NCBI RefSeq assembly: GCF_030408835.1
Contig: NZ_CP047357.1
Coordinates: forward strand, 2,728,001 to 2,792,000
DNA from: Corynebacterium freneyi
GTDB lineage: Bacteria > Actinomycetota > Actinomycetes > Mycobacteriales > Mycobacteriaceae
Length of the DNA: 64,000 bases
Direction of reading: 5' to 3'
Shown: positions 1 to 64,000 of the stretch, piece by piece
How the letters are laid out: every line of letters begins with the position of its first letter
Numbering within the stretch: position 1 is the first letter of the stretch
Notes under the pieces: generated by a model
What the model was told of the DNA's origin: nothing
Databases searched by the model: none
Seen by the model: only the letters and a program-made list of their open reading frames with translations
Position numbers and translations under genes: made by a program

Positions 1-1228
1 GAAGACCGAGTTCAAGAAGGTCGCCGTCGTCGGCGCCGGCATGATGGGCGCGGGCATCGCGTACGTGTGCGCCAAGGCCGGCATGGACGTGGTGCTCAAG
101 GACATCTCCCTGGAGAACGCCGAGCGCGGCAAGAACTACTCGGAGAAGCTCGAGGCGAAGGCCCTGGAGCGCGGCCGCACCACGGAGGAGAAGTCGGCGC
201 AGCTGCTGGGCCGCATCAAGCCGACCGACTCCTACGACGATCTTTCCGACGTCGACCTGGTCATCGAGGCCGTGTTCGAGAACACGGAGCTCAAGCACAA
301 GGTCCACGCCGAGATCGAGGCCGCGGTGCCGGAGACCTGCATCCTGGGTTCGAACACCTCGACCCTGCCGATCACCGAGCTGGCGTCCCACGTCAAGCGC
401 GAGAAGGACTTCATCGGCCTGCACTTCTTCTCCCCGGTGGACAAGATGCAGCTGCTGGAGATCATCTCCGGCGACAACACCGACCCGGCCGTCCTGGCCG
501 CGGCGCTGGACTTCTCGGTGCAGATCCGCAAGATCCCGATCGTGGTCACCGACTCCCGCGGCTTCTACACCTCCCGCGTCATCGGCACCGTGATCAACGA
601 GGCGATCCGCATGGTCGCCGAGGGCTACGAGCCGGCGACCGTCGAGGCCGCCGCCCGCCAGGCCGGTTACCCGGCGGCGCAGCTGCAGCTGGCCGACGAG
701 CTGAACCTGAAGCTGATGAAGAAGATCAGCGAGGAGAACGCGGCCGCCGCCCGCAGCCGTGGCGAGACCATCGACGACGGCGGCGTGTCCACCCTGGTCA
801 ACCGCATGCTCGACGACTTCGACCGTCCGGGCAAGCTCGAGGGCCGCGGCTTCTACGAATACGACAACGGTCGTCGTCAGGGCCTGTGGGACGGTCTGCG
901 CACCGAGCTCGGCGCCGGTTCCATTCCCGCCGAGGACGTGGTCCTGCAGGATCTCATCGACCGCATGCTGTTCATCGAGGCCGTCGAGACCCAGAAGTGC
1001 TTCGACGAGGGCGTGGTCCTGCACGACGCCGACGCCAACATCGGTTCGATCTTCGGCATCGGCTACCCGGCGTGGACCGGCGGCACCCGTCAGTTCATCA
1101 AGAACTACGACGGCGTCGGCGCCGATGGTTCGCCGCAGCGTGGCGTGGAGGGCTTCGTCGCCCGCGCCGAGGAGCTGGCCGCGAAGTACGGTGAGCGTTT
1201 CGCTCCGCCGGCGTCGCTGAAGGGCTAG
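1..1228 (+). CDS. FadB-type 3-hydroxyacyl-CoA dehydrogenase, 5' end outside window
   Basis: Partial gene, in frame from base 2. The first Met, at 41, is internal because it lies inside the NAD-binding glycine motif (VVGAGMMGAG). The protein oxidises 3-hydroxyacyl-CoA to 3-ketoacyl-CoA in fatty acid beta-oxidation. A Rossmann domain is followed by HFFSPVDKMQLLEII, which holds the His and Glu that form the catalytic pair in this family. A 3HCDH C-terminal domain comes next (FYTSRVIGTVINEAIRM). The missing upstream part would be an enoyl-CoA hydratase domain if this is the usual trifunctional subunit; that is inference. A hairpin terminator lies about 70 bases after the stop. C. glutamicum, as I recall, lacks a full beta-oxidation route, so this gene hints at a lipid-using species. 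Confidence 0.9.
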   Translation, partial: KTEFKKVAVVGAGMMGAGIAYVCAKAGMDVVLKDISLENAERGKNYSEKLEAKALERGRTTEEKSAQLLGRIKPTDSYDDLSDVDLVIEAVFENTELKHKVHAEIEAAVPETCILGSNTSTLPITELASHVKREKDFIGLHFFSPVDKMQLLEIISGDNTDPAVLAAALDFSVQIRKIPIVVTDSRGFYTSRVIGTVINEAIRMVAEGYEPATVEAAARQAGYPAAQLQLADELNLKLMKKISEENAAAARSRGETIDDGGVSTLVNRMLDDFDRPGKLEGRGFYEYDNGRRQGLWDGLRTELGAGSIPAEDVVLQDLIDRMLFIEAVETQKCFDEGVVLHDADANIGSIFGIGYPAWTGGTRQFIKNYDGVGADGSPQRGVEGFVARAEELAAKYGERFAPPASLKG

Positions 1229-1299
1229 TCCCGAACCGCCCGCCACCGTCGGGCCGGGCGCCCCCTCCGGGCGTCATCCGGTGTCGGCGGCGGCCGTTG

Positions 1300-1332
1300 A
1301 ACCGGCCATCCGCATCATGCGGGTGGCCGGTT
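1300..1332 (+). terminator. Hairpin terminator after the dehydrogenase
   Basis: AACCGGCCA pairs with TGGCCGGTT and, after one mismatch, CCGCA pairs with TGCGG around a three-base loop. It starts about 70 bases after the stop and is followed by a short T-rich run. Confidence 0.55.
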
Positions 1333-1497
1333 TCGTGGTTGGCGCGACCGTGCCCGCCCCCTCCGCCCGCGCTTTCCGGAGCCGCGTCGGATCTCCGTTC
1401 CCCTGCCACGGTCGCCATGGGGCGGTACACTCACCCCATATGCCCCATGCACCACATCTGGCGCACAGGGCGATTTCAATCACATACGTCACACGAG

Positions 1498-1565
1498 TTT
1501 TTGCTTGACGACAGCCACCCGAGAACCCACGCCACTCGGGTTTACGCCTCGTCGTAAAGCAAAAA
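1498..1565. repeat. Long inverted repeat with dispersed-word arms
   Basis: The 15-base left arm (1498-1512) and right arm (1551-1565) match at 14 of 15 positions when one is reverse-complemented. A second inverted repeat, ACCCGAG/CTCGGGT, lies inside. Each arm carries a copy of the dispersed word: GCTTGACGACA at 1503 (one base off) and the reverse of GCTTTACGACG at 1550-1560. The T-run is at the 5' end on both strands, so this is not an ordinary intrinsic terminator. Confidence 0.6.
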
Positions 1566-1683
1566 CCAGCTGAGAGACTTTCTCATCCGACTTTTATAAC
1601 GGCACGGCAACGATTAAGCTGTGCATGTTGTTATCGCGGCCGGAACCACCCGGTCGCTTCGTCGTCACCACGAAGGCAGCCCC

Positions 1684-2502
1684 ATGCGAATCCGTTCCGT
1701 TCTGGCCACTCTCGCCGCCACCGCCGTCGCCGCCGTCACCCTGCCGATGGCCGCGCAGGCCGCGCCCGGAAACACCGTCGTCTTCGGCGACTCCCTGCCG
1801 GCCAATCCGACCCTCGGCGACTGGCTGACCGCCAAGGGCGCCCCCATCCCGGGCGGCCGCGTCAACGAGATGGGCTGCGGCACCGACTTCCTGTTCTCCA
1901 ACGCGGTCGGTGCCGCCAACAACACCCCCGTCGCCGACTACACCTGCGCCGGCTCCTCCTTCCGCACCGGCGGCATCCCGATCTCCGAGCAGATCAACCG
2001 CGCCACCGCCACCGGCGCACTCGACCGCGGCACGCGCGAGGTCGTCATCCTCGCCGGCGCCAACGACACCTACCCGTACATCGCCAACGAGCGCATGCCC
2101 ATGCCGCAGATCCAGGAGAACCTCCGCGTCGCCGCCCGCGACGCCATCAACCAGATCAAGCACGTGGCCCCGCAGGCCAAGGTGAAGATCGCCGGCTACC
2201 CGACCGTCTCCGGCCCCAACGGCGAGGTCTGCCTGATCAACACCGGCGGCGTCGGCGTGCCGACCCCGGCCGTCAACCTCCGCGAGATCGAGGACGGCCT
2301 CGACGCCGCCCTGGCCCAGGCCGCCGGCGACACCGGCGTCCAGTTCGTCAGCCTCAAGGCCGCCACCGCCGACCACGGCACCTGCGACGCCGACAACTGG
2401 GTCGTCGGCGTCATCGACGACAGCATCGGCGACTACAACCTGTTCGTCCACATGACCAACCACGGCGTCCAGGTCGCCGGCGACCACGTCGGCCGCGCCT
2501 AA
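1684..2502 (+). CDS. Secreted SGNH/GDSL-family esterase
   Basis: A 272-residue exported hydrolase. I chose the ATG at 1684 because a clean Sec signal peptide follows it (basic MRIR, hydrophobic core, cut after AQA); the open frame from 1621 adds only non-signal residues. The catalytic Ser is in VFGDSLPAN near residue 37 (block I). ILAGANDTYPY resembles the block III GxND motif, and the His probably lies in the last 25 residues (HMTNHGVQVAGDH). Several Cys suggest disulfides outside the membrane. Secreted SGNH enzymes of corynebacteria act on envelope lipids or acylated glycans, but the substrate cannot be read here. It stands alone, with a hairpin terminator after the stop. Confidence 0.82.
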   Translation: MRIRSVLATLAATAVAAVTLPMAAQAAPGNTVVFGDSLPANPTLGDWLTAKGAPIPGGRVNEMGCGTDFLFSNAVGAANNTPVADYTCAGSSFRTGGIPISEQINRATATGALDRGTREVVILAGANDTYPYIANERMPMPQIQENLRVAARDAINQIKHVAPQAKVKIAGYPTVSGPNGEVCLINTGGVGVPTPAVNLREIEDGLDAALAQAAGDTGVQFVSLKAATADHGTCDADNWVVGVIDDSIGDYNLFVHMTNHGVQVAGDHVGRA

Positions 2503-2558
2503 ATAGGGTCCGCGCACGCTCCCGGAACCGACGACGCCGGGACGCGTGCGACGCGAAA

Positions 2559-2592
2559 CAACCCGCCATCCGAAAGGACGGCGGGTTCTTTC
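2559..2592 (+). terminator. Intrinsic terminator after SGNH esterase
   Basis: ACCCGCC pairs with GGCGGGT and TCC with GGA around a GAAA tetraloop, followed by TTCTTT. It sits between two convergent genes and may serve both. Confidence 0.75.
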
Positions 2593-2643
2593 ATGCCCTG
2601 GGAGCCGCTTGGGTTCCGGCGGCCGCCCCCACGGCTTCACCGC

Positions 2644-3858
2644 TTACGCGTCGAGCAACCAGTCGTTGGGGCTGAACAGCTCGAAGTGGATGCGCGAACG
2701 GTCGACGCCACGCTCGGCGAGCTGTTCGCGGACGTGCTGCAGGAAGCCGTTGCCGCCGCAGATGTAGAACTCCGCATCCTCGGGCAGCTCGACTCCTCCC
2801 CCGGCGGACAGGTCCATGAACTCCGGTTCAATCCAGCGCCTCTCCGCGCCATTGGCCAACGCGGACACGGCGGCGGTGCGCTCGGCGGCGAGCACGTCGG
2901 CGGCCTCCGAACGGTCGGCGTGGACGGACAGCACCCGGCGCGGCGAATCGTTCGCGGCGAGGTAATTGAGCATGCCGACCATCGGGGTGGCGCCGATGCC
3001 GGCGGAGACCAGCACGACCGGGGCGTCGGACTCGGTGTCCAGCACGAGGTCGCCGGCGGGCAGCGAAATCTCGATGTCGTCGCCGACGCGGACGTCGTCG
3101 CACAGCTTGTTGGAGACCTCGCCGGCCGGCAGATTGGCCGCCTCGTCGGCGCGGACGCGGCGAACGGCGAACTTCAGCACGCCGTCGCCGGGGACACCGA
3201 CCAGGGAGTACTGGCGCAGCTGGCGCGCACCGTCGGACATGGTCTGGCGCACGGAGATGTACTGACCGGGAGTGAAGCCCGGAAGCTCGCCGTCCTTGCC
3301 ACGCACGCCGAACACGACGACGTCGTCGCTCAGGTCATCGCGCGAGACGACCTCCGCCGCACGGAAGACGTCACCGGGTTCAACGCCGGCTTCGTCGTAA
3401 AGCCCCTTTTCGAAGTTCACCAGCACCCTCTGCATTTCCAGGTACACCGCATCCCACGCATCGCGGACGGCGCCCTGGAACACCTCGGGCGTCAGAATCT
3501 CCTCGATCGCATCGAAAAGGTGCTTGTGCACGATCGGGTACTGCTCTTCGACGATGCCGACCGACAGGTGCTTGTGGCCGATGCGCGCCAGCAGCTCCTC
3601 GGGCGCCGGGGCCTCCGGGTCGACGAGCGTGGCGGCGAAGGTCGCGACGGAGGCGGCGAGCGCCTTCTGCTGCGCGCCCTGCTTCTGGTTGCCGCGGTTG
3701 AACGTGTCGGCCAGAAGCTCCGGGTGGGCGGCGAACATGCGGCGGTAGAAGTTCGGGGTGATGTCGCCGATGTTGGCGCCGACGACGGGCAGGGTCTGAC
3801 GGATGATGTCCGCCTGCTCGTCGGTGAGTCCGTTCTTGTTGACGTCGATGGTGGCCAT
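2644..3858 (-). CDS. hmp: Flavohaemoprotein (nitric oxide dioxygenase)
   Basis: A 404-residue cytoplasmic enzyme that oxidises NO to nitrate using O2 and NAD(P)H. The globin domain (about 1-137) has the distal Tyr in NFYRRMF (Tyr38) and the proximal His in GHKH (His95/97). The FAD domain shows RQYSLVG, and the NAD domain shows VLVSAGIGATPM and CGGNGF. Start: the ATG at 3858 has AGGGAG six bases upstream, while the longer frame adds 14 residues with no ribosome site. Length fits bacterial Hmp. The gene next upstream, on the same strand, encodes an NsrR-type NO sensor, and an inverted repeat lies about 50 bases before this start, so repression relieved by NO is likely. Confidence 0.93.
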   Translation of the reverse strand: MATIDVNKNGLTDEQADIIRQTLPVVGANIGDITPNFYRRMFAAHPELLADTFNRGNQKQGAQQKALAASVATFAATLVDPEAPAPEELLARIGHKHLSVGIVEEQYPIVHKHLFDAIEEILTPEVFQGAVRDAWDAVYLEMQRVLVNFEKGLYDEAGVEPGDVFRAAEVVSRDDLSDDVVVFGVRGKDGELPGFTPGQYISVRQTMSDGARQLRQYSLVGVPGDGVLKFAVRRVRADEAANLPAGEVSNKLCDDVRVGDDIEISLPAGDLVLDTESDAPVVLVSAGIGATPMVGMLNYLAANDSPRRVLSVHADRSEAADVLAAERTAAVSALANGAERRWIEPEFMDLSAGGGVELPEDAEFYICGGNGFLQHVREQLAERGVDRSRIHFELFSPNDWLLDA

Positions 3859-3908
3859 GGGTGCTCCCTTGAGAGGGTCGTGATCAGGGTCGACGACCAC
3901 GCTAGCAC

Positions 3909-3934
3909 TAATTGCGCATTTGGTTTACGCATTA
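3909..3934 (-). promoter_or_regulatory. Candidate NsrR operator upstream of hmp
   Basis: The AT-rich segment reads TAATTGCG, an 11-base spacer, then CGCATTA; the halves are inverted copies with one extra T. It lies 51-76 bases before the hmp start and overlaps the likely core promoter. NsrR sites in other bacteria are AT-rich imperfect palindromes of similar length. Assignment to NsrR rests on position and the neighbouring regulator. Confidence 0.4.
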
Positions 3935-4043
3935 GCCGGAGCAGGGGTGTCCCCGAGGGGTTTCCCACCGAAAAACGGCAGGTCATTGCTTTGCGACGCC
4001 CACCCCAACCCCTTCGACCGCCCACCCCGGCGCGGCCGGGAAG

Positions 4044-4484
4044 CTAACTCGCCGACGTGCGGGTGCCCAACGGCAGCAACGCCCCGGCCCCGCCGACGGG
4101 CACCAGTTCGCCGATCGTGATCGGGTCGAGGTGCGAGAAAAACGCCTCCTGCGCCCCGGCCAGCGCACCGCGCAGCTTGCACTCCGGCAGCAGCGGGCAT
4201 TGCGTGCCGACGCAGTCGACGACCTCGCCGCCCTCCAGCTCGCGCAGGATCCGACCAACGGAACGGTCGAGCGCACCGTCGGCCAGGTAGATGCCGCCGT
4301 AGCGACCCTTCACGGCGGTGACCAACTCCATCTCGACGAGTTTGGTCACGACCTTGGACACGTGCGCACGTGACGCATTGAGCTCATCGGCCACCGCCCC
4401 CGCAGTGAACTTTTGTCCAGGCTCCCCCGCCGCCATCCGCATGATGATCCGGAGACTCAAATCGGAGAACATCGTGAGCTGCAT
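4044..4484 (-). CDS. nsrR: Rrf2-family nitric oxide-sensing repressor NsrR
   Basis: A 146-residue winged-helix regulator. The DNA-binding half (about 1-65) is typical Rrf2 (TAGAVADELNASRAHVSKVVTKL). Three Cys at 91, 96 and 102 in CVGTQCPLLPEC match the cluster-binding loop of NsrR, and Asp8 (FSDLSLR) is at the position that also ligates the [4Fe-4S] cluster in Streptomyces NsrR. NO attack on the cluster releases DNA. I chose the ATG at 4484 (MQLTMFSD, the family's usual N-terminus). A GTG eight codons earlier is possible, and AGAGGG upstream could serve either. It is transcribed toward hmp on the same strand with 185 bases between, so hmp probably has its own promoter. Confidence 0.88.
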   Translation of the reverse strand: MQLTMFSDLSLRIIMRMAAGEPGQKFTAGAVADELNASRAHVSKVVTKLVEMELVTAVKGRYGGIYLADGALDRSVGRILRELEGGEVVDCVGTQCPLLPECKLRGALAGAQEAFFSHLDPITIGELVPVGGAGALLPLGTRTSAS

Positions 4485-4830
4485 GTCGGACACACCCTCT
4501 CTCGTCACGAAAGCGGACGTTGCGCCGAACCGAACGGCTCGTGAGGTCCCGTGCGTTCAGGTTCGGCCGATCTTTCGCCTCCCACGAGTTTATCGGAACA
4601 CCACCTGCGCAAATGGATGCGGGTACGTCGACTCGGTCACGCGGTGATTCGGCGTCCGTGCGGCACGTCCACGCACGGGCTCCGGGCACGGCCCATGCGA
4701 CACCAGACGGCGCGGCCGGCGCGAAACACGAAGCGCCCCTCCCCCACCGGCATTGTGCCGGCGACGGGAGGGGCGCTGCGGGACGCGTGCGGTGAACCCG
4801 GGCAACGCCCGGGATCGGTGAGCGCGAACT
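4485..4830. other. Intergenic region upstream of nsrR / downstream of pckG
   Basis: 346 bases. The nsrR promoter must lie in the right-adjacent part (about 4485-4620). The left-over part toward pckG contains two hairpins: a strong one near 4732-4777 and CCCGGG/CCCGGG at about 4797-4813. No gene seen. Confidence 0.55.
4732..4777 (-). terminator. Hairpin terminator after pckG
   Basis: A 12-base perfect stem, AGCGCCCCTCCC with GGGAGGGGCGCT, with a small internal hairpin (CCGGCAT/GTGCCGG) in the loop. It lies about 55 bases after the pckG stop and could also work on the other strand. Confidence 0.65.
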
Positions 4831-6669
4831 CTACTTCTTGGCCTCGCGCTCCTTGATGCGGGACTTCAGGGCGTCGAGCTCGTCCCACATCTCCTGCGGC
4901 ACGCGGTCACCGAGGGACTTCAGCCACTCCTCGTTGTCCGCGAGGTCGCCCTGCCACTTCTCGGCCGGCGCCTTCAGGGCCTCCTTGACGTCCTCGATCG
5001 GGGTGTCCAGACCGGTGAGGTCCAGGTCCTCGGCGCGGGCGGTGTAGCCGACGACGGTCTCCTTGGCCTCCACGCGGCCCTCGATGCGGTCGATGATCCA
5101 CTTCAGGACGCGCGAGTTGTCGCCGAAGCCCGGCCACAGGAAGCGGCCGTCGTCGCCGCGGCGGAACCAGTTGACCAGGAAGACGTGCGGCATCTTGTCG
5201 CCGCCCTTCTTGCCCATGTCAACCCAGTGCTGCAGGTAGTCGCCGACGTTGTAGCCGATGAACGGCAGCATGGCCATCGGGTCGTGGCGCAGCGAACCGA
5301 CCTTCGCCTCGGCGGACGCGGCGGTCTGACCGGAAGCCAGGGTCGCGCCGATGAAGGTCGCGTGGTTCCAGGACAGGGCCTCGGTCACCAGCGGCACGGT
5401 GTCGGGGCGACGGCCACCGAACAGGATGGCGTCCAGCGGGACACCCTTCCAGTCGTTGAACTCCGGCGCCGCAACCGGGCACTGGTCGATCGGGGTGCAG
5501 TAGCGGGAGTTCGGGTGGGAGGACAGCTCGTCGGACTCGGGGGTCCAGTCGTTGCCCTTCCAGTCGATGAGGTGCTCCGGCTTGCCCTCGAGGCCCTCCC
5601 ACCAGACGTCGCCGTCATCGGTGAGCGCGACGTTGGTGAAGATGGAGTTGCCCTTCTCCAGGGTCTTCATCGCGTTCGGGTTCGAGTCGTAGTTGGTGCC
5701 CGGGGCGACGCCGAAGAAACCGTTCTCCGGGTTGACGGCGTACAGGCGGCCGTCGTCGCCGAACTTCAGCCACGCGATGTCGTCGCCGACGACCTCGGCC
5801 TTCCAGCCCTCGATGGTCGGGGTCAGCATGGCGAGGTTGGTCTTGCCGCAGGCCGACGGGAAGGCGGCGGCCACGTGGTAAGCCTTGCCGGACGGGTCGG
5901 TCAGCTTCAGGATGAGCATGTGCTCGGCCATCCAGCCCTCTTCCTTGGCCATGACCGAGGCGATGCGGAGGGCGTAGCACTTCTTGGCCAGGATGGCGTT
6001 GCCGCCGTAACCGGAGCCGTAGGACCAGATCTCCTTGGTCTCCGGGAAGTGCGTGATGTACTTGGTCTCGTTGCAGGGCCAGGTCGAGTCCTCGTCGCCC
6101 TCGTTCAGCGGCGCGCCCACGGAGTGCAGGGCGTGGACGAAGTCGCCGTCCTTGCCGATCTTGTCCAGCGCGTCCTGGCCCATGCGGGTCATGATGCGCA
6201 TCGACAGCACGACGTACTCGGAGTCGGTGAGCTGCACGCCGAGCTTCGGCGACGGGTCATCGATGGGGCCCATGCAGAACGGGACGACGAACATGGTGCG
6301 GCCCTTCATGGAACCGCGGTAGTGCTCGGTCATCTCCGCCTTCATCTTGGCCGGGTCCGCCCAGTTGTTGGTCGGGCCGGCGTCCTCCTCCTTCTCGGAG
6401 CAGATGAAGGTGCGCGACTCGACGCGGGCGACGTCGGCCGGGTTGGAGCGCGCCAGGAAGGAGTTCGGGCGCTTCTCCTCGTTGAGCTTGATGAACGTGC
6501 CCTTGTCGACCAGCTCCTGGGACAGGCGATCCCACTCCTCGCGGGAACCGTCGGCGAAGACGACCTTGTCCGGCGTGGTGAGCTCTGCAACCTCGGCGAT
6601 CCAGCTGAGCAGCTCGGCATTCTCGGTCGGGGCCTGACCCTGCAGACCCGGGATGGAAGGTGCGGACAT
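4831..6669 (-). CDS. pckG: GTP-dependent phosphoenolpyruvate carboxykinase
   Basis: A 612-residue cytoplasmic enzyme that converts oxaloacetate and GTP to phosphoenolpyruvate, the entry to gluconeogenesis. [13 protein letters not shown] near residue 275 is the P-loop with the reactive Cys that marks the GTP-dependent class; other family stretches include [21 protein letters not shown] and [25 protein letters not shown]. Length is normal (about 600-620). The ATG at 6669 follows AGGAG at five bases. It is a single gene, with a strong hairpin after the stop. In mycobacteria and corynebacteria it likewise sits close to trmB and the MmpL3-type exporter, which supports the assignment of the region. 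Confidence 0.97.
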
Positions 6670-6779
6670 CTGTACTCCTGACTGTGGGTTTCGCGTCTCG
6701 TTATCAGACTACCGGCGGATTCCGAAAAGCGCTGCCGACGAGCATGAGACGAACCCCACAGCAGCCGTTTCGCGAATGC

Positions 6780-7262
6780 TCATGCCCATCGGCCCCGTTC
6801 ACCCCGCTCCCACTCGTGAACCCCCCAGGTCGCCGGAGTTTCCCGCTTGTCGATGCCATCGGGATTCACCCCCGAAGGGGTGGCCCCGGAACTTCCGTCG
6901 GCCCCCGCCGACGTCGCCGACGATGCCGTCCACGTCTCGTAGGTCCCGTCGAACAGCACGGTGGTGACGTGGTCCACGGTCCCGTCGCCGTCGACGTCGG
7001 CGTAGATGCTCAATCCGCGGTCGTCGGCGAGCGTCACGGAATCCGCGATCCCATCGGCGTCGACATCCCCGGTGCCCGGGCCGAGATCGAAGTACTCGCC
7101 GCCGATCTCCAGGATCATTCCGCCGGTCGCACCCGCCGCACCGGCGTCGGGGCCGCCGATCGCGTCGAGTTCGCCGAGCCCGCACGCGGTCGTCGGCCAC
7201 TCGACCCCGCCGACGCCTCCGCCGATTCCGCCCATCGGTGTTTCCACGTTCATTCCCTCCAT
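6780..7262 (-). CDS. Uncharacterised acidic protein, DUF6802-like
   Basis: A 160-residue, strongly acidic protein. The middle (about 60-120) resembles corynebacterial DUF6802 proteins: DVDADGIADSVTLADDRG and YADVDGDGTVDHVTT, two Asp/Gly-rich loops like calcium-binding or FG-GAP turns, suggesting a small beta domain. The N-terminus is Gly-rich and the C-terminus low in complexity. No signal peptide or membrane segment is evident. I chose the ATG at 7262 because GGAGGA lies seven bases upstream; a TTG five codons earlier is less likely. It lies 37 bases after the stop of the next gene upstream on the same strand, so they may be co-transcribed. The family name is from memory; function unknown. 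Confidence 0.65.
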   Translation of the reverse strand: MEGMNVETPMGGIGGGVGGVEWPTTACGLGELDAIGGPDAGAAGATGGMILEIGGEYFDLGPGTGDVDADGIADSVTLADDRGLSIYADVDGDGTVDHVTTVLFDGTYETWTASSATSAGADGSSGATPSGVNPDGIDKRETPATWGVHEWERGERGRWA

Positions 7263-7299
7263 GTCCGTTTCCTCCAATTCCTTCGTCGGTTCCGCCCCG

Positions 7300-8325
7300 T
7301 CATTTCCCGGTCTCCGCCCGCAGCGCCGCCGCGAGGTGCCGGGCCCGCCAACCGTCCGGGGGCGGTCGGGATTCGGCGCGCAACATGGCGGCGATGTCCC
7401 GGTCCCATGTGCGCCGAACCCTGGCCAGGTGCGCGGCCACCCATCCCGCGCGATCCCGGGCGATCCGCCTGCGTCTGCCGGCGATCACCAACGACGCCGC
7501 CAACGCGACACCCGCCACCGCCGTCACCGCGGCAACCGCCCACGCCGGCAGTCCCGCCCACTGCAGGAGCCCGCCGAGCATCCCGCCCGCGCCGAGCGCC
7601 GCGCCCAGCGTCAGCAGCCCCACCCCGACGTCCGTGAAGATCCCCGGCTTCGGCGGTTCCGGCGCCGTCGGCGTCTCCGGCGGCCCGGGCAGTCCCAGCG
7701 TCTCCGCGACGGTCACCGCCGCCCGCGCCACCGCCTCATCGACCTCCTCGGGCGACGTCGGCGGCGTACCGCGGCCGATCCCCTCCAGCGCGTCGGCGAT
7801 CGCGTGCGGCATGGTCGCCTTCCGCTCCCTCAGTTGCTTGTCGACGGCCCGCGCCCGCCCGGCGCGATCGGCGGACAATTGCGCCGCCAACAACGCCCGC
7901 CGACGTTGACCCGGCGTCGGGGTGATCGGCCGGGCGGGTCCCTCGGCGAGGAGTTTCAACGTTCTGGCCATGGTGGCGTCGAGGGGCCCGACGGCGACGT
8001 CGACGTGAATGGCGTCGCGCCACTGGTCGAGGCACCCCGCAGCCGGGCCCGCACCGGACCCCGCCCCCGCACGGCCATCGAGGTCCAGTCCGACGGCGCA
8101 ACGCCCGGTCGCCCCCGACACCGCCTCCACCAGGTCGACGTCGCCGCGATCCGGCGGCACCCGCCCGTCGACGAGGACGAGCACCACCGGGGTCCGCCCG
8201 TCGACGAGTCGCACGCCCGCCGCCTCCAACGCCGATGTGTCCGCCCATTCGGCCGCCGGGCCGGTCCGGGTCACCTCCAACGGCGGCGCATCCGTCCTCT
8301 CCCCGCCCGTCCCCGTCACGGCCAC
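7300..8325 (-). CDS. Uncharacterised protein with two C-terminal membrane segments
   Basis: A 341-residue protein I do not recognise. Residues 1-215 look soluble, with a beta-strand like VVLVLVDGRVP followed by an Arg/Lys-rich helical stretch (GQRRRALLAAQLSADRAGRARAVDKQLRERKA). Two hydrophobic segments lie at about 232-255 and 260-282, and the last 55 residues are basic and helical (RRTWDRDIAAML). This suggests a membrane-tethered cytoplasmic protein. Its start overlaps the end of the next gene upstream by ten bases, so the two are coupled. Position between pckG and trmB corresponds to Rv0209/Rv0210 in M. tuberculosis, but I cannot confirm homology. Confidence 0.6.
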   Translation of the reverse strand: MAVTGTGGERTDAPPLEVTRTGPAAEWADTSALEAAGVRLVDGRTPVVLVLVDGRVPPDRGDVDLVEAVSGATGRCAVGLDLDGRAGAGSGAGPAAGCLDQWRDAIHVDVAVGPLDATMARTLKLLAEGPARPITPTPGQRRRALLAAQLSADRAGRARAVDKQLRERKATMPHAIADALEGIGRGTPPTSPEEVDEAVARAAVTVAETLGLPGPPETPTAPEPPKPGIFTDVGVGLLTLGAALGAGGMLGGLLQWAGLPAWAVAAVTAVAGVALAASLVIAGRRRRIARDRAGWVAAHLARVRRTWDRDIAAMLRAESRPPPDGWRARHLAAALRAETGK

Positions 8326-8906
8326 AGCAGATCCTCCAGCTCGTCGCGCACCACCGGGTGCGCCACCGCTATCCGGGCCACGCCCCTTTCCAGCCGCCCC
8401 GACCGCACCTGCGCCAACACCGTCGGCGACGTCAGCTCCGCCACCGCGGCGATCACCTCCGACACGGCCGGACCACCGGGATCGGCGGCGTCGTCAAGCG
8501 AAATGCCCCGCCCCGCACGCCCCCGGGGATGGACGACCACCTCGCCCGGCCGCGCAACCGCCCCCGGATCGTGCGACAACGTCACCACCGCATCCGCGTC
8601 GACGCGCGGCGCGGCCCCCTCATCGGCGAGAATCCGCCACCGCCCCCGCGCCGTCGGATGCCGCCGCAACGACGCCGCAACCCCCTTCGCACCGATGCCC
8701 GCCGGCCCGCGCACCGCGATGACCGGTGGCCCCGACGCCGAATCGAGCAACTCCGCCATGTCCACCGCCGCGGCCTCGCCGACGCCGGCATCCGCCAACC
8801 AATCGACCACCGCCGCCCACAAACGACCGTCCCGCACCGACTCGCCCATCCCCGGTTCCCCCGAATCCGCCCGATCCCCCTGATCCGAACGCGCCCAGTA
8901 GACCAC
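8316..8906 (-). CDS. Uncharacterised protein, partner of the downstream membrane protein
   Basis: A 196-residue protein of unknown function. VIAVRGPAGIGAKGVAASL near residue 65 looks like a P-loop turn after a beta-strand but lacks the GK[ST] ending, so nucleotide binding is doubtful. Further strands (DADAVVTLSHDP, GEVVVHPRG) alternate with helices in an alpha/beta pattern like a GTPase core. The GTG at 8906 gives the longest frame; an ATG at 8849 (MGESVRDG) is an alternative with a purine-rich leader. Ten bases overlap the next gene. Divergent from trmB, with about 110 bases between. The strand carries one copy of the dispersed 11-base word, read here as SLDDA. Confidence 0.55.
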   Translation of the reverse strand: MVYWARSDQGDRADSGEPGMGESVRDGRLWAAVVDWLADAGVGEAAAVDMAELLDSASGPPVIAVRGPAGIGAKGVAASLRRHPTARGRWRILADEGAAPRVDADAVVTLSHDPGAVARPGEVVVHPRGRAGRGISLDDAADPGGPAVSEVIAAVAELTSPTVLAQVRSGRLERGVARIAVAHPVVRDELEDLLWP

Positions 8907-9017
8907 GGGCGCCCCGCACCGGCAACAGATCCGGTACCCGCCACCCGCCGTTCACGCGCCCGCGCGCGGGCGAATCACGCGCGCGGGATTATTGACCCCG
9001 CCCTCCCGTCGTGAACA

Positions 9018-9890
9018 ATGGGAGCGATGACTAATACTGATACCCCTGATACGAACGACGCCGCCGGGGGAGGCGCGGATTCCGCGACCCCCGACACGGC
9101 GTCCGGCACCGGCCGCGTCCCCGACTTCGGCAAGGGCGCCCTGCCCTACGGCCGCCCCATGCAAACCGAATTCGACGACGGCCTCGACTACCCGCGCATC
9201 GGCGGCGTCAGCTTCCGCCGCGGCACCCTCACCCCCGGCCAGTCCGCCATCTGGGACGAACACTGGGACCGGGTCGGCACCGTGCTTTCCGACGACGTCA
9301 TCGACGTGGACGCCTGGTTCGGCCGCCCCGGCCCCACCATCGTCGAAATCGGCTGCGGCACCGGCACCTCCACCGTCGCCATGGCCCCGAAGGAAGCCGA
9401 CCACAACATCATCGCCGTCGAGCTGTACAAGCCCGGACTGGCGAAGCTGCTGTCCGCCATGACCCGCGAAGGCGTCGACAACATCCGCATGGTCCGCGGC
9501 GACGGCGTCGAAGTCCTCCAGCGCATGATCGCCCCCGAATCCCTCGACGGCGTCCGCCTGTTCTTCCCCGACCCGTGGCCCAAGGCCCGCCACCACAAGC
9601 GCCGCATCCTCCAAAGCGGCACCCTGCGGCTCATCGCCTCGCGCCTCAAGCCCGGCGGCATCTTCCACGCCGCCACCGACCACGCCGGCTACGCCGAATG
9701 GATCGACGAACTGCGCGACGTCGAACCCGCCCTCGAACCCATGCCGTGGCCGTGGCCCGAGTCGCCGATGCTGCTCGACCGACCCACCACCAAGTTCGAA
9801 AACCGCGGCCTCAACCTCGACCACGACATCCACGAATACGTCTGGCGCAAGCGCGACACCGCGGGCGCGACCCGAGAGGACGACCGATGA
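9018..9890 (+). CDS. trmB: tRNA (guanine-46-N7) methyltransferase
   Basis: A 290-residue enzyme that methylates G46 in the tRNA variable loop using S-adenosylmethionine. Motif I is [15 protein letters not shown] (about residue 111), and the family signature [19 protein letters not shown] lies near 178. A variable N-terminal extension of about 60 residues precedes the core, as in other actinobacteria. ATGs at 9018 and 9027 are both possible; neither has a well-spaced ribosome site, so the transcript may be leaderless. Its stop overlaps the start of the NYN-domain gene (ATGA), and the MmpL3-type exporter follows, the same order as Rv0208c-Rv0207c-Rv0206c. Confidence 0.93.
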
Positions 9891-10543
9891 GCGGCACCCA
9901 CCACTACGCCGAATCCCCCGAGACCACGCCCACCCTGCTGCTGGTCTGGGACGCCCCGAACATCGACATGGGCCTGGGCGCCATCCTCGGCTCCCGCCCC
10001 ACCGCCGCGCACCGCCCGCGCTTCGACGCGATCGGCCGCTGGCTCGTCGAACGCACCATGGACTTGTCCGACGAGGTGGGCACGCACATCGAACCCGAGG
10101 CGACCGTCTTCACCAACATCGCCCCCGGCAGCGCCGACATCGTGCGCCCCTGGGTGGAGGCGCTGCGCAACGTCGGTTTCGCCGTGTTCGCCAAGCCGAA
10201 GATCGGCGACGACTCCGACGTCGACCCCGACATGCTCGCCCACATCCGGCGCCGTCGCGACGAGGGCATCCTCGAGGGCGTCGTCGTCGCCTCCGCGGAC
10301 GGCCAGAACTTCCAGGACATGCTCGAGGAGCTCGAGCACTCGCAGATCCCCACCACCGTGATCGGCTTCCGCGAGCACGCCGCCTGGGCCGTCAACTCCG
10401 GGATCATCGAGTTCATCGACCTCGAGGACATCCCCGGAGTGTTCCGCGAACCGCTGCCGCGCATCGACCTGGAGAACCTGCCGGACGAGGGTGCCTGGCT
10501 GCAGCCGTTCCGTTCGCTCATGTCCCTGCTCAAGGAGCGCTGA
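9887..10543 (+). CDS. NYN-domain (PIN-like) putative ribonuclease
   Basis: A 218-residue soluble protein. [17 protein letters not shown] near the N-terminus is the NYN-type start with its acidic metal site, and [18 protein letters not shown] carries the second acidic cluster. NYN proteins are PIN-like nucleases acting on RNA. The ATG overlaps the trmB stop by four bases, and the next gene starts eight bases after this stop, so trmB, this gene and the exporter form one operon. This is the counterpart of Rv0207c by position. Its conserved place before MmpL3 suggests a link with exporter expression or envelope growth, but nothing in the sequence shows which RNA it handles. Confidence 0.82.
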
Positions 10544-10550
10544 CCCGCAC

Positions 10551-13133
10551 ATGTTCTACCGATGGGGAGCCTTCGCGTACCGGCATCGCGTCATCACGCC
10601 GCTGGTGCTGGTCGCGGCCCTGCTCGCGTTGTTCTTCTTCTCCGGGACGAAGCTGGAGGACCGCCTCGACCAGGAAGGCTGGGACGACCCGGGGTCGGAT
10701 TCGACGGCCGCCGCGATGCTGGAGGAGGAGACGTTCGGCCGCGACAATTCCGGCGACGTCGTCGTCCTCGTCGACGCGCCCGACGGCGCCACCGTCGACG
10801 ACCCGGAGCTGACGCAGCGGGTCAACGACCACTTCGCGCGCCTGCAGGCGGAGAACCCGGAGTACATCGCCCACGTCACCAGCTACTTCGCCAACAACCA
10901 GGCGGTGATGGCCACCGAGGACAAGCAGACCGCGTTCGTCGCCATCGGCCTGACCGGCACCGGCAACGACGTGCTGAAGAACTACCGCGCCATCGAGGAC
11001 CAGCTGCCCATCGAGGGCGTGGACATGGAAATCGCCGGCGCGACGCCGGTGGCCGGCGCCCTGGATTCGGGCATGGCCGACGACATTTGGCGCGCCGAGC
11101 TGATCGGGCTGCCGATCGTCGCGCTGCTGCTGCTCATCGTCTTCGGCGGCGTGGTGTCGGCGTCGATGCCGCTGATCGTGGGCATCCTGTCCATCGCCGG
11201 TTCGCTGGGCATCCTGTCGATGCTGGCGTCGGTCACCCAGGTCAACGCCTTCGCGCAGTCCGTCGTCACGCTGCTGGGGCTGGGCCTGGCCATCGACTAC
11301 GGCCTGTTCATGGTGTCCCGGTTCCGGGAGGAGATGGCCGAGGGGGTGCCCGTCCCCCGGGCCGTGGCGAACACGACGGCGACGGCCGGCAAGACGGTCG
11401 TGTTCTCCGCCGCGATGGTCGCCGTGGCCCTGTCGGGACTGCTGCTGTTCCCGCAGGCCTTCCTGAAATCCGTGGCATACGGCGCGATGTCCGCGGTCGG
11501 TTTGGCCGCGCTGCTGTCGCTGACGGTGCTGCCGGCGCTGTTCGGCCTGCTGGGCCCCAACATCGACAGGTGGAGCGTCCGCCGCGCGGGCCGCACCCGC
11601 GAACAGTCGATGAACTCGGTGTGGGGCCGTATCCCCGCGTGGGCGATGAAGCACGCGACGGCGGTCACCATCGCGGTGTCCATCGGCCTGCTGGCCCTGA
11701 CGCTGCCGCTGATCGGCATCAAGTTCGGCGGCATCAACGAAACCTACCTGCCGCCTGCGAACGAAACCCGCACGGCGCAGGAACGCTTCGACGAGAACTT
11801 CCCGACGATGCGCACCGACCCGGTGAAGCTGGTCATCGAAGACGGCGGCAATCCGCGCGCCGTCGGCGAGATCTACCAGCGGGCCAACGAGGTCGCGGGG
11901 CTGACGGACCGGTTCAAGATCGCGCAGCCGACGAAGGACGGCGTGACGGTCCTGTCGGCCGGCATCGAGAACAGGGAGGACGGCACGCGCATCGTCGAGC
12001 AGCTGCGCGGCATCGACGTGCCCGACGGGGCGACGGTCTTCGTCGGCGGCACCCCGGCGATGGAGGTGGAGTCCATCGAGGCGCTGTTCGACACCCTGCC
12101 GTGGATGATCCTCTACATGGTCGTCGCCACGTTCATTCTCATGGCTCTGGTGTTCGGTTCGATCATCCTGCCGGCGAAGGCCGTGATCATGACTGCCCTG
12201 GGCCTCGGCGCGACGCTGGGCATTCTTACGGCGATGTTCGTCGACGGCGTCGGCGCGGGCCTGTTCGGCTTCACGCCGGGGCCGCTGATGAGCCCGGTGC
12301 TGGTGCTGATCATCGCGATCATCTACGGCCTGTCCACGGACTACGAGGTGTTCCTGGTGTCCCGGATGGTGGAGGACCGCGACGCCGGCGCCGCCACCCC
12401 GCACGCGATCCGCTTCGGCACGGCGAACACCGGCGGCATCATCACCGCGGCGGCGCTGATCATGATCGTCGTCGCCGGCGCGTTCGGGTTCTCCGACATC
12501 GTGATGATGAAGTACATCGCCTTCGGCATGATCGCCGCCCTGTTCCTCGACGCGACGATCATCCGTCTGCTGCTGGTCCCGGCGGTGATGAAGCTGCTCG
12601 GCGACGATTGCTGGTGGGCCCCGCGCTGGGTCAAGCGTTTGTCGGCGCACCTGGGGCACGGTTCGGCGGCGCCGGCTCCGGTGGCCCGCGTCCCGGCGAT
12701 GGCGGGCGCTCCCGCCGAGGCGCATGCCGACGGGCTTGACGACGGGCTTGCCGACGAGCATGCCGGGCGGTTCGACGAGGCCGGGCTCGCCCGAGGCGAC
12801 GCCCCCGCCGCCGCGTCCACGGCGCCCGCGGTGCCCGCCATGCCGGAGCGCACCGAAACCGGAGAGCCGATCTACGAGGGCGAACTCGTCGACGACGACC
12901 CCGCGGCCGGGTTCATCGGCCACGACCCGGACGACGACCTCGTCGCGCGCTACGCGGGCGACGGTGCCGCCGACGACGGCTACGGCGACGCGGTCCCCGA
13001 CGACGAACCCATCCAGGTGCCCGAGGGCCGCCTGACCGTGCGCGACATCATGTTGCGCCTGGAGTGGGAGAAGCGCGAGGCCCTGGGCCCCGGTTCCCCC
13101 GGCCCCGATTCCGGGACGGCTGATAACCGATGA
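10551..13133 (+). CDS. mmpL3: MmpL3/CmpL1-type trehalose monomycolate exporter (RND family)
   Basis: An 860-residue inner-membrane transporter of the RND superfamily with about 12 membrane segments. Two Asp-Tyr pairs that carry protons in MmpL3 are present: LGLAIDYGLFMVSRFREE (about residue 249) and IYGLSTDYEVFLVSRMVE (about 598). Two porter domains lie between membrane segments 1-2 and 7-8. The last 160 residues form a long acidic cytoplasmic tail ending in a conserved-looking helix (LTVRDIMLRLEWEKREAL). It moves trehalose monomycolate from the cytoplasm toward the periplasm. The C. glutamicum counterpart is CmpL1 (cg3174). Start ATG at 10551; the stop overlaps the next gene (ATGA), so the flippase-like protein is co-translated. 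Confidence 0.93.
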   Translation: MFYRWGAFAYRHRVITPLVLVAALLALFFFSGTKLEDRLDQEGWDDPGSDSTAAAMLEEETFGRDNSGDVVVLVDAPDGATVDDPELTQRVNDHFARLQAENPEYIAHVTSYFANNQAVMATEDKQTAFVAIGLTGTGNDVLKNYRAIEDQLPIEGVDMEIAGATPVAGALDSGMADDIWRAELIGLPIVALLLLIVFGGVVSASMPLIVGILSIAGSLGILSMLASVTQVNAFAQSVVTLLGLGLAIDYGLFMVSRFREEMAEGVPVPRAVANTTATAGKTVVFSAAMVAVALSGLLLFPQAFLKSVAYGAMSAVGLAALLSLTVLPALFGLLGPNIDRWSVRRAGRTREQSMNSVWGRIPAWAMKHATAVTIAVSIGLLALTLPLIGIKFGGINETYLPPANETRTAQERFDENFPTMRTDPVKLVIEDGGNPRAVGEIYQRANEVAGLTDRFKIAQPTKDGVTVLSAGIENREDGTRIVEQLRGIDVPDGATVFVGGTPAMEVESIEALFDTLPWMILYMVVATFILMALVFGSIILPAKAVIMTALGLGATLGILTAMFVDGVGAGLFGFTPGPLMSPVLVLIIAIIYGLSTDYEVFLVSRMVEDRDAGAATPHAIRFGTANTGGIITAAALIMIVVAGAFGFSDIVMMKYIAFGMIAALFLDATIIRLLLVPAVMKLLGDDCWWAPRWVKRLSAHLGHGSAAPAPVARVPAMAGAPAEAHADGLDDGLADEHAGRFDEAGLARGDAPAAASTAPAVPAMPERTETGEPIYEGELVDDDPAAGFIGHDPDDDLVARYAGDGAADDGYGDAVPDDEPIQVPEGRLTVRDIMLRLEWEKREALGPGSPGPDSGTADNR

Positions 13134-14299
13134 ACCGCATGCGCGACGCCGCCCGCACGGTGACGTCCGCCGCCTCGGCGTCGTGGATCCGGTGGGCGCT
13201 GACCCTCGTGATCCTCGGCGTCGCGCTGTGGTTCACGCTCCAGAACCAGGACAGCGTCGTCGACGGGTGGCGGACCTTCCTCCGCGCCGACTTCGGCTGG
13301 GTTCTGTTCTCCGCCGCGATGGTGGCGCTGTCGCTCTACTCGATGGCGGAGGTCATGCGCCTGCTGCTGCGCGCCGCGGACGTTCCGGTGACACGCCGCG
13401 CCGCCAATTCCCTGGTGCTCGCCGCCAACTCCTGGTCCGTGTCCGTGCCCGGCGGCATCGCGTTTTCCACCGCCCTGCAGGTGCGCCGGCAGCTGAAGTG
13501 GGGCGCATCGCCCGTCGTCATCAGCTGGTTCATCCTGCTGTCCGGTGCGCTGAGCTTCCTCGGACTCGCGACCCTGTCCCTCGGCGCCCTGTTCTTCATC
13601 AGGGGCGACGCCCCGGTCCGCCTCATCGCGGCGGGAGTGGCGGTGCTGGGTCTCACCGGGCTGCTGTGGTGGTTCTCGCGCAACACGGCCATGATCGAAA
13701 CCGTCGCAAAGCCCCTGCTCAAGACGTTCAACGCCATCCGCCGCAAGCCCGCGGAGGAAGGCGCGGCGAAACTGCGGGCCACCATCCGCCAGCTGACCAG
13801 CGTCCGCCTGGGCCCGGTGCGCCTGATCATCGTCTTCGCGTGGTCCTTCACCAACTGGATCACCGACGTCATCTGCCTCTACGCCGCCATGCGCGCCGTC
13901 GGCGTCGACGACGTCGCCGTCAGAACCGTGGTCATGGCGTTCGTCTTCAGCAAGGTCGCCGGCTTCATCCAGGCCACCCCCGGCGGCGTCGGCCCCGTCG
14001 AAGCCGTGCTCACCGGCACCCTCATCGCCTCCGGCATGGTCGGCACCGACGCCGTGGCCACCGTCCTCATCTACCGGCTCGTCTCGTTCATCCTGCCCGC
14101 CGCCGTCGGCTGGATCGTCTACCTCGTCGACTACGGCGGCGACCGCCGCAAGGACGTGGAAGCCGACGCCGCGGACGACCCGACGGACGGAGCCATGGGT
14201 GGGGCGATGGGCGGGCCAATGGACGGGGCCCCGTCCGGCACGACCGACGGCACGGCGGATAATGGAAACCGACCGGCCGGCGACCACCGACCCGACTGA
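13130..14299 (+). CDS. Flippase-like (UPF0104/LPG synthase TM region) membrane protein
   Basis: A 389-residue integral membrane protein with about eight hydrophobic segments. The block near residues 265-330 (VRTVVMAFVFSKVAGFIQATPGGVGPVEAVLTG) is the hallmark of the lysylphosphatidylglycerol-synthase membrane-region family; PGGVGPVE is the conserved turn. Proteins of this fold without the synthase domain are thought to move lipids or be dimannoside-pathway flippases. The C-terminal 45 residues are Gly/Met/Asp-rich and probably cytoplasmic. Its ATG overlaps the exporter's stop, so it is a strong candidate partner of TMM export. Substrate unknown. A reverse copy of the dispersed word lies within it. 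Confidence 0.8.
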   Translation: MNRMRDAARTVTSAASASWIRWALTLVILGVALWFTLQNQDSVVDGWRTFLRADFGWVLFSAAMVALSLYSMAEVMRLLLRAADVPVTRRAANSLVLAANSWSVSVPGGIAFSTALQVRRQLKWGASPVVISWFILLSGALSFLGLATLSLGALFFIRGDAPVRLIAAGVAVLGLTGLLWWFSRNTAMIETVAKPLLKTFNAIRRKPAEEGAAKLRATIRQLTSVRLGPVRLIIVFAWSFTNWITDVICLYAAMRAVGVDDVAVRTVVMAFVFSKVAGFIQATPGGVGPVEAVLTGTLIASGMVGTDAVATVLIYRLVSFILPAAVGWIVYLVDYGGDRRKDVEADAADDPTDGAMGGAMGGPMDGAPSGTTDGTADNGNRPAGDHRPD

Positions 14300-14340
14300 C
14301 CGAACCACGAACAGCAACACGCACAGCAACAGGAGCAACA

Positions 14341-14718
14341 GTGTCCGCCACCCGCACGATCGCCATGGACTTCTTCGCGATCTTCGCCTTCGCCGTACTC
14401 GCCCGCGCGGCGCACAACACCGAAGCAGACCCGTTCACCCTGACCAACATCCTGGACACCCTGTGGCCCTTCCTCATCGGCGGCGCCATCGGCCACGCCA
14501 TCTGCGCCGGCGCGAAGAAGGACCCGCTGCCGGTGGCTCCCGGCGGCGTCATCGTGTGGCTGGCCACCGCCGCCACCGGCCTGATCATCTGGGCCCTGCG
14601 CAACTCCGCCATGCCGCACTGGTCGTTCATCATCGTCGCCACCGTCATGAGCGGCCTGCTGCTGATCGGCGTCCGCCTGCTGGCCAAGGCCCTGTTCAAG
14701 GAGCGCACCACCGCCTGA
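14341..14718 (+). CDS. DUF3054 family membrane protein
   Basis: A 125-residue protein with four hydrophobic segments: MDFFAIFAFAVLARA, LWPFLIGGAIGHAICAG, VIVWLATAATGLIIWAL and FIIVATVMSGLLLIGVRLL. Family DUF3054, common in actinobacteria, no known function. The GTG at 14341 has AGGAG seven bases upstream. It is 41 bases downstream of the flippase-like gene and followed by a good terminator, so it probably ends the trmB-exporter operon. Confidence 0.82.
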   Translation: MSATRTIAMDFFAIFAFAVLARAAHNTEADPFTLTNILDTLWPFLIGGAIGHAICAGAKKDPLPVAPGGVIVWLATAATGLIIWALRNSAMPHWSFIIVATVMSGLLLIGVRLLAKALFKERTTA

Positions 14719-14761
14719 GCCCGACATCGCGGCGCGCGCCCCGACCCCCGCGCCCCGATCC

Positions 14762-14799
14762 CCGCGCCCGGAGGCCGACGAGCCTGCGGGCGCGGTTTT
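14762..14799 (+). terminator. Intrinsic terminator ending the exporter operon
   Basis: A nine-base stem (CCGCGCCCG with CGGGCGCGG) plus an inner AGGC/GCCT pairing, followed directly by TTTT. Confidence 0.8.
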
Positions 14800-14832
14800 C
14801 CATTCGGCCGACATCGGCGAATAATCGGACGC

Positions 14833-16434
<1,602 letters not shown>

Positions 16435-16487
16435 GTTCCCCCGACCGTTCCCTCCTCGACCACCGGCGCCCATTTGGGGGCGCACGA

Positions 16488-16532
16488 AAAGGGCCGGCCC
16501 GTCGCAGTTGCTTTGCGACGGGCCGGCCCTTT
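16488..16532. terminator. Bidirectional terminator with a dispersed word in its stem
   Basis: A perfect 19-base stem, 16488-16506 pairing with 16514-16532, around a seven-base loop. The right arm includes the end of GCTTTGCGACG (16510-16520); the left arm carries the complementary CGTCGCA. A-run on one side and T-run on the other make it usable on both strands, fitting the convergent genes around it. Confidence 0.85.
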
Positions 16533-16544
16533 CGTCGTCGACCG

Positions 16545-17273
16545 TTACCGGCGGACCACGGCGGCATCGGCCATGCGGTCGTGCCAGGCGCGGCCCTGCG
16601 GGTCACCGCTGATGGATACGCCGACGAGAATCGGGACGATGATGCCGACCGCCGGGATGAGGCCGCCGAGGTTCCAGAGGTTGCGCATGAAGGAACGGCC
16701 GAAGGTGAGGTTTCCGCCGGTGTGGACGTCGATGACCTTCCAGCCGAGCAGCTTCTTGCCCGGCGTCGCGCCCCAGGAGCTCTCGCAGATCGCGTAGTAC
16801 AGCGGCTTGCCGATGAGGGTGAAGGCTCCCAGCAACGCCCACCCGAGGAACGGGATCGCGGCGAGGATGAGGAGCGGAATGAACATGAGGACGATGAAAA
16901 TGATCGCGTCCAGGATCTGCCCGCCCCACCGCGGCAGGGCGGACACGCCCGCACCCGACACCGGGAGGGTCTTCTCGCCGATCGGCACGCCGCCGTGGCC
17001 CGCCGCGCCGTAGGCCTGCATCGGCTGCTGTGCGTACGGCTGGATCTGGCCGTAACCCTGCTGCGGGTAGCCCTGTTGAGCCGGCTGGCCGTAACCCTGC
17101 TGGCCATACCCGCCCTGGCCGTAGTCGGCCTGGCCATAGCCCTGCTGGCCGTAACCCTGCTGCCCGTAGCCGGCCTGACCGTATGGATTGGCCGCTCCCT
17201 GGCCGTACCCCGCCTGACCGTAGGGATCGTTGCCGCCCTGGGGGCCGAAGGGGTTGTCGTACGGGTTGGTCAT
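16545..17273 (-). CDS. RDD-family membrane protein with YGQ-rich N-terminal repeats
   Basis: A 242-residue protein. Residues about 5-90 are a run of degenerate repeats of GYGQQ, GYGQ and NPYGQ type (low complexity, probably disordered). An RDD domain follows: [44 protein letters not shown] and [23 protein letters not shown], with about three to four membrane segments, ending in [18 protein letters not shown]. Start ATG at 17273 with GAGGAG eight bases upstream. RDD proteins have been linked to transport or stress in other bacteria; here the role is unknown. It stands just downstream of accD4 on the same strand. Confidence 0.82.
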
Positions 17274-17401
17274 GACGATCAGCTCCTCGAATCGTTTTGG
17301 ACACGCAAAGCCTAGCGCCGAGCGCGGAAAAGTCGCGCCTCGGGGGCCGTCCGCTCGTTCGAAACCTCCCCCGAAAGAACGACTCCCCGCCGACTCCGGG
17401 C

Positions 17402-18952
17402 CTACATCGGGGCGATTTCGCGCTTCTTGCGCGCCTGCGGCATCTGCTTGTCGCGAAGCTGGTCGAGCGCACGACGCAACTGCACGCGCGTGTCCGAAGG
17501 CAGGATCATCGCGTCGACGTAGCCGCGCTCCGCCGCGACGTACGGGCTGGTCATGTTCTCGTTGTAGAAGTCCATGAACATCTTCTTCATCGCCGGCTGC
17601 TGGTCCTCGGGGACCTCGGCGAGCTGGCGGCCCTGGATCATCACCACGGCGGCTTCGGCGCCCATCACGGCGATCTGCGCCGTCGGCCACGCGAAGTTCA
17701 GGTCGCCGCCCAGGTTCTTCGAACCCATCACCGCGTACGCGCCGCCGAAGGCCTTGCGCACGATGACGGTCACCTTCGGCACGGTCGCCTGCGCGAGCGC
17801 GAAACCGAGCTTGGCGCCGCGGTGGATGATGCCCGACTTCTCCTGCTGCACGCCCGGCAGGTAGCCCGGGGTGTCGACGACGTAGACGATCGGGATGTCG
17901 TAGGCGTCGCAGATGTTGGAAAACCGCGATCCCTTGTCCGAGCAGTCCGCGTCGAGGCAACCGGCCAGGTGCATCGGCTGGTTGGCCAGCACGCCGACGG
18001 TCCGGCCGTCGACGCGGGCGAAGCCGGTGATCAGGTTCGGGGCGTAGTCCGGCTGGACCTCGATGAAGTCCTCGTCGTCGAAGATCCTGGTCAGGACCTC
18101 CATCATGTCGTAACCGGCGTTGGGGTCGTCGGGGATGATGGTGTCCAGCGACCGGTCGCGGTCGGTGATCTCGTCGGACGGCGCCCAGTACGGCGGCAGC
18201 GGCTCGTGGACGGAGCTGGGCAGGCGGTCCAGCAGGTCGTGGACGTAGTTGAAGGCGTCTTCCTCGTCGTCGGCGACGTAAGAGACGTTGCCGTTGCGGG
18301 CCTGCTGCTCGGCGCCGCCGAGCTCGGCGGAGCTGATGTCCTCGCCGGTGACCGAGCGGATGACCTCGGGGCCGGTGATGAACATCTCGGTGCGGTCCTT
18401 CACCGCCACCAGGAAGTCCGTGGTCACGGGCGCGTAGACGGCGCCGCCGGCGCACTTGCCCAGCAAAATGGAGATCTGCGGCGACTGCCCGGACAGGGGC
18501 AACTGGCGGCGCGAGATCTCGGAGTACATGGCCAGCGACGTCACGGCGTCCTGGATGCGGGCGCCGCCGGAATCGTTGATGCCGATGACCGGGCAGCCGA
18601 CCTTGGTGGCCAGGTCCATGAGGTCGCAGACCTTCTTGCCGAAGGTGACGCCGACCGAACCGCCGTAGACCGACTTGTCGTGCGCGTACACCGCCACCGG
18701 TCGGCCGCCGATGCGGGCGGTGCCGGTGACCACGCCATCGCCGTAGGGGGCGTCTTCTTCGCCGGGGGTGCGGCCGAGCTGACCGGTCTCCACGAACGAC
18801 CCCGCGTCGACCAGGCGGGCGATGCGCTGGCGGGGCGTGGTCAGCCCCGCCGCGTCACGGCGTGCCTTGGCCCGCTCGCTGCCCGGATCCTGTGCCTGCT
18901 TGAGGCGCTCCTTCAGGTCGGCGAGCTTTTCGGCGGTGGTGTTGAGAGTCAA
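17402..18952 (-). CDS. accD4: Acyl-CoA carboxylase beta subunit for mycolate synthesis (AccD4-type)
   Basis: A 516-residue carboxyltransferase subunit. With a biotinylated alpha subunit and other beta subunits encoded elsewhere, it makes the 2-carboxyacyl-CoA that Pks13 uses as extender. Both halves are present: [20 protein letters not shown] and [16 protein letters not shown] in the N-terminal half, and [30 protein letters not shown] in the C-terminal half, with oxyanion-hole Gly-Gly pairs. The apparent start is a TTG at 18952, five bases after the pks13 stop, with no strong ribosome site, so translational coupling is likely. Orthologue of Rv3799c and of C. glutamicum cg3177, where it is called accD3; the order accD4-pks13-fadD32 fixes the assignment. 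Confidence 0.92.
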
Positions 18953-18957
18953 TTCGA

Positions 18958-21900
18958 TTACTGTCCGTTCCGGGATTCGGTGTCCAGGTCGTCGAGCCGG
19001 TCCCCCAGCCAGGAACCGACCTTGGAGATTTCCGGTTCATCGACGATGGCGAGGTGATCGCCGCACAGGTGCACGATCTCCAAATCGTCGACGATAGCCG
19101 ACCATCCGCCATCCTCATCAATCGTCGCGTAGCGCGGCTCGAGTTCGATGGCGCCGTCGTGCATCCGCTCGGCGCGGAAAAGTACGACGGGCACGTCGAC
19201 CTCGGCCCAGCGGGTCATGTCCAGCTGATCGAGGATGCGGTTGTCCACGAAGGACGCGCGCTGGTGCTCGAGGACGCCGCCGGACAGCCCGTGCTGGGTG
19301 GAGTCGGCGGTGGCGAGGAACTGCTCCAGCATGGTCAGCAGCCCTTCCTCGCCCTGCTGGTCGAGCAGGTCGTGGGGCACCGGGATGTCCAGGCCGTAGG
19401 TCCGCTTGGCGAAGTCGGCGTAGCGATCCCAGCGGGCGTGCATCTCCTCGGGGGTGTCGGGCACCTTCTCGGAGGGCTGGACGGTGTCGAGCAGCACGAT
19501 CTGCGCGACGTCGATGCCGGAGTCGCGCAGCTGGTGGGCGACTTCGTAGGCCAGGGCGCCGCCGAAGCTCCAGCCGCCCAGGATCACCGGCCTGCCGTCG
19601 GCGCGGTCCCGGATGTCGTCCAGGTAGGCGGCGGCGCGGTCGGTGAGCTCGCCCTCGCGGCGTTCGACGCCGTAGACGGGGACGTCGGCGGGCAGTCGGC
19701 GGGCCAGGGGCTGGTACACGGCGGAGGATCCGCCGGCCGGGTGGAAGAGGAACACGGCGGGCTTCGTCGACCCTTCGAGGCGTTCGCGCAGCACGCGGAT
19801 GTTGCCCTCGACCTCGACTTCGAGGTGGGGGCGCAGCGTTTCGGCCAGATCCGCGATCGTGTCGGCGGCGCGGACGTCGTCTGCGGTGATGTCGGCGCCC
19901 GCCCGCTCCGACAGGCGTGCGGCGAGGGCGTCGACGGTGGCGTCGTCAAGCGCGGGCAGTTCGTCGGTGACGCCGCCGGCGGTCGTGCCGACCACGGTGG
20001 CCCAGGTGCCGAACGCCATGCGCTCCGAGGCGTCGCGCGGCGGCACGTTGATGCCTTGCTTTGCGACGCCCGCCTCCCGGCCGGACGTCGACTCGGCGCC
20101 CGCGGCCGGGGCCTCCTCGGCGCCAGCGGCGTCGGAGTCGTCGGAGGCATCGTGGGCCTCGGCGACAAGTTTCTCGACCAGGGCGATGACGTCGGCGACC
20201 GACGCGTCGCGAAGCGCCTGCACCTGCAGCGGCGGGATGGAGAAATCGTGCTCCACGCGGTTCTTGATGCGCATGCCCATCAGCGAATCCAGGCCGAGGT
20301 CGATGAGCGGCAGCTCCAGCGGCAGATCGTCGACGTCGTAGCCCATCGCTTCGCCGACGATGACGCGCAGATGCGTCTCCACCGGCACACCGGACTCCGG
20401 AGACCAGCCGGGCTCCCCGTCCGTTCCCGCCGCGCCCGCGGCGGTGGGCATGCCCGGGGCGGCCGGGGTGCGGTTGACCGCGCCGAAACCGGCGGGCGCG
20501 CCCGCGGCGGTCGACTCGGCGCCGACGGTGCCGGCCGGGGCGCCTGCGGCGGAATCGGCGGAGGAGCCGGTGGCTGCACCGGCACCCGACCCGGCGGGAA
20601 CGGACGCGACGCCGGCCTTGGCCAGCAGCTCCGTGGCGTCGCCGTCGACCGTGTACACCGAAATCACTGCGCCGCCGGGGTGGCGAGAGACGATCGTCGT
20701 CAGCTCACCGGACGCCGGCAGCGCGCCGGCCTCCTCGACGGCCAGGATCGTCGCACCGGGCACGGCGTCGGCGATGGCCGCATCGATGATCGCGTGAATC
20801 GACGGCGCGATGGCCGCGTCACCCGCGTAGGCGACATCGCCGCCGGGCAGGGTCGTGCGCGATCCCGGCAGCTTGCCGCGGCCACCGGACATCGGGCGCG
20901 CGGACGTCCAGAAACGCTGGTGGCGCCAACGCATGCCCGGCAGATCCGCGTACGCACCCGGGCCGGCCAACGCCGACAGGTCGATGTCGTGGCCGTGGGC
21001 GTACAGCGTCGCGCACGCCGCGGCGAGCGACTCGCCCGCGGGCTCCTTGCGCTTGGCCAGGTGCACCAGCTGCGCATCCGGCAGTCCGGCGGCGAACGCC
21101 GTGGCCATCGTCGGCATGAGCGCCACCGGGTTCGGGGCGAACTCGACGAACGTGCTGTAACCGGCCGCGCAAGCGCGGGACACCGCATCGGCGAACCACA
21201 CGGAGTGGCGGGTGCAGCGCACGAAGTAATCGGCGTCGTGGACGACGTCGCCCGGCTGATACGTCACGCCCCGGTCGACGGAGCTGAACAACGGCACCGA
21301 CAGCGGGGTCGGCTCGACGTCCGAGCACTCCGACCACAGCTCCCCCAGCAGCGGGTCGAGCGCGGACGTGTGCCCCGCGCCCTTCACCGCCAGCGGGCGG
21401 GCCATCTTGCCCTCGCCGGTGAGGTGCTCCACCAGCGCGGCGATGGCCGGCTTCGGGCCGCCGACGGTGGTCATGGTCGGCGCGGCGTAGACCGCCGGCT
21501 CGACGCCGGCGAACTCCGGATGCGCGGCCAGCAGCTCGTCGAGCTCGTCGACGGACAGCTCGACCATCGCCATGCCGCCCTGCTCGTCCTCCGCGAGCAT
21601 CGACTCGCCCTCGCCCATCAGATGGGAGCGGGCGCACGCGATGCGCATCGTCTCCTCCAGGGTCAGGCCGCCGGCGGCGTAGGCCGCGGCGATCTCGCCC
21701 ATGGACATGCCCACGACGGCAGCGGGCTCGGCGCCCAGCGCGCGCATCATGTCGGTCTGGGCGACCTGAATGGCGGTGATGCCGATCTGCGCGGTCTCGA
21801 GGTCGTAGGTGCGCTCGTCGTCGGCGATGATCTCCAGCAGCGACCAGCCGACCGAATCGACGATGATCTCGTCGCACTTGGCCATGGTCTCGGCGAACAC

Positions 21901-23925
21901 CGGCGACAGGGCCAGCAGCTCCTTGCCCATCAGGCGGTGCTGCGAGCCGAAACCCGAGAAGATCCACACCGGCCCCTGCGCCAGCGGAGCGTCGGCCGAG
22001 ACGATGCCCGGACCCGACTTGCCCTCGGCGACGCGGCGCATGCCCTCGATCGCCGAGGCGACGTCGGTGGCGGGCACGACCGCCTTGGACCGACCCCGCG
22101 ACCGCGACGCCAGAGTTCGCGCGACGTCGCCCAGATCCACCTTCGGGTTGGCCTCCAACCAGGATGCGAGGTCCTCGGCGGCCATGCGGCGGCGCGACGG
22201 CAGCAGACCGGACACCGGCAGCAGCGCGGGCATCCCGGCCTCGCGGGCGGCCGCGGCGTCGATCGGCGCGGTCGCCTCCTCCTGCGGCGGCGCCGCCGGC
22301 GGGGACGTCAGCACGATGTGGGCGTTGGTGCCGCCGAAGCCGAACCCGGAGACGCCGGCGACCTTGTGGCCGGAGTACTCGGGCCACTCGCGGGGATCCT
22401 CCACGACCTCCAGGCGGCCGCCCTCGAAATCGATGTACGGGTTGGGGCCCGCGTAATGCAGCGACGGCGGCAGGACGTCGTTGCGCATGGCCAGCACGAC
22501 CTTGATCACGCCGGCGACGCCCGCGGCGGCCTCGGTGTGGCCGAAGTTCGTCTTGGCGCTGCCCAGCAGCGTCGGATTGGCGGCGTCACGGCCGCGGCCG
22601 AGCACCGTGCCCAGCGCGGAGGCCTCGATCGGGTCGCCGAGGATGGTGCCGGTGCCGTGGGCCTCGATGTAATCGACGTCCTGCGGACGGATGCCGGCAT
22701 CGGCGTAGGCGCGGCGCAGCACGTCGACCTGCGCATCCGGGTTCGGCGCGGTCAGCCCGTTGGAACGGCCGTCGGAGGTGACGGCGGTGCCCTTGATCAC
22801 GGCCAGGACGTCGTCGCCGTCGGCCTCGGCGTCCTCCAGCCGCTTGAGCACCACGACGCCGGCGCCCTCGGCGCGGATCATGCCGCTGGCGTCCTCGGAA
22901 AACGCGTGGATCGCACCCGTCTTCGAGAACACCCCCAACCGGCCGAACGACAACGTCGCATGCGGCGACACCAGCAGGTTCACGCCACCGGCCACCGCCG
23001 CATCGGCATCGCCGTCGCGCAACGCCCGCACCGCCTGATGGATGGACACCAACGACGACGAGCACGCCGTATCCATGGTGATCGACGGCCCGCGGAAGTC
23101 GAACGCGTAGGAAATTCGGTTGGACAGAATCGACGGCGACGTGCCGGTCATCGCGTACGGGTGCGCCGCCGACGGATCGGCCGCCATGAGCATGGCGTAG
23201 TCGTTCGTCGTCGCACCCATGAACACGCCCACGGCCTCGCCGCGCAACTCCGACGCCGGCAGATGCGCGTTCTCCAGCGCCTCCCACGTCAGCTCCAACA
23301 GGATCCGCTGCTGCGGGTCCATGTTCTCCACCTCGAGCGGCGACAGCCCGAAGAACTCGTTGTCGAAGCCCGCGACGTCGTCGAGGTACCCGCCGCGGGT
23401 GTCGCACTCGGCGATCTCCGCGGCGATGTCCGCATCACCGTCGAACTCGGACCACCGGCCCTCCGGCAGATCACCGGTGCCGGCGCGGCCCGAGACCAGC
23501 AGATCCCACATTTCGCCGATGTTCCGGGCACCCGGATACCGGGCGGCCATGCCGACCACGGCGATGTCCATGTCGGTGAGCTTCTCGTCGCGAAGCCGAC
23601 GCGACCGCGCGGCCTCCTCGCCCGTCTGCAGCGCGTCGTACGCCGAATCATCCGGGTTTTCGACGTCGCCCTCGATCAGCCGCACCGCGAGTTTGTCGAT
23701 CGTCGGGTACTCGTAGGCGATCGTCGCATCGAGCCGCACGTCCAGCAGGCTCTCCAACTCACCCGACAGGATGACGATGTCGCGGGAGGACAGGCCGAAC
23801 TCCTCCATCGGCCGTTCCGGCGTGACTTCCTCCGGTGTCAGACCGGTGGTGGTGATCACCCAGTCGCGCAACCAATCGCGCATCTGGGCGACCGTCATGC
23901 CGGATCGTCCCTTGTTGTCATCCAT
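18958..23925 (-). CDS. pks13: Polyketide synthase Pks13, mycolic acid condensase
   Basis: A 1655-residue type I PKS that condenses two fatty acyl chains into the 2-alkyl-3-keto mycolate precursor. Domains in order: ACP1 (phosphopantetheine Ser in GLSSRD, about residue 45), ketosynthase (DTACSSSL, about 288), acyltransferase (GMSMGEIAAAY, about 740), an Ala/Gly/Ser/Thr linker (about 1110-1180), ACP2 (LGLDSLMGM, about 1212) and thioesterase (GWSFGGALAYE, about 1452). No reductive domains, as expected. I chose the ATG at 23925 (MDDNKGRSG). The stop is five bases before accD4. A copy of the dispersed word sits in the ACP2-thioesterase linker at 20058, a position free to vary. Confidence 0.96.
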   Translation of the reverse strand: MDDNKGRSGMTVAQMRDWLRDWVITTTGLTPEEVTPERPMEEFGLSSRDIVILSGELESLLDVRLDATIAYEYPTIDKLAVRLIEGDVENPDDSAYDALQTGEEAARSRRLRDEKLTDMDIAVVGMAARYPGARNIGEMWDLLVSGRAGTGDLPEGRWSEFDGDADIAAEIAECDTRGGYLDDVAGFDNEFFGLSPLEVENMDPQQRILLELTWEALENAHLPASELRGEAVGVFMGATTNDYAMLMAADPSAAHPYAMTGTSPSILSNRISYAFDFRGPSITMDTACSSSLVSIHQAVRALRDGDADAAVAGGVNLLVSPHATLSFGRLGVFSKTGAIHAFSEDASGMIRAEGAGVVVLKRLEDAEADGDDVLAVIKGTAVTSDGRSNGLTAPNPDAQVDVLRRAYADAGIRPQDVDYIEAHGTGTILGDPIEASALGTVLGRGRDAANPTLLGSAKTNFGHTEAAAGVAGVIKVVLAMRNDVLPPSLHYAGPNPYIDFEGGRLEVVEDPREWPEYSGHKVAGVSGFGFGGTNAHIVLTSPPAAPPQEEATAPIDAAAAREAGMPALLPVSGLLPSRRRMAAEDLASWLEANPKVDLGDVARTLASRSRGRSKAVVPATDVASAIEGMRRVAEGKSGPGIVSADAPLAQGPVWIFSGFGSQHRLMGKELLALSPVFAETMAKCDEIIVDSVGWSLLEIIADDERTYDLETAQIGITAIQVAQTDMMRALGAEPAAVVGMSMGEIAAAYAAGGLTLEETMRIACARSHLMGEGESMLAEDEQGGMAMVELSVDELDELLAAHPEFAGVEPAVYAAPTMTTVGGPKPAIAALVEHLTGEGKMARPLAVKGAGHTSALDPLLGELWSECSDVEPTPLSVPLFSSVDRGVTYQPGDVVHDADYFVRCTRHSVWFADAVSRACAAGYSTFVEFAPNPVALMPTMATAFAAGLPDAQLVHLAKRKEPAGESLAAACATLYAHGHDIDLSALAGPGAYADLPGMRWRHQRFWTSARPMSGGRGKLPGSRTTLPGGDVAYAGDAAIAPSIHAIIDAAIADAVPGATILAVEEAGALPASGELTTIVSRHPGGAVISVYTVDGDATELLAKAGVASVPAGSGAGAATGSSADSAAGAPAGTVGAESTAAGAPAGFGAVNRTPAAPGMPTAAGAAGTDGEPGWSPESGVPVETHLRVIVGEAMGYDVDDLPLELPLIDLGLDSLMGMRIKNRVEHDFSIPPLQVQALRDASVADVIALVEKLVAEAHDASDDSDAAGAEEAPAAGAESTSGREAGVAKQGINVPPRDASERMAFGTWATVVGTTAGGVTDELPALDDATVDALAARLSERAGADITADDVRAADTIADLAETLRPHLEVEVEGNIRVLRERLEGSTKPAVFLFHPAGGSSAVYQPLARRLPADVPVYGVERREGELTDRAAAYLDDIRDRADGRPVILGGWSFGGALAYEVAHQLRDSGIDVAQIVLLDTVQPSEKVPDTPEEMHARWDRYADFAKRTYGLDIPVPHDLLDQQGEEGLLTMLEQFLATADSTQHGLSGGVLEHQRASFVDNRILDQLDMTRWAEVDVPVVLFRAERMHDGAIELEPRYATIDEDGGWSAIVDDLEIVHLCGDHLAIVDEPEISKVGSWLGDRLDDLDTESRNGQ

Positions 23926-23958
23926 CGTGGGCTGTGTCCTTAACAAATAATTCGCGGG

Positions 23959-25794
23959 TTAGTCGAAACCGCCGGCGAGGTAGGCGGCGCGGGCCACTCG
24001 TCGCGCGATCTTACCGGCAGACGAACGCGGAAGTTCATCGATGCCGACGACGCGGACGTCGTCCGGCTGAATGCCGTGCGCCTTGGTCACGGCGGCGCGG
24101 ATGGCGTCGATCGCCTCGGCGTCGCCGGACTCCTCGCGGCGGAAGTCGCGCTCGGCGACGATCACCAGCTTCTCGACGTCGTCGCCCTCCACCGAGAAAG
24201 CCGCGACGACGGCCGGACGCACGTGGTCGGACGCCTGGGTGACCGTGACCTCGATGTCCTGCGGGTAGTGATTGCGGCCGGCGATGACGATGAGGTCCTT
24301 GATGCGGCCGGTGATGTGGATCTCGTCGTCGAGGAAGACGCCCAGGTCGCCGGTGGCCATCCACTTGGCGTCGTCGGCCACCCCCTCCGCGCGGGAATCG
24401 ACGTCGCGGCGGGCGGCGAGCTCGTTGCCGAACACCTTCGCCGACTGCTCCAGGTCGGTGAGGTAGCCCAGCGGAATGTTGTCGCCGTGGACCCACATCT
24501 CGCCGACCACGCCATCCGGCAGCTCGGTGCGCGTCTCCGGATCGACGACGATGAGGTTCTGCGGCTTGGCCACCGAACCATTCGACATCAACGGCACCGC
24601 ATCCGGGGTATCCGGCTCGACGCGCTCCGGGCGGCCGTCGTTAAGCGAATCACGGTCGACCCAGGTCACGCGCGGACGCTCGGGCCCCTGCGGAACCGCG
24701 ACCAGCAGCGTCGCCTCGGTCAGGCCGTAGCCCGGGCGGATGGCGTTGGACGGCAGGCCGAACTTCTCGAAGTTGGCGCGGAACTCGCGCGTCGCCTTCT
24801 CCGTCACCGGCTCCGAACCGACGATGAGGCCGTCGACGTTGGACAGGTCCAGGGTCCCGCCCTCCTCCGGCACCGCGAAACGGTTGGCCAGCTCCAGCGC
24901 GAAATTCGGCACGACCGTGTACACGTTCACGTCGTCGTCGCCACGCTTGTTCAGCTGGTCGATCCAGCGCTTCGGGTGCTGGATGAAGTCGCGCGGGGTC
25001 ATCAGATCGAACGGCAGGCCCAACGCCGTGACGAACGCGCCGAGCACGATGCCCATGTTGTGGTGCAGCGGCAGCCACGTAACCAGGCGCAGCGGCAGCT
25101 GCAGGTGCGCCGCCGACAGCACCTGGAAGACGTTCGACAGGATCGACCGTCCGGCGATGCGGACGCCCTCCGGGGTGCGCGACGAGCCCGAGGTGAACAG
25201 CAACACGGCGTCCTTCTCCAGCTGCGGCGCGTACTTGGCGTCCTCGGCCGGCGAGACGTAGTTGTCGGCCAGCGAATCCGGCAGCGCGTCGACCGTGAGC
25301 ACGCGGGGGCGCTCGGCGGCCGGCTTGTCGGCGAAGATGGAGCGAACCGCGGCGGCCGAGCGCTTGTTGGTCAGCACGACCTTCGGCTGGGCGGCTTCGA
25401 GGACCGCGACGAGGTGGTCGCCGTGGCCGGGCTCGGTGGGGTCGTACAGCGGCACGGCCACCTGGGCGGCGTACTGGGCGGCGAGGAAGCCGAAGAGGTA
25501 CTCGGGGCTGTTGCCCATGAGCAGCGCGACGCGGTCGCCGGGTTCGCCGACCTGCTGGAGGCGGGCGGCGACGGCCTTGATGCGGCGGTTGACCTCGGCG
25601 CGGGTGTAGGTGACCAGCTCGCCGTCGCGGGAGTTGGAGTAGTCATGGAAGGTGACCTGCTGAAGGTCGAGTTCGCCCTTCATCGTGTTGATCTGCCACA
25701 TCATTTCGGACAGGTTCGGCACGGACATGTCGTCGGGGAAGGCGAAGTTGCCTTCGGCGTCGATGAACTGGCCCATCAGCATGCTCAGGTCCAT
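23959..25794 (-). CDS. fadD32: Fatty acyl-AMP ligase FadD32
   Basis: A 611-residue FAAL that activates the long acyl chain as acyl-AMP and loads it onto ACP1 of Pks13. LLFTSGSSRTPEGVRI near residue 200 is the AMP-binding P-loop (with the FAAL-type SSRTPEGV in place of the TSGTTG of acyl-CoA ligases), PGYGLTEATLL is the second core motif, and the C-terminal small domain includes ITGRIKDLIVIAGRNHYPQDIE. Start ATG at 25794 with AGAGGAG upstream. The stop is 33 bases before the pks13 start; fadD32-pks13-accD4 read as one operon. Called fadD2 in C. glutamicum (cg3179). Confidence 0.95.
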   Translation of the reverse strand: MDLSMLMGQFIDAEGNFAFPDDMSVPNLSEMMWQINTMKGELDLQQVTFHDYSNSRDGELVTYTRAEVNRRIKAVAARLQQVGEPGDRVALLMGNSPEYLFGFLAAQYAAQVAVPLYDPTEPGHGDHLVAVLEAAQPKVVLTNKRSAAAVRSIFADKPAAERPRVLTVDALPDSLADNYVSPAEDAKYAPQLEKDAVLLFTSGSSRTPEGVRIAGRSILSNVFQVLSAAHLQLPLRLVTWLPLHHNMGIVLGAFVTALGLPFDLMTPRDFIQHPKRWIDQLNKRGDDDVNVYTVVPNFALELANRFAVPEEGGTLDLSNVDGLIVGSEPVTEKATREFRANFEKFGLPSNAIRPGYGLTEATLLVAVPQGPERPRVTWVDRDSLNDGRPERVEPDTPDAVPLMSNGSVAKPQNLIVVDPETRTELPDGVVGEMWVHGDNIPLGYLTDLEQSAKVFGNELAARRDVDSRAEGVADDAKWMATGDLGVFLDDEIHITGRIKDLIVIAGRNHYPQDIEVTVTQASDHVRPAVVAAFSVEGDDVEKLVIVAERDFRREESGDAEAIDAIRAAVTKAHGIQPDDVRVVGIDELPRSSAGKIARRVARAAYLAGGFD

Positions 25795-25927
25795 GGTGCT
25801 CCTCTGGTGTTTCTTCGTCTGCGGTGGTTTGTCGGGCCGGAGGGTCTTTACGTTACCGACCCGTTATTTTTCGGGATGGCGACGCGCCGCCGGTCGGCGA
25901 TCGGGACCGTCGGCGGGGGTCACGCTA

Positions 25928-25944
25928 GCGTAAGTTACTTTCGC
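25928..25944 (-). promoter_or_regulatory. Candidate operator upstream of fadD32
   Basis: GCGTAAGT and ACTTTCGC are inverted copies (seven of eight) around one base. It lies about 134 bases before the fadD32 start and overlaps a possible promoter (TACGCT on the minus strand). No regulator is assigned. Confidence 0.3.
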
Positions 25945-26161
25945 CGATGAAAATCGTAGGCGTCCGGCGTGCCATAAGTCACGTTACGGATGTAAGCGGG
26001 TGTGACTACTGAGGCTCAACGGTACGCGAGTGAAGCTTGCTTGACGACGCCCACCTGGTGCCCGGTGACGGCCCCGACGCCCGTCACGCCCCCTCCCCGC
26101 CCACCACATGCGCCACACCCCACTCGGCGAATGTCATAACGTGTTTTGATCTGCAATGAGT

Positions 26162-26229
26162 CGGCTGATTTGTTGCATTTCAGCCGTCAAATCGGGAAAG
26201 TTTCGTCCGAATCTGCAACAAATCCGCCG
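26162..26229. repeat. AT-rich 16-base inverted repeat after the lipase gene
   Basis: Left arm 26162-26177 and right arm 26214-26229 match at 15 of 16 positions (core GATTTGTTGCA / TGCAACAAATC, perfect over 11). The 36-base loop can form a competing small hairpin (GGCTGA/TCAGCC, minus strand). It begins 45 bases after the lipase stop, with no T-run, so it is either an unusual terminator/attenuator or a looped operator. Confidence 0.6.
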
Positions 26230-26274
26230 ACTAAATGCGGATCAAGTTTTACCCGCACCGACCGCCCCGGCGGA

Positions 26275-27195
26275 CTACCCGTTCGCGGCGAGGGCACCGT
26301 CGATGAGGCCGCGGGCCCAATTCTCCGTCCACGCGACGGCGGTGGTACCCGGGATGACGTCCGGATTCTCGGCATACGTCGCATGCACGCCGTTGGCGGC
26401 GACGAGCTCCTGCGCCCGCGCCACCGCGTCGCCGATGCCGGGCGGCGCGTCGCACACAGTGTCGCCGGGCGCGCAAATGTCCTGCACCCGGTCGTTGAGC
26501 TCGCCGAAGCCCTCTCGCCCGCCGCGCATCGTCGCACCCGGCACGATCGGCTGCACCAGCAGATTCACCGGCGCGAGCGCGACCTCCGCACCGACGCCCG
26601 CCACGGGGTTTCCGGGGACGACGCCCTTTCCCGCTTCACGACGGCCGTCGGCAAGCAAGGCGACCCCCAACACCCGCTCGGCCGGAACCGGACCATTGCC
26701 GTTGCCGATCAGCGCCGCCATGTCCCCCATGATCACCGCGCCCTGGGAAAAGCCCATGAGCACGAAATCGGTCAGCGGGCAGTCGGCGTGGGTGGCGGCC
26801 ATCTCCTCGTGGATGCGGGCGCGCCCCTCGGCCTGCGAATCGTCGTAGGTCATCTCATGCTGGGCCTGGACGTTCCGGAACTGGGCGGTGTACGGCACGG
26901 TCCACACCTTCACGTCGTCGGGCGCGTACGACTCCTGCAACGGCGCCGAGGCCTTGAGGATCAGCGAATTCGGGTTCGCCGTCGGGTGGATCGGGTCGTC
27001 GTCGGCCCGCGATTCCCACGTGCCGGGCGCGGCGATGACCTCCACCGCCGGGCACCACTCGGGCTGTTGGGCCTGCGGGGACGGGTCCGGCATGCCGGGC
27101 TCGCCCACCTGCGACTGACGCAGCCACTGCCCCACGCCGGCGACGATGGCGACGACGAGGACGATGACGGCGAGCAGGGTGAGCGTTTTGCGCAT
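26275..27195 (-). CDS. Cutinase-family serine esterase of the Rv3802c type
   Basis: A 306-residue membrane-anchored or exported lipase. Residues 5-27 are a hydrophobic anchor (TLTLLAVIVLVVAIVAGVG). The nucleophile Ser is in VLMGFSQGAVIMGD (about residue 148); paired Cys (WCPAV, ADCPL, DICAPGDTVCD) form the disulfides typical of cutinases, with the Asp in the last of these. Rv3802c is an envelope phospholipase/thioesterase essential in mycobacteria, and this gene keeps its place next to fadD32 (C. glutamicum cg3180). I chose the ATG at 27195; it starts five bases after the stop of the DUF732 gene, so the two are coupled with cop1 in one operon. Confidence 0.88.
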   Translation of the reverse strand: MRKTLTLLAVIVLVVAIVAGVGQWLRQSQVGEPGMPDPSPQAQQPEWCPAVEVIAAPGTWESRADDDPIHPTANPNSLILKASAPLQESYAPDDVKVWTVPYTAQFRNVQAQHEMTYDDSQAEGRARIHEEMAATHADCPLTDFVLMGFSQGAVIMGDMAALIGNGNGPVPAERVLGVALLADGRREAGKGVVPGNPVAGVGAEVALAPVNLLVQPIVPGATMRGGREGFGELNDRVQDICAPGDTVCDAPPGIGDAVARAQELVAANGVHATYAENPDVIPGTTAVAWTENWARGLIDGALAANG

Positions 27196-27200
27196 GCCCG

Positions 27201-27764
27201 TTAGCAATACGCCGATTCAGCCGCTTTCGCAATCGACTCGGCCACGGCGGCTTCGTCGTCGTCGGTGCGGTCCTGCGCCACGATCTGGCCGGCGACGGCC
27301 TCGACGACCGCCGCGTCGGCGTCGCCGCCGGTCTCGGATTGGGCGCTGCAGTGGACGTGGCCGGCTGCGATGAGCTGGTCCTCCGTGCCCTCGACGTCGA
27401 TGCCGTCGTCGATGAGCGCGTCGAGGAAGTCCTCGTCGTCGCGGGACAGCGGCATGCGGCCGTCGGGGGCGGAGCTGGCGCGGGTGGCGCCGGGCTCGGT
27501 GATCTCGCGCTCGCCCCTCGCGCGGGTCGTGGTCGTCGACGATTCGGAGGTGCTCGTCGCCGAGCTGGACGCGGAGCTGGTCTCCGACGTCGTGGCGTCG
27601 GCGGAGGTGGTGTCGGTGACCTCGGACGATTCGACGGTCGAGCCGCCGCACGCCGCGAGGGTCAGGGCACCGGCGCCGATGAGGGCGAGCACCGCCGCGC
27701 GCGCCCGGCCCGGCTTACCGGTGCCGCGCGGCGCGCCGGTCTTGCGGGGCGTGACGGCGCTCAT
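27201..27764 (-). CDS. DUF732 lipoprotein
   Basis: A 187-residue exported lipoprotein. The signal ends in a lipobox, LTLAACGG, with Cys39 as the lipidation site. A Ser/Thr/Glu-rich linker of about 55 residues follows, then a DUF732 domain (DEDFLDALIDDGIDVEG, then a helical end with two Cys, HVHC and SAYC, likely disulfide-bonded). DUF732 proteins are small helical exported proteins of mycolate bacteria with no known activity. The ATG overlaps the cop1 stop by four bases and the lipase starts five bases after its stop. Being locked between a mycolyltransferase and a lipase (as in cg3180-cg3182) suggests a helper role in mycomembrane assembly. Confidence 0.8.
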   Translation of the reverse strand: MSAVTPRKTGAPRGTGKPGRARAAVLALIGAGALTLAACGGSTVESSEVTDTTSADATTSETSSASSSATSTSESSTTTTRARGEREITEPGATRASSAPDGRMPLSRDDEDFLDALIDDGIDVEGTEDQLIAAGHVHCSAQSETGGDADAAVVEAVAGQIVAQDRTDDDEAAVAESIAKAAESAYC

Positions 27765-29830
27765 CGCGCAGCCTCCTCGATGTTGCCGTTGATCTGCCGG
27801 ATCCAGCCGCCCTGGAACTCCTGATCCAGGCCGCCGGCCGGGATTTGCTTCTGCGGGCCGACCGGGTAGCCGAACGGACCGTTCTCCCAGCCGGTGGAGC
27901 CCCAATGGTCGGAGATGTCGCCGGCGGGGACGCCGTGCGCACCGGATTCCGGGGACCAATAGATGGCGCCGTGTTCGAAGCGCTGGAACTTGCCGTCGCG
28001 CAGATCCATTTCGCCGCTCACGGGGAAGCCCATCGCGCCCTCGGGGCCGCCGCCGGCGCGGTAGGCGGCGCCGATCGCGCCGAGCACGATCTGCGGCGCA
28101 CCGTTGGCCGACTTGACGATCTGCCCGCCCTGGAAGTCCTGGACGACGCCGCCGGGGATGTCGCGGCGGTCGGACGTCGGGTAGCCGAGGCGGCCCTTCT
28201 CCCAGCCTTCGTCGCCCCAGAGGTTCATGAAGTCGCCCATGACCAGGTGCGCGCCGGTTTCCTGGGTCCAGTAGATGGAGCCGTGCTCGAAGTGGACGAA
28301 GCGGCCGTCGCCGTCGGGCGTGGACATTTCGCTGGTCGTGGGGTAGCCCAGCGGCGACGACGGTCCACCGACCTCGTGGTAGCGGGCGCCGATGCGGCCC
28401 CACACGAACTGGGCACCGGTGCGCGGGTGCCAGTAGGCGCGGCCGTTGGTCAGGTCCTGCGCGCGGCCCCCGTCGGCGGTTTCGTATTCGGGCGACAGGC
28501 AGGTGCCCAGGTTGTCGAAGCCCTTGATGCGCTCGGCGATGTCTCCGCCGATGACGCAGTTGGCGCCGCGGTCGTCGTCGGAAAGCTGCAGGGCGTCGGC
28601 GAGCTGCGGCCAGGCCTGGTTCATCTCGAACTGCCAGTACGGCCAGGAGTGGGTGCCGGAGTCGCGGATCTTCAGCGTGACGGGGACGTTGGCGGCGCGG
28701 GCGCGCTGGGCGAACGTCTCGGTGGTCATGCGGGAGATGACTTCCAGGCCGAAGCCGGCGGTGTTGGCGGGCAGGCCGGGGAAGTCCGCAGACGGCTCGT
28801 CCCATTCGCCGGTGTTGCCGCTGCCGGCGGAGGCGTACAGCGAGATGCCCTTGAGCTTGTCGACGTTGGACTTCGGGTCGTTTTCCTTCCAGCGCGGCGA
28901 GTCGACCGGCCCCCACATCTTGGTGGCGTCGTAGCCGCTGGCTTCGCGCATGGCCTGGCCGATGGCGGCGGGCATGCCGCGGGAGGCGGTGTCCAGGTAG
29001 CCGGAGAAGCTGCCGGCGAAGCGGAACAGCTCGGGGTGGTGGGAGGCGAGGTTGAACGCGGCGGTGCCGCCCATGGACAGGCCGACGACGGCGCGGTCCT
29101 CGTTGGCGCGCCAGCCTTCGCGCAGGACGGGGACGAGTTCGTCGATCAGGAAGGTTTCCCACTGGTAGTTCTTGCCGTTGTCGGGCTCGTTCCAGTCGGT
29201 GTAGAACGACGATTCGCCGCCGATGGGCATGGCCACGATGACGTTCTTGTCGGCGTAGTAGCGCTCGATGTTGGTTTCGAGGGTCCAGCCGTTCCAGTCG
29301 TCGCGGGCGCGCATGCCGTCGAGGTGCCAGATGGTCGGGAAGGTGCGGTCGGGGTCGCGGTTCCAGTCGCGGGGCAGCAGCAGGTCGACCTTGACGGGTT
29401 CGCCGGGCATGGCGGCGGAGTTGATGTGCAGCATGACGCGGCGTTCGGTGAGCCACTGCACCTTTTCCACCGAGACGTCGCCGGGCAGGTTCGGCAGGTT
29501 CTGTTCGGTTTCGCGGATGGGCGACGGCTGGCCGTTGGCGCCGGGCACGGGGGTCCACAGGGAGGACTGCAGCGGCTGGGCGGTCTCGTCGTCGGCGGTG
29601 CTTGACGACGTCGCGTCTTCTTCCCCGGCGGCGGGGTCGGCGGGTGCGGTGTCGTCGGCGGGCGTCGACGTGCTCGTCGCGGGGGCGGAGGTGCCGGTGT
29701 CGTCGGCCGCGGGCTCCGCGGGGGACGCCGTGGCCGGCGCTCCGGTGAGCGTCATGGCCAGCGGGATCGCCGTGAGGGCGGCGAGCACCCGGGTCCAGCG
29801 GCCCCGGGGGGAGTGTGCGGTATCTCGCAT
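27761..29830 (-). CDS. cop1: Corynomycolyltransferase Cop1/MytA with LGFP repeats
   Basis: A 689-residue secreted enzyme that transfers corynomycolates from trehalose monomycolate to arabinogalactan or another trehalose monomycolate. A signal peptide (cut near ATAS) is followed by a Ser/Thr/Ala/Asp-rich spacer to about residue 75, then an antigen-85/esterase-D domain with the nucleophile in VVGLSMGGTAAF (about 250) and the His in DSGTHSWPYWQF. From about residue 430 four LGFP repeats run to the end (such as GSIYWTQETGAHLVMGDF and PLGYPTTSE), a module that anchors proteins to the wall core. Length and layout match PS1/Cop1 (cg3182). Start ATG at 29830 after AAGGGGAAG. A dispersed word lies in the spacer. 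Confidence 0.94.
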   Translation of the reverse strand: MRDTAHSPRGRWTRVLAALTAIPLAMTLTGAPATASPAEPAADDTGTSAPATSTSTPADDTAPADPAAGEEDATSSSTADDETAQPLQSSLWTPVPGANGQPSPIRETEQNLPNLPGDVSVEKVQWLTERRVMLHINSAAMPGEPVKVDLLLPRDWNRDPDRTFPTIWHLDGMRARDDWNGWTLETNIERYYADKNVIVAMPIGGESSFYTDWNEPDNGKNYQWETFLIDELVPVLREGWRANEDRAVVGLSMGGTAAFNLASHHPELFRFAGSFSGYLDTASRGMPAAIGQAMREASGYDATKMWGPVDSPRWKENDPKSNVDKLKGISLYASAGSGNTGEWDEPSADFPGLPANTAGFGLEVISRMTTETFAQRARAANVPVTLKIRDSGTHSWPYWQFEMNQAWPQLADALQLSDDDRGANCVIGGDIAERIKGFDNLGTCLSPEYETADGGRAQDLTNGRAYWHPRTGAQFVWGRIGARYHEVGGPSSPLGYPTTSEMSTPDGDGRFVHFEHGSIYWTQETGAHLVMGDFMNLWGDEGWEKGRLGYPTSDRRDIPGGVVQDFQGGQIVKSANGAPQIVLGAIGAAYRAGGGPEGAMGFPVSGEMDLRDGKFQRFEHGAIYWSPESGAHGVPAGDISDHWGSTGWENGPFGYPVGPQKQIPAGGLDQEFQGGWIRQINGNIEEAAR

Positions 29831-30061
29831 GATGAGGGCTTCCCCTTACAAGTAAACGTGTCGTCTGAGGTCGTGTCCGCCGTTGGTGCGCGGGTGCGCG
29901 CGTCGGGCGGGTGCCGTGCGCGGCCGTCACCGCGCGTCGCCGTGGCGGCCGTTCGGCGTTCGCCGTCCGGGAGTTCCCCTCTCCCGGCGGGCGGTCGCGT
30001 CGCGGCCTCCGCTTCGACCTTGATTCTTACCCGGGCGCGGGTCGCATTCCTGCGCGACGCG

Positions 30062-30094
30062 CCCTAAAGCTCAGGCTTAAGTTCAACTTTAGGG
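30062..30094. promoter_or_regulatory. Inverted repeat CCCTAAAG/CTTTAGGG upstream of cop1
   Basis: A perfect eight-base inverted repeat with a 17-base spacer, the most AT-rich part of this gap, about 230 bases before the cop1 start. It could be an operator or part of the promoter region. Regulator unknown. Confidence 0.35.
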
Positions 30095-30134
30095 TTTGGG
30101 GCGGCAAAACTCCACGTGGCCGTCCGGCGCCGCC

Positions 30135-30219
30135 CCCGACGGGCAGCACATTCGACGAGTGTGCACGGCAGCCCCCATGCCGCACACTCGTGGCCTCCCG
30201 ACGGGCAGCACATTCGACG
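30135..30219. repeat. 23-base direct repeats flanking a hairpin
   Basis: Two identical 23-base copies (30135-30157 and 30197-30219; core GACGGGCAGCACATTCGACG) lie 62 bases apart. Between them, ACGAGTGTGC (30155-30164) pairs with GCACACTCGT (30182-30191), with an inner GGCA/TGCC pairing. The 3' end of the first copy enters the hairpin's left arm. Confidence 0.65.
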
Positions 30220-30246
30220 GACGTCGTCACGCACGCCCGGACACGC

Positions 30247-30280
30247 GAAAACCCGCCCCGACACATGGTCGGAGCGGGCT
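30247..30280 (-). terminator. Intrinsic terminator after mytB
   Basis: On the minus strand CCCGCTCCGAC pairs with GTCGGGGCGGG with one mismatch, followed by TTTT. It lies about 70 bases after the mytB stop. Confidence 0.8.
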
Positions 30281-30348
30281 TCGATGCGCTCTTCTCTCCC
30301 GGCCCGCCGTCGCACACGAGGAGCGGCGCGACGACTGCCGGCGGGAGA

Positions 30349-31383
30349 CTAAACCCCCAGGGCCGCCTTGATGTGCGGGCGGGCCTTGGCCAGGTCCTGC
30401 TCCCACAGCGACCAGGCGTGGATGCCATCCGGGCTGTAGTGCATGATCGGATCCAGGCCGAAGGCGCGGGCCTCCCCCTCGAACGCCACGGTCGAGGCGC
30501 GGGACAGCCCCTCCAGGGCGATGCCCATGCCGATCTGCGGCAGTTCGGACGGTGCCCCCAGAAGCGCTTCCGGCGAGCTCCAGTGCGACGGGTACCCGTT
30601 GGCCGAGGCGATGAACATCGGCAGACCGCGCATCTTGTGCAGGTTCATGGACGGATCGTTGCGGACGTGGCCCGGGGTCGGGACGCCCGGAGGGCCCCAC
30701 ATCGCGGTCGGCTCGTAACCCTGGTCGATCTGCGAGCCGGCGATGGCCGTGGACATCACCGGGTTGGAGACCTGGAAGTAGCCGGAGAAGACGGACACCT
30801 GCTTGAACTGGTCGCGGTGGTTGTACGCCAGCGACATCGCGGCGGAACCGCCCATGGACAGACCGGCGACGGCGTTGTTGTCGCGGCGGGTCTGGAAGTG
30901 CTGCTCGAGGTAGACCGGCAGTTCCTGGGTCAGGAAGGTCTCCCACTTGTAGTTGCGGATCTCGCCCTTGGAGTTGACGGCCGGGCGGTTCCAGTCGGTG
31001 TAGAACGACGCTTCGCCGCCGACCGGGATGGCCAGGGTGAGGTTGTCGTGTTCGAACAGGCGCGGCGCGTTGGCGGTCCAGACGTACTCGGACCAGTCGT
31101 CGCGGGCGCGCAGGCCGTCGAGGAGGTACAGGCCGGGGCTGTTGGGGTGGATGCCCGGGCGGACGTGGACGGTGATGTCCTTGCCCATGGCTTCGGAGTA
31201 CACCCTGCAGTACTGCACCCAGTAGTTGTAGGTGTCCCATTCGCAGCCGGGGCGCAGCCAGCCGCGGTGGGCGTTGGCCTCTTCCGGGGCGGCGAACTGC
31301 ATCATGCCGAAGATGGTGGCCACGGCGACCATCGCGGCGACGATCTTGGCCTTCCACCCACGAGCAATTGCGGTGAAGCTCAT
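30349..31383 (-). CDS. mytB: Corynomycolyltransferase MytB (Cmt2-like)
   Basis: A 344-residue secreted mycolyltransferase without LGFP repeats. A signal peptide (WKAKIVAAMVAVATIFGMM, cut near ANA) precedes the esterase-D/antigen-85 domain. The nucleophile is in AVAGLSMGGSAAMSL (about residue 177) and the His in YSPDGIHAWSLWEQ near the end; the family opener LLDGLRARDDWS is present. Two Cys in the N-terminal region (PGCEWDTY, VQYCRVY) may be bonded. I chose the ATG at 31383 with GAGGAG five bases upstream. It matches C. glutamicum cg3186 by position between cop1 and ubiA. It has its own terminator and probably its own promoter, where a possible MtrA site lies. Confidence 0.9.
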   Translation of the reverse strand: MSFTAIARGWKAKIVAAMVAVATIFGMMQFAAPEEANAHRGWLRPGCEWDTYNYWVQYCRVYSEAMGKDITVHVRPGIHPNSPGLYLLDGLRARDDWSEYVWTANAPRLFEHDNLTLAIPVGGEASFYTDWNRPAVNSKGEIRNYKWETFLTQELPVYLEQHFQTRRDNNAVAGLSMGGSAAMSLAYNHRDQFKQVSVFSGYFQVSNPVMSTAIAGSQIDQGYEPTAMWGPPGVPTPGHVRNDPSMNLHKMRGLPMFIASANGYPSHWSSPEALLGAPSELPQIGMGIALEGLSRASTVAFEGEARAFGLDPIMHYSPDGIHAWSLWEQDLAKARPHIKAALGV

Positions 31384-31521
31384 GTTTCTCCTCGTTGACG
31401 TTTCAGTCTGCCCGCCGCACCGCGAAGCAATCCGGTGTTCCGCGTCGGGTCGAGCCTGCGGGGATACCGGGAAATTCGGGGTGGGGCGCACTTTCCGATG
31501 GGTTCATCGGGCACGTGGCCG

Positions 31522-31538
31522 ATAACGTTACCGTTCCG
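31522..31538. promoter_or_regulatory. Possible MtrA box upstream of mytB
   Basis: ATAACG, five bases, then GTTCCG: two hexamers in direct repeat with 11-base periodicity, one base away from the GTNACG-type MtrA half-site in the second copy. It lies about 140 bases before the mytB start. Weak on its own; it gains from similar sites near other wall genes here. Confidence 0.25.
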
Positions 31539-31685
31539 CGACCATTTCTCAAACCGTTATCAGGGGTCTTTCATGCGGCGTCCCCCCGCCGGGTGTCCCG
31601 GATTGGTTCGCGGGGCAACGTTTCCCGTGTTCATGCTTGACGACGAGCACAGGAGCGTATCGCCGACCACCGGTGCGACGGCATG

Positions 31686-31731
31686 AAAAAGTGGCCGCGA
31701 CCACCGTCTGCGAGACGAAGGTCACGGCCAC
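31686..31731 (-). terminator. Intrinsic terminator after ubiA
   Basis: GTGGCCGCGACC and GGTCACGGCCAC form a 12-base stem with one mismatch. On the minus strand it ends in TTTTT. It lies about 70 bases after the ubiA stop. Confidence 0.8.
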
Positions 31732-31799
31732 CGTCGGCGCCGGATGTCCGTCGGCGTCGGGTGATCGGCGGCGCCGGAAGTTCCACGACGCCGGATGCT

Positions 31800-32861
31800 C
31801 TACAGCATGGGCACGGCGTACACAGCGATTCCGATGGAGATGATCCACAGCAGCGCCAGCGCCTGCAGCGCCCGGTCGTGCAGGGCGATCTCGTCGGGGC
31901 TGCCGGCGGTGCCGCGGTCGACGTCGGCGGCGTAGCGCAGGATCGCGACGGTGAACGGGACCATGGAGATCTGGTACCAAACGGCGGCGGTGCCGCCGGC
32001 GCGGTTGCCCATCTCGAAGCCCCACAGGGAGTACGCCAGCACGACGGCGGTGGCGGACAGGGTCCACACGAAGCGCAGGTACGTGGCGGTGTAGCCCTCG
32101 AGGGACTTGCGGATCTTCTTCTGCGACCGCTGGGCCAGCAGCAGTTCGGCGTAGCGCTTGCCGGCGGCCATGAACAGTGAGCCGAACGCCGCGACGAGCA
32201 GGAACCACTGGGACAGTACGATCGACGCCGCCACGCCGCCGGCCATCGCGCGCAGCATGAATCCGGAGCTGACCAGGGCGATGTCGATCACCGGCTGGTG
32301 CTTCCAGCCGAAGCAGTAGCCCAGCTGCAGCGCGATGTACGTGGAGACCACGATGGCCAGACCCGGGCCGGACGACGCCGTGAAGGACAGGCCGACGGCG
32401 GCGACGATGAGGACCACCGCCATGACGTAGGCCATGGTCACCGGCAGCACGCCAGCGGCGATGGGGCGGAAGCGCTTGGTCGGGTGGGCGCGGTCGGCCT
32501 CTACGTCGCGGGCGTCGTTGATCAGGTAGATCGACGACGCCGCCAGGCAGAACACGATGAAGGCGATGAGCACGTCGATGAGCGTGCGGGTGTCGGTCAA
32601 CGCCTCGGCGCCGGCTGCGGCGGGTGCGGCGATGACCAGGACGTTCTTCACCCACTGCTTGGGGCGCAGCGCCTTGTACATGCCGTCGAGCAGGTTCTTC
32701 GGCGGTTGCCCCTGCGGGTGCGAGGGCTCGTCGATGCCGTAGGTGTGCGGCTCGGAACCCAGATTCAGGCCGTCGCGGCGGTCATCGCGCACGGCACCGC
32801 CGGCGGCCCGTTCGGCGTCGGCCGCCGCCGGATCGGGATTGTTCACGCGGTCGTCGGTCAC
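31800..32861 (-). CDS. ubiA: Decaprenyl-phosphate phosphoribosyltransferase (UbiA family)
   Basis: A 353-residue integral membrane enzyme that transfers 5-phosphoribose from PRPP to decaprenyl phosphate, the first step to the arabinose donor DPA used for arabinogalactan. The first Asp-rich motif is YLINDARDVEADRAHPTKRFRP (NDxxDxxxD, about residue 114). About nine membrane segments follow a 60-residue hydrophilic N-terminal tail, longer than in Rv3806c. Start ATG at 32861, overlapping the PAP2 stop by four bases (ATGA). It matches Rv3806c and cg3187. The terminator after it marks the end of the glfT2-PAP2-ubiA operon. Confidence 0.93.
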   Translation of the reverse strand: MTDDRVNNPDPAAADAERAAGGAVRDDRRDGLNLGSEPHTYGIDEPSHPQGQPPKNLLDGMYKALRPKQWVKNVLVIAAPAAAGAEALTDTRTLIDVLIAFIVFCLAASSIYLINDARDVEADRAHPTKRFRPIAAGVLPVTMAYVMAVVLIVAAVGLSFTASSGPGLAIVVSTYIALQLGYCFGWKHQPVIDIALVSSGFMLRAMAGGVAASIVLSQWFLLVAAFGSLFMAAGKRYAELLLAQRSQKKIRKSLEGYTATYLRFVWTLSATAVVLAYSLWGFEMGNRAGGTAAVWYQISMVPFTVAILRYAADVDRGTAGSPDEIALHDRALQALALLWIISIGIAVYAVPML

Positions 32862-33520
32862 TTGGCTGTCCTTCCGTCTGCGGCGGTCGCCGCCCGGTCC
32901 CCGTCGCCGGGGTCCCCGAGGATTTTGTCCGTGATTGTCGCCGTCGTCCAGCCGAGGGCCGCCCCGGCGAGAACGTCCGTCGGATAGTGCACTCCGAGCA
33001 CCAGCCGCGACAGCATGATCGCGGGCACCCCCGCCAGTGGCGCGGGGCCGAAGCCCATGCGCGACATTGCGACGAGTGCGGCGGTGGTCGAGGTGGCGTG
33101 GGACGACGGGAAGCTCAGCTTCGACGGGGTGCCCACGCCGACCCGGACGCCCGGGTGGTGGGGCCGCTTGCGGCGCACGATGCGCTTGATGACCACCGAC
33201 GCGGCGTGCGACGTGAACGCGGAGACGCCCACGACGGCCCAGCCCCGGCGACGCTCGGCGTCGACGGCCGCGCCGAGGGCGGCCAGCCCCATCCAGCCGG
33301 CGGCGTGCTCGCCGAAGAAGCTCATGGCTTTCGCCGCCGGCAGCACGCCGGGCACGTCGGTGATGGTGTCCTGGATGGACTTCAACAAAGCCACTTCACC
33401 GGTGACGGGCGGGATGATCACGGTGTCGTCTGCGTCCACGCCCACTGCATCGGCCGTCCCGACGGCACCGTTACCCCGGTGCGCACCCGGATGGCGGACG
33501 CTACTGCTGTTCGAAGACAT
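32858..33520 (-). CDS. PAP2-type phosphatase of the arabinan donor pathway
   Basis: A 220-residue membrane phosphatase. All three PAP2 motifs are present: KRIVRRKRP, the FPSSHAT motif and SRLVLGVHYPTDVLAG. By position (Rv3807c, between glfT2 and ubiA) it is the likely decaprenylphosphoryl-5-phosphoribose phosphatase, acting directly after UbiA. About five membrane segments. It overlaps glfT2 by 20 bases upstream and ubiA by four downstream, so the three are translated together. Specific substrate is inferred from context. Confidence 0.85.
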   Translation of the reverse strand: MSSNSSSVRHPGAHRGNGAVGTADAVGVDADDTVIIPPVTGEVALLKSIQDTITDVPGVLPAAKAMSFFGEHAAGWMGLAALGAAVDAERRRGWAVVGVSAFTSHAASVVIKRIVRRKRPHHPGVRVGVGTPSKLSFPSSHATSTTAALVAMSRMGFGPAPLAGVPAIMLSRLVLGVHYPTDVLAGAALGWTTATITDKILGDPGDGDRAATAADGRTAK

Positions 33521-35552
33521 CGGCCCACCTCTCGCGGCTGGTCAACTCGGGGTGCGCGTCACGGTAGCGGCGGCGCATCTCGTCGAAGCGCTCGGCGACC
33601 TGCTTCTGCAGCGCACGCGATTCACCGAGCAGCTTCTTCGCCTTGTCCCGGTCGCGCTGGCGGAACACCACGCCGCGGCCGTCGGCCGTGGTCACGGTCG
33701 CGCCGTCGACGCGGGAGAGGGAGAACCAGCGCGCCTCGAGGGGCGACAGATTCGCCTGCGGGGTCTCGTGGTGCACCGGATCGTGCGGGCGCAGGCTGTG
33801 CAGCAGACCCTTGGCAAGCCACACGGACTTTTTCAGCGGAGCGAGGCGGCCGCCGATGTCCTTGACCGGCACTCCCGGGATGCCGCTGGGCCGGGGCAGG
33901 TCGCCGGCGGTGGGCAGCACCCGGGCGTCGGGGAAGTCCTTGCGCAGGGCGTTGATCCGCGGCAGGGAGGTCTCCAAGATGTCGAACAGCCGCTCGGGGC
34001 CGGCGAGGAAGTCCTTCATCGCCTCGTTCTGGATGGCGACGGTGGAGTACTCGAGGCACAGCAGATGCTTGGCGGTGGCCTTCTGCATCGACCGCACGAT
34101 GCCGTCGACCGACCCGTCGTGTTCGAGCGCGGCGACGATGAGTCGGTTGCGCAGGTGGAAGTAGGCCTGCCAGTCGATGGCGTCGTCCTTGTCGGACCAG
34201 GCCATGTGCCAGATGGCGATGCCGGGCCAGGTGGCGGTCGGGTAGCCGTGCCTGCCCGCGCGCAGGCCGTACTCGGCGTCGTCCCACTTGATGAACAGGG
34301 GCAGCGGCTGGCCGATCTCCTGCGCGACGACGCGCGGGATCAGGCACATCCACCAGCCGTTGTAATCGACGTCGATGCGGCGATGCAGGTCCTTGGAGTC
34401 GATGGTCTCGCCGGTGGCGTTGACGCCGTGCTCGCCGCGGTCGCGCAGCGGATGGGCGTGGAAGTCGTGGTCGTAGTGGACGTGCGGGGCCGAGGTCCAC
34501 ATGAAGTCGTGGCGGCCGACTATTTCGCCCATTGAATGCAGGTGACTGCGTTCCTGCAGGTTGAGCATCTGCCCGCCGACGAGCATCGGGGACTTGGCGA
34601 AGCGCCCGACGGCGACGGCGCGCAGGATCGAATCGGGCTCGATGGCGATGTCGTCGTCCATGTAAAGGATGAACGGGCTGTCGGTGGCGCGCTCCGGATC
34701 GGAGTCGGAGCCGCCGAGGGCCTCGTACATGATGCGCGAGTAGCCGCCCGAGCCGCCCAGGTTGCCCTGCGGGAACATGCGCAGGCGGTCACCGAAGTGC
34801 CGGGCGACGGCCGGGAAGCCGGGCTCGTCGGCGGGGTGGCGGGTGCCCTGGTCGGGCATGAGCACCGCGTCGATGATGCCGTCGACCTTGGGGTCGGAGG
34901 ACAGCGCCTCCAGTGCGGCGACGGCGTCTTCGGGGCGGTTGAAGGTGGGGATGCCCACGGTCACGCGGGCTTCGGGCGCCGGGTGCACGGATCCGTCGGG
35001 GTAAGTCTGGTCCGGCGCGGCGATGGGCGACCACCACGCGGCGGAGTGCACCGTGACGTCGGTTTCGCAGGTCAGGTCGAACCAGATCCAGCCGCCGTCC
35101 TCGAAGGGGGCGAGGGAGACGGGGATTTCCACGATCGACCGCTCCCCCGGGTTCGCGGGGTCGCCGGCGAGTCGGCCGGTCACGGCGATGCGGCTGCCGT
35201 CGATCTTGGAGCGGTACACGTCGACGCGGGCGACGCCCGACAGTTCGATGCGCAGGATGACCTCCTGCAACGACGTCCAGCGGCGCCAATAGCTGGCGGG
35301 GAAGGCGTTGAAGTAGGTCTCGAAGCTGACTTCGTCGCCGGCGGTGACGGAGGCTTCGGTCCGCGACGCCGCGACGACGCGGGCGGCGTTCGTTTCCGGT
35401 TCGACGAGGTACAGGGACCGCACATCACGCGGCTCGCCCGGCTTGGGAAGCAGAATCCGCTGCAGTCTTTCGACGGCGAGGCTTCCGGTCTGGACGTCTG
35501 TGCTCATGGGGGGCATCACGGCTTTCGGGTCGACTCGTAACTGGTCGGTCAC
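33501..35552 (-). CDS. glfT2: Galactofuranosyltransferase GlfT2
   Basis: A 683-residue GT-A type processive enzyme that polymerises galactan with alternating beta-1,5 and beta-1,6 galactofuranose from UDP-Galf. An N-terminal beta-barrel (about 1-170) precedes the catalytic domain. The metal-binding DDD is in LYMDDDIAIEP (about residue 299), the catalytic WDDAEYGLR lies near 424, and the His ligand is in IWHMAW. A long helical C-terminal domain follows. Start is uncertain: the GTG at 35552 is preceded by TACTAT as a possible leaderless promoter, but an ATG at 35516 with GAAAG upstream, or at 35507, is possible. Orthologue of Rv3808c. First gene of the glfT2-PAP2-ubiA operon. Confidence 0.94.
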   Translation of the reverse strand: MTDQLRVDPKAVMPPMSTDVQTGSLAVERLQRILLPKPGEPRDVRSLYLVEPETNAARVVAASRTEASVTAGDEVSFETYFNAFPASYWRRWTSLQEVILRIELSGVARVDVYRSKIDGSRIAVTGRLAGDPANPGERSIVEIPVSLAPFEDGGWIWFDLTCETDVTVHSAAWWSPIAAPDQTYPDGSVHPAPEARVTVGIPTFNRPEDAVAALEALSSDPKVDGIIDAVLMPDQGTRHPADEPGFPAVARHFGDRLRMFPQGNLGGSGGYSRIMYEALGGSDSDPERATDSPFILYMDDDIAIEPDSILRAVAVGRFAKSPMLVGGQMLNLQERSHLHSMGEIVGRHDFMWTSAPHVHYDHDFHAHPLRDRGEHGVNATGETIDSKDLHRRIDVDYNGWWMCLIPRVVAQEIGQPLPLFIKWDDAEYGLRAGRHGYPTATWPGIAIWHMAWSDKDDAIDWQAYFHLRNRLIVAALEHDGSVDGIVRSMQKATAKHLLCLEYSTVAIQNEAMKDFLAGPERLFDILETSLPRINALRKDFPDARVLPTAGDLPRPSGIPGVPVKDIGGRLAPLKKSVWLAKGLLHSLRPHDPVHHETPQANLSPLEARWFSLSRVDGATVTTADGRGVVFRQRDRDKAKKLLGESRALQKQVAERFDEMRRRYRDAHPELTSRERWADVFEQQ

Positions 35553-35861
35553 TTACCCCGAATAGTAACGGCGGCGCCGGTGGCCGTCGGCATTGACGGG
35601 CCGCGGGGCGCGGTGATGGCGGTCATGTCCACATCGGGGGGCTGGCTCGCCCCTCCGCCGCACCACCCGCCGCCGGACACCCCCGGGCCGGCCCGGAGAC
35701 GAGAAACGGCGTTTCACCGCGCCTTTCACGGACAGCCGCAATCGATCGACGAAACCTTTCACGGAAACGTGACGCGGCGAGCTGACAATCAACAGCCACA
35801 CGAGTAACATTCGCCCCACCAATGCCGTTTCGTCTCATTTTTCTCAGTTTGGAGTGCTCTC
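35553..35861. other. Divergent control region between glfT2 and amidase gene
   Basis: 309 bases with promoters in both directions. It contains two CCTTTCACGGA direct repeats 33 bases apart and, about 50 bases before the amidase start, GTAACATT (35804-35811), a word found twice upstream of the paralogous amidase. No gene seen. Confidence 0.5.
35722..35765. promoter_or_regulatory. Direct repeats CCTTTCACGGA
   Basis: Two perfect 11-base copies at 35722-35732 and 35755-35765, start to start 33 bases, about three helical turns. A third partial copy (GTTTCACCG) begins at 35711. Same-face spacing suggests a dimeric or cooperative binding protein. Confidence 0.4.
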
Positions 35862-37865
35862 TTGCCGACTCGTAGTCGCATCAATTCCACCGCGATCGGC
35901 CGTCGCCCCTTCCTGGCGGGACTGGCGGCGACCACCGCCGCCGCGTCCACCGTGGCCATCGCGAATTCCGACGTCGCGGGCTCCGGCCTGCGCCTGCTGG
36001 AGACCCCGGCCCCCGGCCCCGTCGACGTGCACCTGGCCACCCAAGCACTGTCCGACGCCGCCGCCGTCGTCGTCGACGACGCCGCCCTGGCCACCCGGGG
36101 CCTGATCGAGGCCCTGCACCCCAACCGTGGCCTGGTCAAGGAACTGCGCCACGACCGCGAATTCTCCATGTTCGCCCTGACCTGGCGCGACGCCCCCGAG
36201 GTGACCGCCTTCTTCCGCGCCGAACGTCCGGACGGCACCTGGTCCGAGTGGTACGCCGCCGACGCGCAGAACGCCCCCGGCAACGAGGGCAACGGCCTGC
36301 TGGGCACCGAACCGGTGTACGTCGGCCGCACCACCGCCGTACAGGTGTCCACCATCGGGCTCAACGTGTTCGGGGAGAACCTCGACGACCTCATCGACGT
36401 CGTCAAGCGCGCCGGCGCCGGCGACTTCACCGGCCTGGCCGACCTTCTCGGCCCCGTTGCACTGCACGACGTGCAGGGCGTGTTCATCGACGGCGGCGTC
36501 ACCCCCGACGGCATCGACCCCATCGCCGACGACTCCGACGTCACCGGCATGCCGCGCGTGATCACCCGCGCCGGCTGGGGCGCCGACGACTCCAAGCGCC
36601 CCTCCGTCGTCTACGACGACGAATTCCGCGGAACCTGCGTCCACCACACCGCCGGCGCGAACAACTACTCGCAGGCCGAGGCCCCCGGCATCGTGCGGGG
36701 CATTCACAAGTACCACACCGTCACCCGCGGCTGGACCGACATCGGCTACAACGCGCTGGTCGACAAGTACGGCAACATCTACGAGGGCCGCTACGGCGGG
36801 CTGACCAAGAACGTGCAGGGCGCCCACGCCGGCGGCTTCAACTCCGGCACGTTCGGCATCTCGATGATGGGCGACTACTCCACCGTCCATCCGACCACCG
36901 CCATGATCAACTCCGTCGGCACCATGATCGGCTGGCGCATGAAGGTCGGCGGCGTCAAGCCGATCGGCAAGACCACCTTCACCGCCGGCGGCCACTCGAC
37001 CTCCAACTGGTCGCGGGGCCAGCAGGTGACGCTGAACAACATCTTCGCCCACCGCGAGGTCGCCTACACCACCTGCCCGGGCAACTCCGGCTACGCGCAG
37101 ATGGACCGCATCCGCCAGATCGCGCAGGCGAAGTTCGACGGCCTGTCGGGCGGCGTCATCGCCAACGAGCGCCCCGAGGGGGCCACCGACATCCGCGCCG
37201 ACCTGCCCAACGGCGGCGACACCATCGGCGGCGACAACTCCAGCCTCGGATCGCTCATCGACGGTCTGGACCTGCCGCCTGAGGCCGCCGCGGCCATTCC
37301 GGCCCTGCAGGCGATGGCCGAGGGCGAGCAGGTGGACACCTTCTCCGGCGGCCGCAGCATCCTCGCGGCGTCGCTGGGCCTGGCCGGCGCGCCCGGCCTG
37401 GGCAACGACGCCGAGTCGGTGCTCGGCGCGGTCGGCCGCAACGCCGATCAGGGCCCGGCGCTGGCGGACATCCCCGTGCAGGTCGAGCCGACGACGACGA
37501 TCGACGGCGACGACGAGTTCGCCGTGGAGTGGCGGGCGGTCACCGACGGGTACGGCGACGTCCTCGGCCAGCCGCTGACGGGCGTGCAGCAGGGCGCGAC
37601 GGTGCCGAACGACACCGGCGTCGCCGACCCGGTGCGCTACGTGAAGTTCGAGCGCGGCATCATCGTCGCCTCCAACGCCACCGGCGTCCACGCGATCTGG
37701 GAGGAGATCGCCGAGGCGTGGGCGAAGCAGGGCTTCGAGATCGGCCGTCTCGGCGCGCCGACGACCACGCAGGCCCCGAACTGGGGCGCCGACCGCGCCG
37801 ATTTCCAGGGCGGCAGCGTCACCCGCGACGGCATCACCCGTGCCGTCAACGTCGCCCTGGCGTAG
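35862..37865 (+). CDS. Exported PGRP-type N-acetylmuramoyl-L-alanine amidase, Tat signal
   Basis: A 667-residue exported protein related to Rv3811. The N-terminus has a twin-arginine signal (GRRPFLAGLAATTAAASTVA). A beta-rich region (about 75-200, with FSMFALTWRDAPEVTAFFRAERPDGTWSEWY) precedes the PGRP/amidase-2 domain at about 240-420: TCVHHTAGANNYS, GYNALVDKYGNIYEGRYGG, FAHREVAYTTCPGN, supplying the expected zinc His, His and Cys. The C-terminal 120 residues form a diverged LGFP-type module. Start is TTG with GGAG seven bases upstream. It cuts between MurNAc and L-Ala in peptidoglycan if active. It has a close paralogue at 39508; a strong terminator follows. Confidence 0.88.
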   Translation: MPTRSRINSTAIGRRPFLAGLAATTAAASTVAIANSDVAGSGLRLLETPAPGPVDVHLATQALSDAAAVVVDDAALATRGLIEALHPNRGLVKELRHDREFSMFALTWRDAPEVTAFFRAERPDGTWSEWYAADAQNAPGNEGNGLLGTEPVYVGRTTAVQVSTIGLNVFGENLDDLIDVVKRAGAGDFTGLADLLGPVALHDVQGVFIDGGVTPDGIDPIADDSDVTGMPRVITRAGWGADDSKRPSVVYDDEFRGTCVHHTAGANNYSQAEAPGIVRGIHKYHTVTRGWTDIGYNALVDKYGNIYEGRYGGLTKNVQGAHAGGFNSGTFGISMMGDYSTVHPTTAMINSVGTMIGWRMKVGGVKPIGKTTFTAGGHSTSNWSRGQQVTLNNIFAHREVAYTTCPGNSGYAQMDRIRQIAQAKFDGLSGGVIANERPEGATDIRADLPNGGDTIGGDNSSLGSLIDGLDLPPEAAAAIPALQAMAEGEQVDTFSGGRSILAASLGLAGAPGLGNDAESVLGAVGRNADQGPALADIPVQVEPTTTIDGDDEFAVEWRAVTDGYGDVLGQPLTGVQQGATVPNDTGVADPVRYVKFERGIIVASNATGVHAIWEEIAEAWAKQGFEIGRLGAPTTTQAPNWGADRADFQGGSVTRDGITRAVNVALA

Positions 37866-37880
37866 CCGACGGGAGACGAT

Positions 37881-37935
37881 GAAGGAGCTTTACGACGGCT
37901 CGGCGTGGAGGCCGGGACGTCGTAAAGCTCCTTTT
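37881..37935. terminator. Terminator built from an inverted pair of dispersed words
   Basis: AAGGAGCTTTACGACG pairs perfectly with CGTCGTAAAGCTCCTT, then TT and C. Both arms are full copies of the 11-base word (37887-37897 and, inverted, 37918-37928). It serves the amidase gene and, on the other strand, glf. Confidence 0.9.
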
Positions 37936-38000
37936 CGTTCGGCACGAGCCGGGGCCGAAGCCCCGTGCCCGCAGGCACGCCGAGCGCGGGGAAACCAGGC

Positions 38001-39507
<1,507 letters not shown>

Positions 39508-41838
39508 TTGTTGAACCGACGACGAATCAGCGCCCACTCAGGTGCGCGGAAGCCGCTGATCTTCAGCGTCGTGTCCGCGCTCATCGCCGCGCCGCTGGTC
39601 GCCCTCGGCGGCACCGCGGCCATCGAACTCATCGAGGACAACGGCCGCGGGCCGGTCGACGTCCTCGTCGACAAGGTCGCCCTGTCCACGGGCTCGTCCG
39701 TGCTCGTGGAAGACGCGGCCATCGCCACCCAGTCCGTCGCCGACGAGCTGCACCCCAACCGCGGCGTCGTCAAGGAACTGCGCCGCGACGAGGAATTCTC
39801 CATGTTCGCGCTGACCTGGACCGGCTCGGCGGACGTGGCCAGCTACTTCCGCGCACTGCGTCCCGACGGCACGTGGTCGGAGTGGTACAGCGCCGAACCG
39901 CACTACCCCGCCGAGGGCCAGGGCAACGGTCTCAACGGCACCGAGCTCGTCTTCGTCGAGCCGACCACCGCCGTGCAGATCTCCACCCACGGCCTCAACG
40001 TCTTCGGCCCCGGCTCCGGCGTGACCGTCGACGACATCGAGGGCTCCTCCGATCTCACCGACGAGGAGCGCAGCCGTCTCGAGGACTACCTCGGCGCGGG
40101 CAGCTCCGGCGGCGGTGATGCCGACACCGGCGACGTGACCGGCAGCTCCGAAGACCGGGGCGCCGCAGCGACCGACGCGGCCACCGGTTCAACCGAGGGC
40201 GCCAACGGCATCACCGTCAACGACCTGCCGGCCTGGCGCGACATCGAAGCCGTCAACGACGAGGTGCCGCTCGACGACGTCGAGGCGGTCTTCATCGACG
40301 GCAACGTCCAGGAGGGCGACGGCATCGACCCGATCGTCGACGCGAAGAACCTGACCGGCATGCCGCGCGTGATCACCCGAGCGGGCTGGGGCGCGAACGA
40401 GAACAGCCGCTGCCGCAACGCAACCTACGACGATTCGATGAAGGCGACGACGGTCCACCACACCGCCGGCTCGAACAACTACAGCGAGGCGCAGGCCGCC
40501 GGCATCGTCCGCGGCGTGTACCACTACCACGCCCAGACGCTGGGCTGGTGCGACGTGGGTTACAACGCGATGGTCGACAAGTACGGCAACATCTACGAGG
40601 GCCGTTACGGCGGCCTGGACAAGAACGTCCAGGGCGCCCATGCGGGCGGCTTCAACAAGAACACCTGGGGCATTTCGATGCTGGGCGACTACTCGTCCGT
40701 CCAGCCGACCCAGGCGATGATCAACTCCGTGGGCAACATGCTCGGCTGGCGCCACAAGGTCGCCGGCGTGGACCCGAAGGGCACCACGACGCTGACCTCC
40801 GCGGGTTCGCACTACGCCAAGTACCCGTACGGCACCCAGGTGAAGCTGCCGAACATCTTCGCCCACCGCGACGTCGGCAACACGACGTGCCCGGGCAACG
40901 CCGGCTACGCGCAGATGGACAACATCCGCTCCATCGCGGACAAGAAGTACAAGTCCCTGAACAGGGGCAACATCGTCAACGAGGCGCCCAGCGGCGGCAC
41001 CGACATCACCATCGCCGGTACGGACACCGGCACCGGCAACACCGACGACGGAACGACCGAGGGCAACCGACCCGGCACGGGCGAGGGCACGGACAACACC
41101 GGCGGCGCCACCACCGGCGGAAACGGCACCGGCACCGGTACGGGCACTGGCACGGGCAACACCGGCGGTGGCGCCACCGACGACGGAACGATCGGCGGAA
41201 ACGGCACCGGCACCGGTACGGGCACCGAAGGCTCGGGCTCGTCCGGCGGCAGCGGCACGGGCACGGGCACCGACGACTCCGGCTCCGTGTCGGAAGACGA
41301 CGCCCTGACCGTCATTTCGGGCGCCCGCTCCATCCTGGCCGCGGCGTTCGGTGTCCTGGGCACGCCGGGCCTGGGCGAGACGTCCGACGCCATCTTCGCG
41401 GCCGTCGGAAAGTCCGTCGAGGAGGGCCCGTCCATCGACGACATTCCGGTTCTGGTGGAGAAGATCCTGGAAATCGACGAGAAGAACGACCTCGCCGCGG
41501 AGTGGGCCAGCGTCGTCGAGCAGTTCGGCGATGTCCTGGGCCCGGCGCAGTCCGGCGTCCAGAACGGTGCGACGGTCGCGAATCCGCAGGGCCGCGCCGA
41601 CACGCTTCGCTACGTGAAGTTCGAAAACGGCATCATCACCGATTCGCACTCCACCGGCTCGGTGGCGCTGTGGGGCGAAATCGCAGACGCCTGGGCCAAG
41701 CAGGGCTTCGAGGTCGGAGACCTGGGCGCCCCGACGTCGACGCAGACGATCGAGGACGGCGTCGAGAAGGCCGAGTTCCAGGGCGGAACGATCACCTTCG
41801 ACCCGGCGACCGGCAAGGTCTCGGTCGACCTGAAGTAA
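39508..41838 (+). CDS. Exported PGRP-type amidase with Gly/Thr spacer and LGFP module
   Basis: A 776-residue paralogue of the gene at 35862. A Sec signal or anchor (ARKPLIFSVVSALIAAPLVALGG) replaces the Tat signal. The same beta-rich region (EFSMFALTWTGSADVASYFRALRPDG) and PGRP domain follow (TVHHTAGSNNYS about residue 316; FAHRDVGNTTCPGN about 459). It differs by a longer acidic insert before the catalytic domain and by about 85 residues of Gly/Thr/Asn repeats (about 507-594; nucleotide repeats at 41030-41290), a flexible spacer that could reach through the wall. It ends in the diverged LGFP module. Start TTG at 39508 with GGAG seven bases upstream. Confidence 0.88.
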   Translation: MLNRRRISAHSGARKPLIFSVVSALIAAPLVALGGTAAIELIEDNGRGPVDVLVDKVALSTGSSVLVEDAAIATQSVADELHPNRGVVKELRRDEEFSMFALTWTGSADVASYFRALRPDGTWSEWYSAEPHYPAEGQGNGLNGTELVFVEPTTAVQISTHGLNVFGPGSGVTVDDIEGSSDLTDEERSRLEDYLGAGSSGGGDADTGDVTGSSEDRGAAATDAATGSTEGANGITVNDLPAWRDIEAVNDEVPLDDVEAVFIDGNVQEGDGIDPIVDAKNLTGMPRVITRAGWGANENSRCRNATYDDSMKATTVHHTAGSNNYSEAQAAGIVRGVYHYHAQTLGWCDVGYNAMVDKYGNIYEGRYGGLDKNVQGAHAGGFNKNTWGISMLGDYSSVQPTQAMINSVGNMLGWRHKVAGVDPKGTTTLTSAGSHYAKYPYGTQVKLPNIFAHRDVGNTTCPGNAGYAQMDNIRSIADKKYKSLNRGNIVNEAPSGGTDITIAGTDTGTGNTDDGTTEGNRPGTGEGTDNTGGATTGGNGTGTGTGTGTGNTGGGATDDGTIGGNGTGTGTGTEGSGSSGGSGTGTGTDDSGSVSEDDALTVISGARSILAAAFGVLGTPGLGETSDAIFAAVGKSVEEGPSIDDIPVLVEKILEIDEKNDLAAEWASVVEQFGDVLGPAQSGVQNGATVANPQGRADTLRYVKFENGIITDSHSTGSVALWGEIADAWAKQGFEVGDLGAPTSTQTIEDGVEKAEFQGGTITFDPATGKVSVDLK

Positions 41839-41885
41839 GCGTTGGCCGGGTGGCGCCCGCCGCATGGCGTGCGCACCCGGCTTCC

Positions 41886-41907
41886 GCGCCCGCCGCATGG
41901 CGGGCGC
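41886..41907. terminator. Hairpin terminator between convergent genes
   Basis: GCGCCCGCC and GGCGGGCGC form a perfect nine-base stem around GCAT. A partial direct copy of the left half lies about 33 bases before it. A T-rich stretch follows on the plus strand. Confidence 0.7.
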
Positions 41908-41931
41908 TTCAGTGCTTTTCGACGCCGGCGA

Positions 41932-42831
41932 CTAGAACCAGCGCTCGAGCACCCGCGCGACGCCGTCGTCGTCGTTTGTGGCGGTGACCTCGTCGGCGGC
42001 CCGTTGCACCTCGGGCACCGAGTTGCCCATGGCGACGCCCAGGCCGGCCCAACGGATCATTTCGATGTCGTTGGGCATGTCGCCGAAGCACACCACGTCG
42101 GAAGCGCCCGCGCCGACGAGCCCGGCGAGTTCCTCCAGCCCGGCGCGTTTGGTCACGCCCGGCGCCGACACCTCGATGAGCCCCTCGGGCATGGAGTAGG
42201 TGACGTGCGCCAGGTCGGCGGGAATATGCGGCGCGATGATGGAATGCAGCTCCGCACTGGCCATCCCCGGGTTGCTGAGCAGCATTTTCGTGGCGGGCTC
42301 GGACATCATCTCGGTTTCCCCGCAAATGCCGTGCTCGGTCGACTCCCACGCGTGGGCGTAGGCGGGCCCGACCACGAACAATTCGTCCGATGGGTCGAGG
42401 GCGGAACGCCCGGCGCGCTCGACGGCGACGCCGACGGGCCCGATGTCGGCCATCGCGGATCGCGCGATGGCGACCACCTCGGCCTGCACCTCCGGCGCAA
42501 GGCTGTGGTCGGCGAGCACGACGTCGCGCCCGGAGTCGTACAGCACCGCCCCGTTGCCGCAGACGCACACGGGCCGCACCGGCAGTTGTTCCAGCACGGG
42601 CTGCAGCCAACGGGCCGGTCGCCCGGTGGCCAGCGTCAGCGGCACGCCGCGGCGGATCATGCGGCCGATGGCCCGCTTCAGGCGCGGCGACACGCGATCC
42701 CGTGAATCGAGCAGGGTGCCGTCGATGTCGGAGGCGACCAGCAACGGCGGCAGCTCCCCCGTGCCGTACGACCGCCCCTCTCCCCCTGCAGCGGCGGCCG
42801 CGTCGGAGCCACGGGGAACCTCGGTGGTCAC
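41932..42831 (-). CDS. HAD-superfamily phosphatase, Cof type
   Basis: A 299-residue cytoplasmic hydrolase. Motif I is LLVASDIDGTLLDS with the nucleophile and general-acid Asp; LTLATGRPARWLQPVL is motif II; KRAGLEELAGLVGA and VVCFGDMPNDIEMIRWAGLGVAMGNS give motifs III and IV. The cap domain lies between. Such enzymes dephosphorylate sugar phosphates or cofactors; the substrate is not visible. It starts six bases after the plsC stop, so they are co-transcribed. In M. tuberculosis the counterpart near serS is Rv3813c. Confidence 0.87.
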   Translation of the reverse strand: MTTEVPRGSDAAAAAGGEGRSYGTGELPPLLVASDIDGTLLDSRDRVSPRLKRAIGRMIRRGVPLTLATGRPARWLQPVLEQLPVRPVCVCGNGAVLYDSGRDVVLADHSLAPEVQAEVVAIARSAMADIGPVGVAVERAGRSALDPSDELFVVGPAYAHAWESTEHGICGETEMMSEPATKMLLSNPGMASAELHSIIAPHIPADLAHVTYSMPEGLIEVSAPGVTKRAGLEELAGLVGAGASDVVCFGDMPNDIEMIRWAGLGVAMGNSVPEVQRAADEVTATNDDDGVARVLERWF

Positions 42832-42837
42832 GTCGGG

Positions 42838-43761
42838 TCAGCGCTCCCGGGGTTCGGGGGCGGTGCCGTCGCCCGCATCGCCGTCGCCGCCGGGCCGCTT
42901 GCCTTCCCGGGCGAGCTTCGCGTCGCGCTTGGCGATGCGCTCCAGCCGCTCCTTCTCGTCCATCTCGTCGGCCTCCTCCAGCGTCGGCGCGGAACCGCCG
43001 AGCGAGGCGGGCAACCAGTAGGCGCCGGGCTCGTCCCCGTACCGCTCGATGTAATCGGCCCGCAGGGCGGCCAACTGTTCGGCCATGGCGTCGTGAAGCC
43101 TCGCGGTGTCCGCGGCGGCATCGCCCGTAGTGCGGATCGGCTCGCCGACGCGAATCCAGATGGGAACGTTGACGCGGCCGAGGTTCTTCTTGCGACCCTT
43201 GGTCCACACCCGCTGCGAACCGAAGATCGTCACCGGGACCAAAGGCACCTCGGCCTCGTCCGCCAGGCGTGCGGCACCGGTCTTGAACTCCTTGATTTCG
43301 AAGGACCGCGAGATCGTGGCCTCCGGGAAAATGCCCACCAGGGCACCGGCGCGCAGTCGGCGCACCGCCTCCTCGTAGGCGCCGCGACCGGCGAGACGGT
43401 CGACCTCGATGTGCTTCATCGCGCGCATCAGGGGGCCGGCGTACTTGTTGTCGAAGATCTCCTTCTTCGCCATGAAGCGGATCAGGCGGCGGCCGTTGAG
43501 GAACGCCGGGATCCCCGCGTAGACGAAGTCGAAGTACCCGGTGTGATTCACCGCGACCATCGCGCCGCCGTCGACGGGCATGTGCTCCGCGCCGTCGACG
43601 GTGATGTCCAGGCCCTGGAAGCGCATGTAGGCGATGGCGACGGGCAGGGTGATCCGCCCGTAGAGCACCTCCTTCGCCTCATCGGTCAGTGGGGCCGGCC
43701 GGAAGGACTTCGGGACGGCGAATCCCCGGATCTTCGTGTAGTTGAACGCGTCGAACGCCAT
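42838..43761 (-). CDS. 1-acylglycerol-3-phosphate acyltransferase (PlsC family)
   Basis: A 307-residue acyltransferase. The catalytic motif is VNHTGYFDFVYAG (HxxxxD, about residue 72), and GIFPEATISRSFEIKEFKTGAARLA is the substrate motif (FPEGT-like, with Ala for Gly). It adds an acyl chain to lysophosphatidate or a related acceptor. The C-terminal tail (after about 255) is charged and low in complexity (DEKERLERIAKRDAKLAREGKRPGG). It is three bases after serS, and the HAD gene follows, giving serS-plsC-HAD in one operon, as in Rv3814c-Rv3816c-like clusters. Confidence 0.88.
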   Translation of the reverse strand: MAFDAFNYTKIRGFAVPKSFRPAPLTDEAKEVLYGRITLPVAIAYMRFQGLDITVDGAEHMPVDGGAMVAVNHTGYFDFVYAGIPAFLNGRRLIRFMAKKEIFDNKYAGPLMRAMKHIEVDRLAGRGAYEEAVRRLRAGALVGIFPEATISRSFEIKEFKTGAARLADEAEVPLVPVTIFGSQRVWTKGRKKNLGRVNVPIWIRVGEPIRTTGDAAADTARLHDAMAEQLAALRADYIERYGDEPGAYWLPASLGGSAPTLEEADEMDEKERLERIAKRDAKLAREGKRPGGDGDAGDGTAPEPRER

Positions 43762-43764
43762 TCG

Positions 43765-45042
43765 TCAGCCCTTCTTCTTCGGGTTGGCCACCGGCTCGAG
43801 GACGTCGCGGCCGACGAACGGGCGCAGCGCCTCGGGCACGACGACGGATCCGTCGGCGCGCTGGTTGTTCTCCAGGATGGCCACGAGCCAGCGGGTGGTG
43901 GCCAGCGTGCCGTTGAGGGTGGCGCAGAACTGGGTGCCGCCGTTGTCGTCGCGGTAGCGGGTCTTCAGGCGCCGGGCCTGGAAGGTGGTGCAGTTCGACG
44001 TCGACGTCAGCTCGCGGTAGGTGTTCTGCGTCGGCACCCACGCCTCGGTGTCGTACTTGCGGGCGGCCGACGAGCCGAGATCGCCGCCGGCGACGTCGAT
44101 GATGCGGTAGGGCACCTCGACGGCGGCGAGCATGTCGCGCTCCATGTCCAGCAGCTTCCGGTGCTCGGCCTCGGCGTCCTCCGGCTTGCAGTAGGAGAAC
44201 ATCTCCACCTTGTCGAACTGGTGGACTCGGAGGATCCCGCGGGTGTCCTTGCCGTAGGACCCGGCTTCGCGACGGAAGCAGGACGACCAACCGGCGTAGC
44301 GGATGGGGCCGTCGGACAGGTCGATGATCTCGTCGGCGTGGTAACCGGCGAGGGCGACCTCGGAGGTGCCAACCAGGTAAAGGTCGTCCTCTTCGAGGCG
44401 GTAGACCTCGTCGGCGTGCGCGCCGAGGAAGCCGGTGCCGGCCATGGTTTCGGGGCGGACGAGCACGGGCGGGATCATCAGCTGGAAGCCGTGCTCGGTG
44501 GCCTTCTGGGCCGCCAGGTTGAGCAGGCCGAGCTGCAGCATCGCGCCGGCGCCGGTGAGGAAGTAGAAGCGGGAGCCGGACACCTTCGCGCCGCGCTCCA
44601 TGTCGATCAGTCCGAGCGATTCGCCGAGGTCGAGGTGGTCCTTCGGCTCGAAGTCGAACTCGGGGACCTCGCCGACGTGCTCGAGGACGATGTAGTCGTC
44701 TTCGCCGCCCGCCGGGGCGCCGGCGACGATGTTGCCGAGCTTCATCTGCAGCTCGTGGACGGCGGCCTCGGCTTCGCGCTGCTCGTTTTCGGCGTCCTTG
44801 ACGCGGCCGGAGAACGCCTTGGCCTCCTCCAGCAGGGCGGGGCGCTCTTCCTTGGAGGCGGCGCCGATCTTCTTGCCGAATCCCTTGTGCTCGGCGCGCA
44901 GCGCGTCGGCGTTGGCGATGGCGTCGCGGCGGCGGGCGTCGGCGTCGAGCAGCTCGTCGACGAGGGCGGGGTCTTCGCCGCGGGTGCGCTGCGATTCGCG
45001 GACGACGTCGGGATTGTCGCGGAGGAATTTCAGATCGATCAC
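43765..45042 (-). CDS. serS: Seryl-tRNA synthetase
   Basis: A 425-residue class II synthetase charging tRNA-Ser. The N-terminal coiled-coil arm (about 30-105) is clear ([37 protein letters not shown]). Motif 2 is [30 protein letters not shown] and motif 3 is [23 protein letters not shown]. Start ATG at 45042. It leads the serS-plsC-HAD operon. Confidence 0.97.
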
Positions 45043-45168
45043 GTGCCCAGGGTACCCGGAGGAGGTCGGCGTTCACCGGCAACCGGGGAAAGGCTGCTTT
45101 GCGACGGCCCCTCCCCCGTCTCCGGCCCCGTGCCCGGGGCGTGCCGGGGAGCCATCGGCCGACTGCGA

Positions 45169-45819
45169 TCAGGTCAGCGTCGTCAAGCCCTGCCAGACGA
45201 AGGAAACGCCCATCACGGCGAAAACGACGCCCGCCACCAGATCGATCCACGGTCCCGCCGACACCATGCGGCGCACCACCGGCTCCGTCGACACCGTGAC
45301 GGCGATCAGCCCGAACCACAGCACCGACGTGATCACCAGCGCCGCGATGTAGACCACCTGCACCCACCACGGCGCGCCGACCGGCATGAACTGCGACAGC
45401 ACCGCCGCGAAGAAAAGGACGATCTTCGGGTTGGACAGATTCGTCAGCAGTCCCTGTCGGTACGCCCCGCCGAGGCTGCCCAACGGCGCCACGCCGACCG
45501 CCGCCACGCCACCGGCCTGCACTTCGCGGATGCCGCGGACGCCCCCGACGAGCATCCGCACGCCCATGTACGCCAGGTACGCGCCACCGACCAGCTGGAT
45601 GCCGCCCATCAACGCCGGCTGCGACGCCAGCACCGCGGCCACGCCCACCACCGTCAGCGTCACCCACATCGTCGCCCCCGTGACGACGCCCGCCACCGCC
45701 GCCAACGCATGCTTGCGCGACCGCGTGGCCATCCGCAGGATCAGGAAAATGTCCGGCCCCGGCGACGTCATGCCCGCGACGTGGAGTCCCAGCATCGCCG
45801 TCAACGCAGCCCAGTTCAT
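45169..45819 (-). CDS. LysE/RhtB-family amino acid exporter
   Basis: A 216-residue membrane protein with about six segments. The N-terminal GMTSPGPDIFLILRMATRSRKHALAAVAGVVTG is the LysE/RhtB signature, and LTNLSNPKIVLFFAAVLSQF is the conserved middle. It exports amino acids or related small molecules; substrate unknown. I chose the ATG at 45819 because the signature begins directly after it; the longer frame upstream is low in complexity. A reverse dispersed word overlaps its last codons (45178-45188). Confidence 0.88.
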   Translation of the reverse strand: MNWAALTAMLGLHVAGMTSPGPDIFLILRMATRSRKHALAAVAGVVTGATMWVTLTVVGVAAVLASQPALMGGIQLVGGAYLAYMGVRMLVGGVRGIREVQAGGVAAVGVAPLGSLGGAYRQGLLTNLSNPKIVLFFAAVLSQFMPVGAPWWVQVVYIAALVITSVLWFGLIAVTVSTEPVVRRMVSAGPWIDLVAGVVFAVMGVSFVWQGLTTLT

Positions 45820-45975
45820 CGCGCGCGGCGTCCCGCGGCGACGCCGGCGACCGCACGGCAACGGCGGCCGGGGGCCCACGACACCCCGAAAGTGGGGGAC
45901 GGACGGGAAATCAGGGGCGAAACGAGCATGGCGGAGAGCATAGCGGTGCCTGCCCGGGTACCCGAGTGATGCACA

Positions 45976-47067
45976 ATGAAGGGGATGGCTGAGCGACGTA
46001 TCAAAAACGGCATGCGCGACGGGTGGGGCCTGCGGGTCACCTCCGTGGCGATGCTCGTCGGCGCCGGACTGACCGCCTGGTGGCAGAGCCCCTTCGACGC
46101 CCCCGAGCCGGAGTCGACCGGCGTGAAAAGCGACACCACGGTCGAGGACGTCGACGCGGCGGCGTTCACCAACGCCAACGTCGGCGACTGCCTCACCTGG
46201 GACATCGCCGACGACGGCACGGTGAGCAACTTCGTCGTCGTCGACTGCAAGCAGGAGCACCGCTTCGAAGTGGCCGGCCGCGTCGACCTGCGCAACGTCG
46301 AAGCGTGGATCGGCGATTTCGGCGACGACGCCCCCGAACCCGACCAGGACGCCCTCCTGCAGCTGCGCGACTGGGTCTGCCAGGATCCCGTCGTCGCGTA
46401 CATGGACGGCAAGCTCGACCCGTCGGGCCGATTCGTGCCCGCCCCGATCCTGCCGCCCAGCACGTCGTGGGCCGAGGGCGACCGCACCATGCTGTGCGGC
46501 CTGCAGCCCACCGCGCCGGACGGTTCGCCCACCCAGGTTTCGGGCCGGGTCAAGGAGGCCGATCAGGCCAACGTCGTCGACGTCGGCGAATGCGTCGCCC
46601 TCGACGATTCCGGCGGTCTGCTGCCCGTCGACTGCGCGGAGCCGCATCTGCTCGAGGCCGTCGGCGTGTTCGACCTGCGCGACACTTTCCCCGACCGCAC
46701 TCCCACCATCGAGGAGCAGAACGAGCACCTCAACGAGGCCTGCGTTGCCGCCGCCGAGGAGTACCTGGGCGGCGAGGAGGCCCTGTACCAGTCGACGTTG
46801 CTTCCGTTTTGGATGAGCATCGCCCCCGAGGCCTACGAGGCCGGCACGCATTCGGTGAACTGCTGGTTGATGAAGGACAACGGCCAGGACGGTTTCGCGT
46901 CGTTGGCGGGGTCGGCGAAGGGCGAGTTCACCATCAACGGGGAGCCGAAGGTCGACCCGCCGCCGCGCAATCCGCTGCGCGAGGAGGGCGATCCGCCGCA
47001 GCAGACCGCGCCGGGTGCGGGTGCGCCGACGGGCACCGTGGACGGGTCCGGGGCAACGGGATACTAG
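45976..47067 (+). CDS. Septum-formation-domain membrane protein (Rv3835-like)
   Basis: A 363-residue protein with one N-terminal membrane segment (about 20-37) and an external region holding two septum-formation modules (NVGDCLTWDIADDGTVSNFVVVDCKQEHRFEVAGRV and DVGECVALDDSGGLLPVDCAEPHLLEAVGVF), each with paired Cys and the C-x-EPH/EH motif. The tail is Pro/Gly-rich. Function is not established; family members are tied to cell division. ATGs at 45976 and 45985 are both possible; AAGGGG lies directly before the second, too close to help. Order serS-this-zincin-phosphatase-pheA equals Rv3834c-Rv3838c. Confidence 0.82.
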   Translation: MKGMAERRIKNGMRDGWGLRVTSVAMLVGAGLTAWWQSPFDAPEPESTGVKSDTTVEDVDAAAFTNANVGDCLTWDIADDGTVSNFVVVDCKQEHRFEVAGRVDLRNVEAWIGDFGDDAPEPDQDALLQLRDWVCQDPVVAYMDGKLDPSGRFVPAPILPPSTSWAEGDRTMLCGLQPTAPDGSPTQVSGRVKEADQANVVDVGECVALDDSGGLLPVDCAEPHLLEAVGVFDLRDTFPDRTPTIEEQNEHLNEACVAAAEEYLGGEEALYQSTLLPFWMSIAPEAYEAGTHSVNCWLMKDNGQDGFASLAGSAKGEFTINGEPKVDPPPRNPLREEGDPPQQTAPGAGAPTGTVDGSGATGY

Positions 47068-47150
47068 GCCGGTGCGGGGCGGGCCGGTCGTGCTTGACGA
47101 CGATCCGCGCGTGCCCCGGTCGGCCGATGGATCGCAGAAGAGGTGACACC

Positions 47151-47495
47151 GTGATCGACGTTTCCGAAGAGCGTTTCGACGAGCTCGTCGACGAGGCCAT
47201 CGACCTCATCCCCGACCAGTTCCTGGATCTGATGGGCAACGTGGTCATCCTCGTCGCGGCCCGCAACCCCGAGACGCCGGATCTTTTGGGCCTGTACGAG
47301 GGAGTGCCCCTGACGGAGCGCCAGGCGAACCATTGGGGGCCGCCGGATTGCATCCACATCTACCGTGAGGCGCTGCTCGACTATTGCGCCTCGGAGTCGA
47401 TGCTGGTGGAGCAGATCCGCATCACGGTCCTCCACGAGGTGGGGCACTTTTTCGGCATGGACGAAGACGACCTCGACCGCCTCGGCTACGGGTAG
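47151..47495 (+). CDS. Small zincin-like metallopeptidase (Rv3836-like)
   Basis: A 114-residue cytoplasmic protein. TVLHEVGHFFGMDEDDLDRLGYG at the C-terminus holds the zinc-binding HExxH plus downstream Asp. NVVILVAARNPETPDLLGLYEGVPLTER is the conserved core of this DUF1025/zincin family. Start GTG at 47151 with AGAGG seven bases before; an ATG eight codons earlier is less likely because homologues start at this point. Activity on peptides is not proven for the family. A dispersed word lies in the gap before it (47092-47102). Confidence 0.87.
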   Translation: MIDVSEERFDELVDEAIDLIPDQFLDLMGNVVILVAARNPETPDLLGLYEGVPLTERQANHWGPPDCIHIYREALLDYCASESMLVEQIRITVLHEVGHFFGMDEDDLDRLGYG

Positions 47496-47521
47496 GCGGC
47501 GCCGGGGGAAAGCGGCGCGGC

Positions 47522-48298
47522 CTACTGCTCCTCGGGTTCGTGGTGCAGCTCCCCCCAGCGGGCCAGCGTCCAGGAGCCGACCTCGTCGCCGTCGCCGGCG
47601 TCGACGTCGCGCACCAGTTCCACGCGCGCGGCGTTGGGCAGGGGGTTGTCGAAGACGAACTGGCCGTCGATGCCCGACAAATGCTGCGCGATCAGGCGGA
47701 TCGCCGCACCGTGGCTCACCACGGCGATGTTGCGGCCGGCGTCGGCCGAACCGGCGGCGTCGGCGGAATCGTGGCCTTCGGCGACCAGTTTCCGCAGCAC
47801 CGGCAGGTAGCGGGAGAGGACGTCGTCGGCGGATTCACCGCCGGGGATCTTCGCGGCGGCGTCGCCGTGGAGCCAGGCGTGGAAGACCTCCATGAAGCGG
47901 CGGTGGGCGTCGAAGTCGCTGCGGCCCTCGATCTCTCCGGCCTGGACCTCGTGCAACCCGGCCTCGTGACGCAGGCGCACGCCCGGGCCCGCCAGGTGAT
48001 GCAGCCCGGCCACCGCTCCCGCGCCGGTCTGGCGGGCGCGCAGCGCATGGGACGTGACGATCTCCGTCAGCCGGTCCCACGACGGCAGCAGCACCCGGCC
48101 CAGGCGCCGCGACTGGATGATGCCCTGGTCGGTCAGCGGGGCGCCCGGCAGCGCGGTGTCCAGGATCCGGGCGATGTTGGCGTGGGTCTGACCGTGGCGG
48201 ATGAGGATCAGCCGGTCCCGGCCGCGGTGCGCCCGCCCCACCGACTCGTCGAGCGAGTGGTCCTCTCCTGCGGCGAAGTTGCCGTCGAACGTGGTCAT
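47522..48298 (-). CDS. Histidine-phosphatase family protein (phosphoglycerate mutase-like)
   Basis: A 258-residue phosphatase of the branch-1 histidine superfamily. LILIRHGQTHANIARIL has the phospho-accepting His (His35), EAGLHEVQAGEIEGRS holds the Glu acid, and VVSHGAAIRL the second His. Length and insert pattern fit Rv3837c rather than glycolytic mutase. Substrate unknown. Start ATG at 48298, overlapping the pheA stop by four bases, so the two are coupled. Confidence 0.88.
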   Translation of the reverse strand: MTTFDGNFAAGEDHSLDESVGRAHRGRDRLILIRHGQTHANIARILDTALPGAPLTDQGIIQSRRLGRVLLPSWDRLTEIVTSHALRARQTGAGAVAGLHHLAGPGVRLRHEAGLHEVQAGEIEGRSDFDAHRRFMEVFHAWLHGDAAAKIPGGESADDVLSRYLPVLRKLVAEGHDSADAAGSADAGRNIAVVSHGAAIRLIAQHLSGIDGQFVFDNPLPNAARVELVRDVDAGDGDEVGSWTLARWGELHHEPEEQ

Positions 48299-49230
48299 CG
48301 TCGCTTCCCTTCCTTCAGTTCGGCCACCCAGGCCAGCGCGTCGGCGACGTCCGGCGGTCCGACGTCGATGCTCGAGGTTCCCTGCGCGGCGGGCCACGAA
48401 CCGAGGAAGCGCAGGTCGGCGGCCCGCAGGTGCAGCGCCGCCAAGGCCGATGCCACCGCCGGATCGTCGATGTGCCCGGCGACGTCGATGTGGAACCGGT
48501 AGGTGCCCATCAATTCTCGCGTCGGCCGGGATTCGATGCGGGTGAGGTTGATGTCGCGCACGGCGAATTCGTTCATCGCGCGCATGAGCGAGCCGGGCTC
48601 GTTGCGCAGGGTGAAGCAGACGCTGGTGCGGTCGACGCCGGTGCGCGGGGTGGGCACGCCGGGGCGCCCGACAAGCACGAATCGGGTGCGGGCGCCGCGG
48701 ACGTCGGCGACGCCCTCGGCGATGGCCGCCAGGCCCAGCAGCTCCCCGGCCCGGGCGGGCGCGGCGCAGGCGTCGTGGACGCCGTCGGCGACGAGGTGGG
48801 CGGCCGCTGCGTTCGAGGATGCCGAGTGCACCTCCACGCCGGGCAGATTCGCGTCGACCCACTGCTTGACCTGCGGGTAGGCGACGGGGTGGGTGGCGAA
48901 GCTTTTCACCGACGCCGGATCCGTGCCGGGGCGGACGAGAATGGAGAACTCCACGCCGATTTCGGTTTCGCGGTAGATCTGCAGCTCCGGGCCCAGCGCC
49001 AGGGCGTCGAACGTGGGGGTCACGGCACCGTCGACGCTGTTTTCGATGGCCACGCAGGCGAAGTCGGCGTCGCCCCTGCGCACGGCGGCCAGCGCGGCGC
49101 CGGGGCTGTCGACGGGCACGGTGTCGACGGCGCTCTCGCCGGCGGGGTCGATTTCGCCGCGGCGGGCCATCGCCAGCAGGGCCGCCTCGGTGAAGGTTCC
49201 GGCGGGGCCCAGGTAGGTCACGGTGGTCAT
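48295..49230 (-). CDS. pheA: Prephenate dehydratase
   Basis: A 311-residue enzyme converting prephenate to phenylpyruvate in phenylalanine synthesis. The N-terminal dehydratase domain starts [15 protein letters not shown] and includes [23 protein letters not shown] carries the catalytic Thr. An ACT domain (about 190-270; [29 protein letters not shown]) gives phenylalanine feedback. Start ATG at 49230. Divergent from the amidase gene with 37 bases between, so their promoters overlap. Confidence 0.96.
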
Positions 49231-49253
49231 GCCCACCAGCCTAAGTGTGCGGA

Positions 49254-49268
49254 TAGACTTTCGCCCCA
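49254..49268 (+). promoter_or_regulatory. Probable leaderless promoter of the amidase gene
   Basis: TAGACT at 49254-49259 fits an actinobacterial -10 (TANNNT), and the ATG at 49268 is eight bases downstream, where transcription would start. No ribosome site precedes the ATG. Confidence 0.5.
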
Positions 49269-50719
49269 TGATCGTCGAACCCCCCGTCACCAACGCCGGC
49301 CGCGGTGCCGCCCGCAGCGCCGGGAGCATCGTCGCGGCGGTGACGGCGGGCGAGGAGTCGGCGACCGAATTGGCGTCGCGGGCGGTCGACGCCCTGGTGG
49401 GCCGCCCGGAGGACACGGGCGTGGCCACGTTGACGTCGAATCTGGCGGAGGTAACGGCGGCTGCGGTGGACCGGCGGCTGCGCGACCCTTCCGCGCAGCG
49501 CGCGTCCGGGCCGGGTTCGCGTGACGACGCCCGCCGCCTGACCGGTCTGCCCGTCGCCGTCAAGGATCTGTACCCGATCAGCGGGGTGACCTGCACCCTC
49601 GGGTCGTCCCGGTTGGCGCGGACCGCGGAGCACACGGCGGATCCGGTGGTTCGCCTGCTGGCCCGCGGTGCGACGATTCCCGCCACGACGGCGACGTCGG
49701 AGATGGGTGCGACGGCCTACACCGAGCCGACGGACCTGCCCGCGCCGGACAATCCGCTGCGTCCCGGGCGCACGCCGGGCGGGTCGTCGGGTGGTTCCGC
49801 CGTGGCGGTGGCGTCGGGTGCGGTGGCGGCGGCGTTGGGATCCGACGGCGGCGGTTCCATTCGCGTTCCGGCGGCCTCGTGCGGGCTGGTGGGTTTGAAG
49901 CCGGCGCACGACATCCTCGGGGGGCGTTTGGCCACGGCCGGTTTTCTGACGCGTTCGCTTGACGACGCCGCCCTCCTGGCCAACCTGCCCTCCCCGTCGC
50001 AGTCGCCGACTCGCGACGACGCTGGACGGGTGGCCGGACCGCGCACCGGCCACCTGCGCATCGGGGTGACGGTGGCGCCGTTCCATGCCGAGGTCGCCGT
50101 GGCGCGGCATTGGCGCGATGCCGCGCTGGCCGCCGCGGACCGCCTGTCCGACGCCGGGCACGAGGTCGTGGAGGTCCCCGCGCCGTATCCGCCGGAGGGC
50201 CCGGATGTTTTCCATACGTTCACAGAGGTCATGACGTATTTCGCGTCGCGGTTGCCGGACGACGATTTCTCGTCGATGGTCCGGTGGATCCGCGAGCGCG
50301 GCTCGATCGTCTCCGATGACGTCGCCGCCGGACACCACCGCACGCGGTTGGGATTGGGCGCGGCGATCCGTAACCGATGGGACGTCGATGCGGTGGTCAC
50401 TCCGACGCTCGCGTTCGATCCGCCGCCGATCGGGCATTTCGCCGCGATGGAGCCGCAGGACAACTTCCTGGCGCAGACCGAGTGGACTCCGTGGCTGTCG
50501 CTGTGGAACCTCACCGGCTGGGCGGGGCTGTCGGTGCCCTTCGGCGGCTCCGGGGCGTCGGTTCACCTCGGGGCGGTGCACTGCGACGCGGCCACGCTGC
50601 TGCGTCTGGCCGCCGACCTGGTGGACCCGCTGGCCGATCTTCACTCCATCGAACGCGACCTGGCCGACCGACGCCGGGGGCTCTCCGGGCGCCGCCGGGA
50701 CAACGGCGTGGCGCGATGA
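49268..50719 (+). CDS. Amidase-signature-family hydrolase
   Basis: A 483-residue amidase-signature enzyme. The Ser-cisSer-Lys triad is visible: Lys in [12 protein letters not shown] (about residue 97) and the two Ser in [16 protein letters not shown] and [23 protein letters not shown]. The frame upstream of 49268 lacks a ribosome site. Amidase-family members hydrolyse varied amides; the GatA role is unlikely because no gatB/gatC lie nearby. The next gene starts within its stop (ATGA). A dispersed word lies inside at 49957-49967 (read as SLDDA). Confidence 0.88.
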
Positions 50720-51513
50720 CGGAGGCGTCGTCACGCGGCAACCGCACGCCAACGCCGCGCCGGCTCAAAGCGGAGATCCTGGTCGTGCTGGCCGTGACGT
50801 TCGGCACTTCGGCCCTCAGCGCGATCGTGCGGCTCATCGGCGCCCTGGTCGGGGGTTCGCTGCGGGATCAGCCGGTGTCGCTCAACGATGCGCTGGCGGA
50901 TGACCCGTGGTTCAACGGCGCGCTGCATCTGGTCCGCATCGTCGGACTGCTCGCGTGGGGCGGTCTGGCGTGGTACCTGCTGCGCGCCGACGGCATCCGG
51001 TCCATGCCCGGCCGCATGCGCGCCGGTGATTGGGCGTGGGGCGCGGGCCTGGCGGCGCTGATCGGCATCCCCGGGCTGGCGTTGTACGTCCTCGGCGTCG
51101 CGGCGGGATTCGGCAGGCCGATCGATCCGGCGGCGATGGGCGTCACCGCCGTCACCGTCGTGCCGCTGCTGGGTTGGGCCGCGGCGAATGCGGTCGCAGA
51201 AGAGTTCGTCGTCGTCGGCTGGCTGGTGGTGCGGTTGCGGCAGTTGTGGGGCGGGGATTTGCATGACGACGCCCGCCTGACGCGCAGAACCGTCGCATCG
51301 ATCATCGCGGCGTCGGCCCTGCTGCGCGGGGCGTACCACCTGTATCAGGGCGTGGGCGCGGGGGTCGGCAACGTCGTGATGGGCGTCGTCTTCGCCGCGT
51401 GGTTCCTGCGCACCGGACGCGTGTGGCCGCTGGTCATCGCGCATTTCCTCATCGACGCCGTGGCGTTTACCGGATACCCGCTGGTGGCGCCGTGGCTGGA
51501 GTCGCTGGTCTGA
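50716..51513 (+). CDS. CPBP-family intramembrane metalloprotease
   Basis: A 265-residue membrane protein with about seven segments. Motif 1 is [17 protein letters not shown] (Glu-Glu pair about residue 161), motif 2 is [11 protein letters not shown] with His, and motif 3 is VIAHFLIDA. Relatives are Rce1/CAAX proteases, some for bacteriocin self-protection, others for protein maturation. The ATG overlaps the amidase stop by four bases, so they are co-translated. Target unknown. Confidence 0.86.
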
Positions 51514-51578
51514 CTCCCGTATCCCGATGGCGGCCGACCGGGCCCCGGAAGTAGTCGGGCTCCAGAAGTAGTCGGACC

Positions 51579-52169
51579 CTAGAAGTAGATGCCGTGCTCG
51601 GCGAACCACGGCTCCGGGTCGACCGGGGTGCTGCCGTCGGGGTGAATCTCGAAGTGCAGGTGCGAGCCGGTGGAGTGGCCGCGGTTGCCCATGCCCGCGA
51701 TGTACTCGCCGGCGCCGACGGTCTGGCCGACGCTGACGCTGAGGGTTTCCATGTGACCGTAGACGGACACGGAGCCGTCGTTGTGGCGGATGCGGATCCA
51801 GTTGCCGAAGCCGGAGGCCGGTCCGGAATCGATCACGGTGCCGGACATGACGGCGTAGATCGGGGTGCCGACGGAGTTGGCGATGTCGATGCCGTTGTGC
51901 ATGCGACCCCAGCGGGGGCCGTAGCCGGAGGTCAGCTCGCCGGCCGCGGGGCGCACGACGGTGTTGGTCACGGCGGCCGGGGCCATGTCGGTGTTGAAGG
52001 TGCCGTCGACGACGTCCTGCACGATCGAGCCGACGCCGGGCATCGGGGCGGCGCCCGCGGCGGGAACGCTGCCGGCGGTGGCGATGCCCGCGAAGGCGGC
52101 GATCATCGCGATGTTGCGCTTGGCGATCTTCAGGGAGCTGACCTTGCGGTGACGTCCGGTGTAACCCAT
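51579..52169 (-). CDS. Exported M23-family peptidoglycan endopeptidase
   Basis: A 196-residue exported protein with a signal peptide (IAMIAAFAGIATAGSVPAAGA). The LytM domain has both zinc motifs: GRMHNGIDIA (HxxxD, about residue 93) and GSHLHFEIHPDG (HxH, about 172), so it should be an active endopeptidase. Length and layout match C. glutamicum MepA-type proteins, which MtrA represses. A possible MtrA box lies 46-62 bases before the ATG. Two GTG-poor gaps around the gene suggest it is alone. Confidence 0.9.
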   Translation of the reverse strand: MGYTGRHRKVSSLKIAKRNIAMIAAFAGIATAGSVPAAGAAPMPGVGSIVQDVVDGTFNTDMAPAAVTNTVVRPAAGELTSGYGPRWGRMHNGIDIANSVGTPIYAVMSGTVIDSGPASGFGNWIRIRHNDGSVSVYGHMETLSVSVGQTVGAGEYIAGMGNRGHSTGSHLHFEIHPDGSTPVDPEPWFAEHGIYF

Positions 52170-52489
52170 GAGTTGACTTTCTGATCGTTGAGGAGCATGT
52201 CGTGAAGGACGGTTCGTAACCGCCCCGTTATCAAGTCGTGATCACCGTAGGGTCGAGCCGGGGACATGTCCACCTTCTGCGCGGAACCGTGAAAATTCGA
52301 CCACCCCCGCCGAAATGTGCCCGCCGCAGAAACCAACCGGCACGTGCGAAAACGCCGTCAGATAACGAAAAGATCACATCCCCCCGGGTGAATGCCGCTC
52401 ACTAAACGCCGCTTCATCACGGCCCGGTAACGGTACGCAAAACCCGCAAATGGCCCCTGACCTCATGTTTCACATGCGTCACATGCGCC
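52170..52489. other. Intergenic region upstream of M23 peptidase
   Basis: 320 bases, the AT-richest gap at this end. It holds the possible MtrA box (52215-52231), a second GATAACG (near 52361), GGTAACGGTACG (near 52427) and tandem CACATGCG (52471-52487) beside the stop of the next gene. No gene seen. Confidence 0.5.
52215..52231 (-). promoter_or_regulatory. Probable MtrA box upstream of M23 peptidase
   Basis: On the minus strand ATAACG, five bases, GTTACG: two half-sites in direct repeat with 11-base periodicity, the layout known for actinobacterial MtrA (GTNACG-like halves five bases apart). It lies 46-62 bases before the start. Confidence 0.5.
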
Positions 52490-53950
52490 TCAGGAGTGGT
52501 CGTCGATTGCGCCTCGAATCCGCTCCTGCAACGCCCTGCCCGCACGACGCACCGTCACCGCGGCCTTGGTCAACCCTTCGACGACCGGATGAACCGGATA
52601 CGCCACCTCGACCGTCGCGGCCTTCGCCACCCGGTTGCTCTCCACCGCCGCGTCCGAGATCCCCGGGCCGGGCTCGGCGACCGCGACGTCGTCAAGCGAA
52701 ACCACCGGCCACCGGCTGCCAGCCGCCACCACCGACCCATGCTTGACGGAGTAGTAGCCGTGCACGTGCACGTCCAGCGCCACACCCGACGCGCCGCGCG
52801 CCGCCGCAATGAGATGCGGATGAAAACGCGTGGTCAACCACCGCTGGCCCGGCCGCGCCGGCAGGCCCCGATCCCACAACTCCGCGAAACGCACCACGTG
52901 CGCCCCCTCGGCCAGATCCGGGGCACGATGCTCGATCCGGTGCCACACCCGCACATCGACGTGCGGAATCGCCTCGACCACCGCGATATCGCGACCGGAC
53001 ACCGGGCGCCCGTCGACCTCCCAACCGCGCAACACATCGATCACGGCGTCGGCGAGGGCGGCCGCGGAGTCCTCGGTGACAGGGGCCTCGGCCACGGAGT
53101 TATCGCCGGACTCGTGGGACTCACGGGACTCGTCGGTCCCGCCCTCGGCGTCACGGCCCGCGAGCAGATCACCCTGCAGGCACAACACGATCGGCCGCGC
53201 CCGGCCCGGCGTGCCCTCCCCCGCACCGAGGCCGTTGTCCTCCAGGTCGCCGGAGGCGAGCACCACCCACGCGTCATCGCCCGAGTACGTAATGCGGGTG
53301 GCGGCCCCCGAAGCCTCCGCACCATCACCGCCGACCGCGGCCCGCGCGATGGATTCCGACGCCTCGTCGCGCACGTCGATGAGGTCGAAGCGGGGCCAGA
53401 TGCGGTGCATCGACTCGTCGTAAAGCCCCGCCGGCGCCAACCCCATGCCCGTGGCCAGCAGCCGCACCGCGCCCCGACCCCCGCGGGCGGCCCGCGATTG
53501 CTCCGCGACGGCCGACGCCGCGGCGAGGACCACCGACTTGTCGGGCCAGATGTCGTTGACCCAGCCGCCGCCGAGGGCGTGAATCGTCGACGCCGAGCGC
53601 AGCAGACCCAGCCCGGCCTCCAGGTGCGGTGCGACGGTGCCGAGGACGCGATGGTCGACCGCCGCCTCCTCCGCCCGGCGCGCCGCATCCGCCCAATGCC
53701 GGTCGCCCTCCGGAATGCCGTGGCGGGCGGCCTCGGCCAGGCGGAACAGCGTGTCCGTCACGGTCAGCCGCGGGTGCAGCCCCGCATGCAGCACGCCGAC
53801 CATCCCCGGATCAGGGCAATCCAGCACGACGCGCGACCGCGGGCGACGCCGCGCCAGGGTGCGCAGCCAGGCCGCGGCGATGTACTCGTCGCCGAAATTC
53901 GGGTGGCCCGTCGGCGCAACGAGATAGATGACGTCATCGTGGGCGTGCAT
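52490..53950 (-). CDS. Polysaccharide pyruvyl transferase family protein
   Basis: A 486-residue soluble enzyme of the PS_pyruv_trans family (pfam04230, by recall). The N-terminal motif GHPNFGDEYIAAAWLRTL and the mid IHALGGGWVNDIWPD are family marks, as is TRFHPHLIAAARGASG with the catalytic His pair. Pyruvyl transferases move pyruvate from PEP onto sugars in wall or capsule polymers, as CsaB does for S-layer anchoring. Residues about 255-300 are an acidic insert. The gene is isolated, between an M23 peptidase and an FN3K-like gene. Exact acceptor unknown. Confidence 0.8.
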   Translation of the reverse strand: MHAHDDVIYLVAPTGHPNFGDEYIAAAWLRTLARRRPRSRVVLDCPDPGMVGVLHAGLHPRLTVTDTLFRLAEAARHGIPEGDRHWADAARRAEEAAVDHRVLGTVAPHLEAGLGLLRSASTIHALGGGWVNDIWPDKSVVLAAASAVAEQSRAARGGRGAVRLLATGMGLAPAGLYDESMHRIWPRFDLIDVRDEASESIARAAVGGDGAEASGAATRITYSGDDAWVVLASGDLEDNGLGAGEGTPGRARPIVLCLQGDLLAGRDAEGGTDESRESHESGDNSVAEAPVTEDSAAALADAVIDVLRGWEVDGRPVSGRDIAVVEAIPHVDVRVWHRIEHRAPDLAEGAHVVRFAELWDRGLPARPGQRWLTTRFHPHLIAAARGASGVALDVHVHGYYSVKHGSVVAAGSRWPVVSLDDVAVAEPGPGISDAAVESNRVAKAATVEVAYPVHPVVEGLTKAAVTVRRAGRALQERIRGAIDDHS

Positions 53951-53986
53951 GCCCCAACGGTACGTGCGCCGCGGGCCTGCGCCGGG

Positions 53987-54814
53987 CTACGCGTACCGTT
54001 TCGCGATGTTCAGCGCCTGCCCCGCGTACCCGCCGCCGAAAAGCACCGCATGCATGAGCACCGCATAGAGGCGGTGCAGCGGCGCCCGTTCCTCGCGGCC
54101 CGGCAGCGGGTGAACCGACTCGTAGCCGGCGATGATGTCGTCGAGGTGCGGCGTCCCGAACATCCCGAGCATCGCCAGGTCCTCCTCGCGGTGTCCTCCG
54201 TGCGCGGCGGGGTCGATGAGGATCGCCCCGGCGTCATCCCACATCAGGTTGCCCCACCACAGGTCGCCGTGAACGCGGGCGGGGGCTTCGTCGTCGTCGA
54301 ACTCGCCGTCGAGCAGCTTCTCGATGAGCCGCTCGAACACGGCCAGTTCCGACGGCGCGTAACAGCCGGGGCGCCGGGCGAGTTCGGCGACGGCGGGGGC
54401 GATGCGGTCGTGGGCCCAGAATTGCCCGAATCGCGTGCGCGGCGTCAGTCGCATGGTCCGGGGGTCGTCGAGCGGCCCGAACCAGCCGTCGCGTTCCCAC
54501 CCCTCGGGCGGCGCGCCGAATGCGGGGGCTCCGGCGTCGTGCGTGCGGGCGAGGGCTTCGCCGAACTCCCGCGCCTTGCACGCCGACGCCCGCCCCGCCG
54601 AGATTTTGCGCAGAACCAGCTTGTTGCGGCCCACCTCGACGACGTCGACGACCCGCGCTCCGCCGTCGGCTTCGGGCTCCTTCAGCCATCGCAGGCCGGC
54701 GGCTTCGAGGGCGAAGAACCCGGCGGGCGCACCGGGGCGGGCCTTGACGTGGGTGGCGTCTGCGGCTTTCGCGGCCGGGCGTTCCCACCCGGTTTCGGAG
54801 CGTTTCGCGAACAT
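53987..54814 (-). CDS. Fructosamine kinase-family protein
   Basis: A 275-residue protein of the FN3K/aminoglycoside-kinase fold. VHGDLWWGNLMW (about residue 181) is the catalytic loop with Asp and Asn, and LIDPAAHGGHREEDLAMLGMFG is the metal-binding DPA and family signature. It phosphorylates glycated amines to let them fall apart. The Lys-Glu of the N-lobe is in KLVLRKISAGRASACKAREFGEALARTH. Start ATG at 54814. Divergent from the LCP gene. Confidence 0.85.
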   Translation of the reverse strand: MFAKRSETGWERPAAKAADATHVKARPGAPAGFFALEAAGLRWLKEPEADGGARVVDVVEVGRNKLVLRKISAGRASACKAREFGEALARTHDAGAPAFGAPPEGWERDGWFGPLDDPRTMRLTPRTRFGQFWAHDRIAPAVAELARRPGCYAPSELAVFERLIEKLLDGEFDDDEAPARVHGDLWWGNLMWDDAGAILIDPAAHGGHREEDLAMLGMFGTPHLDDIIAGYESVHPLPGREERAPLHRLYAVLMHAVLFGGGYAGQALNIAKRYA

Positions 54815-54868
54815 GGGTACAGGATAATCGCGTCCCGGCGCCCGTTATCCCCCATCCCCGACCTGCCC

Positions 54869-54883
54869 TATTGTCTTTAGCCA
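54869..54883 (+). promoter_or_regulatory. Probable leaderless promoter of the LCP gene
   Basis: TATTGT (54869-54874) as -10 with the ATG eight bases after it, and no ribosome site before the ATG. The same layout is seen upstream of the amidase and RNA ligase genes. Confidence 0.45.
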
Positions 54884-56361
54884 TGGATGGAAGCGATCAG
54901 CCCCGCGACGACCGCGAGATCGTGCGCGGCCGCGACGGCAAGCCCCTGCGCGACAGGTACGGCCGTCCCATTTACCGGCGGTCGGCGCAGCCGCGCCGCG
55001 ATGCTTCCCCGGCCGATGACCGGCGGCAACGCTTCTCCGGGCGTCCGCGCACTCCCGAGGGATACCTGACCCGGGCCGACGTCGAGGAGCTGCGCCGCCT
55101 GCGCGAACGGGGCCTGCGCCCCGGCGAGGGCCGTCACGCCGAACCCCGCCGGCGCCCCGCCCCTTCCGATGCGCCGCCACGCCGTCCCCGCTCCTCCGAC
55201 ACCCGGGTGTTCCAGCGGCCCGACGATCTCCGCGGCGACCGCCCCCTCTACCGGGGCCAGGACGATCCCCGCTTCCCGCCCCGCGGCTACGACCCCGACC
55301 GCGGCTACTCCGACCACCCCGACCGGCCCCGCGGCGATCGCACGCGCCGGCTCGACGATTACGACGCCCGCGACGACGCAGCCCGAAGGCGTGGACGTGG
55401 ACGTCGCAAAGCACTGGACGACGGACGCCGACCCGACCGCCGCCCCCGCAACCGCAGGCCCCGCAACCTCGGCTTCACCATCAAATCGTTCCTGCTGGTG
55501 CTGCTCCTCGTCGCCGGCGCCGGCGCAATGTGGGTCGACTTCAACCTCAACCGCGTCGACGCATTCCCCGACGGAGACCGCCCCGGACGAACCATGGCCA
55601 GCAACTGGCTCATCGTCGGCTCCGACTCCCGCGACGGACTCACCGACGAAGACGCCGCCAACCTCGCCACCGGCGCCGGCGACTTCGGCCAACGCACCGA
55701 CACCATCATGATCGCCCACTTCCCCCTCGTCGGAAAGGGCCGCCTGGTGTCGCTGCCCCGCGACTCCTACGTCGACATCCCCGGGTACGGGCAAAACAAG
55801 ATCAACGCCGCCTACTCCTTCGGCGGCGCCCGACTCCTCGCCGAAACCATCGAGCACAACACCGGCATCCGCATCGACCACTACGCCGAAATCGGCTTCG
55901 GCGGATTCGCCTCCATCGTCGACGCCATGGGCGGCATCGAAATGTGCCCCACCGAGGCCATCCAAGACCCCCTCGCCGGCCTCGACATCGACGCCGGCTG
56001 CCAGAAATTCGACGGCGTCACCGGCCTCGGCTACGTCCGCACCCGCGCCACCGCCCAAGGCGACCTCGACCGCGTCGCCCGCCAGCGCGAATTCATGGGT
56101 GCGATGGTCGACCGCGTCTCCTCCCCCGCCGTGTGGCTCAACCCCTGGCGCTGGTACCGCCTCGGCTCCACGGGCGCCAAGGCCCTCACCGTCGACTCCG
56201 GCGACCACGTCTGGCACCTCGGATGGCTGATGCTGCGGATGGCGCTGGGCACCGAATCCGAGACCGTCCCCACCGCCGGGACCATGGACACCGGGCACGC
56301 CGGCAACGTCCTGCTGTGGGATGACGCGGCGGCCCCCGCCTTCTTCGACGAATTGAAGTAG
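54883..56361 (+). CDS. LytR-CpsA-Psr family wall-polymer ligase (LcpB-like)
   Basis: A 492-residue membrane protein. A 190-residue Arg/Pro/Asp-rich cytoplasmic tail precedes one membrane segment (about 196-218). The external LCP domain (about 240-400) has the pyrophosphate-binding Arg and Asp residues: TDTIMIAHFPLVGKGRLVSLPRDSYVDIPG, KINAAYSFGGARLLAETIEHNTGI and FGGFASIVDAMGGIEMC. LCP proteins in mycolate bacteria ligate arabinogalactan to peptidoglycan; C. glutamicum has LcpA (main) and LcpB (cg3210), and this gene fits the latter by neighbours. ATG at 54883; a TTG four codons earlier is less likely. Confidence 0.88.
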   Translation: MDGSDQPRDDREIVRGRDGKPLRDRYGRPIYRRSAQPRRDASPADDRRQRFSGRPRTPEGYLTRADVEELRRLRERGLRPGEGRHAEPRRRPAPSDAPPRRPRSSDTRVFQRPDDLRGDRPLYRGQDDPRFPPRGYDPDRGYSDHPDRPRGDRTRRLDDYDARDDAARRRGRGRRKALDDGRRPDRRPRNRRPRNLGFTIKSFLLVLLLVAGAGAMWVDFNLNRVDAFPDGDRPGRTMASNWLIVGSDSRDGLTDEDAANLATGAGDFGQRTDTIMIAHFPLVGKGRLVSLPRDSYVDIPGYGQNKINAAYSFGGARLLAETIEHNTGIRIDHYAEIGFGGFASIVDAMGGIEMCPTEAIQDPLAGLDIDAGCQKFDGVTGLGYVRTRATAQGDLDRVARQREFMGAMVDRVSSPAVWLNPWRWYRLGSTGAKALTVDSGDHVWHLGWLMLRMALGTESETVPTAGTMDTGHAGNVLLWDDAAAPAFFDELK

Positions 56362-56402
56362 GCGGGGACGGAGCGGTTCGGCCGGACGTGGCCCGACGTG
56401 GC

Positions 56403-57332
56403 CTACCGGATGGTGACCTGACGCGACACGATGGTGTCGCGGGACTTCCGCTCGTCGGCGGTCAGCGGCGCGTCGGAGGCCAGCGCCTTCTCGATCCGCG
56501 CGGCGGCGTCGGCGATGACCTCGCCCCACGAGTCGTGGGCGACGGTGTTGTCCAGGTCCCAGACCGGCACGAGGACGCCGTCGGTGCGGAACACGCCGGC
56601 GAACTTGGTGCCCTCGCCCATGCTCAACCGGTCGGCGGCGTGGACGCGGGCCAGGGCGTCGAGCAACTGCCGCTCGTCCTCGCGGCGAATCCAGCGGATG
56701 TGCGCGCGCTCGCCCGGGTCGATCCACCACACGGCGCCGGGGACGTCGAGGTCGAGGCGGTGCGACGGCATGATCGAGTCGTTGGCGACGGCGAGGTTCT
56801 GCTGCACCAGCTGGGTGCGTTCGACGCCGGCGGGGATCCACCATTCAAAGTCCTGGTGAACCTCGAGGTCGTCGAGCGTGACGCCGGTGAGGATGTCGCC
56901 GAGCGCACCGCCGTCGGTGCCGTCGACGGCGCTGTCGAGCTGCTGCCCGTCGTCGGCGTTGCGGGCCCATTCGAGGGCGCGGGCCAGGTCGGCGGCGGCG
57001 TCGTTGGAACGCGACTGGGTCTGCATGGCCACGTAGGCGGCGCCGCCCTCGGAGGTGGCCCGGGTCAGCGCGGCGATGCCGCCCGGAAGCACGGTGCACA
57101 GGTGGATCGGGCGCTTGGCGCCGGCGACCTCGGCGGGCACGGTGGCCGACGGGGCGAACTCGCGCAGGGCGACGAGATCGGCTTCGGCGTCGAATCCGGC
57201 GAACGGCCGGGGGTTTCCGGCGAGGCGTTCGCGTTCGGCGGCACGGGCGGCGAGCTTGGCCTGGCGGCGGCTCATCCCCTCGGGCACGTTGACGTCGGAT
57301 GCGGCACGGTTCTTACGAGACTTTTTTCCCAC
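56403..57332 (-). CDS. DUF5926 family protein
   Basis: A 309-residue soluble protein starting with a basic stretch (MGKKSRKNRAASD) like SecA-associated actinobacterial proteins of DUF5926. The body has mixed alpha/beta elements (FAGVFRTDGVLVPVWDLDNTVAHDSWGEV) and a basic, helical opening. No catalytic motif is evident. The family name is from memory. It ends 41 bases from the LCP stop (convergent) and starts 49 bases after the GDPD stop, on the same strand. Confidence 0.78.
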   Translation of the reverse strand: MGKKSRKNRAASDVNVPEGMSRRQAKLAARAAERERLAGNPRPFAGFDAEADLVALREFAPSATVPAEVAGAKRPIHLCTVLPGGIAALTRATSEGGAAYVAMQTQSRSNDAAADLARALEWARNADDGQQLDSAVDGTDGGALGDILTGVTLDDLEVHQDFEWWIPAGVERTQLVQQNLAVANDSIMPSHRLDLDVPGAVWWIDPGERAHIRWIRREDERQLLDALARVHAADRLSMGEGTKFAGVFRTDGVLVPVWDLDNTVAHDSWGEVIADAAARIEKALASDAPLTADERKSRDTIVSRQVTIR

Positions 57333-57381
57333 GGCCCCAACATACTTGCAGCGGCGGCCGGGGCGGTGGTGCGGGCCCGGG

Positions 57382-58413
57382 TCAGTGGGAGGTTCCGGTC
57401 CCCGGCTTTGCGACGGTCCGCGTGACGTCCTCCGGCCGCAGGGAATCGCGGTCGAAGTCGACGGCGTCCTCGGGGCGCAGGCCGGTGTCGCGCTGGGCGA
57501 GCGGCACCTCCGGCGACGAGTCGTCCGCCCCGAAATCGCTGAGCGGGGTGCCCTGCGCTTCGGCGGTGGCGGTGTCCTGGGCGGCGATGAGGTCGGCGGC
57601 CCGGTGGGCGCGTTCCGCCCGGGCGGCGCGGGCCTCGCGTTCGCCCATGCCGGAGGTCATCGCGGCGGTGGTGGCGGCGTCGAAACCGCCGACGCGCGGC
57701 ATGGAATCCAGTGCCTTGCGGGCGCGGGCGGGCCAGTCGGTGGCCAGCCAGTCGATGCCCCGCGCCTTGGCGTAGGTGACGTCGACGTCGGTCTTGGCCA
57801 GCCAGCAGTACAGCGGCAGGTTCCACGACATCATGCCCATCGGGTCGCGGCGGGCGCCGTACATGTCCACGCCCATCGCGGTGGGGCCGCCGAGGTAGCG
57901 CTGCATGGCGGTGCGGGCGCCCGGGGCCTTCACCAGCTGGATGCGCTCCAGGTCCGGCAGCATCTCGCCGACGGCGTTGATGGACCGGGCGGCGAAGCTG
58001 ATGATCCTGGTCCGCGGGTCGCGGTCCAGGCCGAAGTGGCGGAGACGCTCCCGCAGCACGCGCTCGGTGCGCAGGCCGGTGGACACGGGGTGCTTGGTCT
58101 CGATGAACAGTCCGATCTCCGGGTTGGCGACGGCGAACTCGAGGAACGTGTCGAACTCCAGCACCGGCTGCGGCTTCTCCCACGTGCCGGCGTTGAGACG
58201 GCGGATCTGCTCCAGCGTCGTCGCGCCGACCGCGCCGGAACCGTCGGTGGTGCGGTTCAGGGTGCGGTCGTGCATGCAGATCAGGTGACCGTCGGCGGTG
58301 AGGCGGATGTCGCACTCGACGCCGTCGGCCCCTTCGGCGACGGCCGCCTCATAGGCGCCGATGGTGTGTTCGGGGTGGGCGCCGGAGGCTCCGCGGTGGG
58401 CGATGATCTCCAT
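57382..58413 (-). CDS. Glycerophosphodiester phosphodiesterase
   Basis: A 343-residue TIM-barrel phosphodiesterase that splits glycerophosphodiesters to glycerol-3-phosphate and alcohol. IIAHRGASGAHPEHTIGAY gives the catalytic His and metal Glu; VECDIRLTADGHLICMHDRTLNRTTDG adds Glu, Asp and His; IETKHPVSTG follows. No signal peptide, so it is cytoplasmic. A 60-residue charged tail trails the barrel and ends in TVAKPGTGTSH, which encodes a dispersed word (57405-57415) 23 bases from the stop. Its ATG overlaps the upstream stop. Confidence 0.92.
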   Translation of the reverse strand: MEIIAHRGASGAHPEHTIGAYEAAVAEGADGVECDIRLTADGHLICMHDRTLNRTTDGSGAVGATTLEQIRRLNAGTWEKPQPVLEFDTFLEFAVANPEIGLFIETKHPVSTGLRTERVLRERLRHFGLDRDPRTRIISFAARSINAVGEMLPDLERIQLVKAPGARTAMQRYLGGPTAMGVDMYGARRDPMGMMSWNLPLYCWLAKTDVDVTYAKARGIDWLATDWPARARKALDSMPRVGGFDAATTAAMTSGMGEREARAARAERAHRAADLIAAQDTATAEAQGTPLSDFGADDSSPEVPLAQRDTGLRPEDAVDFDRDSLRPEDVTRTVAKPGTGTSH

Positions 58414-59516
58414 CAGGGCTTCTCCTCGTGCACATCCCGGTACAGGGACGTGATCGCGTCGTCGATGGGCGGAGTGATGGTCTTCGGGGTGCGCGAACGT
58501 TGCGCGGTGATCAGGCCGCGCGACCAGAACGGCTCCGCCGCCGCGCGGGCCCGGGCCCGCCGCTCGGCGCGCTCGGCGGCCACCTCCGGGTCGACGTCTT
58601 CGTCGTCCGCGTCGGCGTCGTCGTCAAGCGCCGCGGCCAGCGCATCATCTGCGCCGGGCACCAGGCGCCGCGGATCCGGCGGGGCCAACGCCCGCGCCAA
58701 CGCCCCGACCGCCGCCGCCGACGCGATGGCCGCGATGGTGGCCAGCACGCCGCTGCGGAACACGTCCAGCGCCGTGGTGCTCAGAAACGCCGACACCAGC
58801 GTCAACGGCCACAACACGCAGGAGACGAACCACGCCCACTTGCCGGGCCCGCGCACGCCCGTCTCCGCGAGAATGACCACCGGGCCGGTGATGTTGCGCC
58901 CGGGCCACAGGTGCATGGCGGTGATGGTCTTCGGGCTGCGCGCCAGCGGCGGCCGCCACTGCCGCGCCCGCTCCGCCAACGCACGCAACGTCGCGATGCC
59001 GTACGCGCCGAGCACGCCGGCGGCCACGACGGCGGCGAAGTACAACAGCGACGACACCGGCCCGAGCAGCAGCGACGGCACCGCGCTGCCGGCCGGCGAC
59101 TGATAGCTGCCCCACGTGGCGAACGTCCCGAGACCGAACAGCCCGGCCGTTGCCACCGCCCACGCCCGGGCGGCCGCCGCACGACGGCGCGCGACCTCCT
59201 GCGGCTCGGGCTTCGGCGGCACCTGGTACGGGGTGAAGCCGCTCATCGGGATCGGCGCCGGCACGGGCCCCGGCACCGGACTGCGCGGGTGAATCGAACC
59301 GCTGATGGGTCGCGGCCCCTGCCCGTAGCCGCCCGGCACGTCGTGGTTGATGTGACCGGTCACGGACCCGCGGCCGAACGCAGGCGGCGGCGGAGGGGTG
59401 CGCGGCACGCCCCAATCGCCTGCCCATTCGCCGTTGCGGTGCAGACCCGGATTGCCCGGCCCCGGCGCTGCCGGGCCCCGCTGGTCCGGGCCCGGTCCCT
59501 TCACTGCGCCGGTCAT
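58413..59516 (-). CDS. Uncharacterised membrane protein with Pro/Gly-rich N-terminus
   Basis: A 367-residue protein I do not recognise by function. Residues 1-115 are Pro/Gly-rich and disordered. About four membrane segments follow in two hairpins (WAVATAGLFGLGTFATWG, SLLYFAAVVAAGVLGAYG, FVSCVLWPLTLVSAF and LATIAAIASAAAVGALA). The C-terminal 75 residues are acidic, then Arg-rich. Its stop overlaps the GDPD start, and its start overlaps the pyk-like stop, so pyk-this-GDPD form a coupled unit. A reverse dispersed word lies in the acidic tail. Confidence 0.72.
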   Translation of the reverse strand: MTGAVKGPGPDQRGPAAPGPGNPGLHRNGEWAGDWGVPRTPPPPPAFGRGSVTGHINHDVPGGYGQGPRPISGSIHPRSPVPGPVPAPIPMSGFTPYQVPPKPEPQEVARRRAAAARAWAVATAGLFGLGTFATWGSYQSPAGSAVPSLLLGPVSSLLYFAAVVAAGVLGAYGIATLRALAERARQWRPPLARSPKTITAMHLWPGRNITGPVVILAETGVRGPGKWAWFVSCVLWPLTLVSAFLSTTALDVFRSGVLATIAAIASAAAVGALARALAPPDPRRLVPGADDALAAALDDDADADDEDVDPEVAAERAERRARARAAAEPFWSRGLITAQRSRTPKTITPPIDDAITSLYRDVHEEKP

Positions 59517-61507
59517 CGCGTTTCACCGTCCCAGGAGCGGATGCGGCGCAGCATGATGCGGTTCTTGCGCTGCGAGCGGCCCATCTTCTTGGCCAAATCG
59601 TCCAGGATGACGATGGCTTCGGTGATGTGCGGGCCCTTGTTCAGCATGACGCACTCGGCGCGCAGCGCGAACGCGGCATCGGTGATTTCGGCGCGGGCGG
59701 GCAGGCCGGACTTGGCCAGCGATTCGAGGACCTGGGTGCCCAGGATGGTGGGCACGCGGGCGGCCTGCGCGAGCGCGAGGATCTGGCCGGGCACTTCGCC
59801 CATGCGCTGGAAGCCGAGTTCCACGGCGAGGTCGCCCCGGGCGATCATGATGCCCATGTTGGCGTGGCGCATGCCGGCGACGAGGATTTCGGGGAGGTTC
59901 TCGAAGGCCGGGATGGTCTCGATCTTCAGCACGATGCCCAGGTTGCGGGAGCGTTCGGCCAGCTCGGCGTTGCCCGCGGCCTCGTACTCGGCGGCGATGG
60001 TCTCCAGCTCCTCGAGGACGTGTGCGACGTCCTCGGGCGTGCGGATGAAGCTCACCGCCGCCACGTTGGCGTTTTCCGCTACGAAGCGCAGATTCTCGGC
60101 GTCTTCCTCGGTCAGCGCGGGCACCGGCAGGTCGGTGGTGGGCAGGTTGATGCCCTTGTGGCCGGCCAGGTTCTGGCCGCCCGGCTTGGCCCGGGTGACC
60201 TTCAGGCGGGCTTCGTGGTGCTTGACGACGTCCACGTCCCCGGCATCCGCCGACTCCACGTCGGCCGACCCATCGGCGGCGCCCACGGAGACGACCTCGG
60301 CGGCGATGGCGCCGTCGTCGAAAAGCACCGGCTGGCCGACCTGCAGCGCGGCGACGGCTTCGGGCAGGGTGCACGACAGGCGCGGCACCTCGCCGCTTTC
60401 CTGCCGCGGCACCGACTCGACGGTCTCGGAGGTGATGATCATCTCGTCGCCCACCTCGAACCGCAGCTTGCGGGTCACCGGCGGCACGCCCGTGGCGCGG
60501 GTCTTCTCGTAGTCGTGGCGCAGCAGGGTGCCGTCGGCGATGTAGGCGTTGCGGTTGCCCTCGGCGAGCACGCCGCCGTCCTCGACATGGGTGACGGTGA
60601 AATGGCGCTTGGCCGAGCGGTTGTCGTGCAGGGTGATTTCGCTGCCGACCTCCAGGTTCGCCAGCCATCCGGCGTCGACGGTCAGCGGCAGGGCCGGACG
60701 GCCGGGCAGACCGGCGGGCACCGGGGCGGGCAGCGACGCCACCGCGCCGTCGCGCGACTCGTCCGGGTCCTCCGGACCACCGGGACCGCCGAGGTCGACC
60801 ACGCGCGGCGTCAGCCACAGCTTCGCCGGGGTGAGCACCGTCCCCGCGTCATCACGGGTGGTTCGGGCGCGACCGACCTTCGGGCCATCGGCGACGGCGC
60901 CGGTGCGGATCTTCGGGCCCGCCAAATCCATGGACACCTCGATGTCCCGGCCGACCTTCTGCGCGGCGTCGTTGACGTTGGCGATCATCTTCCGCCACGC
61001 CTCCGGGCCGTCGTGCGCGCAGTTGATGCGGGCGACGTCCATCCCGGCCTCGGCGAAACCGACCACCAGCTCGGCGTCGTCCGCGGCCTCCGACGGCAGG
61101 GTCACCATGATCCGGGCCGGCACGCCCTCGCGCTCGATGCCGAACAGGCGATCCGAGTTGGCGTCGAGCGCGACGTCGGCGGCGTCGTCGCGCGCGATGA
61201 TCGCGTCGACGTCGGTGTCCAGCTCCTCGCCGATCAGCGCCCGCAGCACCGCGCGCGCGATGACCAGGCGCCCGTACACGCCGGACTCGGCGGTGGTCAG
61301 GCTGGTCACGCCGAGGTCGTGCAACCCGTTCTGCAGCTCCCGGATGTCGATGGTGCGCAGGTGCGCGTACTGCAGCAGGTTCTCGGCGCCGGCGCGGTGC
61401 TCCGGGTGCACGCCCGCCAACGTGTCCGCCGCGTCGGCGCTGACGCGGTCGAGCTGCCCGATCAGATCGTCGAGCTGCTCGATCAAGGGCCGGACATCGT
61501 GATGCAT
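59513..61507 (-). CDS. Pyruvate kinase-like protein, divergent, Pyk2-like
   Basis: A 664-residue protein with an N-terminal extension of about 145 residues (helical, RLDRVSADAADTL) before the pyruvate kinase barrel. Kept motifs: MDLAGPKIRTG (DxxGPKIR), VLKIETIPAF with Lys and Glu, IMIARGDLAVEL with Asp and TQVLESLAKSGLPARAEITDAA with Thr. The usual NFSHG is NCAHD, so the potassium-site Ser is Ala. The regulatory C-terminal domain is missing. Start ATG at 61507 with GGAGGAG upstream; the long frame upstream is not needed. Position matches C. glutamicum pyk2 (cg3218), next to ldh. Confidence 0.85.
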   Translation of the reverse strand: MHHDVRPLIEQLDDLIGQLDRVSADAADTLAGVHPEHRAGAENLLQYAHLRTIDIRELQNGLHDLGVTSLTTAESGVYGRLVIARAVLRALIGEELDTDVDAIIARDDAADVALDANSDRLFGIEREGVPARIMVTLPSEAADDAELVVGFAEAGMDVARINCAHDGPEAWRKMIANVNDAAQKVGRDIEVSMDLAGPKIRTGAVADGPKVGRARTTRDDAGTVLTPAKLWLTPRVVDLGGPGGPEDPDESRDGAVASLPAPVPAGLPGRPALPLTVDAGWLANLEVGSEITLHDNRSAKRHFTVTHVEDGGVLAEGNRNAYIADGTLLRHDYEKTRATGVPPVTRKLRFEVGDEMIITSETVESVPRQESGEVPRLSCTLPEAVAALQVGQPVLFDDGAIAAEVVSVGAADGSADVESADAGDVDVVKHHEARLKVTRAKPGGQNLAGHKGINLPTTDLPVPALTEEDAENLRFVAENANVAAVSFIRTPEDVAHVLEELETIAAEYEAAGNAELAERSRNLGIVLKIETIPAFENLPEILVAGMRHANMGIMIARGDLAVELGFQRMGEVPGQILALAQAARVPTILGTQVLESLAKSGLPARAEITDAAFALRAECVMLNKGPHITEAIVILDDLAKKMGRSQRKNRIMLRRIRSWDGETR

Positions 61508-61704
61508 GGGTCTGGTTCTCCTCCCCCACCTCCGCGGCCGTCGGCGGGGCGCCGAACCCCCGATGCGACGACCGATCAGCGGACGCGGGAATTCGCCTGG
61601 CGGATCGGTATGCGTCAATCATGACCGCGCCGCCGGGAAAGCGACACCTCAAACGGCGTTTCTTTCAAGGTTTCACCGAGAATTCACCTTCCGCTCACTG
61701 CGGC

Positions 61705-61717
61705 TACGGTGACGGCA
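61705..61717 (+). promoter_or_regulatory. Probable leaderless promoter of thpR
   Basis: TACGGT (61705-61710) as -10 with the ATG six bases after it. No ribosome site is seen before the ATG. Confidence 0.4.
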
Positions 61718-62493
61718 TGAGATTGTTCGCGTCGATTCGTCCGCCGGAGGAGGTCCGGGAGCACCTCGTCACGGCGCTGCGCCCGATTCGAGACGACAAT
61801 GGCCCGCTGTTGAGGTGGACCGATCCCGACCAGTGGCATCTCACCGTGGCGTTCTACGGCGAACGTCCGGACGGTTCGGTCGACGAACTGGCCGAGCACA
61901 TCGCCGCCGCCGTGGCGACCACGCCGACCCCGCCCGAACTGGACCTGCATCTGCGCGGGGCGGGCAGCTTCTCGGGGCGGACGCTGTGGATCGGCGTCGG
62001 CGGCGACGTCGCGCCGTTGCGTCACCTGATGGCCGCCTGCGCCCACGATCCCTTCGCCGCCGACGACGATCCCGACCCCGATGATCCGTCCGCCGTTCTT
62101 TCGGGCGGCTCCGGTTCCCGTCGCTCCGGTTCCCGCGGCTCGCGGGCCGACGACCAAACGGAACGTCGTCGCGCCCACCTCACCGTGGCGCGTCTGCGTG
62201 CCCGCGAGCAGGGCGGGCGTCGCGATGACCGCCGGTCTCACCGACGGAGCGCGTGGGCCGGGGATCGCCGTCGCGGCCGGTTCGGCGACCGTGCGGGTCG
62301 CGACCTCGCCCGCCCCGCACGGCATGATGGCGCGACGTTGCTTCACGACGTCGTCCACGCCCTGAGCGTGTACGCGGGCCCGACGTGGTCGGCCACGGAG
62401 ATCGAGCTGGTCAGCTCACGTCTCGGCGAGGGCCGTTCCGGCGGACCGTTGCACGAGACGGTCGCGACCATCCCCTTCGCCCCCGGCCGCTGA
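61717..62493 (+). CDS. thpR: 2'-5' RNA ligase family protein (ThpR-like), with an odd insert
   Basis: A 258-residue member of the 2H phosphoesterase fold. The two HxTx motifs are present: WHLTVAFYG (about residue 42) and AHLTVARLR (about 153). MRLFASIRPPEEVREHL is the family opener, so I use the ATG at 61717. Between the motifs there is a Gly/Ser/Arg/Asp-rich insert. Residues about 165-205 (bases 62215-62335) are Arg-rich with more A/T in third codon positions than usual, while the neighbouring frame there has clean high-GC3 codons, as if two opposite frameshifts surround this block. Cyclic phosphodiesterase or ligase action on RNA is inferred from the family. Confidence 0.75.
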   Translation: MRLFASIRPPEEVREHLVTALRPIRDDNGPLLRWTDPDQWHLTVAFYGERPDGSVDELAEHIAAAVATTPTPPELDLHLRGAGSFSGRTLWIGVGGDVAPLRHLMAACAHDPFAADDDPDPDDPSAVLSGGSGSRRSGSRGSRADDQTERRRAHLTVARLRAREQGGRRDDRRSHRRSAWAGDRRRGRFGDRAGRDLARPARHDGATLLHDVVHALSVYAGPTWSATEIELVSSRLGEGRSGGPLHETVATIPFAPGR

Positions 62494-62569
62494 TCTCCGT
62501 CTCGCGGGTGCGCCCCTTCATCCCGGCCCACCCGCACTCCGAGGCGCACCCCGCTGCGGGGCATGCCCG

Positions 62570-63637
<1,068 letters not shown>

Positions 63638-63786
63638 TTATGCCCGTTCGGGCACCGGTTTCACCAGGGGCGTGGCCGGTGACCCCGGACACACGCACGG
63701 TAACCGCTGCACGACGGTCCCGCTCGGCGACCGCGACGGCCGATTCGCCCCCGAGCCGACGGAAATTCATTGTTCCGTCTGACAAT

Positions 63787-64000
63787 ATGAAGAGCATGGA
63801 TTTCCTTCGCGCCCTCAAGCCGGTGACGCGGCTCCGCGAGGCGCGCATGCGCGAGGCGGCCGCCCGCGAAACCGCCCGCGCGGCGAGTGCGGGGTTGCCC
63901 ATCCGCCGAAGCGCACGTCCATGGCTGGGCATCCCGTCGAATCCCGGCCTCGTTGGCGCGGAGATCGCGTCGTGGGCGGCGTTCAGCCCGTCGCTCATGC
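63787..64000 (+). CDS. Start of an unidentified gene running off the window
   Basis: Open in frame from ATG 63787 to the last base (71 codons): a basic, helical start (MKSMDFLRALKPVTRLREARMREAAARETARAA), then GLPIRRSARPWLGIP and a more hydrophobic piece (GLVGAEIASWAAFSPSLM). An inner ATG at 63796 is possible. High-GC third positions support coding. Divergent from ldh. Too short to name. Confidence 0.5.
   Translation, partial: MKSMDFLRALKPVTRLREARMREAAARETARAASAGLPIRRSARPWLGIPSNPGLVGAEIASWAAFSPSLM

What the first reader, a model, noticed from the sequence alone, without database searches (positions are those of the whole stretch)
1550..60230. A dispersed 11-base word, GCTTKRCGACG, far above chance: possible DNA uptake-like signal
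Seen in sequence: about 25 exact copies in 64 kb, 13 forward and 12 reverse, at the positions given in the repeat feature. My rough estimate, from base composition near 68 percent GC, is about 0.1 expected copies. Nine are in gaps, so codon use (SLDDA, VAKP, GLYDE in genes) cannot explain them, and one in pks13 sits in a linker that can vary. Density is about one per 2.6 kb. Equal strand use argues against KOPS- or Chi-type polarity. Inverted pairs in terminators, intergenic excess and density copy the known behaviour of DUS/USS in Neisseria and Haemophilus. Alternatives: binding site of a chromosome-structuring protein, target of a methylase, or a short mobile or selfish sequence. I know of no description in Corynebacterium.
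Basis: partly seen in the sequence, partly recalled or inferred. Interest (0 to 1): 0.92.

Follow-up and report, generated by a model that had tools for sequence, protein, structure and literature searches.

The report
Corynebacterium genome-wide self-DNA uptake-like tag
Most Corynebacterium genomes sampled here carry hundreds to nearly two thousand scattered copies of one short DNA word that is kept intact and behaves in most sequence tests like the self-recognition tags used in bacterial DNA uptake, so far known only from two families of Proteobacteria; uptake itself still has to be tested at the bench.

Summary
The window has 25 GCTTKRCGACG (0.30 expected) and 43 GCTTNNCGACG (1.25 expected). 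The 2.88-Mb chromosome has 861 + 859 copies against 119 of the reversed word. In a 464-kb sample codon use explains about 30 of 205 in-gene copies. Of 201 genomes of the genus, 140 hold 280-1964 copies, 10 more hold 625-1184 of a second form, GCTTNNCGATG, and 51 hold neither. No other sampled genus comes near. Copies are evenly spread, unpolarised, denser between genes, and close pairs mostly face each other. In a sister species the nine fixed bases are kept at 63 of 63 intergenic positions while 7 of 14 free bases changed. The two forms segregate by clade, like Neisseria dialects. Tad pilus, ComEA, ComEC, DprA and prepilin peptidase genes are present, but also in species without the word, so they do not explain its distribution. 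A link to terminators was not confirmed. Best reading: a third, independently evolved DNA uptake signal, to my knowledge the first in Actinobacteria. Uptake preference and receptor are inferred, not shown.

The parts
1550..1560 (-). GCTTTACGACG, between genes
3393..3403 (-). GCTTTACGACG, in gene 2644-3858
3988..3998 (+). GCTTTGCGACG, between genes
7836..7846 (+). GCTTGTCGACG, in gene 7300-8325
8489..8499 (-). GCTTGACGACG, in gene 8316-8849
9284..9294 (+). GCTTTCCGACG, in gene 9018-9890
12734..12744 (+). GCTTGACGACG, in the mmpL3-like gene 10551-13133
12746..12756 (+). GCTTGCCGACG, in the mmpL3-like gene
13702..13712 (-). GCTTTGCGACG, in gene 13130-14299
15795..15805 (-). GCTTTTCGACG, in gene 14833-16434
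16510..16520 (+). GCTTTGCGACG, between genes
19941..19951 (-). GCTTGACGACG, in pks13 (18958-23925)
20058..20068 (+). GCTTTGCGACG, in pks13
20205..20215 (-). GCTTCGCGACG, in pks13
23586..23596 (-). GCTTCGCGACG, in pks13
24168..24178 (+). GCTTCTCGACG, in the fadD32-like gene 23959-25794
24636..24646 (-). GCTTAACGACG, in the fadD32-like gene
26039..26049 (+). GCTTGACGACG, between genes; kept in sister G164 with changed NN
26633..26643 (+). GCTTCACGACG, in gene 26275-27195; inverted pair with the next
26646..26656 (-). GCTTGCCGACG, in gene 26275-27195
28576..28586 (-). GCTTTCCGACG, in gene 27761-29788
28855..28865 (+). GCTTGTCGACG, in gene 27761-29788
29600..29610 (+). GCTTGACGACG, in gene 27761-29788
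31635..31645 (+). GCTTGACGACG, between genes; kept in sister G164 with changed NN
36398..36408 (-). GCTTGACGACG, in gene 35862-37865
37887..37897 (+). GCTTTACGACG, left arm of the inverted pair between convergent genes
37918..37928 (-). GCTTTACGACG, right arm of the same pair
37887..37928 (.). Inverted pair able to form a hairpin (folding energy -37.2, followed by TCCTTTTC) between a + gene ending at 37865 and a - gene ending at 38001; not flagged by the simple terminator scan, whose loop limit of 8 bases excludes it
41914..41924 (+). GCTTTTCGACG, between genes
43089..43099 (-). GCTTCACGACG, in gene 42838-43761
44264..44274 (+). GCTTCGCGACG, in serS (43765-45042)
45096..45106 (+). GCTTTGCGACG, between genes
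45178..45188 (-). GCTTGACGACG, in gene 45169-45819 near its end; inverted relative to 45096
47092..47102 (+). GCTTGACGACG, between genes
49957..49967 (+). GCTTGACGACG, between genes
52687..52697 (-). GCTTGACGACG, in gene 52490-53950
53416..53426 (-). GCTTTACGACG, in gene 52490-53950
55402..55412 (-). GCTTTGCGACG, in gene 54883-56361
57405..57415 (+). GCTTTGCGACG, in gene 57382-58413
58619..58629 (-). GCTTGACGACG, in gene 58413-59516
60220..60230 (+). GCTTGACGACG, in gene 59513-61507
60316..60326 (-). GCTTTTCGACG, in gene 59513-61507
62340..62350 (+). GCTTCACGACG, in gene 61717-62493
62911..62921 (-). GCTTCACGACG, in gene 62570-63538

Best explanation
GCTTNNCGAYG is a DNA uptake signal of Corynebacterium, analogous to the DUS of Neisseriaceae and the USS of Pasteurellaceae. 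Proposed working: a surface part of the Tad (Flp) competence pilus, most likely one of its small pseudopilins (the TadE-like or the PF13400 Tad/Rv3654c-like protein), binds the word on free DNA. Retraction brings tagged DNA across the mycomembrane and wall to ComEA; ComEC passes one strand in, and DprA and RecA recombine it. Tagged fragments are taken up and recombined more often, so the word is restored when mutated and spreads by point mutation into permissive places (molecular drive). A change of receptor makes a new dialect (CGACG to CGATG); loss of specificity or of transformation leaves a genome without the word. Shown here: the enrichment, its even and unpolarised spread, the constraint on the nine bases, the dialects, the scattered absences, and the presence of the machinery genes. 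Inferred: binding, preferential uptake, the identity of the receptor, and drive as the cause.
For: 1720 copies, strands 861/859, reversed control 119. 140 of 201 genomes of the genus with 280-1964 copies and 10 more with 625-1184 of the CGATG form; nothing between 134 and 280. Synonymous shuffle 30.0 +- 4.2 versus 205 in genes; between genes 95 versus 1.1. Spacing more even than random (2 of 500 simulations as even; 20-kb counts mean 13.3, variance 6.0). Close pairs: 13 of 17 face each other (p = 1e-5); density highest between convergent genes. Nine fixed bases kept 63/63 between genes and 224/243 in genes in sister G164, flanks 265/372 and 1270/1592, NN 7/14 between genes. An unbiased spaced-word scan put the word first in G000 and in 9 of 10 other word-bearing genomes; among one-base variants GCTTNNCGATG was top in G006, G053 and G144 with 26, 11 and 14 copies in 40 kb. 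The five CGATG genomes placed in a tree fall in one clade with one word-less genome (support 1.000). The own genome has TadA/B/C and pilin genes, ComEA, ComEC, DprA, prepilin peptidase. Tad genes are needed for transformation in Micrococcus luteus (PMC4322843, abstract and passages).
Against: No uptake or transformation has been measured, and no paper in the search listings reports natural transformation in the genus (the last two listed 12 of 246 and 12 of 173). The competence genes are equally present in word-less species, so no gene yet explains presence and absence, and no receptor was found. One word-bearing genome, G043, has its best ComEA-type match below the cut-off and with a stop inside. 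The dialect switch occurred once in the tree, so it cannot be tied to any residue. A scan at four places did not flag the inverted pairs as terminators. Depletion from mobile DNA rests on two stretches of one genome, and two stretches of other genomes, one with housekeeping genes, are also poor (2 copies versus 7.5 and 6.1).
Confidence: 0.72

Rival explanations
1. The word is the binding site of a lineage-specific nucleoid or chromosome-structuring protein with about 1700 evenly spread sites; selection keeps the sites and loss of the protein lets them decay.
For: Even spacing, strong constraint on the nine bases and clade-wise presence and absence fit a protein-bound site too.
Against: No ori-ter gradient or polarity, in contrast to parS, KOPS, matS or Noc sites (recalled). 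At least five presence/absence changes among 22 chosen genomes and a change of a recognised base are unusual for a housekeeping organiser. Permissive placement and inverted pairs are known from DUS (PMC3630211, passages).
Confidence: 0.14
2. The word is a recombination hotspot read inside the cell, a non-polar analogue of Chi, and spreads by biased gene conversion without a role in uptake.
For: Drive-like constraint and spread by substitution.
Against: Chi-type sites are polar with respect to replication (recalled); here 166 versus 143, p = 0.21. Facing pairs and dialects are DUS-like.
Confidence: 0.07
3. The word is the target of a DNA methylase or restriction system.
For: It is a bipartite word with a 2-base gap.
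Against: Restriction targets are usually avoided (recalled), not about 14-fold above the reversed control; the gap of 2 is shorter than in typical type I targets (recalled). No methylation data were available.
Confidence: 0.03
4. The word is a short mobile or insertional repeat.
For: High copy number and inverted pairs.
Against: Only 11 to 14 bases are shared; 205 of 309 copies lie inside genes; 32 of 34 window sites align to sister G164 without gaps, differing by substitutions only.
Confidence: 0.01
5. Base composition or codon bias.
For: In-gene copies prefer one frame (116 sense and 58 antisense of 205).
Against: Synonymous shuffle gives 30 of 205; copies are densest between genes; reversed control 119 versus 1720.
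Confidence: 0.01

Closest known systems
DUS of Neisseriaceae and its ComP receptor
   Same: Short non-palindromic word, about one to two thousand copies (1,474 in N. meningitidis 8013, PMC3868556, passage), intergenic and permissive in-gene sites, inverted pairs, species dialects (PMC3630211, passages).
   Different: Unrelated sequence with two free central bases; Actinobacteria; Tad pilus genes in place of the type IV pilus machinery that ComP belongs to; terminator link not confirmed here; no uptake test; receptor unknown.
USS of Pasteurellaceae (AAGTGCGGT / ACAAGCGGT; ComN predicted as receptor)
   Same: Short dispersed word with two versions in different clades (PMC3630211, passage); similar copy number (recalled).
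   Different: Unrelated sequence and phylum; in Pasteurellaceae specific binding and uptake were measured (PMC12616744, passage).
Tad/Flp-pilus-dependent transformation of Micrococcus luteus
   Same: Same phylum; same gene kinds (Tad genes, ComEA, ComEC, DprA).
   Different: The phrase 'uptake sequence' does not occur in that paper; M. luteus has no mycomembrane (recalled).
KOPS and Chi
   Same: Short dispersed over-represented words.
   Different: Those are polarised along the replichores (recalled); this word is not.

Membership tests
DNA uptake signal (DUS/USS kind) | Short word in hundreds to thousands of copies, far above composition and codon expectation | tested here: met
DNA uptake signal (DUS/USS kind) | Equal strand use and no replichore polarity | tested here: met
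   861/859; 166 versus 143, p = 0.21 (terminus taken as the midpoint)
DNA uptake signal (DUS/USS kind) | Excess between genes and facing inverted pairs | tested here: met
   1.54 versus 0.52 per kb; 13 of 17 close pairs face each other
DNA uptake signal (DUS/USS kind) | Inverted pairs at transcription terminators | tested here: inconclusive
   4 of 13 facing pairs lie between convergent genes, 3 between tandem genes, 4 inside genes, 2 at stretch edges; three enclose very strong hairpins; a simple terminator scan at four of the 13 places flagged none
DNA uptake signal (DUS/USS kind) | Core bases kept while neighbours drift | tested here: met
   63/63 versus 265/372 between genes, 224/243 versus 1270/1592 in genes
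DNA uptake signal (DUS/USS kind) | Dialects in related species | tested here: met
   CGACG form in 140 (one of them mixed), CGATG form in 10 more; clade support 1.000 for the five CGATG genomes tested plus G014
DNA uptake signal (DUS/USS kind) | Competence machinery in the genome | tested here: met
   but also present in word-less species
DNA uptake signal (DUS/USS kind) | Scarce in mobile DNA | tested here: inconclusive
   1 and 3 copies where 12.8 are expected in two stretches of one genome with IS and integrase genes, but a stretch with housekeeping genes in another genome is also poor
DNA uptake signal (DUS/USS kind) | DNA carrying the word is taken up preferentially | not testable with these tools
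   needs a bench test
DNA uptake signal (DUS/USS kind) | A receptor that binds the word | not tested
   small Tad pseudopilins are candidates by analogy only
Neisseriaceae DUS or Pasteurellaceae USS by descent | The same core sequence | tested here: not met
   GCTTNNCGAYG is unlike the USS versions AAGTGCGGT and ACAAGCGGT (PMC3630211, passage) and unlike the DUS core (recalled)
KOPS / Chi | Polarity along the replichores | tested here: not met
REP-like or insertional repeat | Copies arise by insertion of a longer conserved unit | tested here: not met
   11-14 shared bases; 32 of 34 sites ungapped in sister G164

The most novel reading that the evidence does not exclude
Corynebacterium evolved, independently of Neisseriaceae and Pasteurellaceae, a genome-wide self-DNA uptake code read by a Tad-pilus receptor, with at least two dialects (CGACG and CGATG) and clade-specific preferences at the two central bases. 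About three quarters of the sampled genomes of the genus use it, several lineages lack it, and it acts as a barrier and channel for gene exchange among them. It would be the first such code outside Proteobacteria and the first in bacteria with a mycolic-acid outer membrane.
Probability: 0.68. Interest if true: 0.96.

Novelty: new variant of a known kind. Interest (0 to 1): 0.93.

Why it matters
[quoted passage not shown] A third, unrelated case in another phylum would show that such codes evolve repeatedly. It would give well over a hundred genomes with natural presence, absence and a dialect switch for comparative tests, point to a Tad-pilus protein as a new kind of DNA receptor, predict which corynebacteria are naturally transformable and with what DNA, and offer a practical tag for the genetics of harmless species.

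Tried and rejected
Codon bias, composition, insertional repeats and polar sites were tested and rejected.

ComEC, DprA, prepilin peptidase, ComEA and Tad genes as the cause of presence or absence: ComEC is in 201 of 201 genomes; prepilin peptidase in 199 of 201, both misses (G058, G138) being word-bearing genomes; DprA in 80 of 80 (29 with the word, 51 without); ComEA in 28 of 28, over the cut-off in 25 (below it: word-bearing G043, word-less G039 and G084). A TadA-type ATPase is in 60 of 60, but its score ranks nearly by class: the 32 genomes picked as word-bearing (20 CGACG, 12 CGATG counting the weak G073) all have E of 5.3e-47 or better, as have 5 of 28 word-less ones. T2SSF (TadB/TadC) scores lean the same way with exceptions on both sides. 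I take this as shared ancestry: a comparison of Tad with neighbouring genes showed no clear extra divergence in word-less genomes (made with the first gene finder and partial for G000, G039, G163 and G164).

A further dialect in word-less genomes: scans of 18 to 98 kb from 18 of the 51 gave no dominant dispersed word, so a rarer or looser dialect is not excluded.

Terminators: scans around the window pair 37887-37928 and the pairs in L046, L048 and L049 flagged none of the pairs; the scanner's loop limit of 8 bases could not have accepted the window pair itself.

A search for corynephages found 248 records, none of Corynebacterium.

My first gene finder called antisense genes in this 70% GC genome; two structure searches and one family search with its proteins found nothing, which exposed it. 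Gene-based numbers were replaced. The new calls were spot-checked: 6 of 8 proteins matched a family. The spacing, pair-orientation and polarity counts do not use gene calls. Trees were replaced.
Full report
WHAT IS THERE. The window holds 25 GCTTKRCGACG (13 forward, 12 reverse; 0.30 by shuffle) and 43 GCTTNNCGACG (1.25 by shuffle). The chromosome it comes from (2.88 Mb, one contig; dnaA at base 1) holds 861 forward and 859 reverse copies; the pattern read backwards gives 67 + 52. The genus is Corynebacterium: the window encodes Pks13 (2347.6 bits) and a FadD32 matching NCBI's FadD32_Coryne model (916 bits, cut-off 875). I sampled twenty 20-kb stretches plus the window, 464 kb in all, with 309 copies. 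The two central bases are not free in this species: position +4 is A in only 2 of 309, and GA, TA and TG make up 171 of 309. Between genes T precedes the word in 64 of 103 and C stands at +12 in 66 of 103, so an extended consensus is T-GCTT-KA-CGACG-N-C-C.

NOT CODONS, NOT COMPOSITION. With the second set of gene calls (6 of 8 spot-checked proteins match a family), 205 copies lie in genes (0.516 per kb), 103 between genes (1.544 per kb) and 1 straddles. Shuffling synonymous codons among genes leaves 30.0 +- 4.2 copies (maximum 39 in 100 shuffles). In the intergenic regions of at least 15 bases that lie between two called genes, 95 copies are seen where a first-order Markov model gives 1.1 (maximum 4 in 40). 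An unbiased count of gapped words (400 kb of G000, 40 kb of each other genome) put GCTTnnCGACG first in G000 and in 9 of 10 other word-bearing genomes; the exception, G020, had been sampled in two word-poor stretches.

SPREAD AND ORIENTATION. Every 20-kb stretch has both orientations. Taking dnaA as origin and the midpoint as terminus, 166 copies point along the fork and 143 against it (p = 0.21); the twenty stretches hold 9-18 copies, mean 13.3, variance 6.0. Gaps between copies are more even than random (coefficient of variation 0.83 versus 0.96; 2 of 500 simulations as even). Of 17 neighbouring pairs at most 60 bases apart, 13 face each other as GCTT..CGACG---CGTCG..AAGC (p = 1e-5). Of these 13, four lie between convergent genes, three between tandem genes, four inside genes and two at a stretch edge; three enclose hairpins with folding energies of -52 to -57. 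The window pair 37887-37928 lies between convergent genes and is followed by TCCTTTTC. Density is 2.29 per kb between convergent genes, 1.50 between tandem and 1.43 between divergent genes.

KEPT BY SUBSTITUTION, NOT INSERTION. Against the sister species G164 (85% identical over the aligned window), the 7 aligned intergenic copies are all intact: nine fixed bases 63/63, free bases 7/14, flanks 265/372. In genes 16 of 27 are intact: fixed 224/243, free 46/54, flanks 1270/1592. G175 agrees: intergenic 3 of 4 intact, fixed 35/36, flanks 134/210; in genes 16 of 26, fixed 217/234, flanks 1230/1539. In G039, a relative without the word, 0 of 19 aligned sites are intact and the fixed bases are no better kept than the flanks; in G163, also word-less, 0 of 11. 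In G164, 32 of 34 sites align without gaps, so copies come and go by point mutation.

ACROSS THE GENUS. In 201 genomes (the own one and 200 drawn by the tool; none dropped, although three are under 80% complete) GCTTNNCGACG has 280-1964 copies in 140 and at most 134 in 61, with nothing between. Of the 61, ten have 625-1184 copies of GCTTNNCGATG and the remaining 51 have at most 213. One of the 140, G143, has 1337 of the second form and 352 of the first. So 150 of 201 genomes carry one form or the other. The classification was read off the two tables by eye and recounted. The central bases also differ by lineage: GA/TG lead in G164 and G175 and GA/TA/TG in G000; AT and GT lead in G016, G180 and G089; GC in 12 of 15 CGATG copies of G053. 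In a tree of up to nine non-Tad proteins beside the Tad locus for 22 chosen genomes, the five CGATG genomes form a clade with word-less G014 (support 1.000); word-less genomes appear in several places and at least five changes of presence are needed. The 22 were chosen, not drawn, and several inner nodes are weak, so the direction of change is open. Outside the genus, 229 genomes of 30 other genera of the family and 295 rows of the class (some genomes are in both sets) show at most about 2.7 times the reversed control for GCTTNNCGAYG, compared with 13.5 times in G000.

MACHINERY. G000 has a Tad locus at about 209.7-214.9 kb (Ssd-like, TadA, TadB, TadC, DUF4244 pilin, TadE-like, PF13400 Tad protein; the TadE-like match is weak, 41.9 bits), ComEA at 816.8 kb, ComEC, DprA at 1272 kb and a prepilin peptidase at 1472 kb. 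The same genes occur in species without the word: ComEC 201 of 201, DprA 80 of 80, ComEA 28 of 28 (25 over the cut-off). All seven Tad components matched in the 22 loci examined, but the TadE-like match in G010 is very weak (9.5 bits), and four word-less genomes have one gene where others have tadB and tadC. The machinery is necessary for the uptake reading but does not discriminate. In M. luteus tad genes are required for transformation, and the authors expected the same in other Actinobacteria (PMC4322843, abstract and passages).

MOBILE DNA. Two stretches of G020 have 1 and 3 copies where its genome mean predicts 12.8 each. They carry a phage-type integrase, an MmeI-like restriction-modification gene, a DDE transposase and a Mu-type transposase, beside some ordinary genes. 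Two other stretches are also poor: 2 versus 7.5 expected in L096 (G004), which shows housekeeping-type genes, and 2 versus 6.1 in L098 (G197). Neisseria mobile elements were recognised by atypical DUS distribution (PMC7371117, abstract). The point is only suggestive here.

COMPARISON WITH THE KNOWN. Passages of PMC3630211 describe DUS as common inside genes in permissive regions, say that intergenic regions are particularly permissive, link inverted pairs to terminators, and report eight dialects. Passages of PMC3868556 give 1,474 copies plus 682 one-mismatch copies in one meningococcus, and the minor pilin ComP as receptor. G000 also shows excess near-matches (GCTCNNCGACG 105 versus 24.9 expected). 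[quoted passage not shown] Full-text searches of the held open-access library for a Corynebacterium or actinobacterial uptake sequence showed nothing relevant in their listings (two searches listed 12 of 246 and 12 of 173). Subscription papers and preprints were not searched, so this is no proof of absence from print.

VERDICT. The word works like a DUS/USS in most sequence-level features tested: copy number, strand balance, spread, intergenic excess, facing pairs, core constraint, dialects. Terminator association and depletion from mobile DNA are open. It is not a member of either known family by sequence. The defining experiment, preferential uptake, is not done. I hold the uptake reading at 0.72 and a chromosome-binding protein as the main rival at 0.14.

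Noticed in passing
L089:7793-19957 and L090:7061-19975 (genome G020): Word-poor stretches with IS, integrase, metal-transport-type ATPase and MmeI-like genes; the word might be used to map foreign islands in this genus.
   Followed up: partly
G143 (whole-genome counts): A bilingual genome: 1337 CGATG and 352 CGACG copies, while its relative G006 has 1021 and 97; it may record a dialect switch or exchange between dialects.
   Followed up: no
G129, G132, G062, G041 (whole-genome counts): Genomes counted as word-less with 108-134 copies, about two to four times the reversed control; possibly decaying relics.
   Followed up: no
G043:C1:1129426-1129593: In this word-bearing genome the best ComEA-type helix-hairpin-helix match is below the cut-off and has a stop inside.
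   Followed up: no
L063, L064, L142, L229, L230 (genome G014): TCATCGATG is about elevenfold enriched in G014, a word-less member of the CGATG clade (18 versus 1.6 in 98 kb); the flanks show no wider motif.
   Followed up: partly
L255-L257 (genome G039): A relative of the window species with 75% GC in this stretch and no copy of the word in 60 kb; a good comparison for finding the missing factor.
   Followed up: partly
L144, L145, L146, L147: Four word-less genomes (G010, G147, G128, G066) have a single gene where others have separate tadB and tadC.
   Followed up: no
window 10551-25794: Mycolic-acid gene neighbourhood: mmpL3-like, carboxyltransferase-like, pks13 and fadD32-like genes, several with in-gene copies of the word.
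   Followed up: partly
L073, L074 (genome G147): TTTTTCACAC and overlapping words occur 6 times in 40 kb of a 70% GC genome, a local AT-rich repeat of unknown nature.
   Followed up: no
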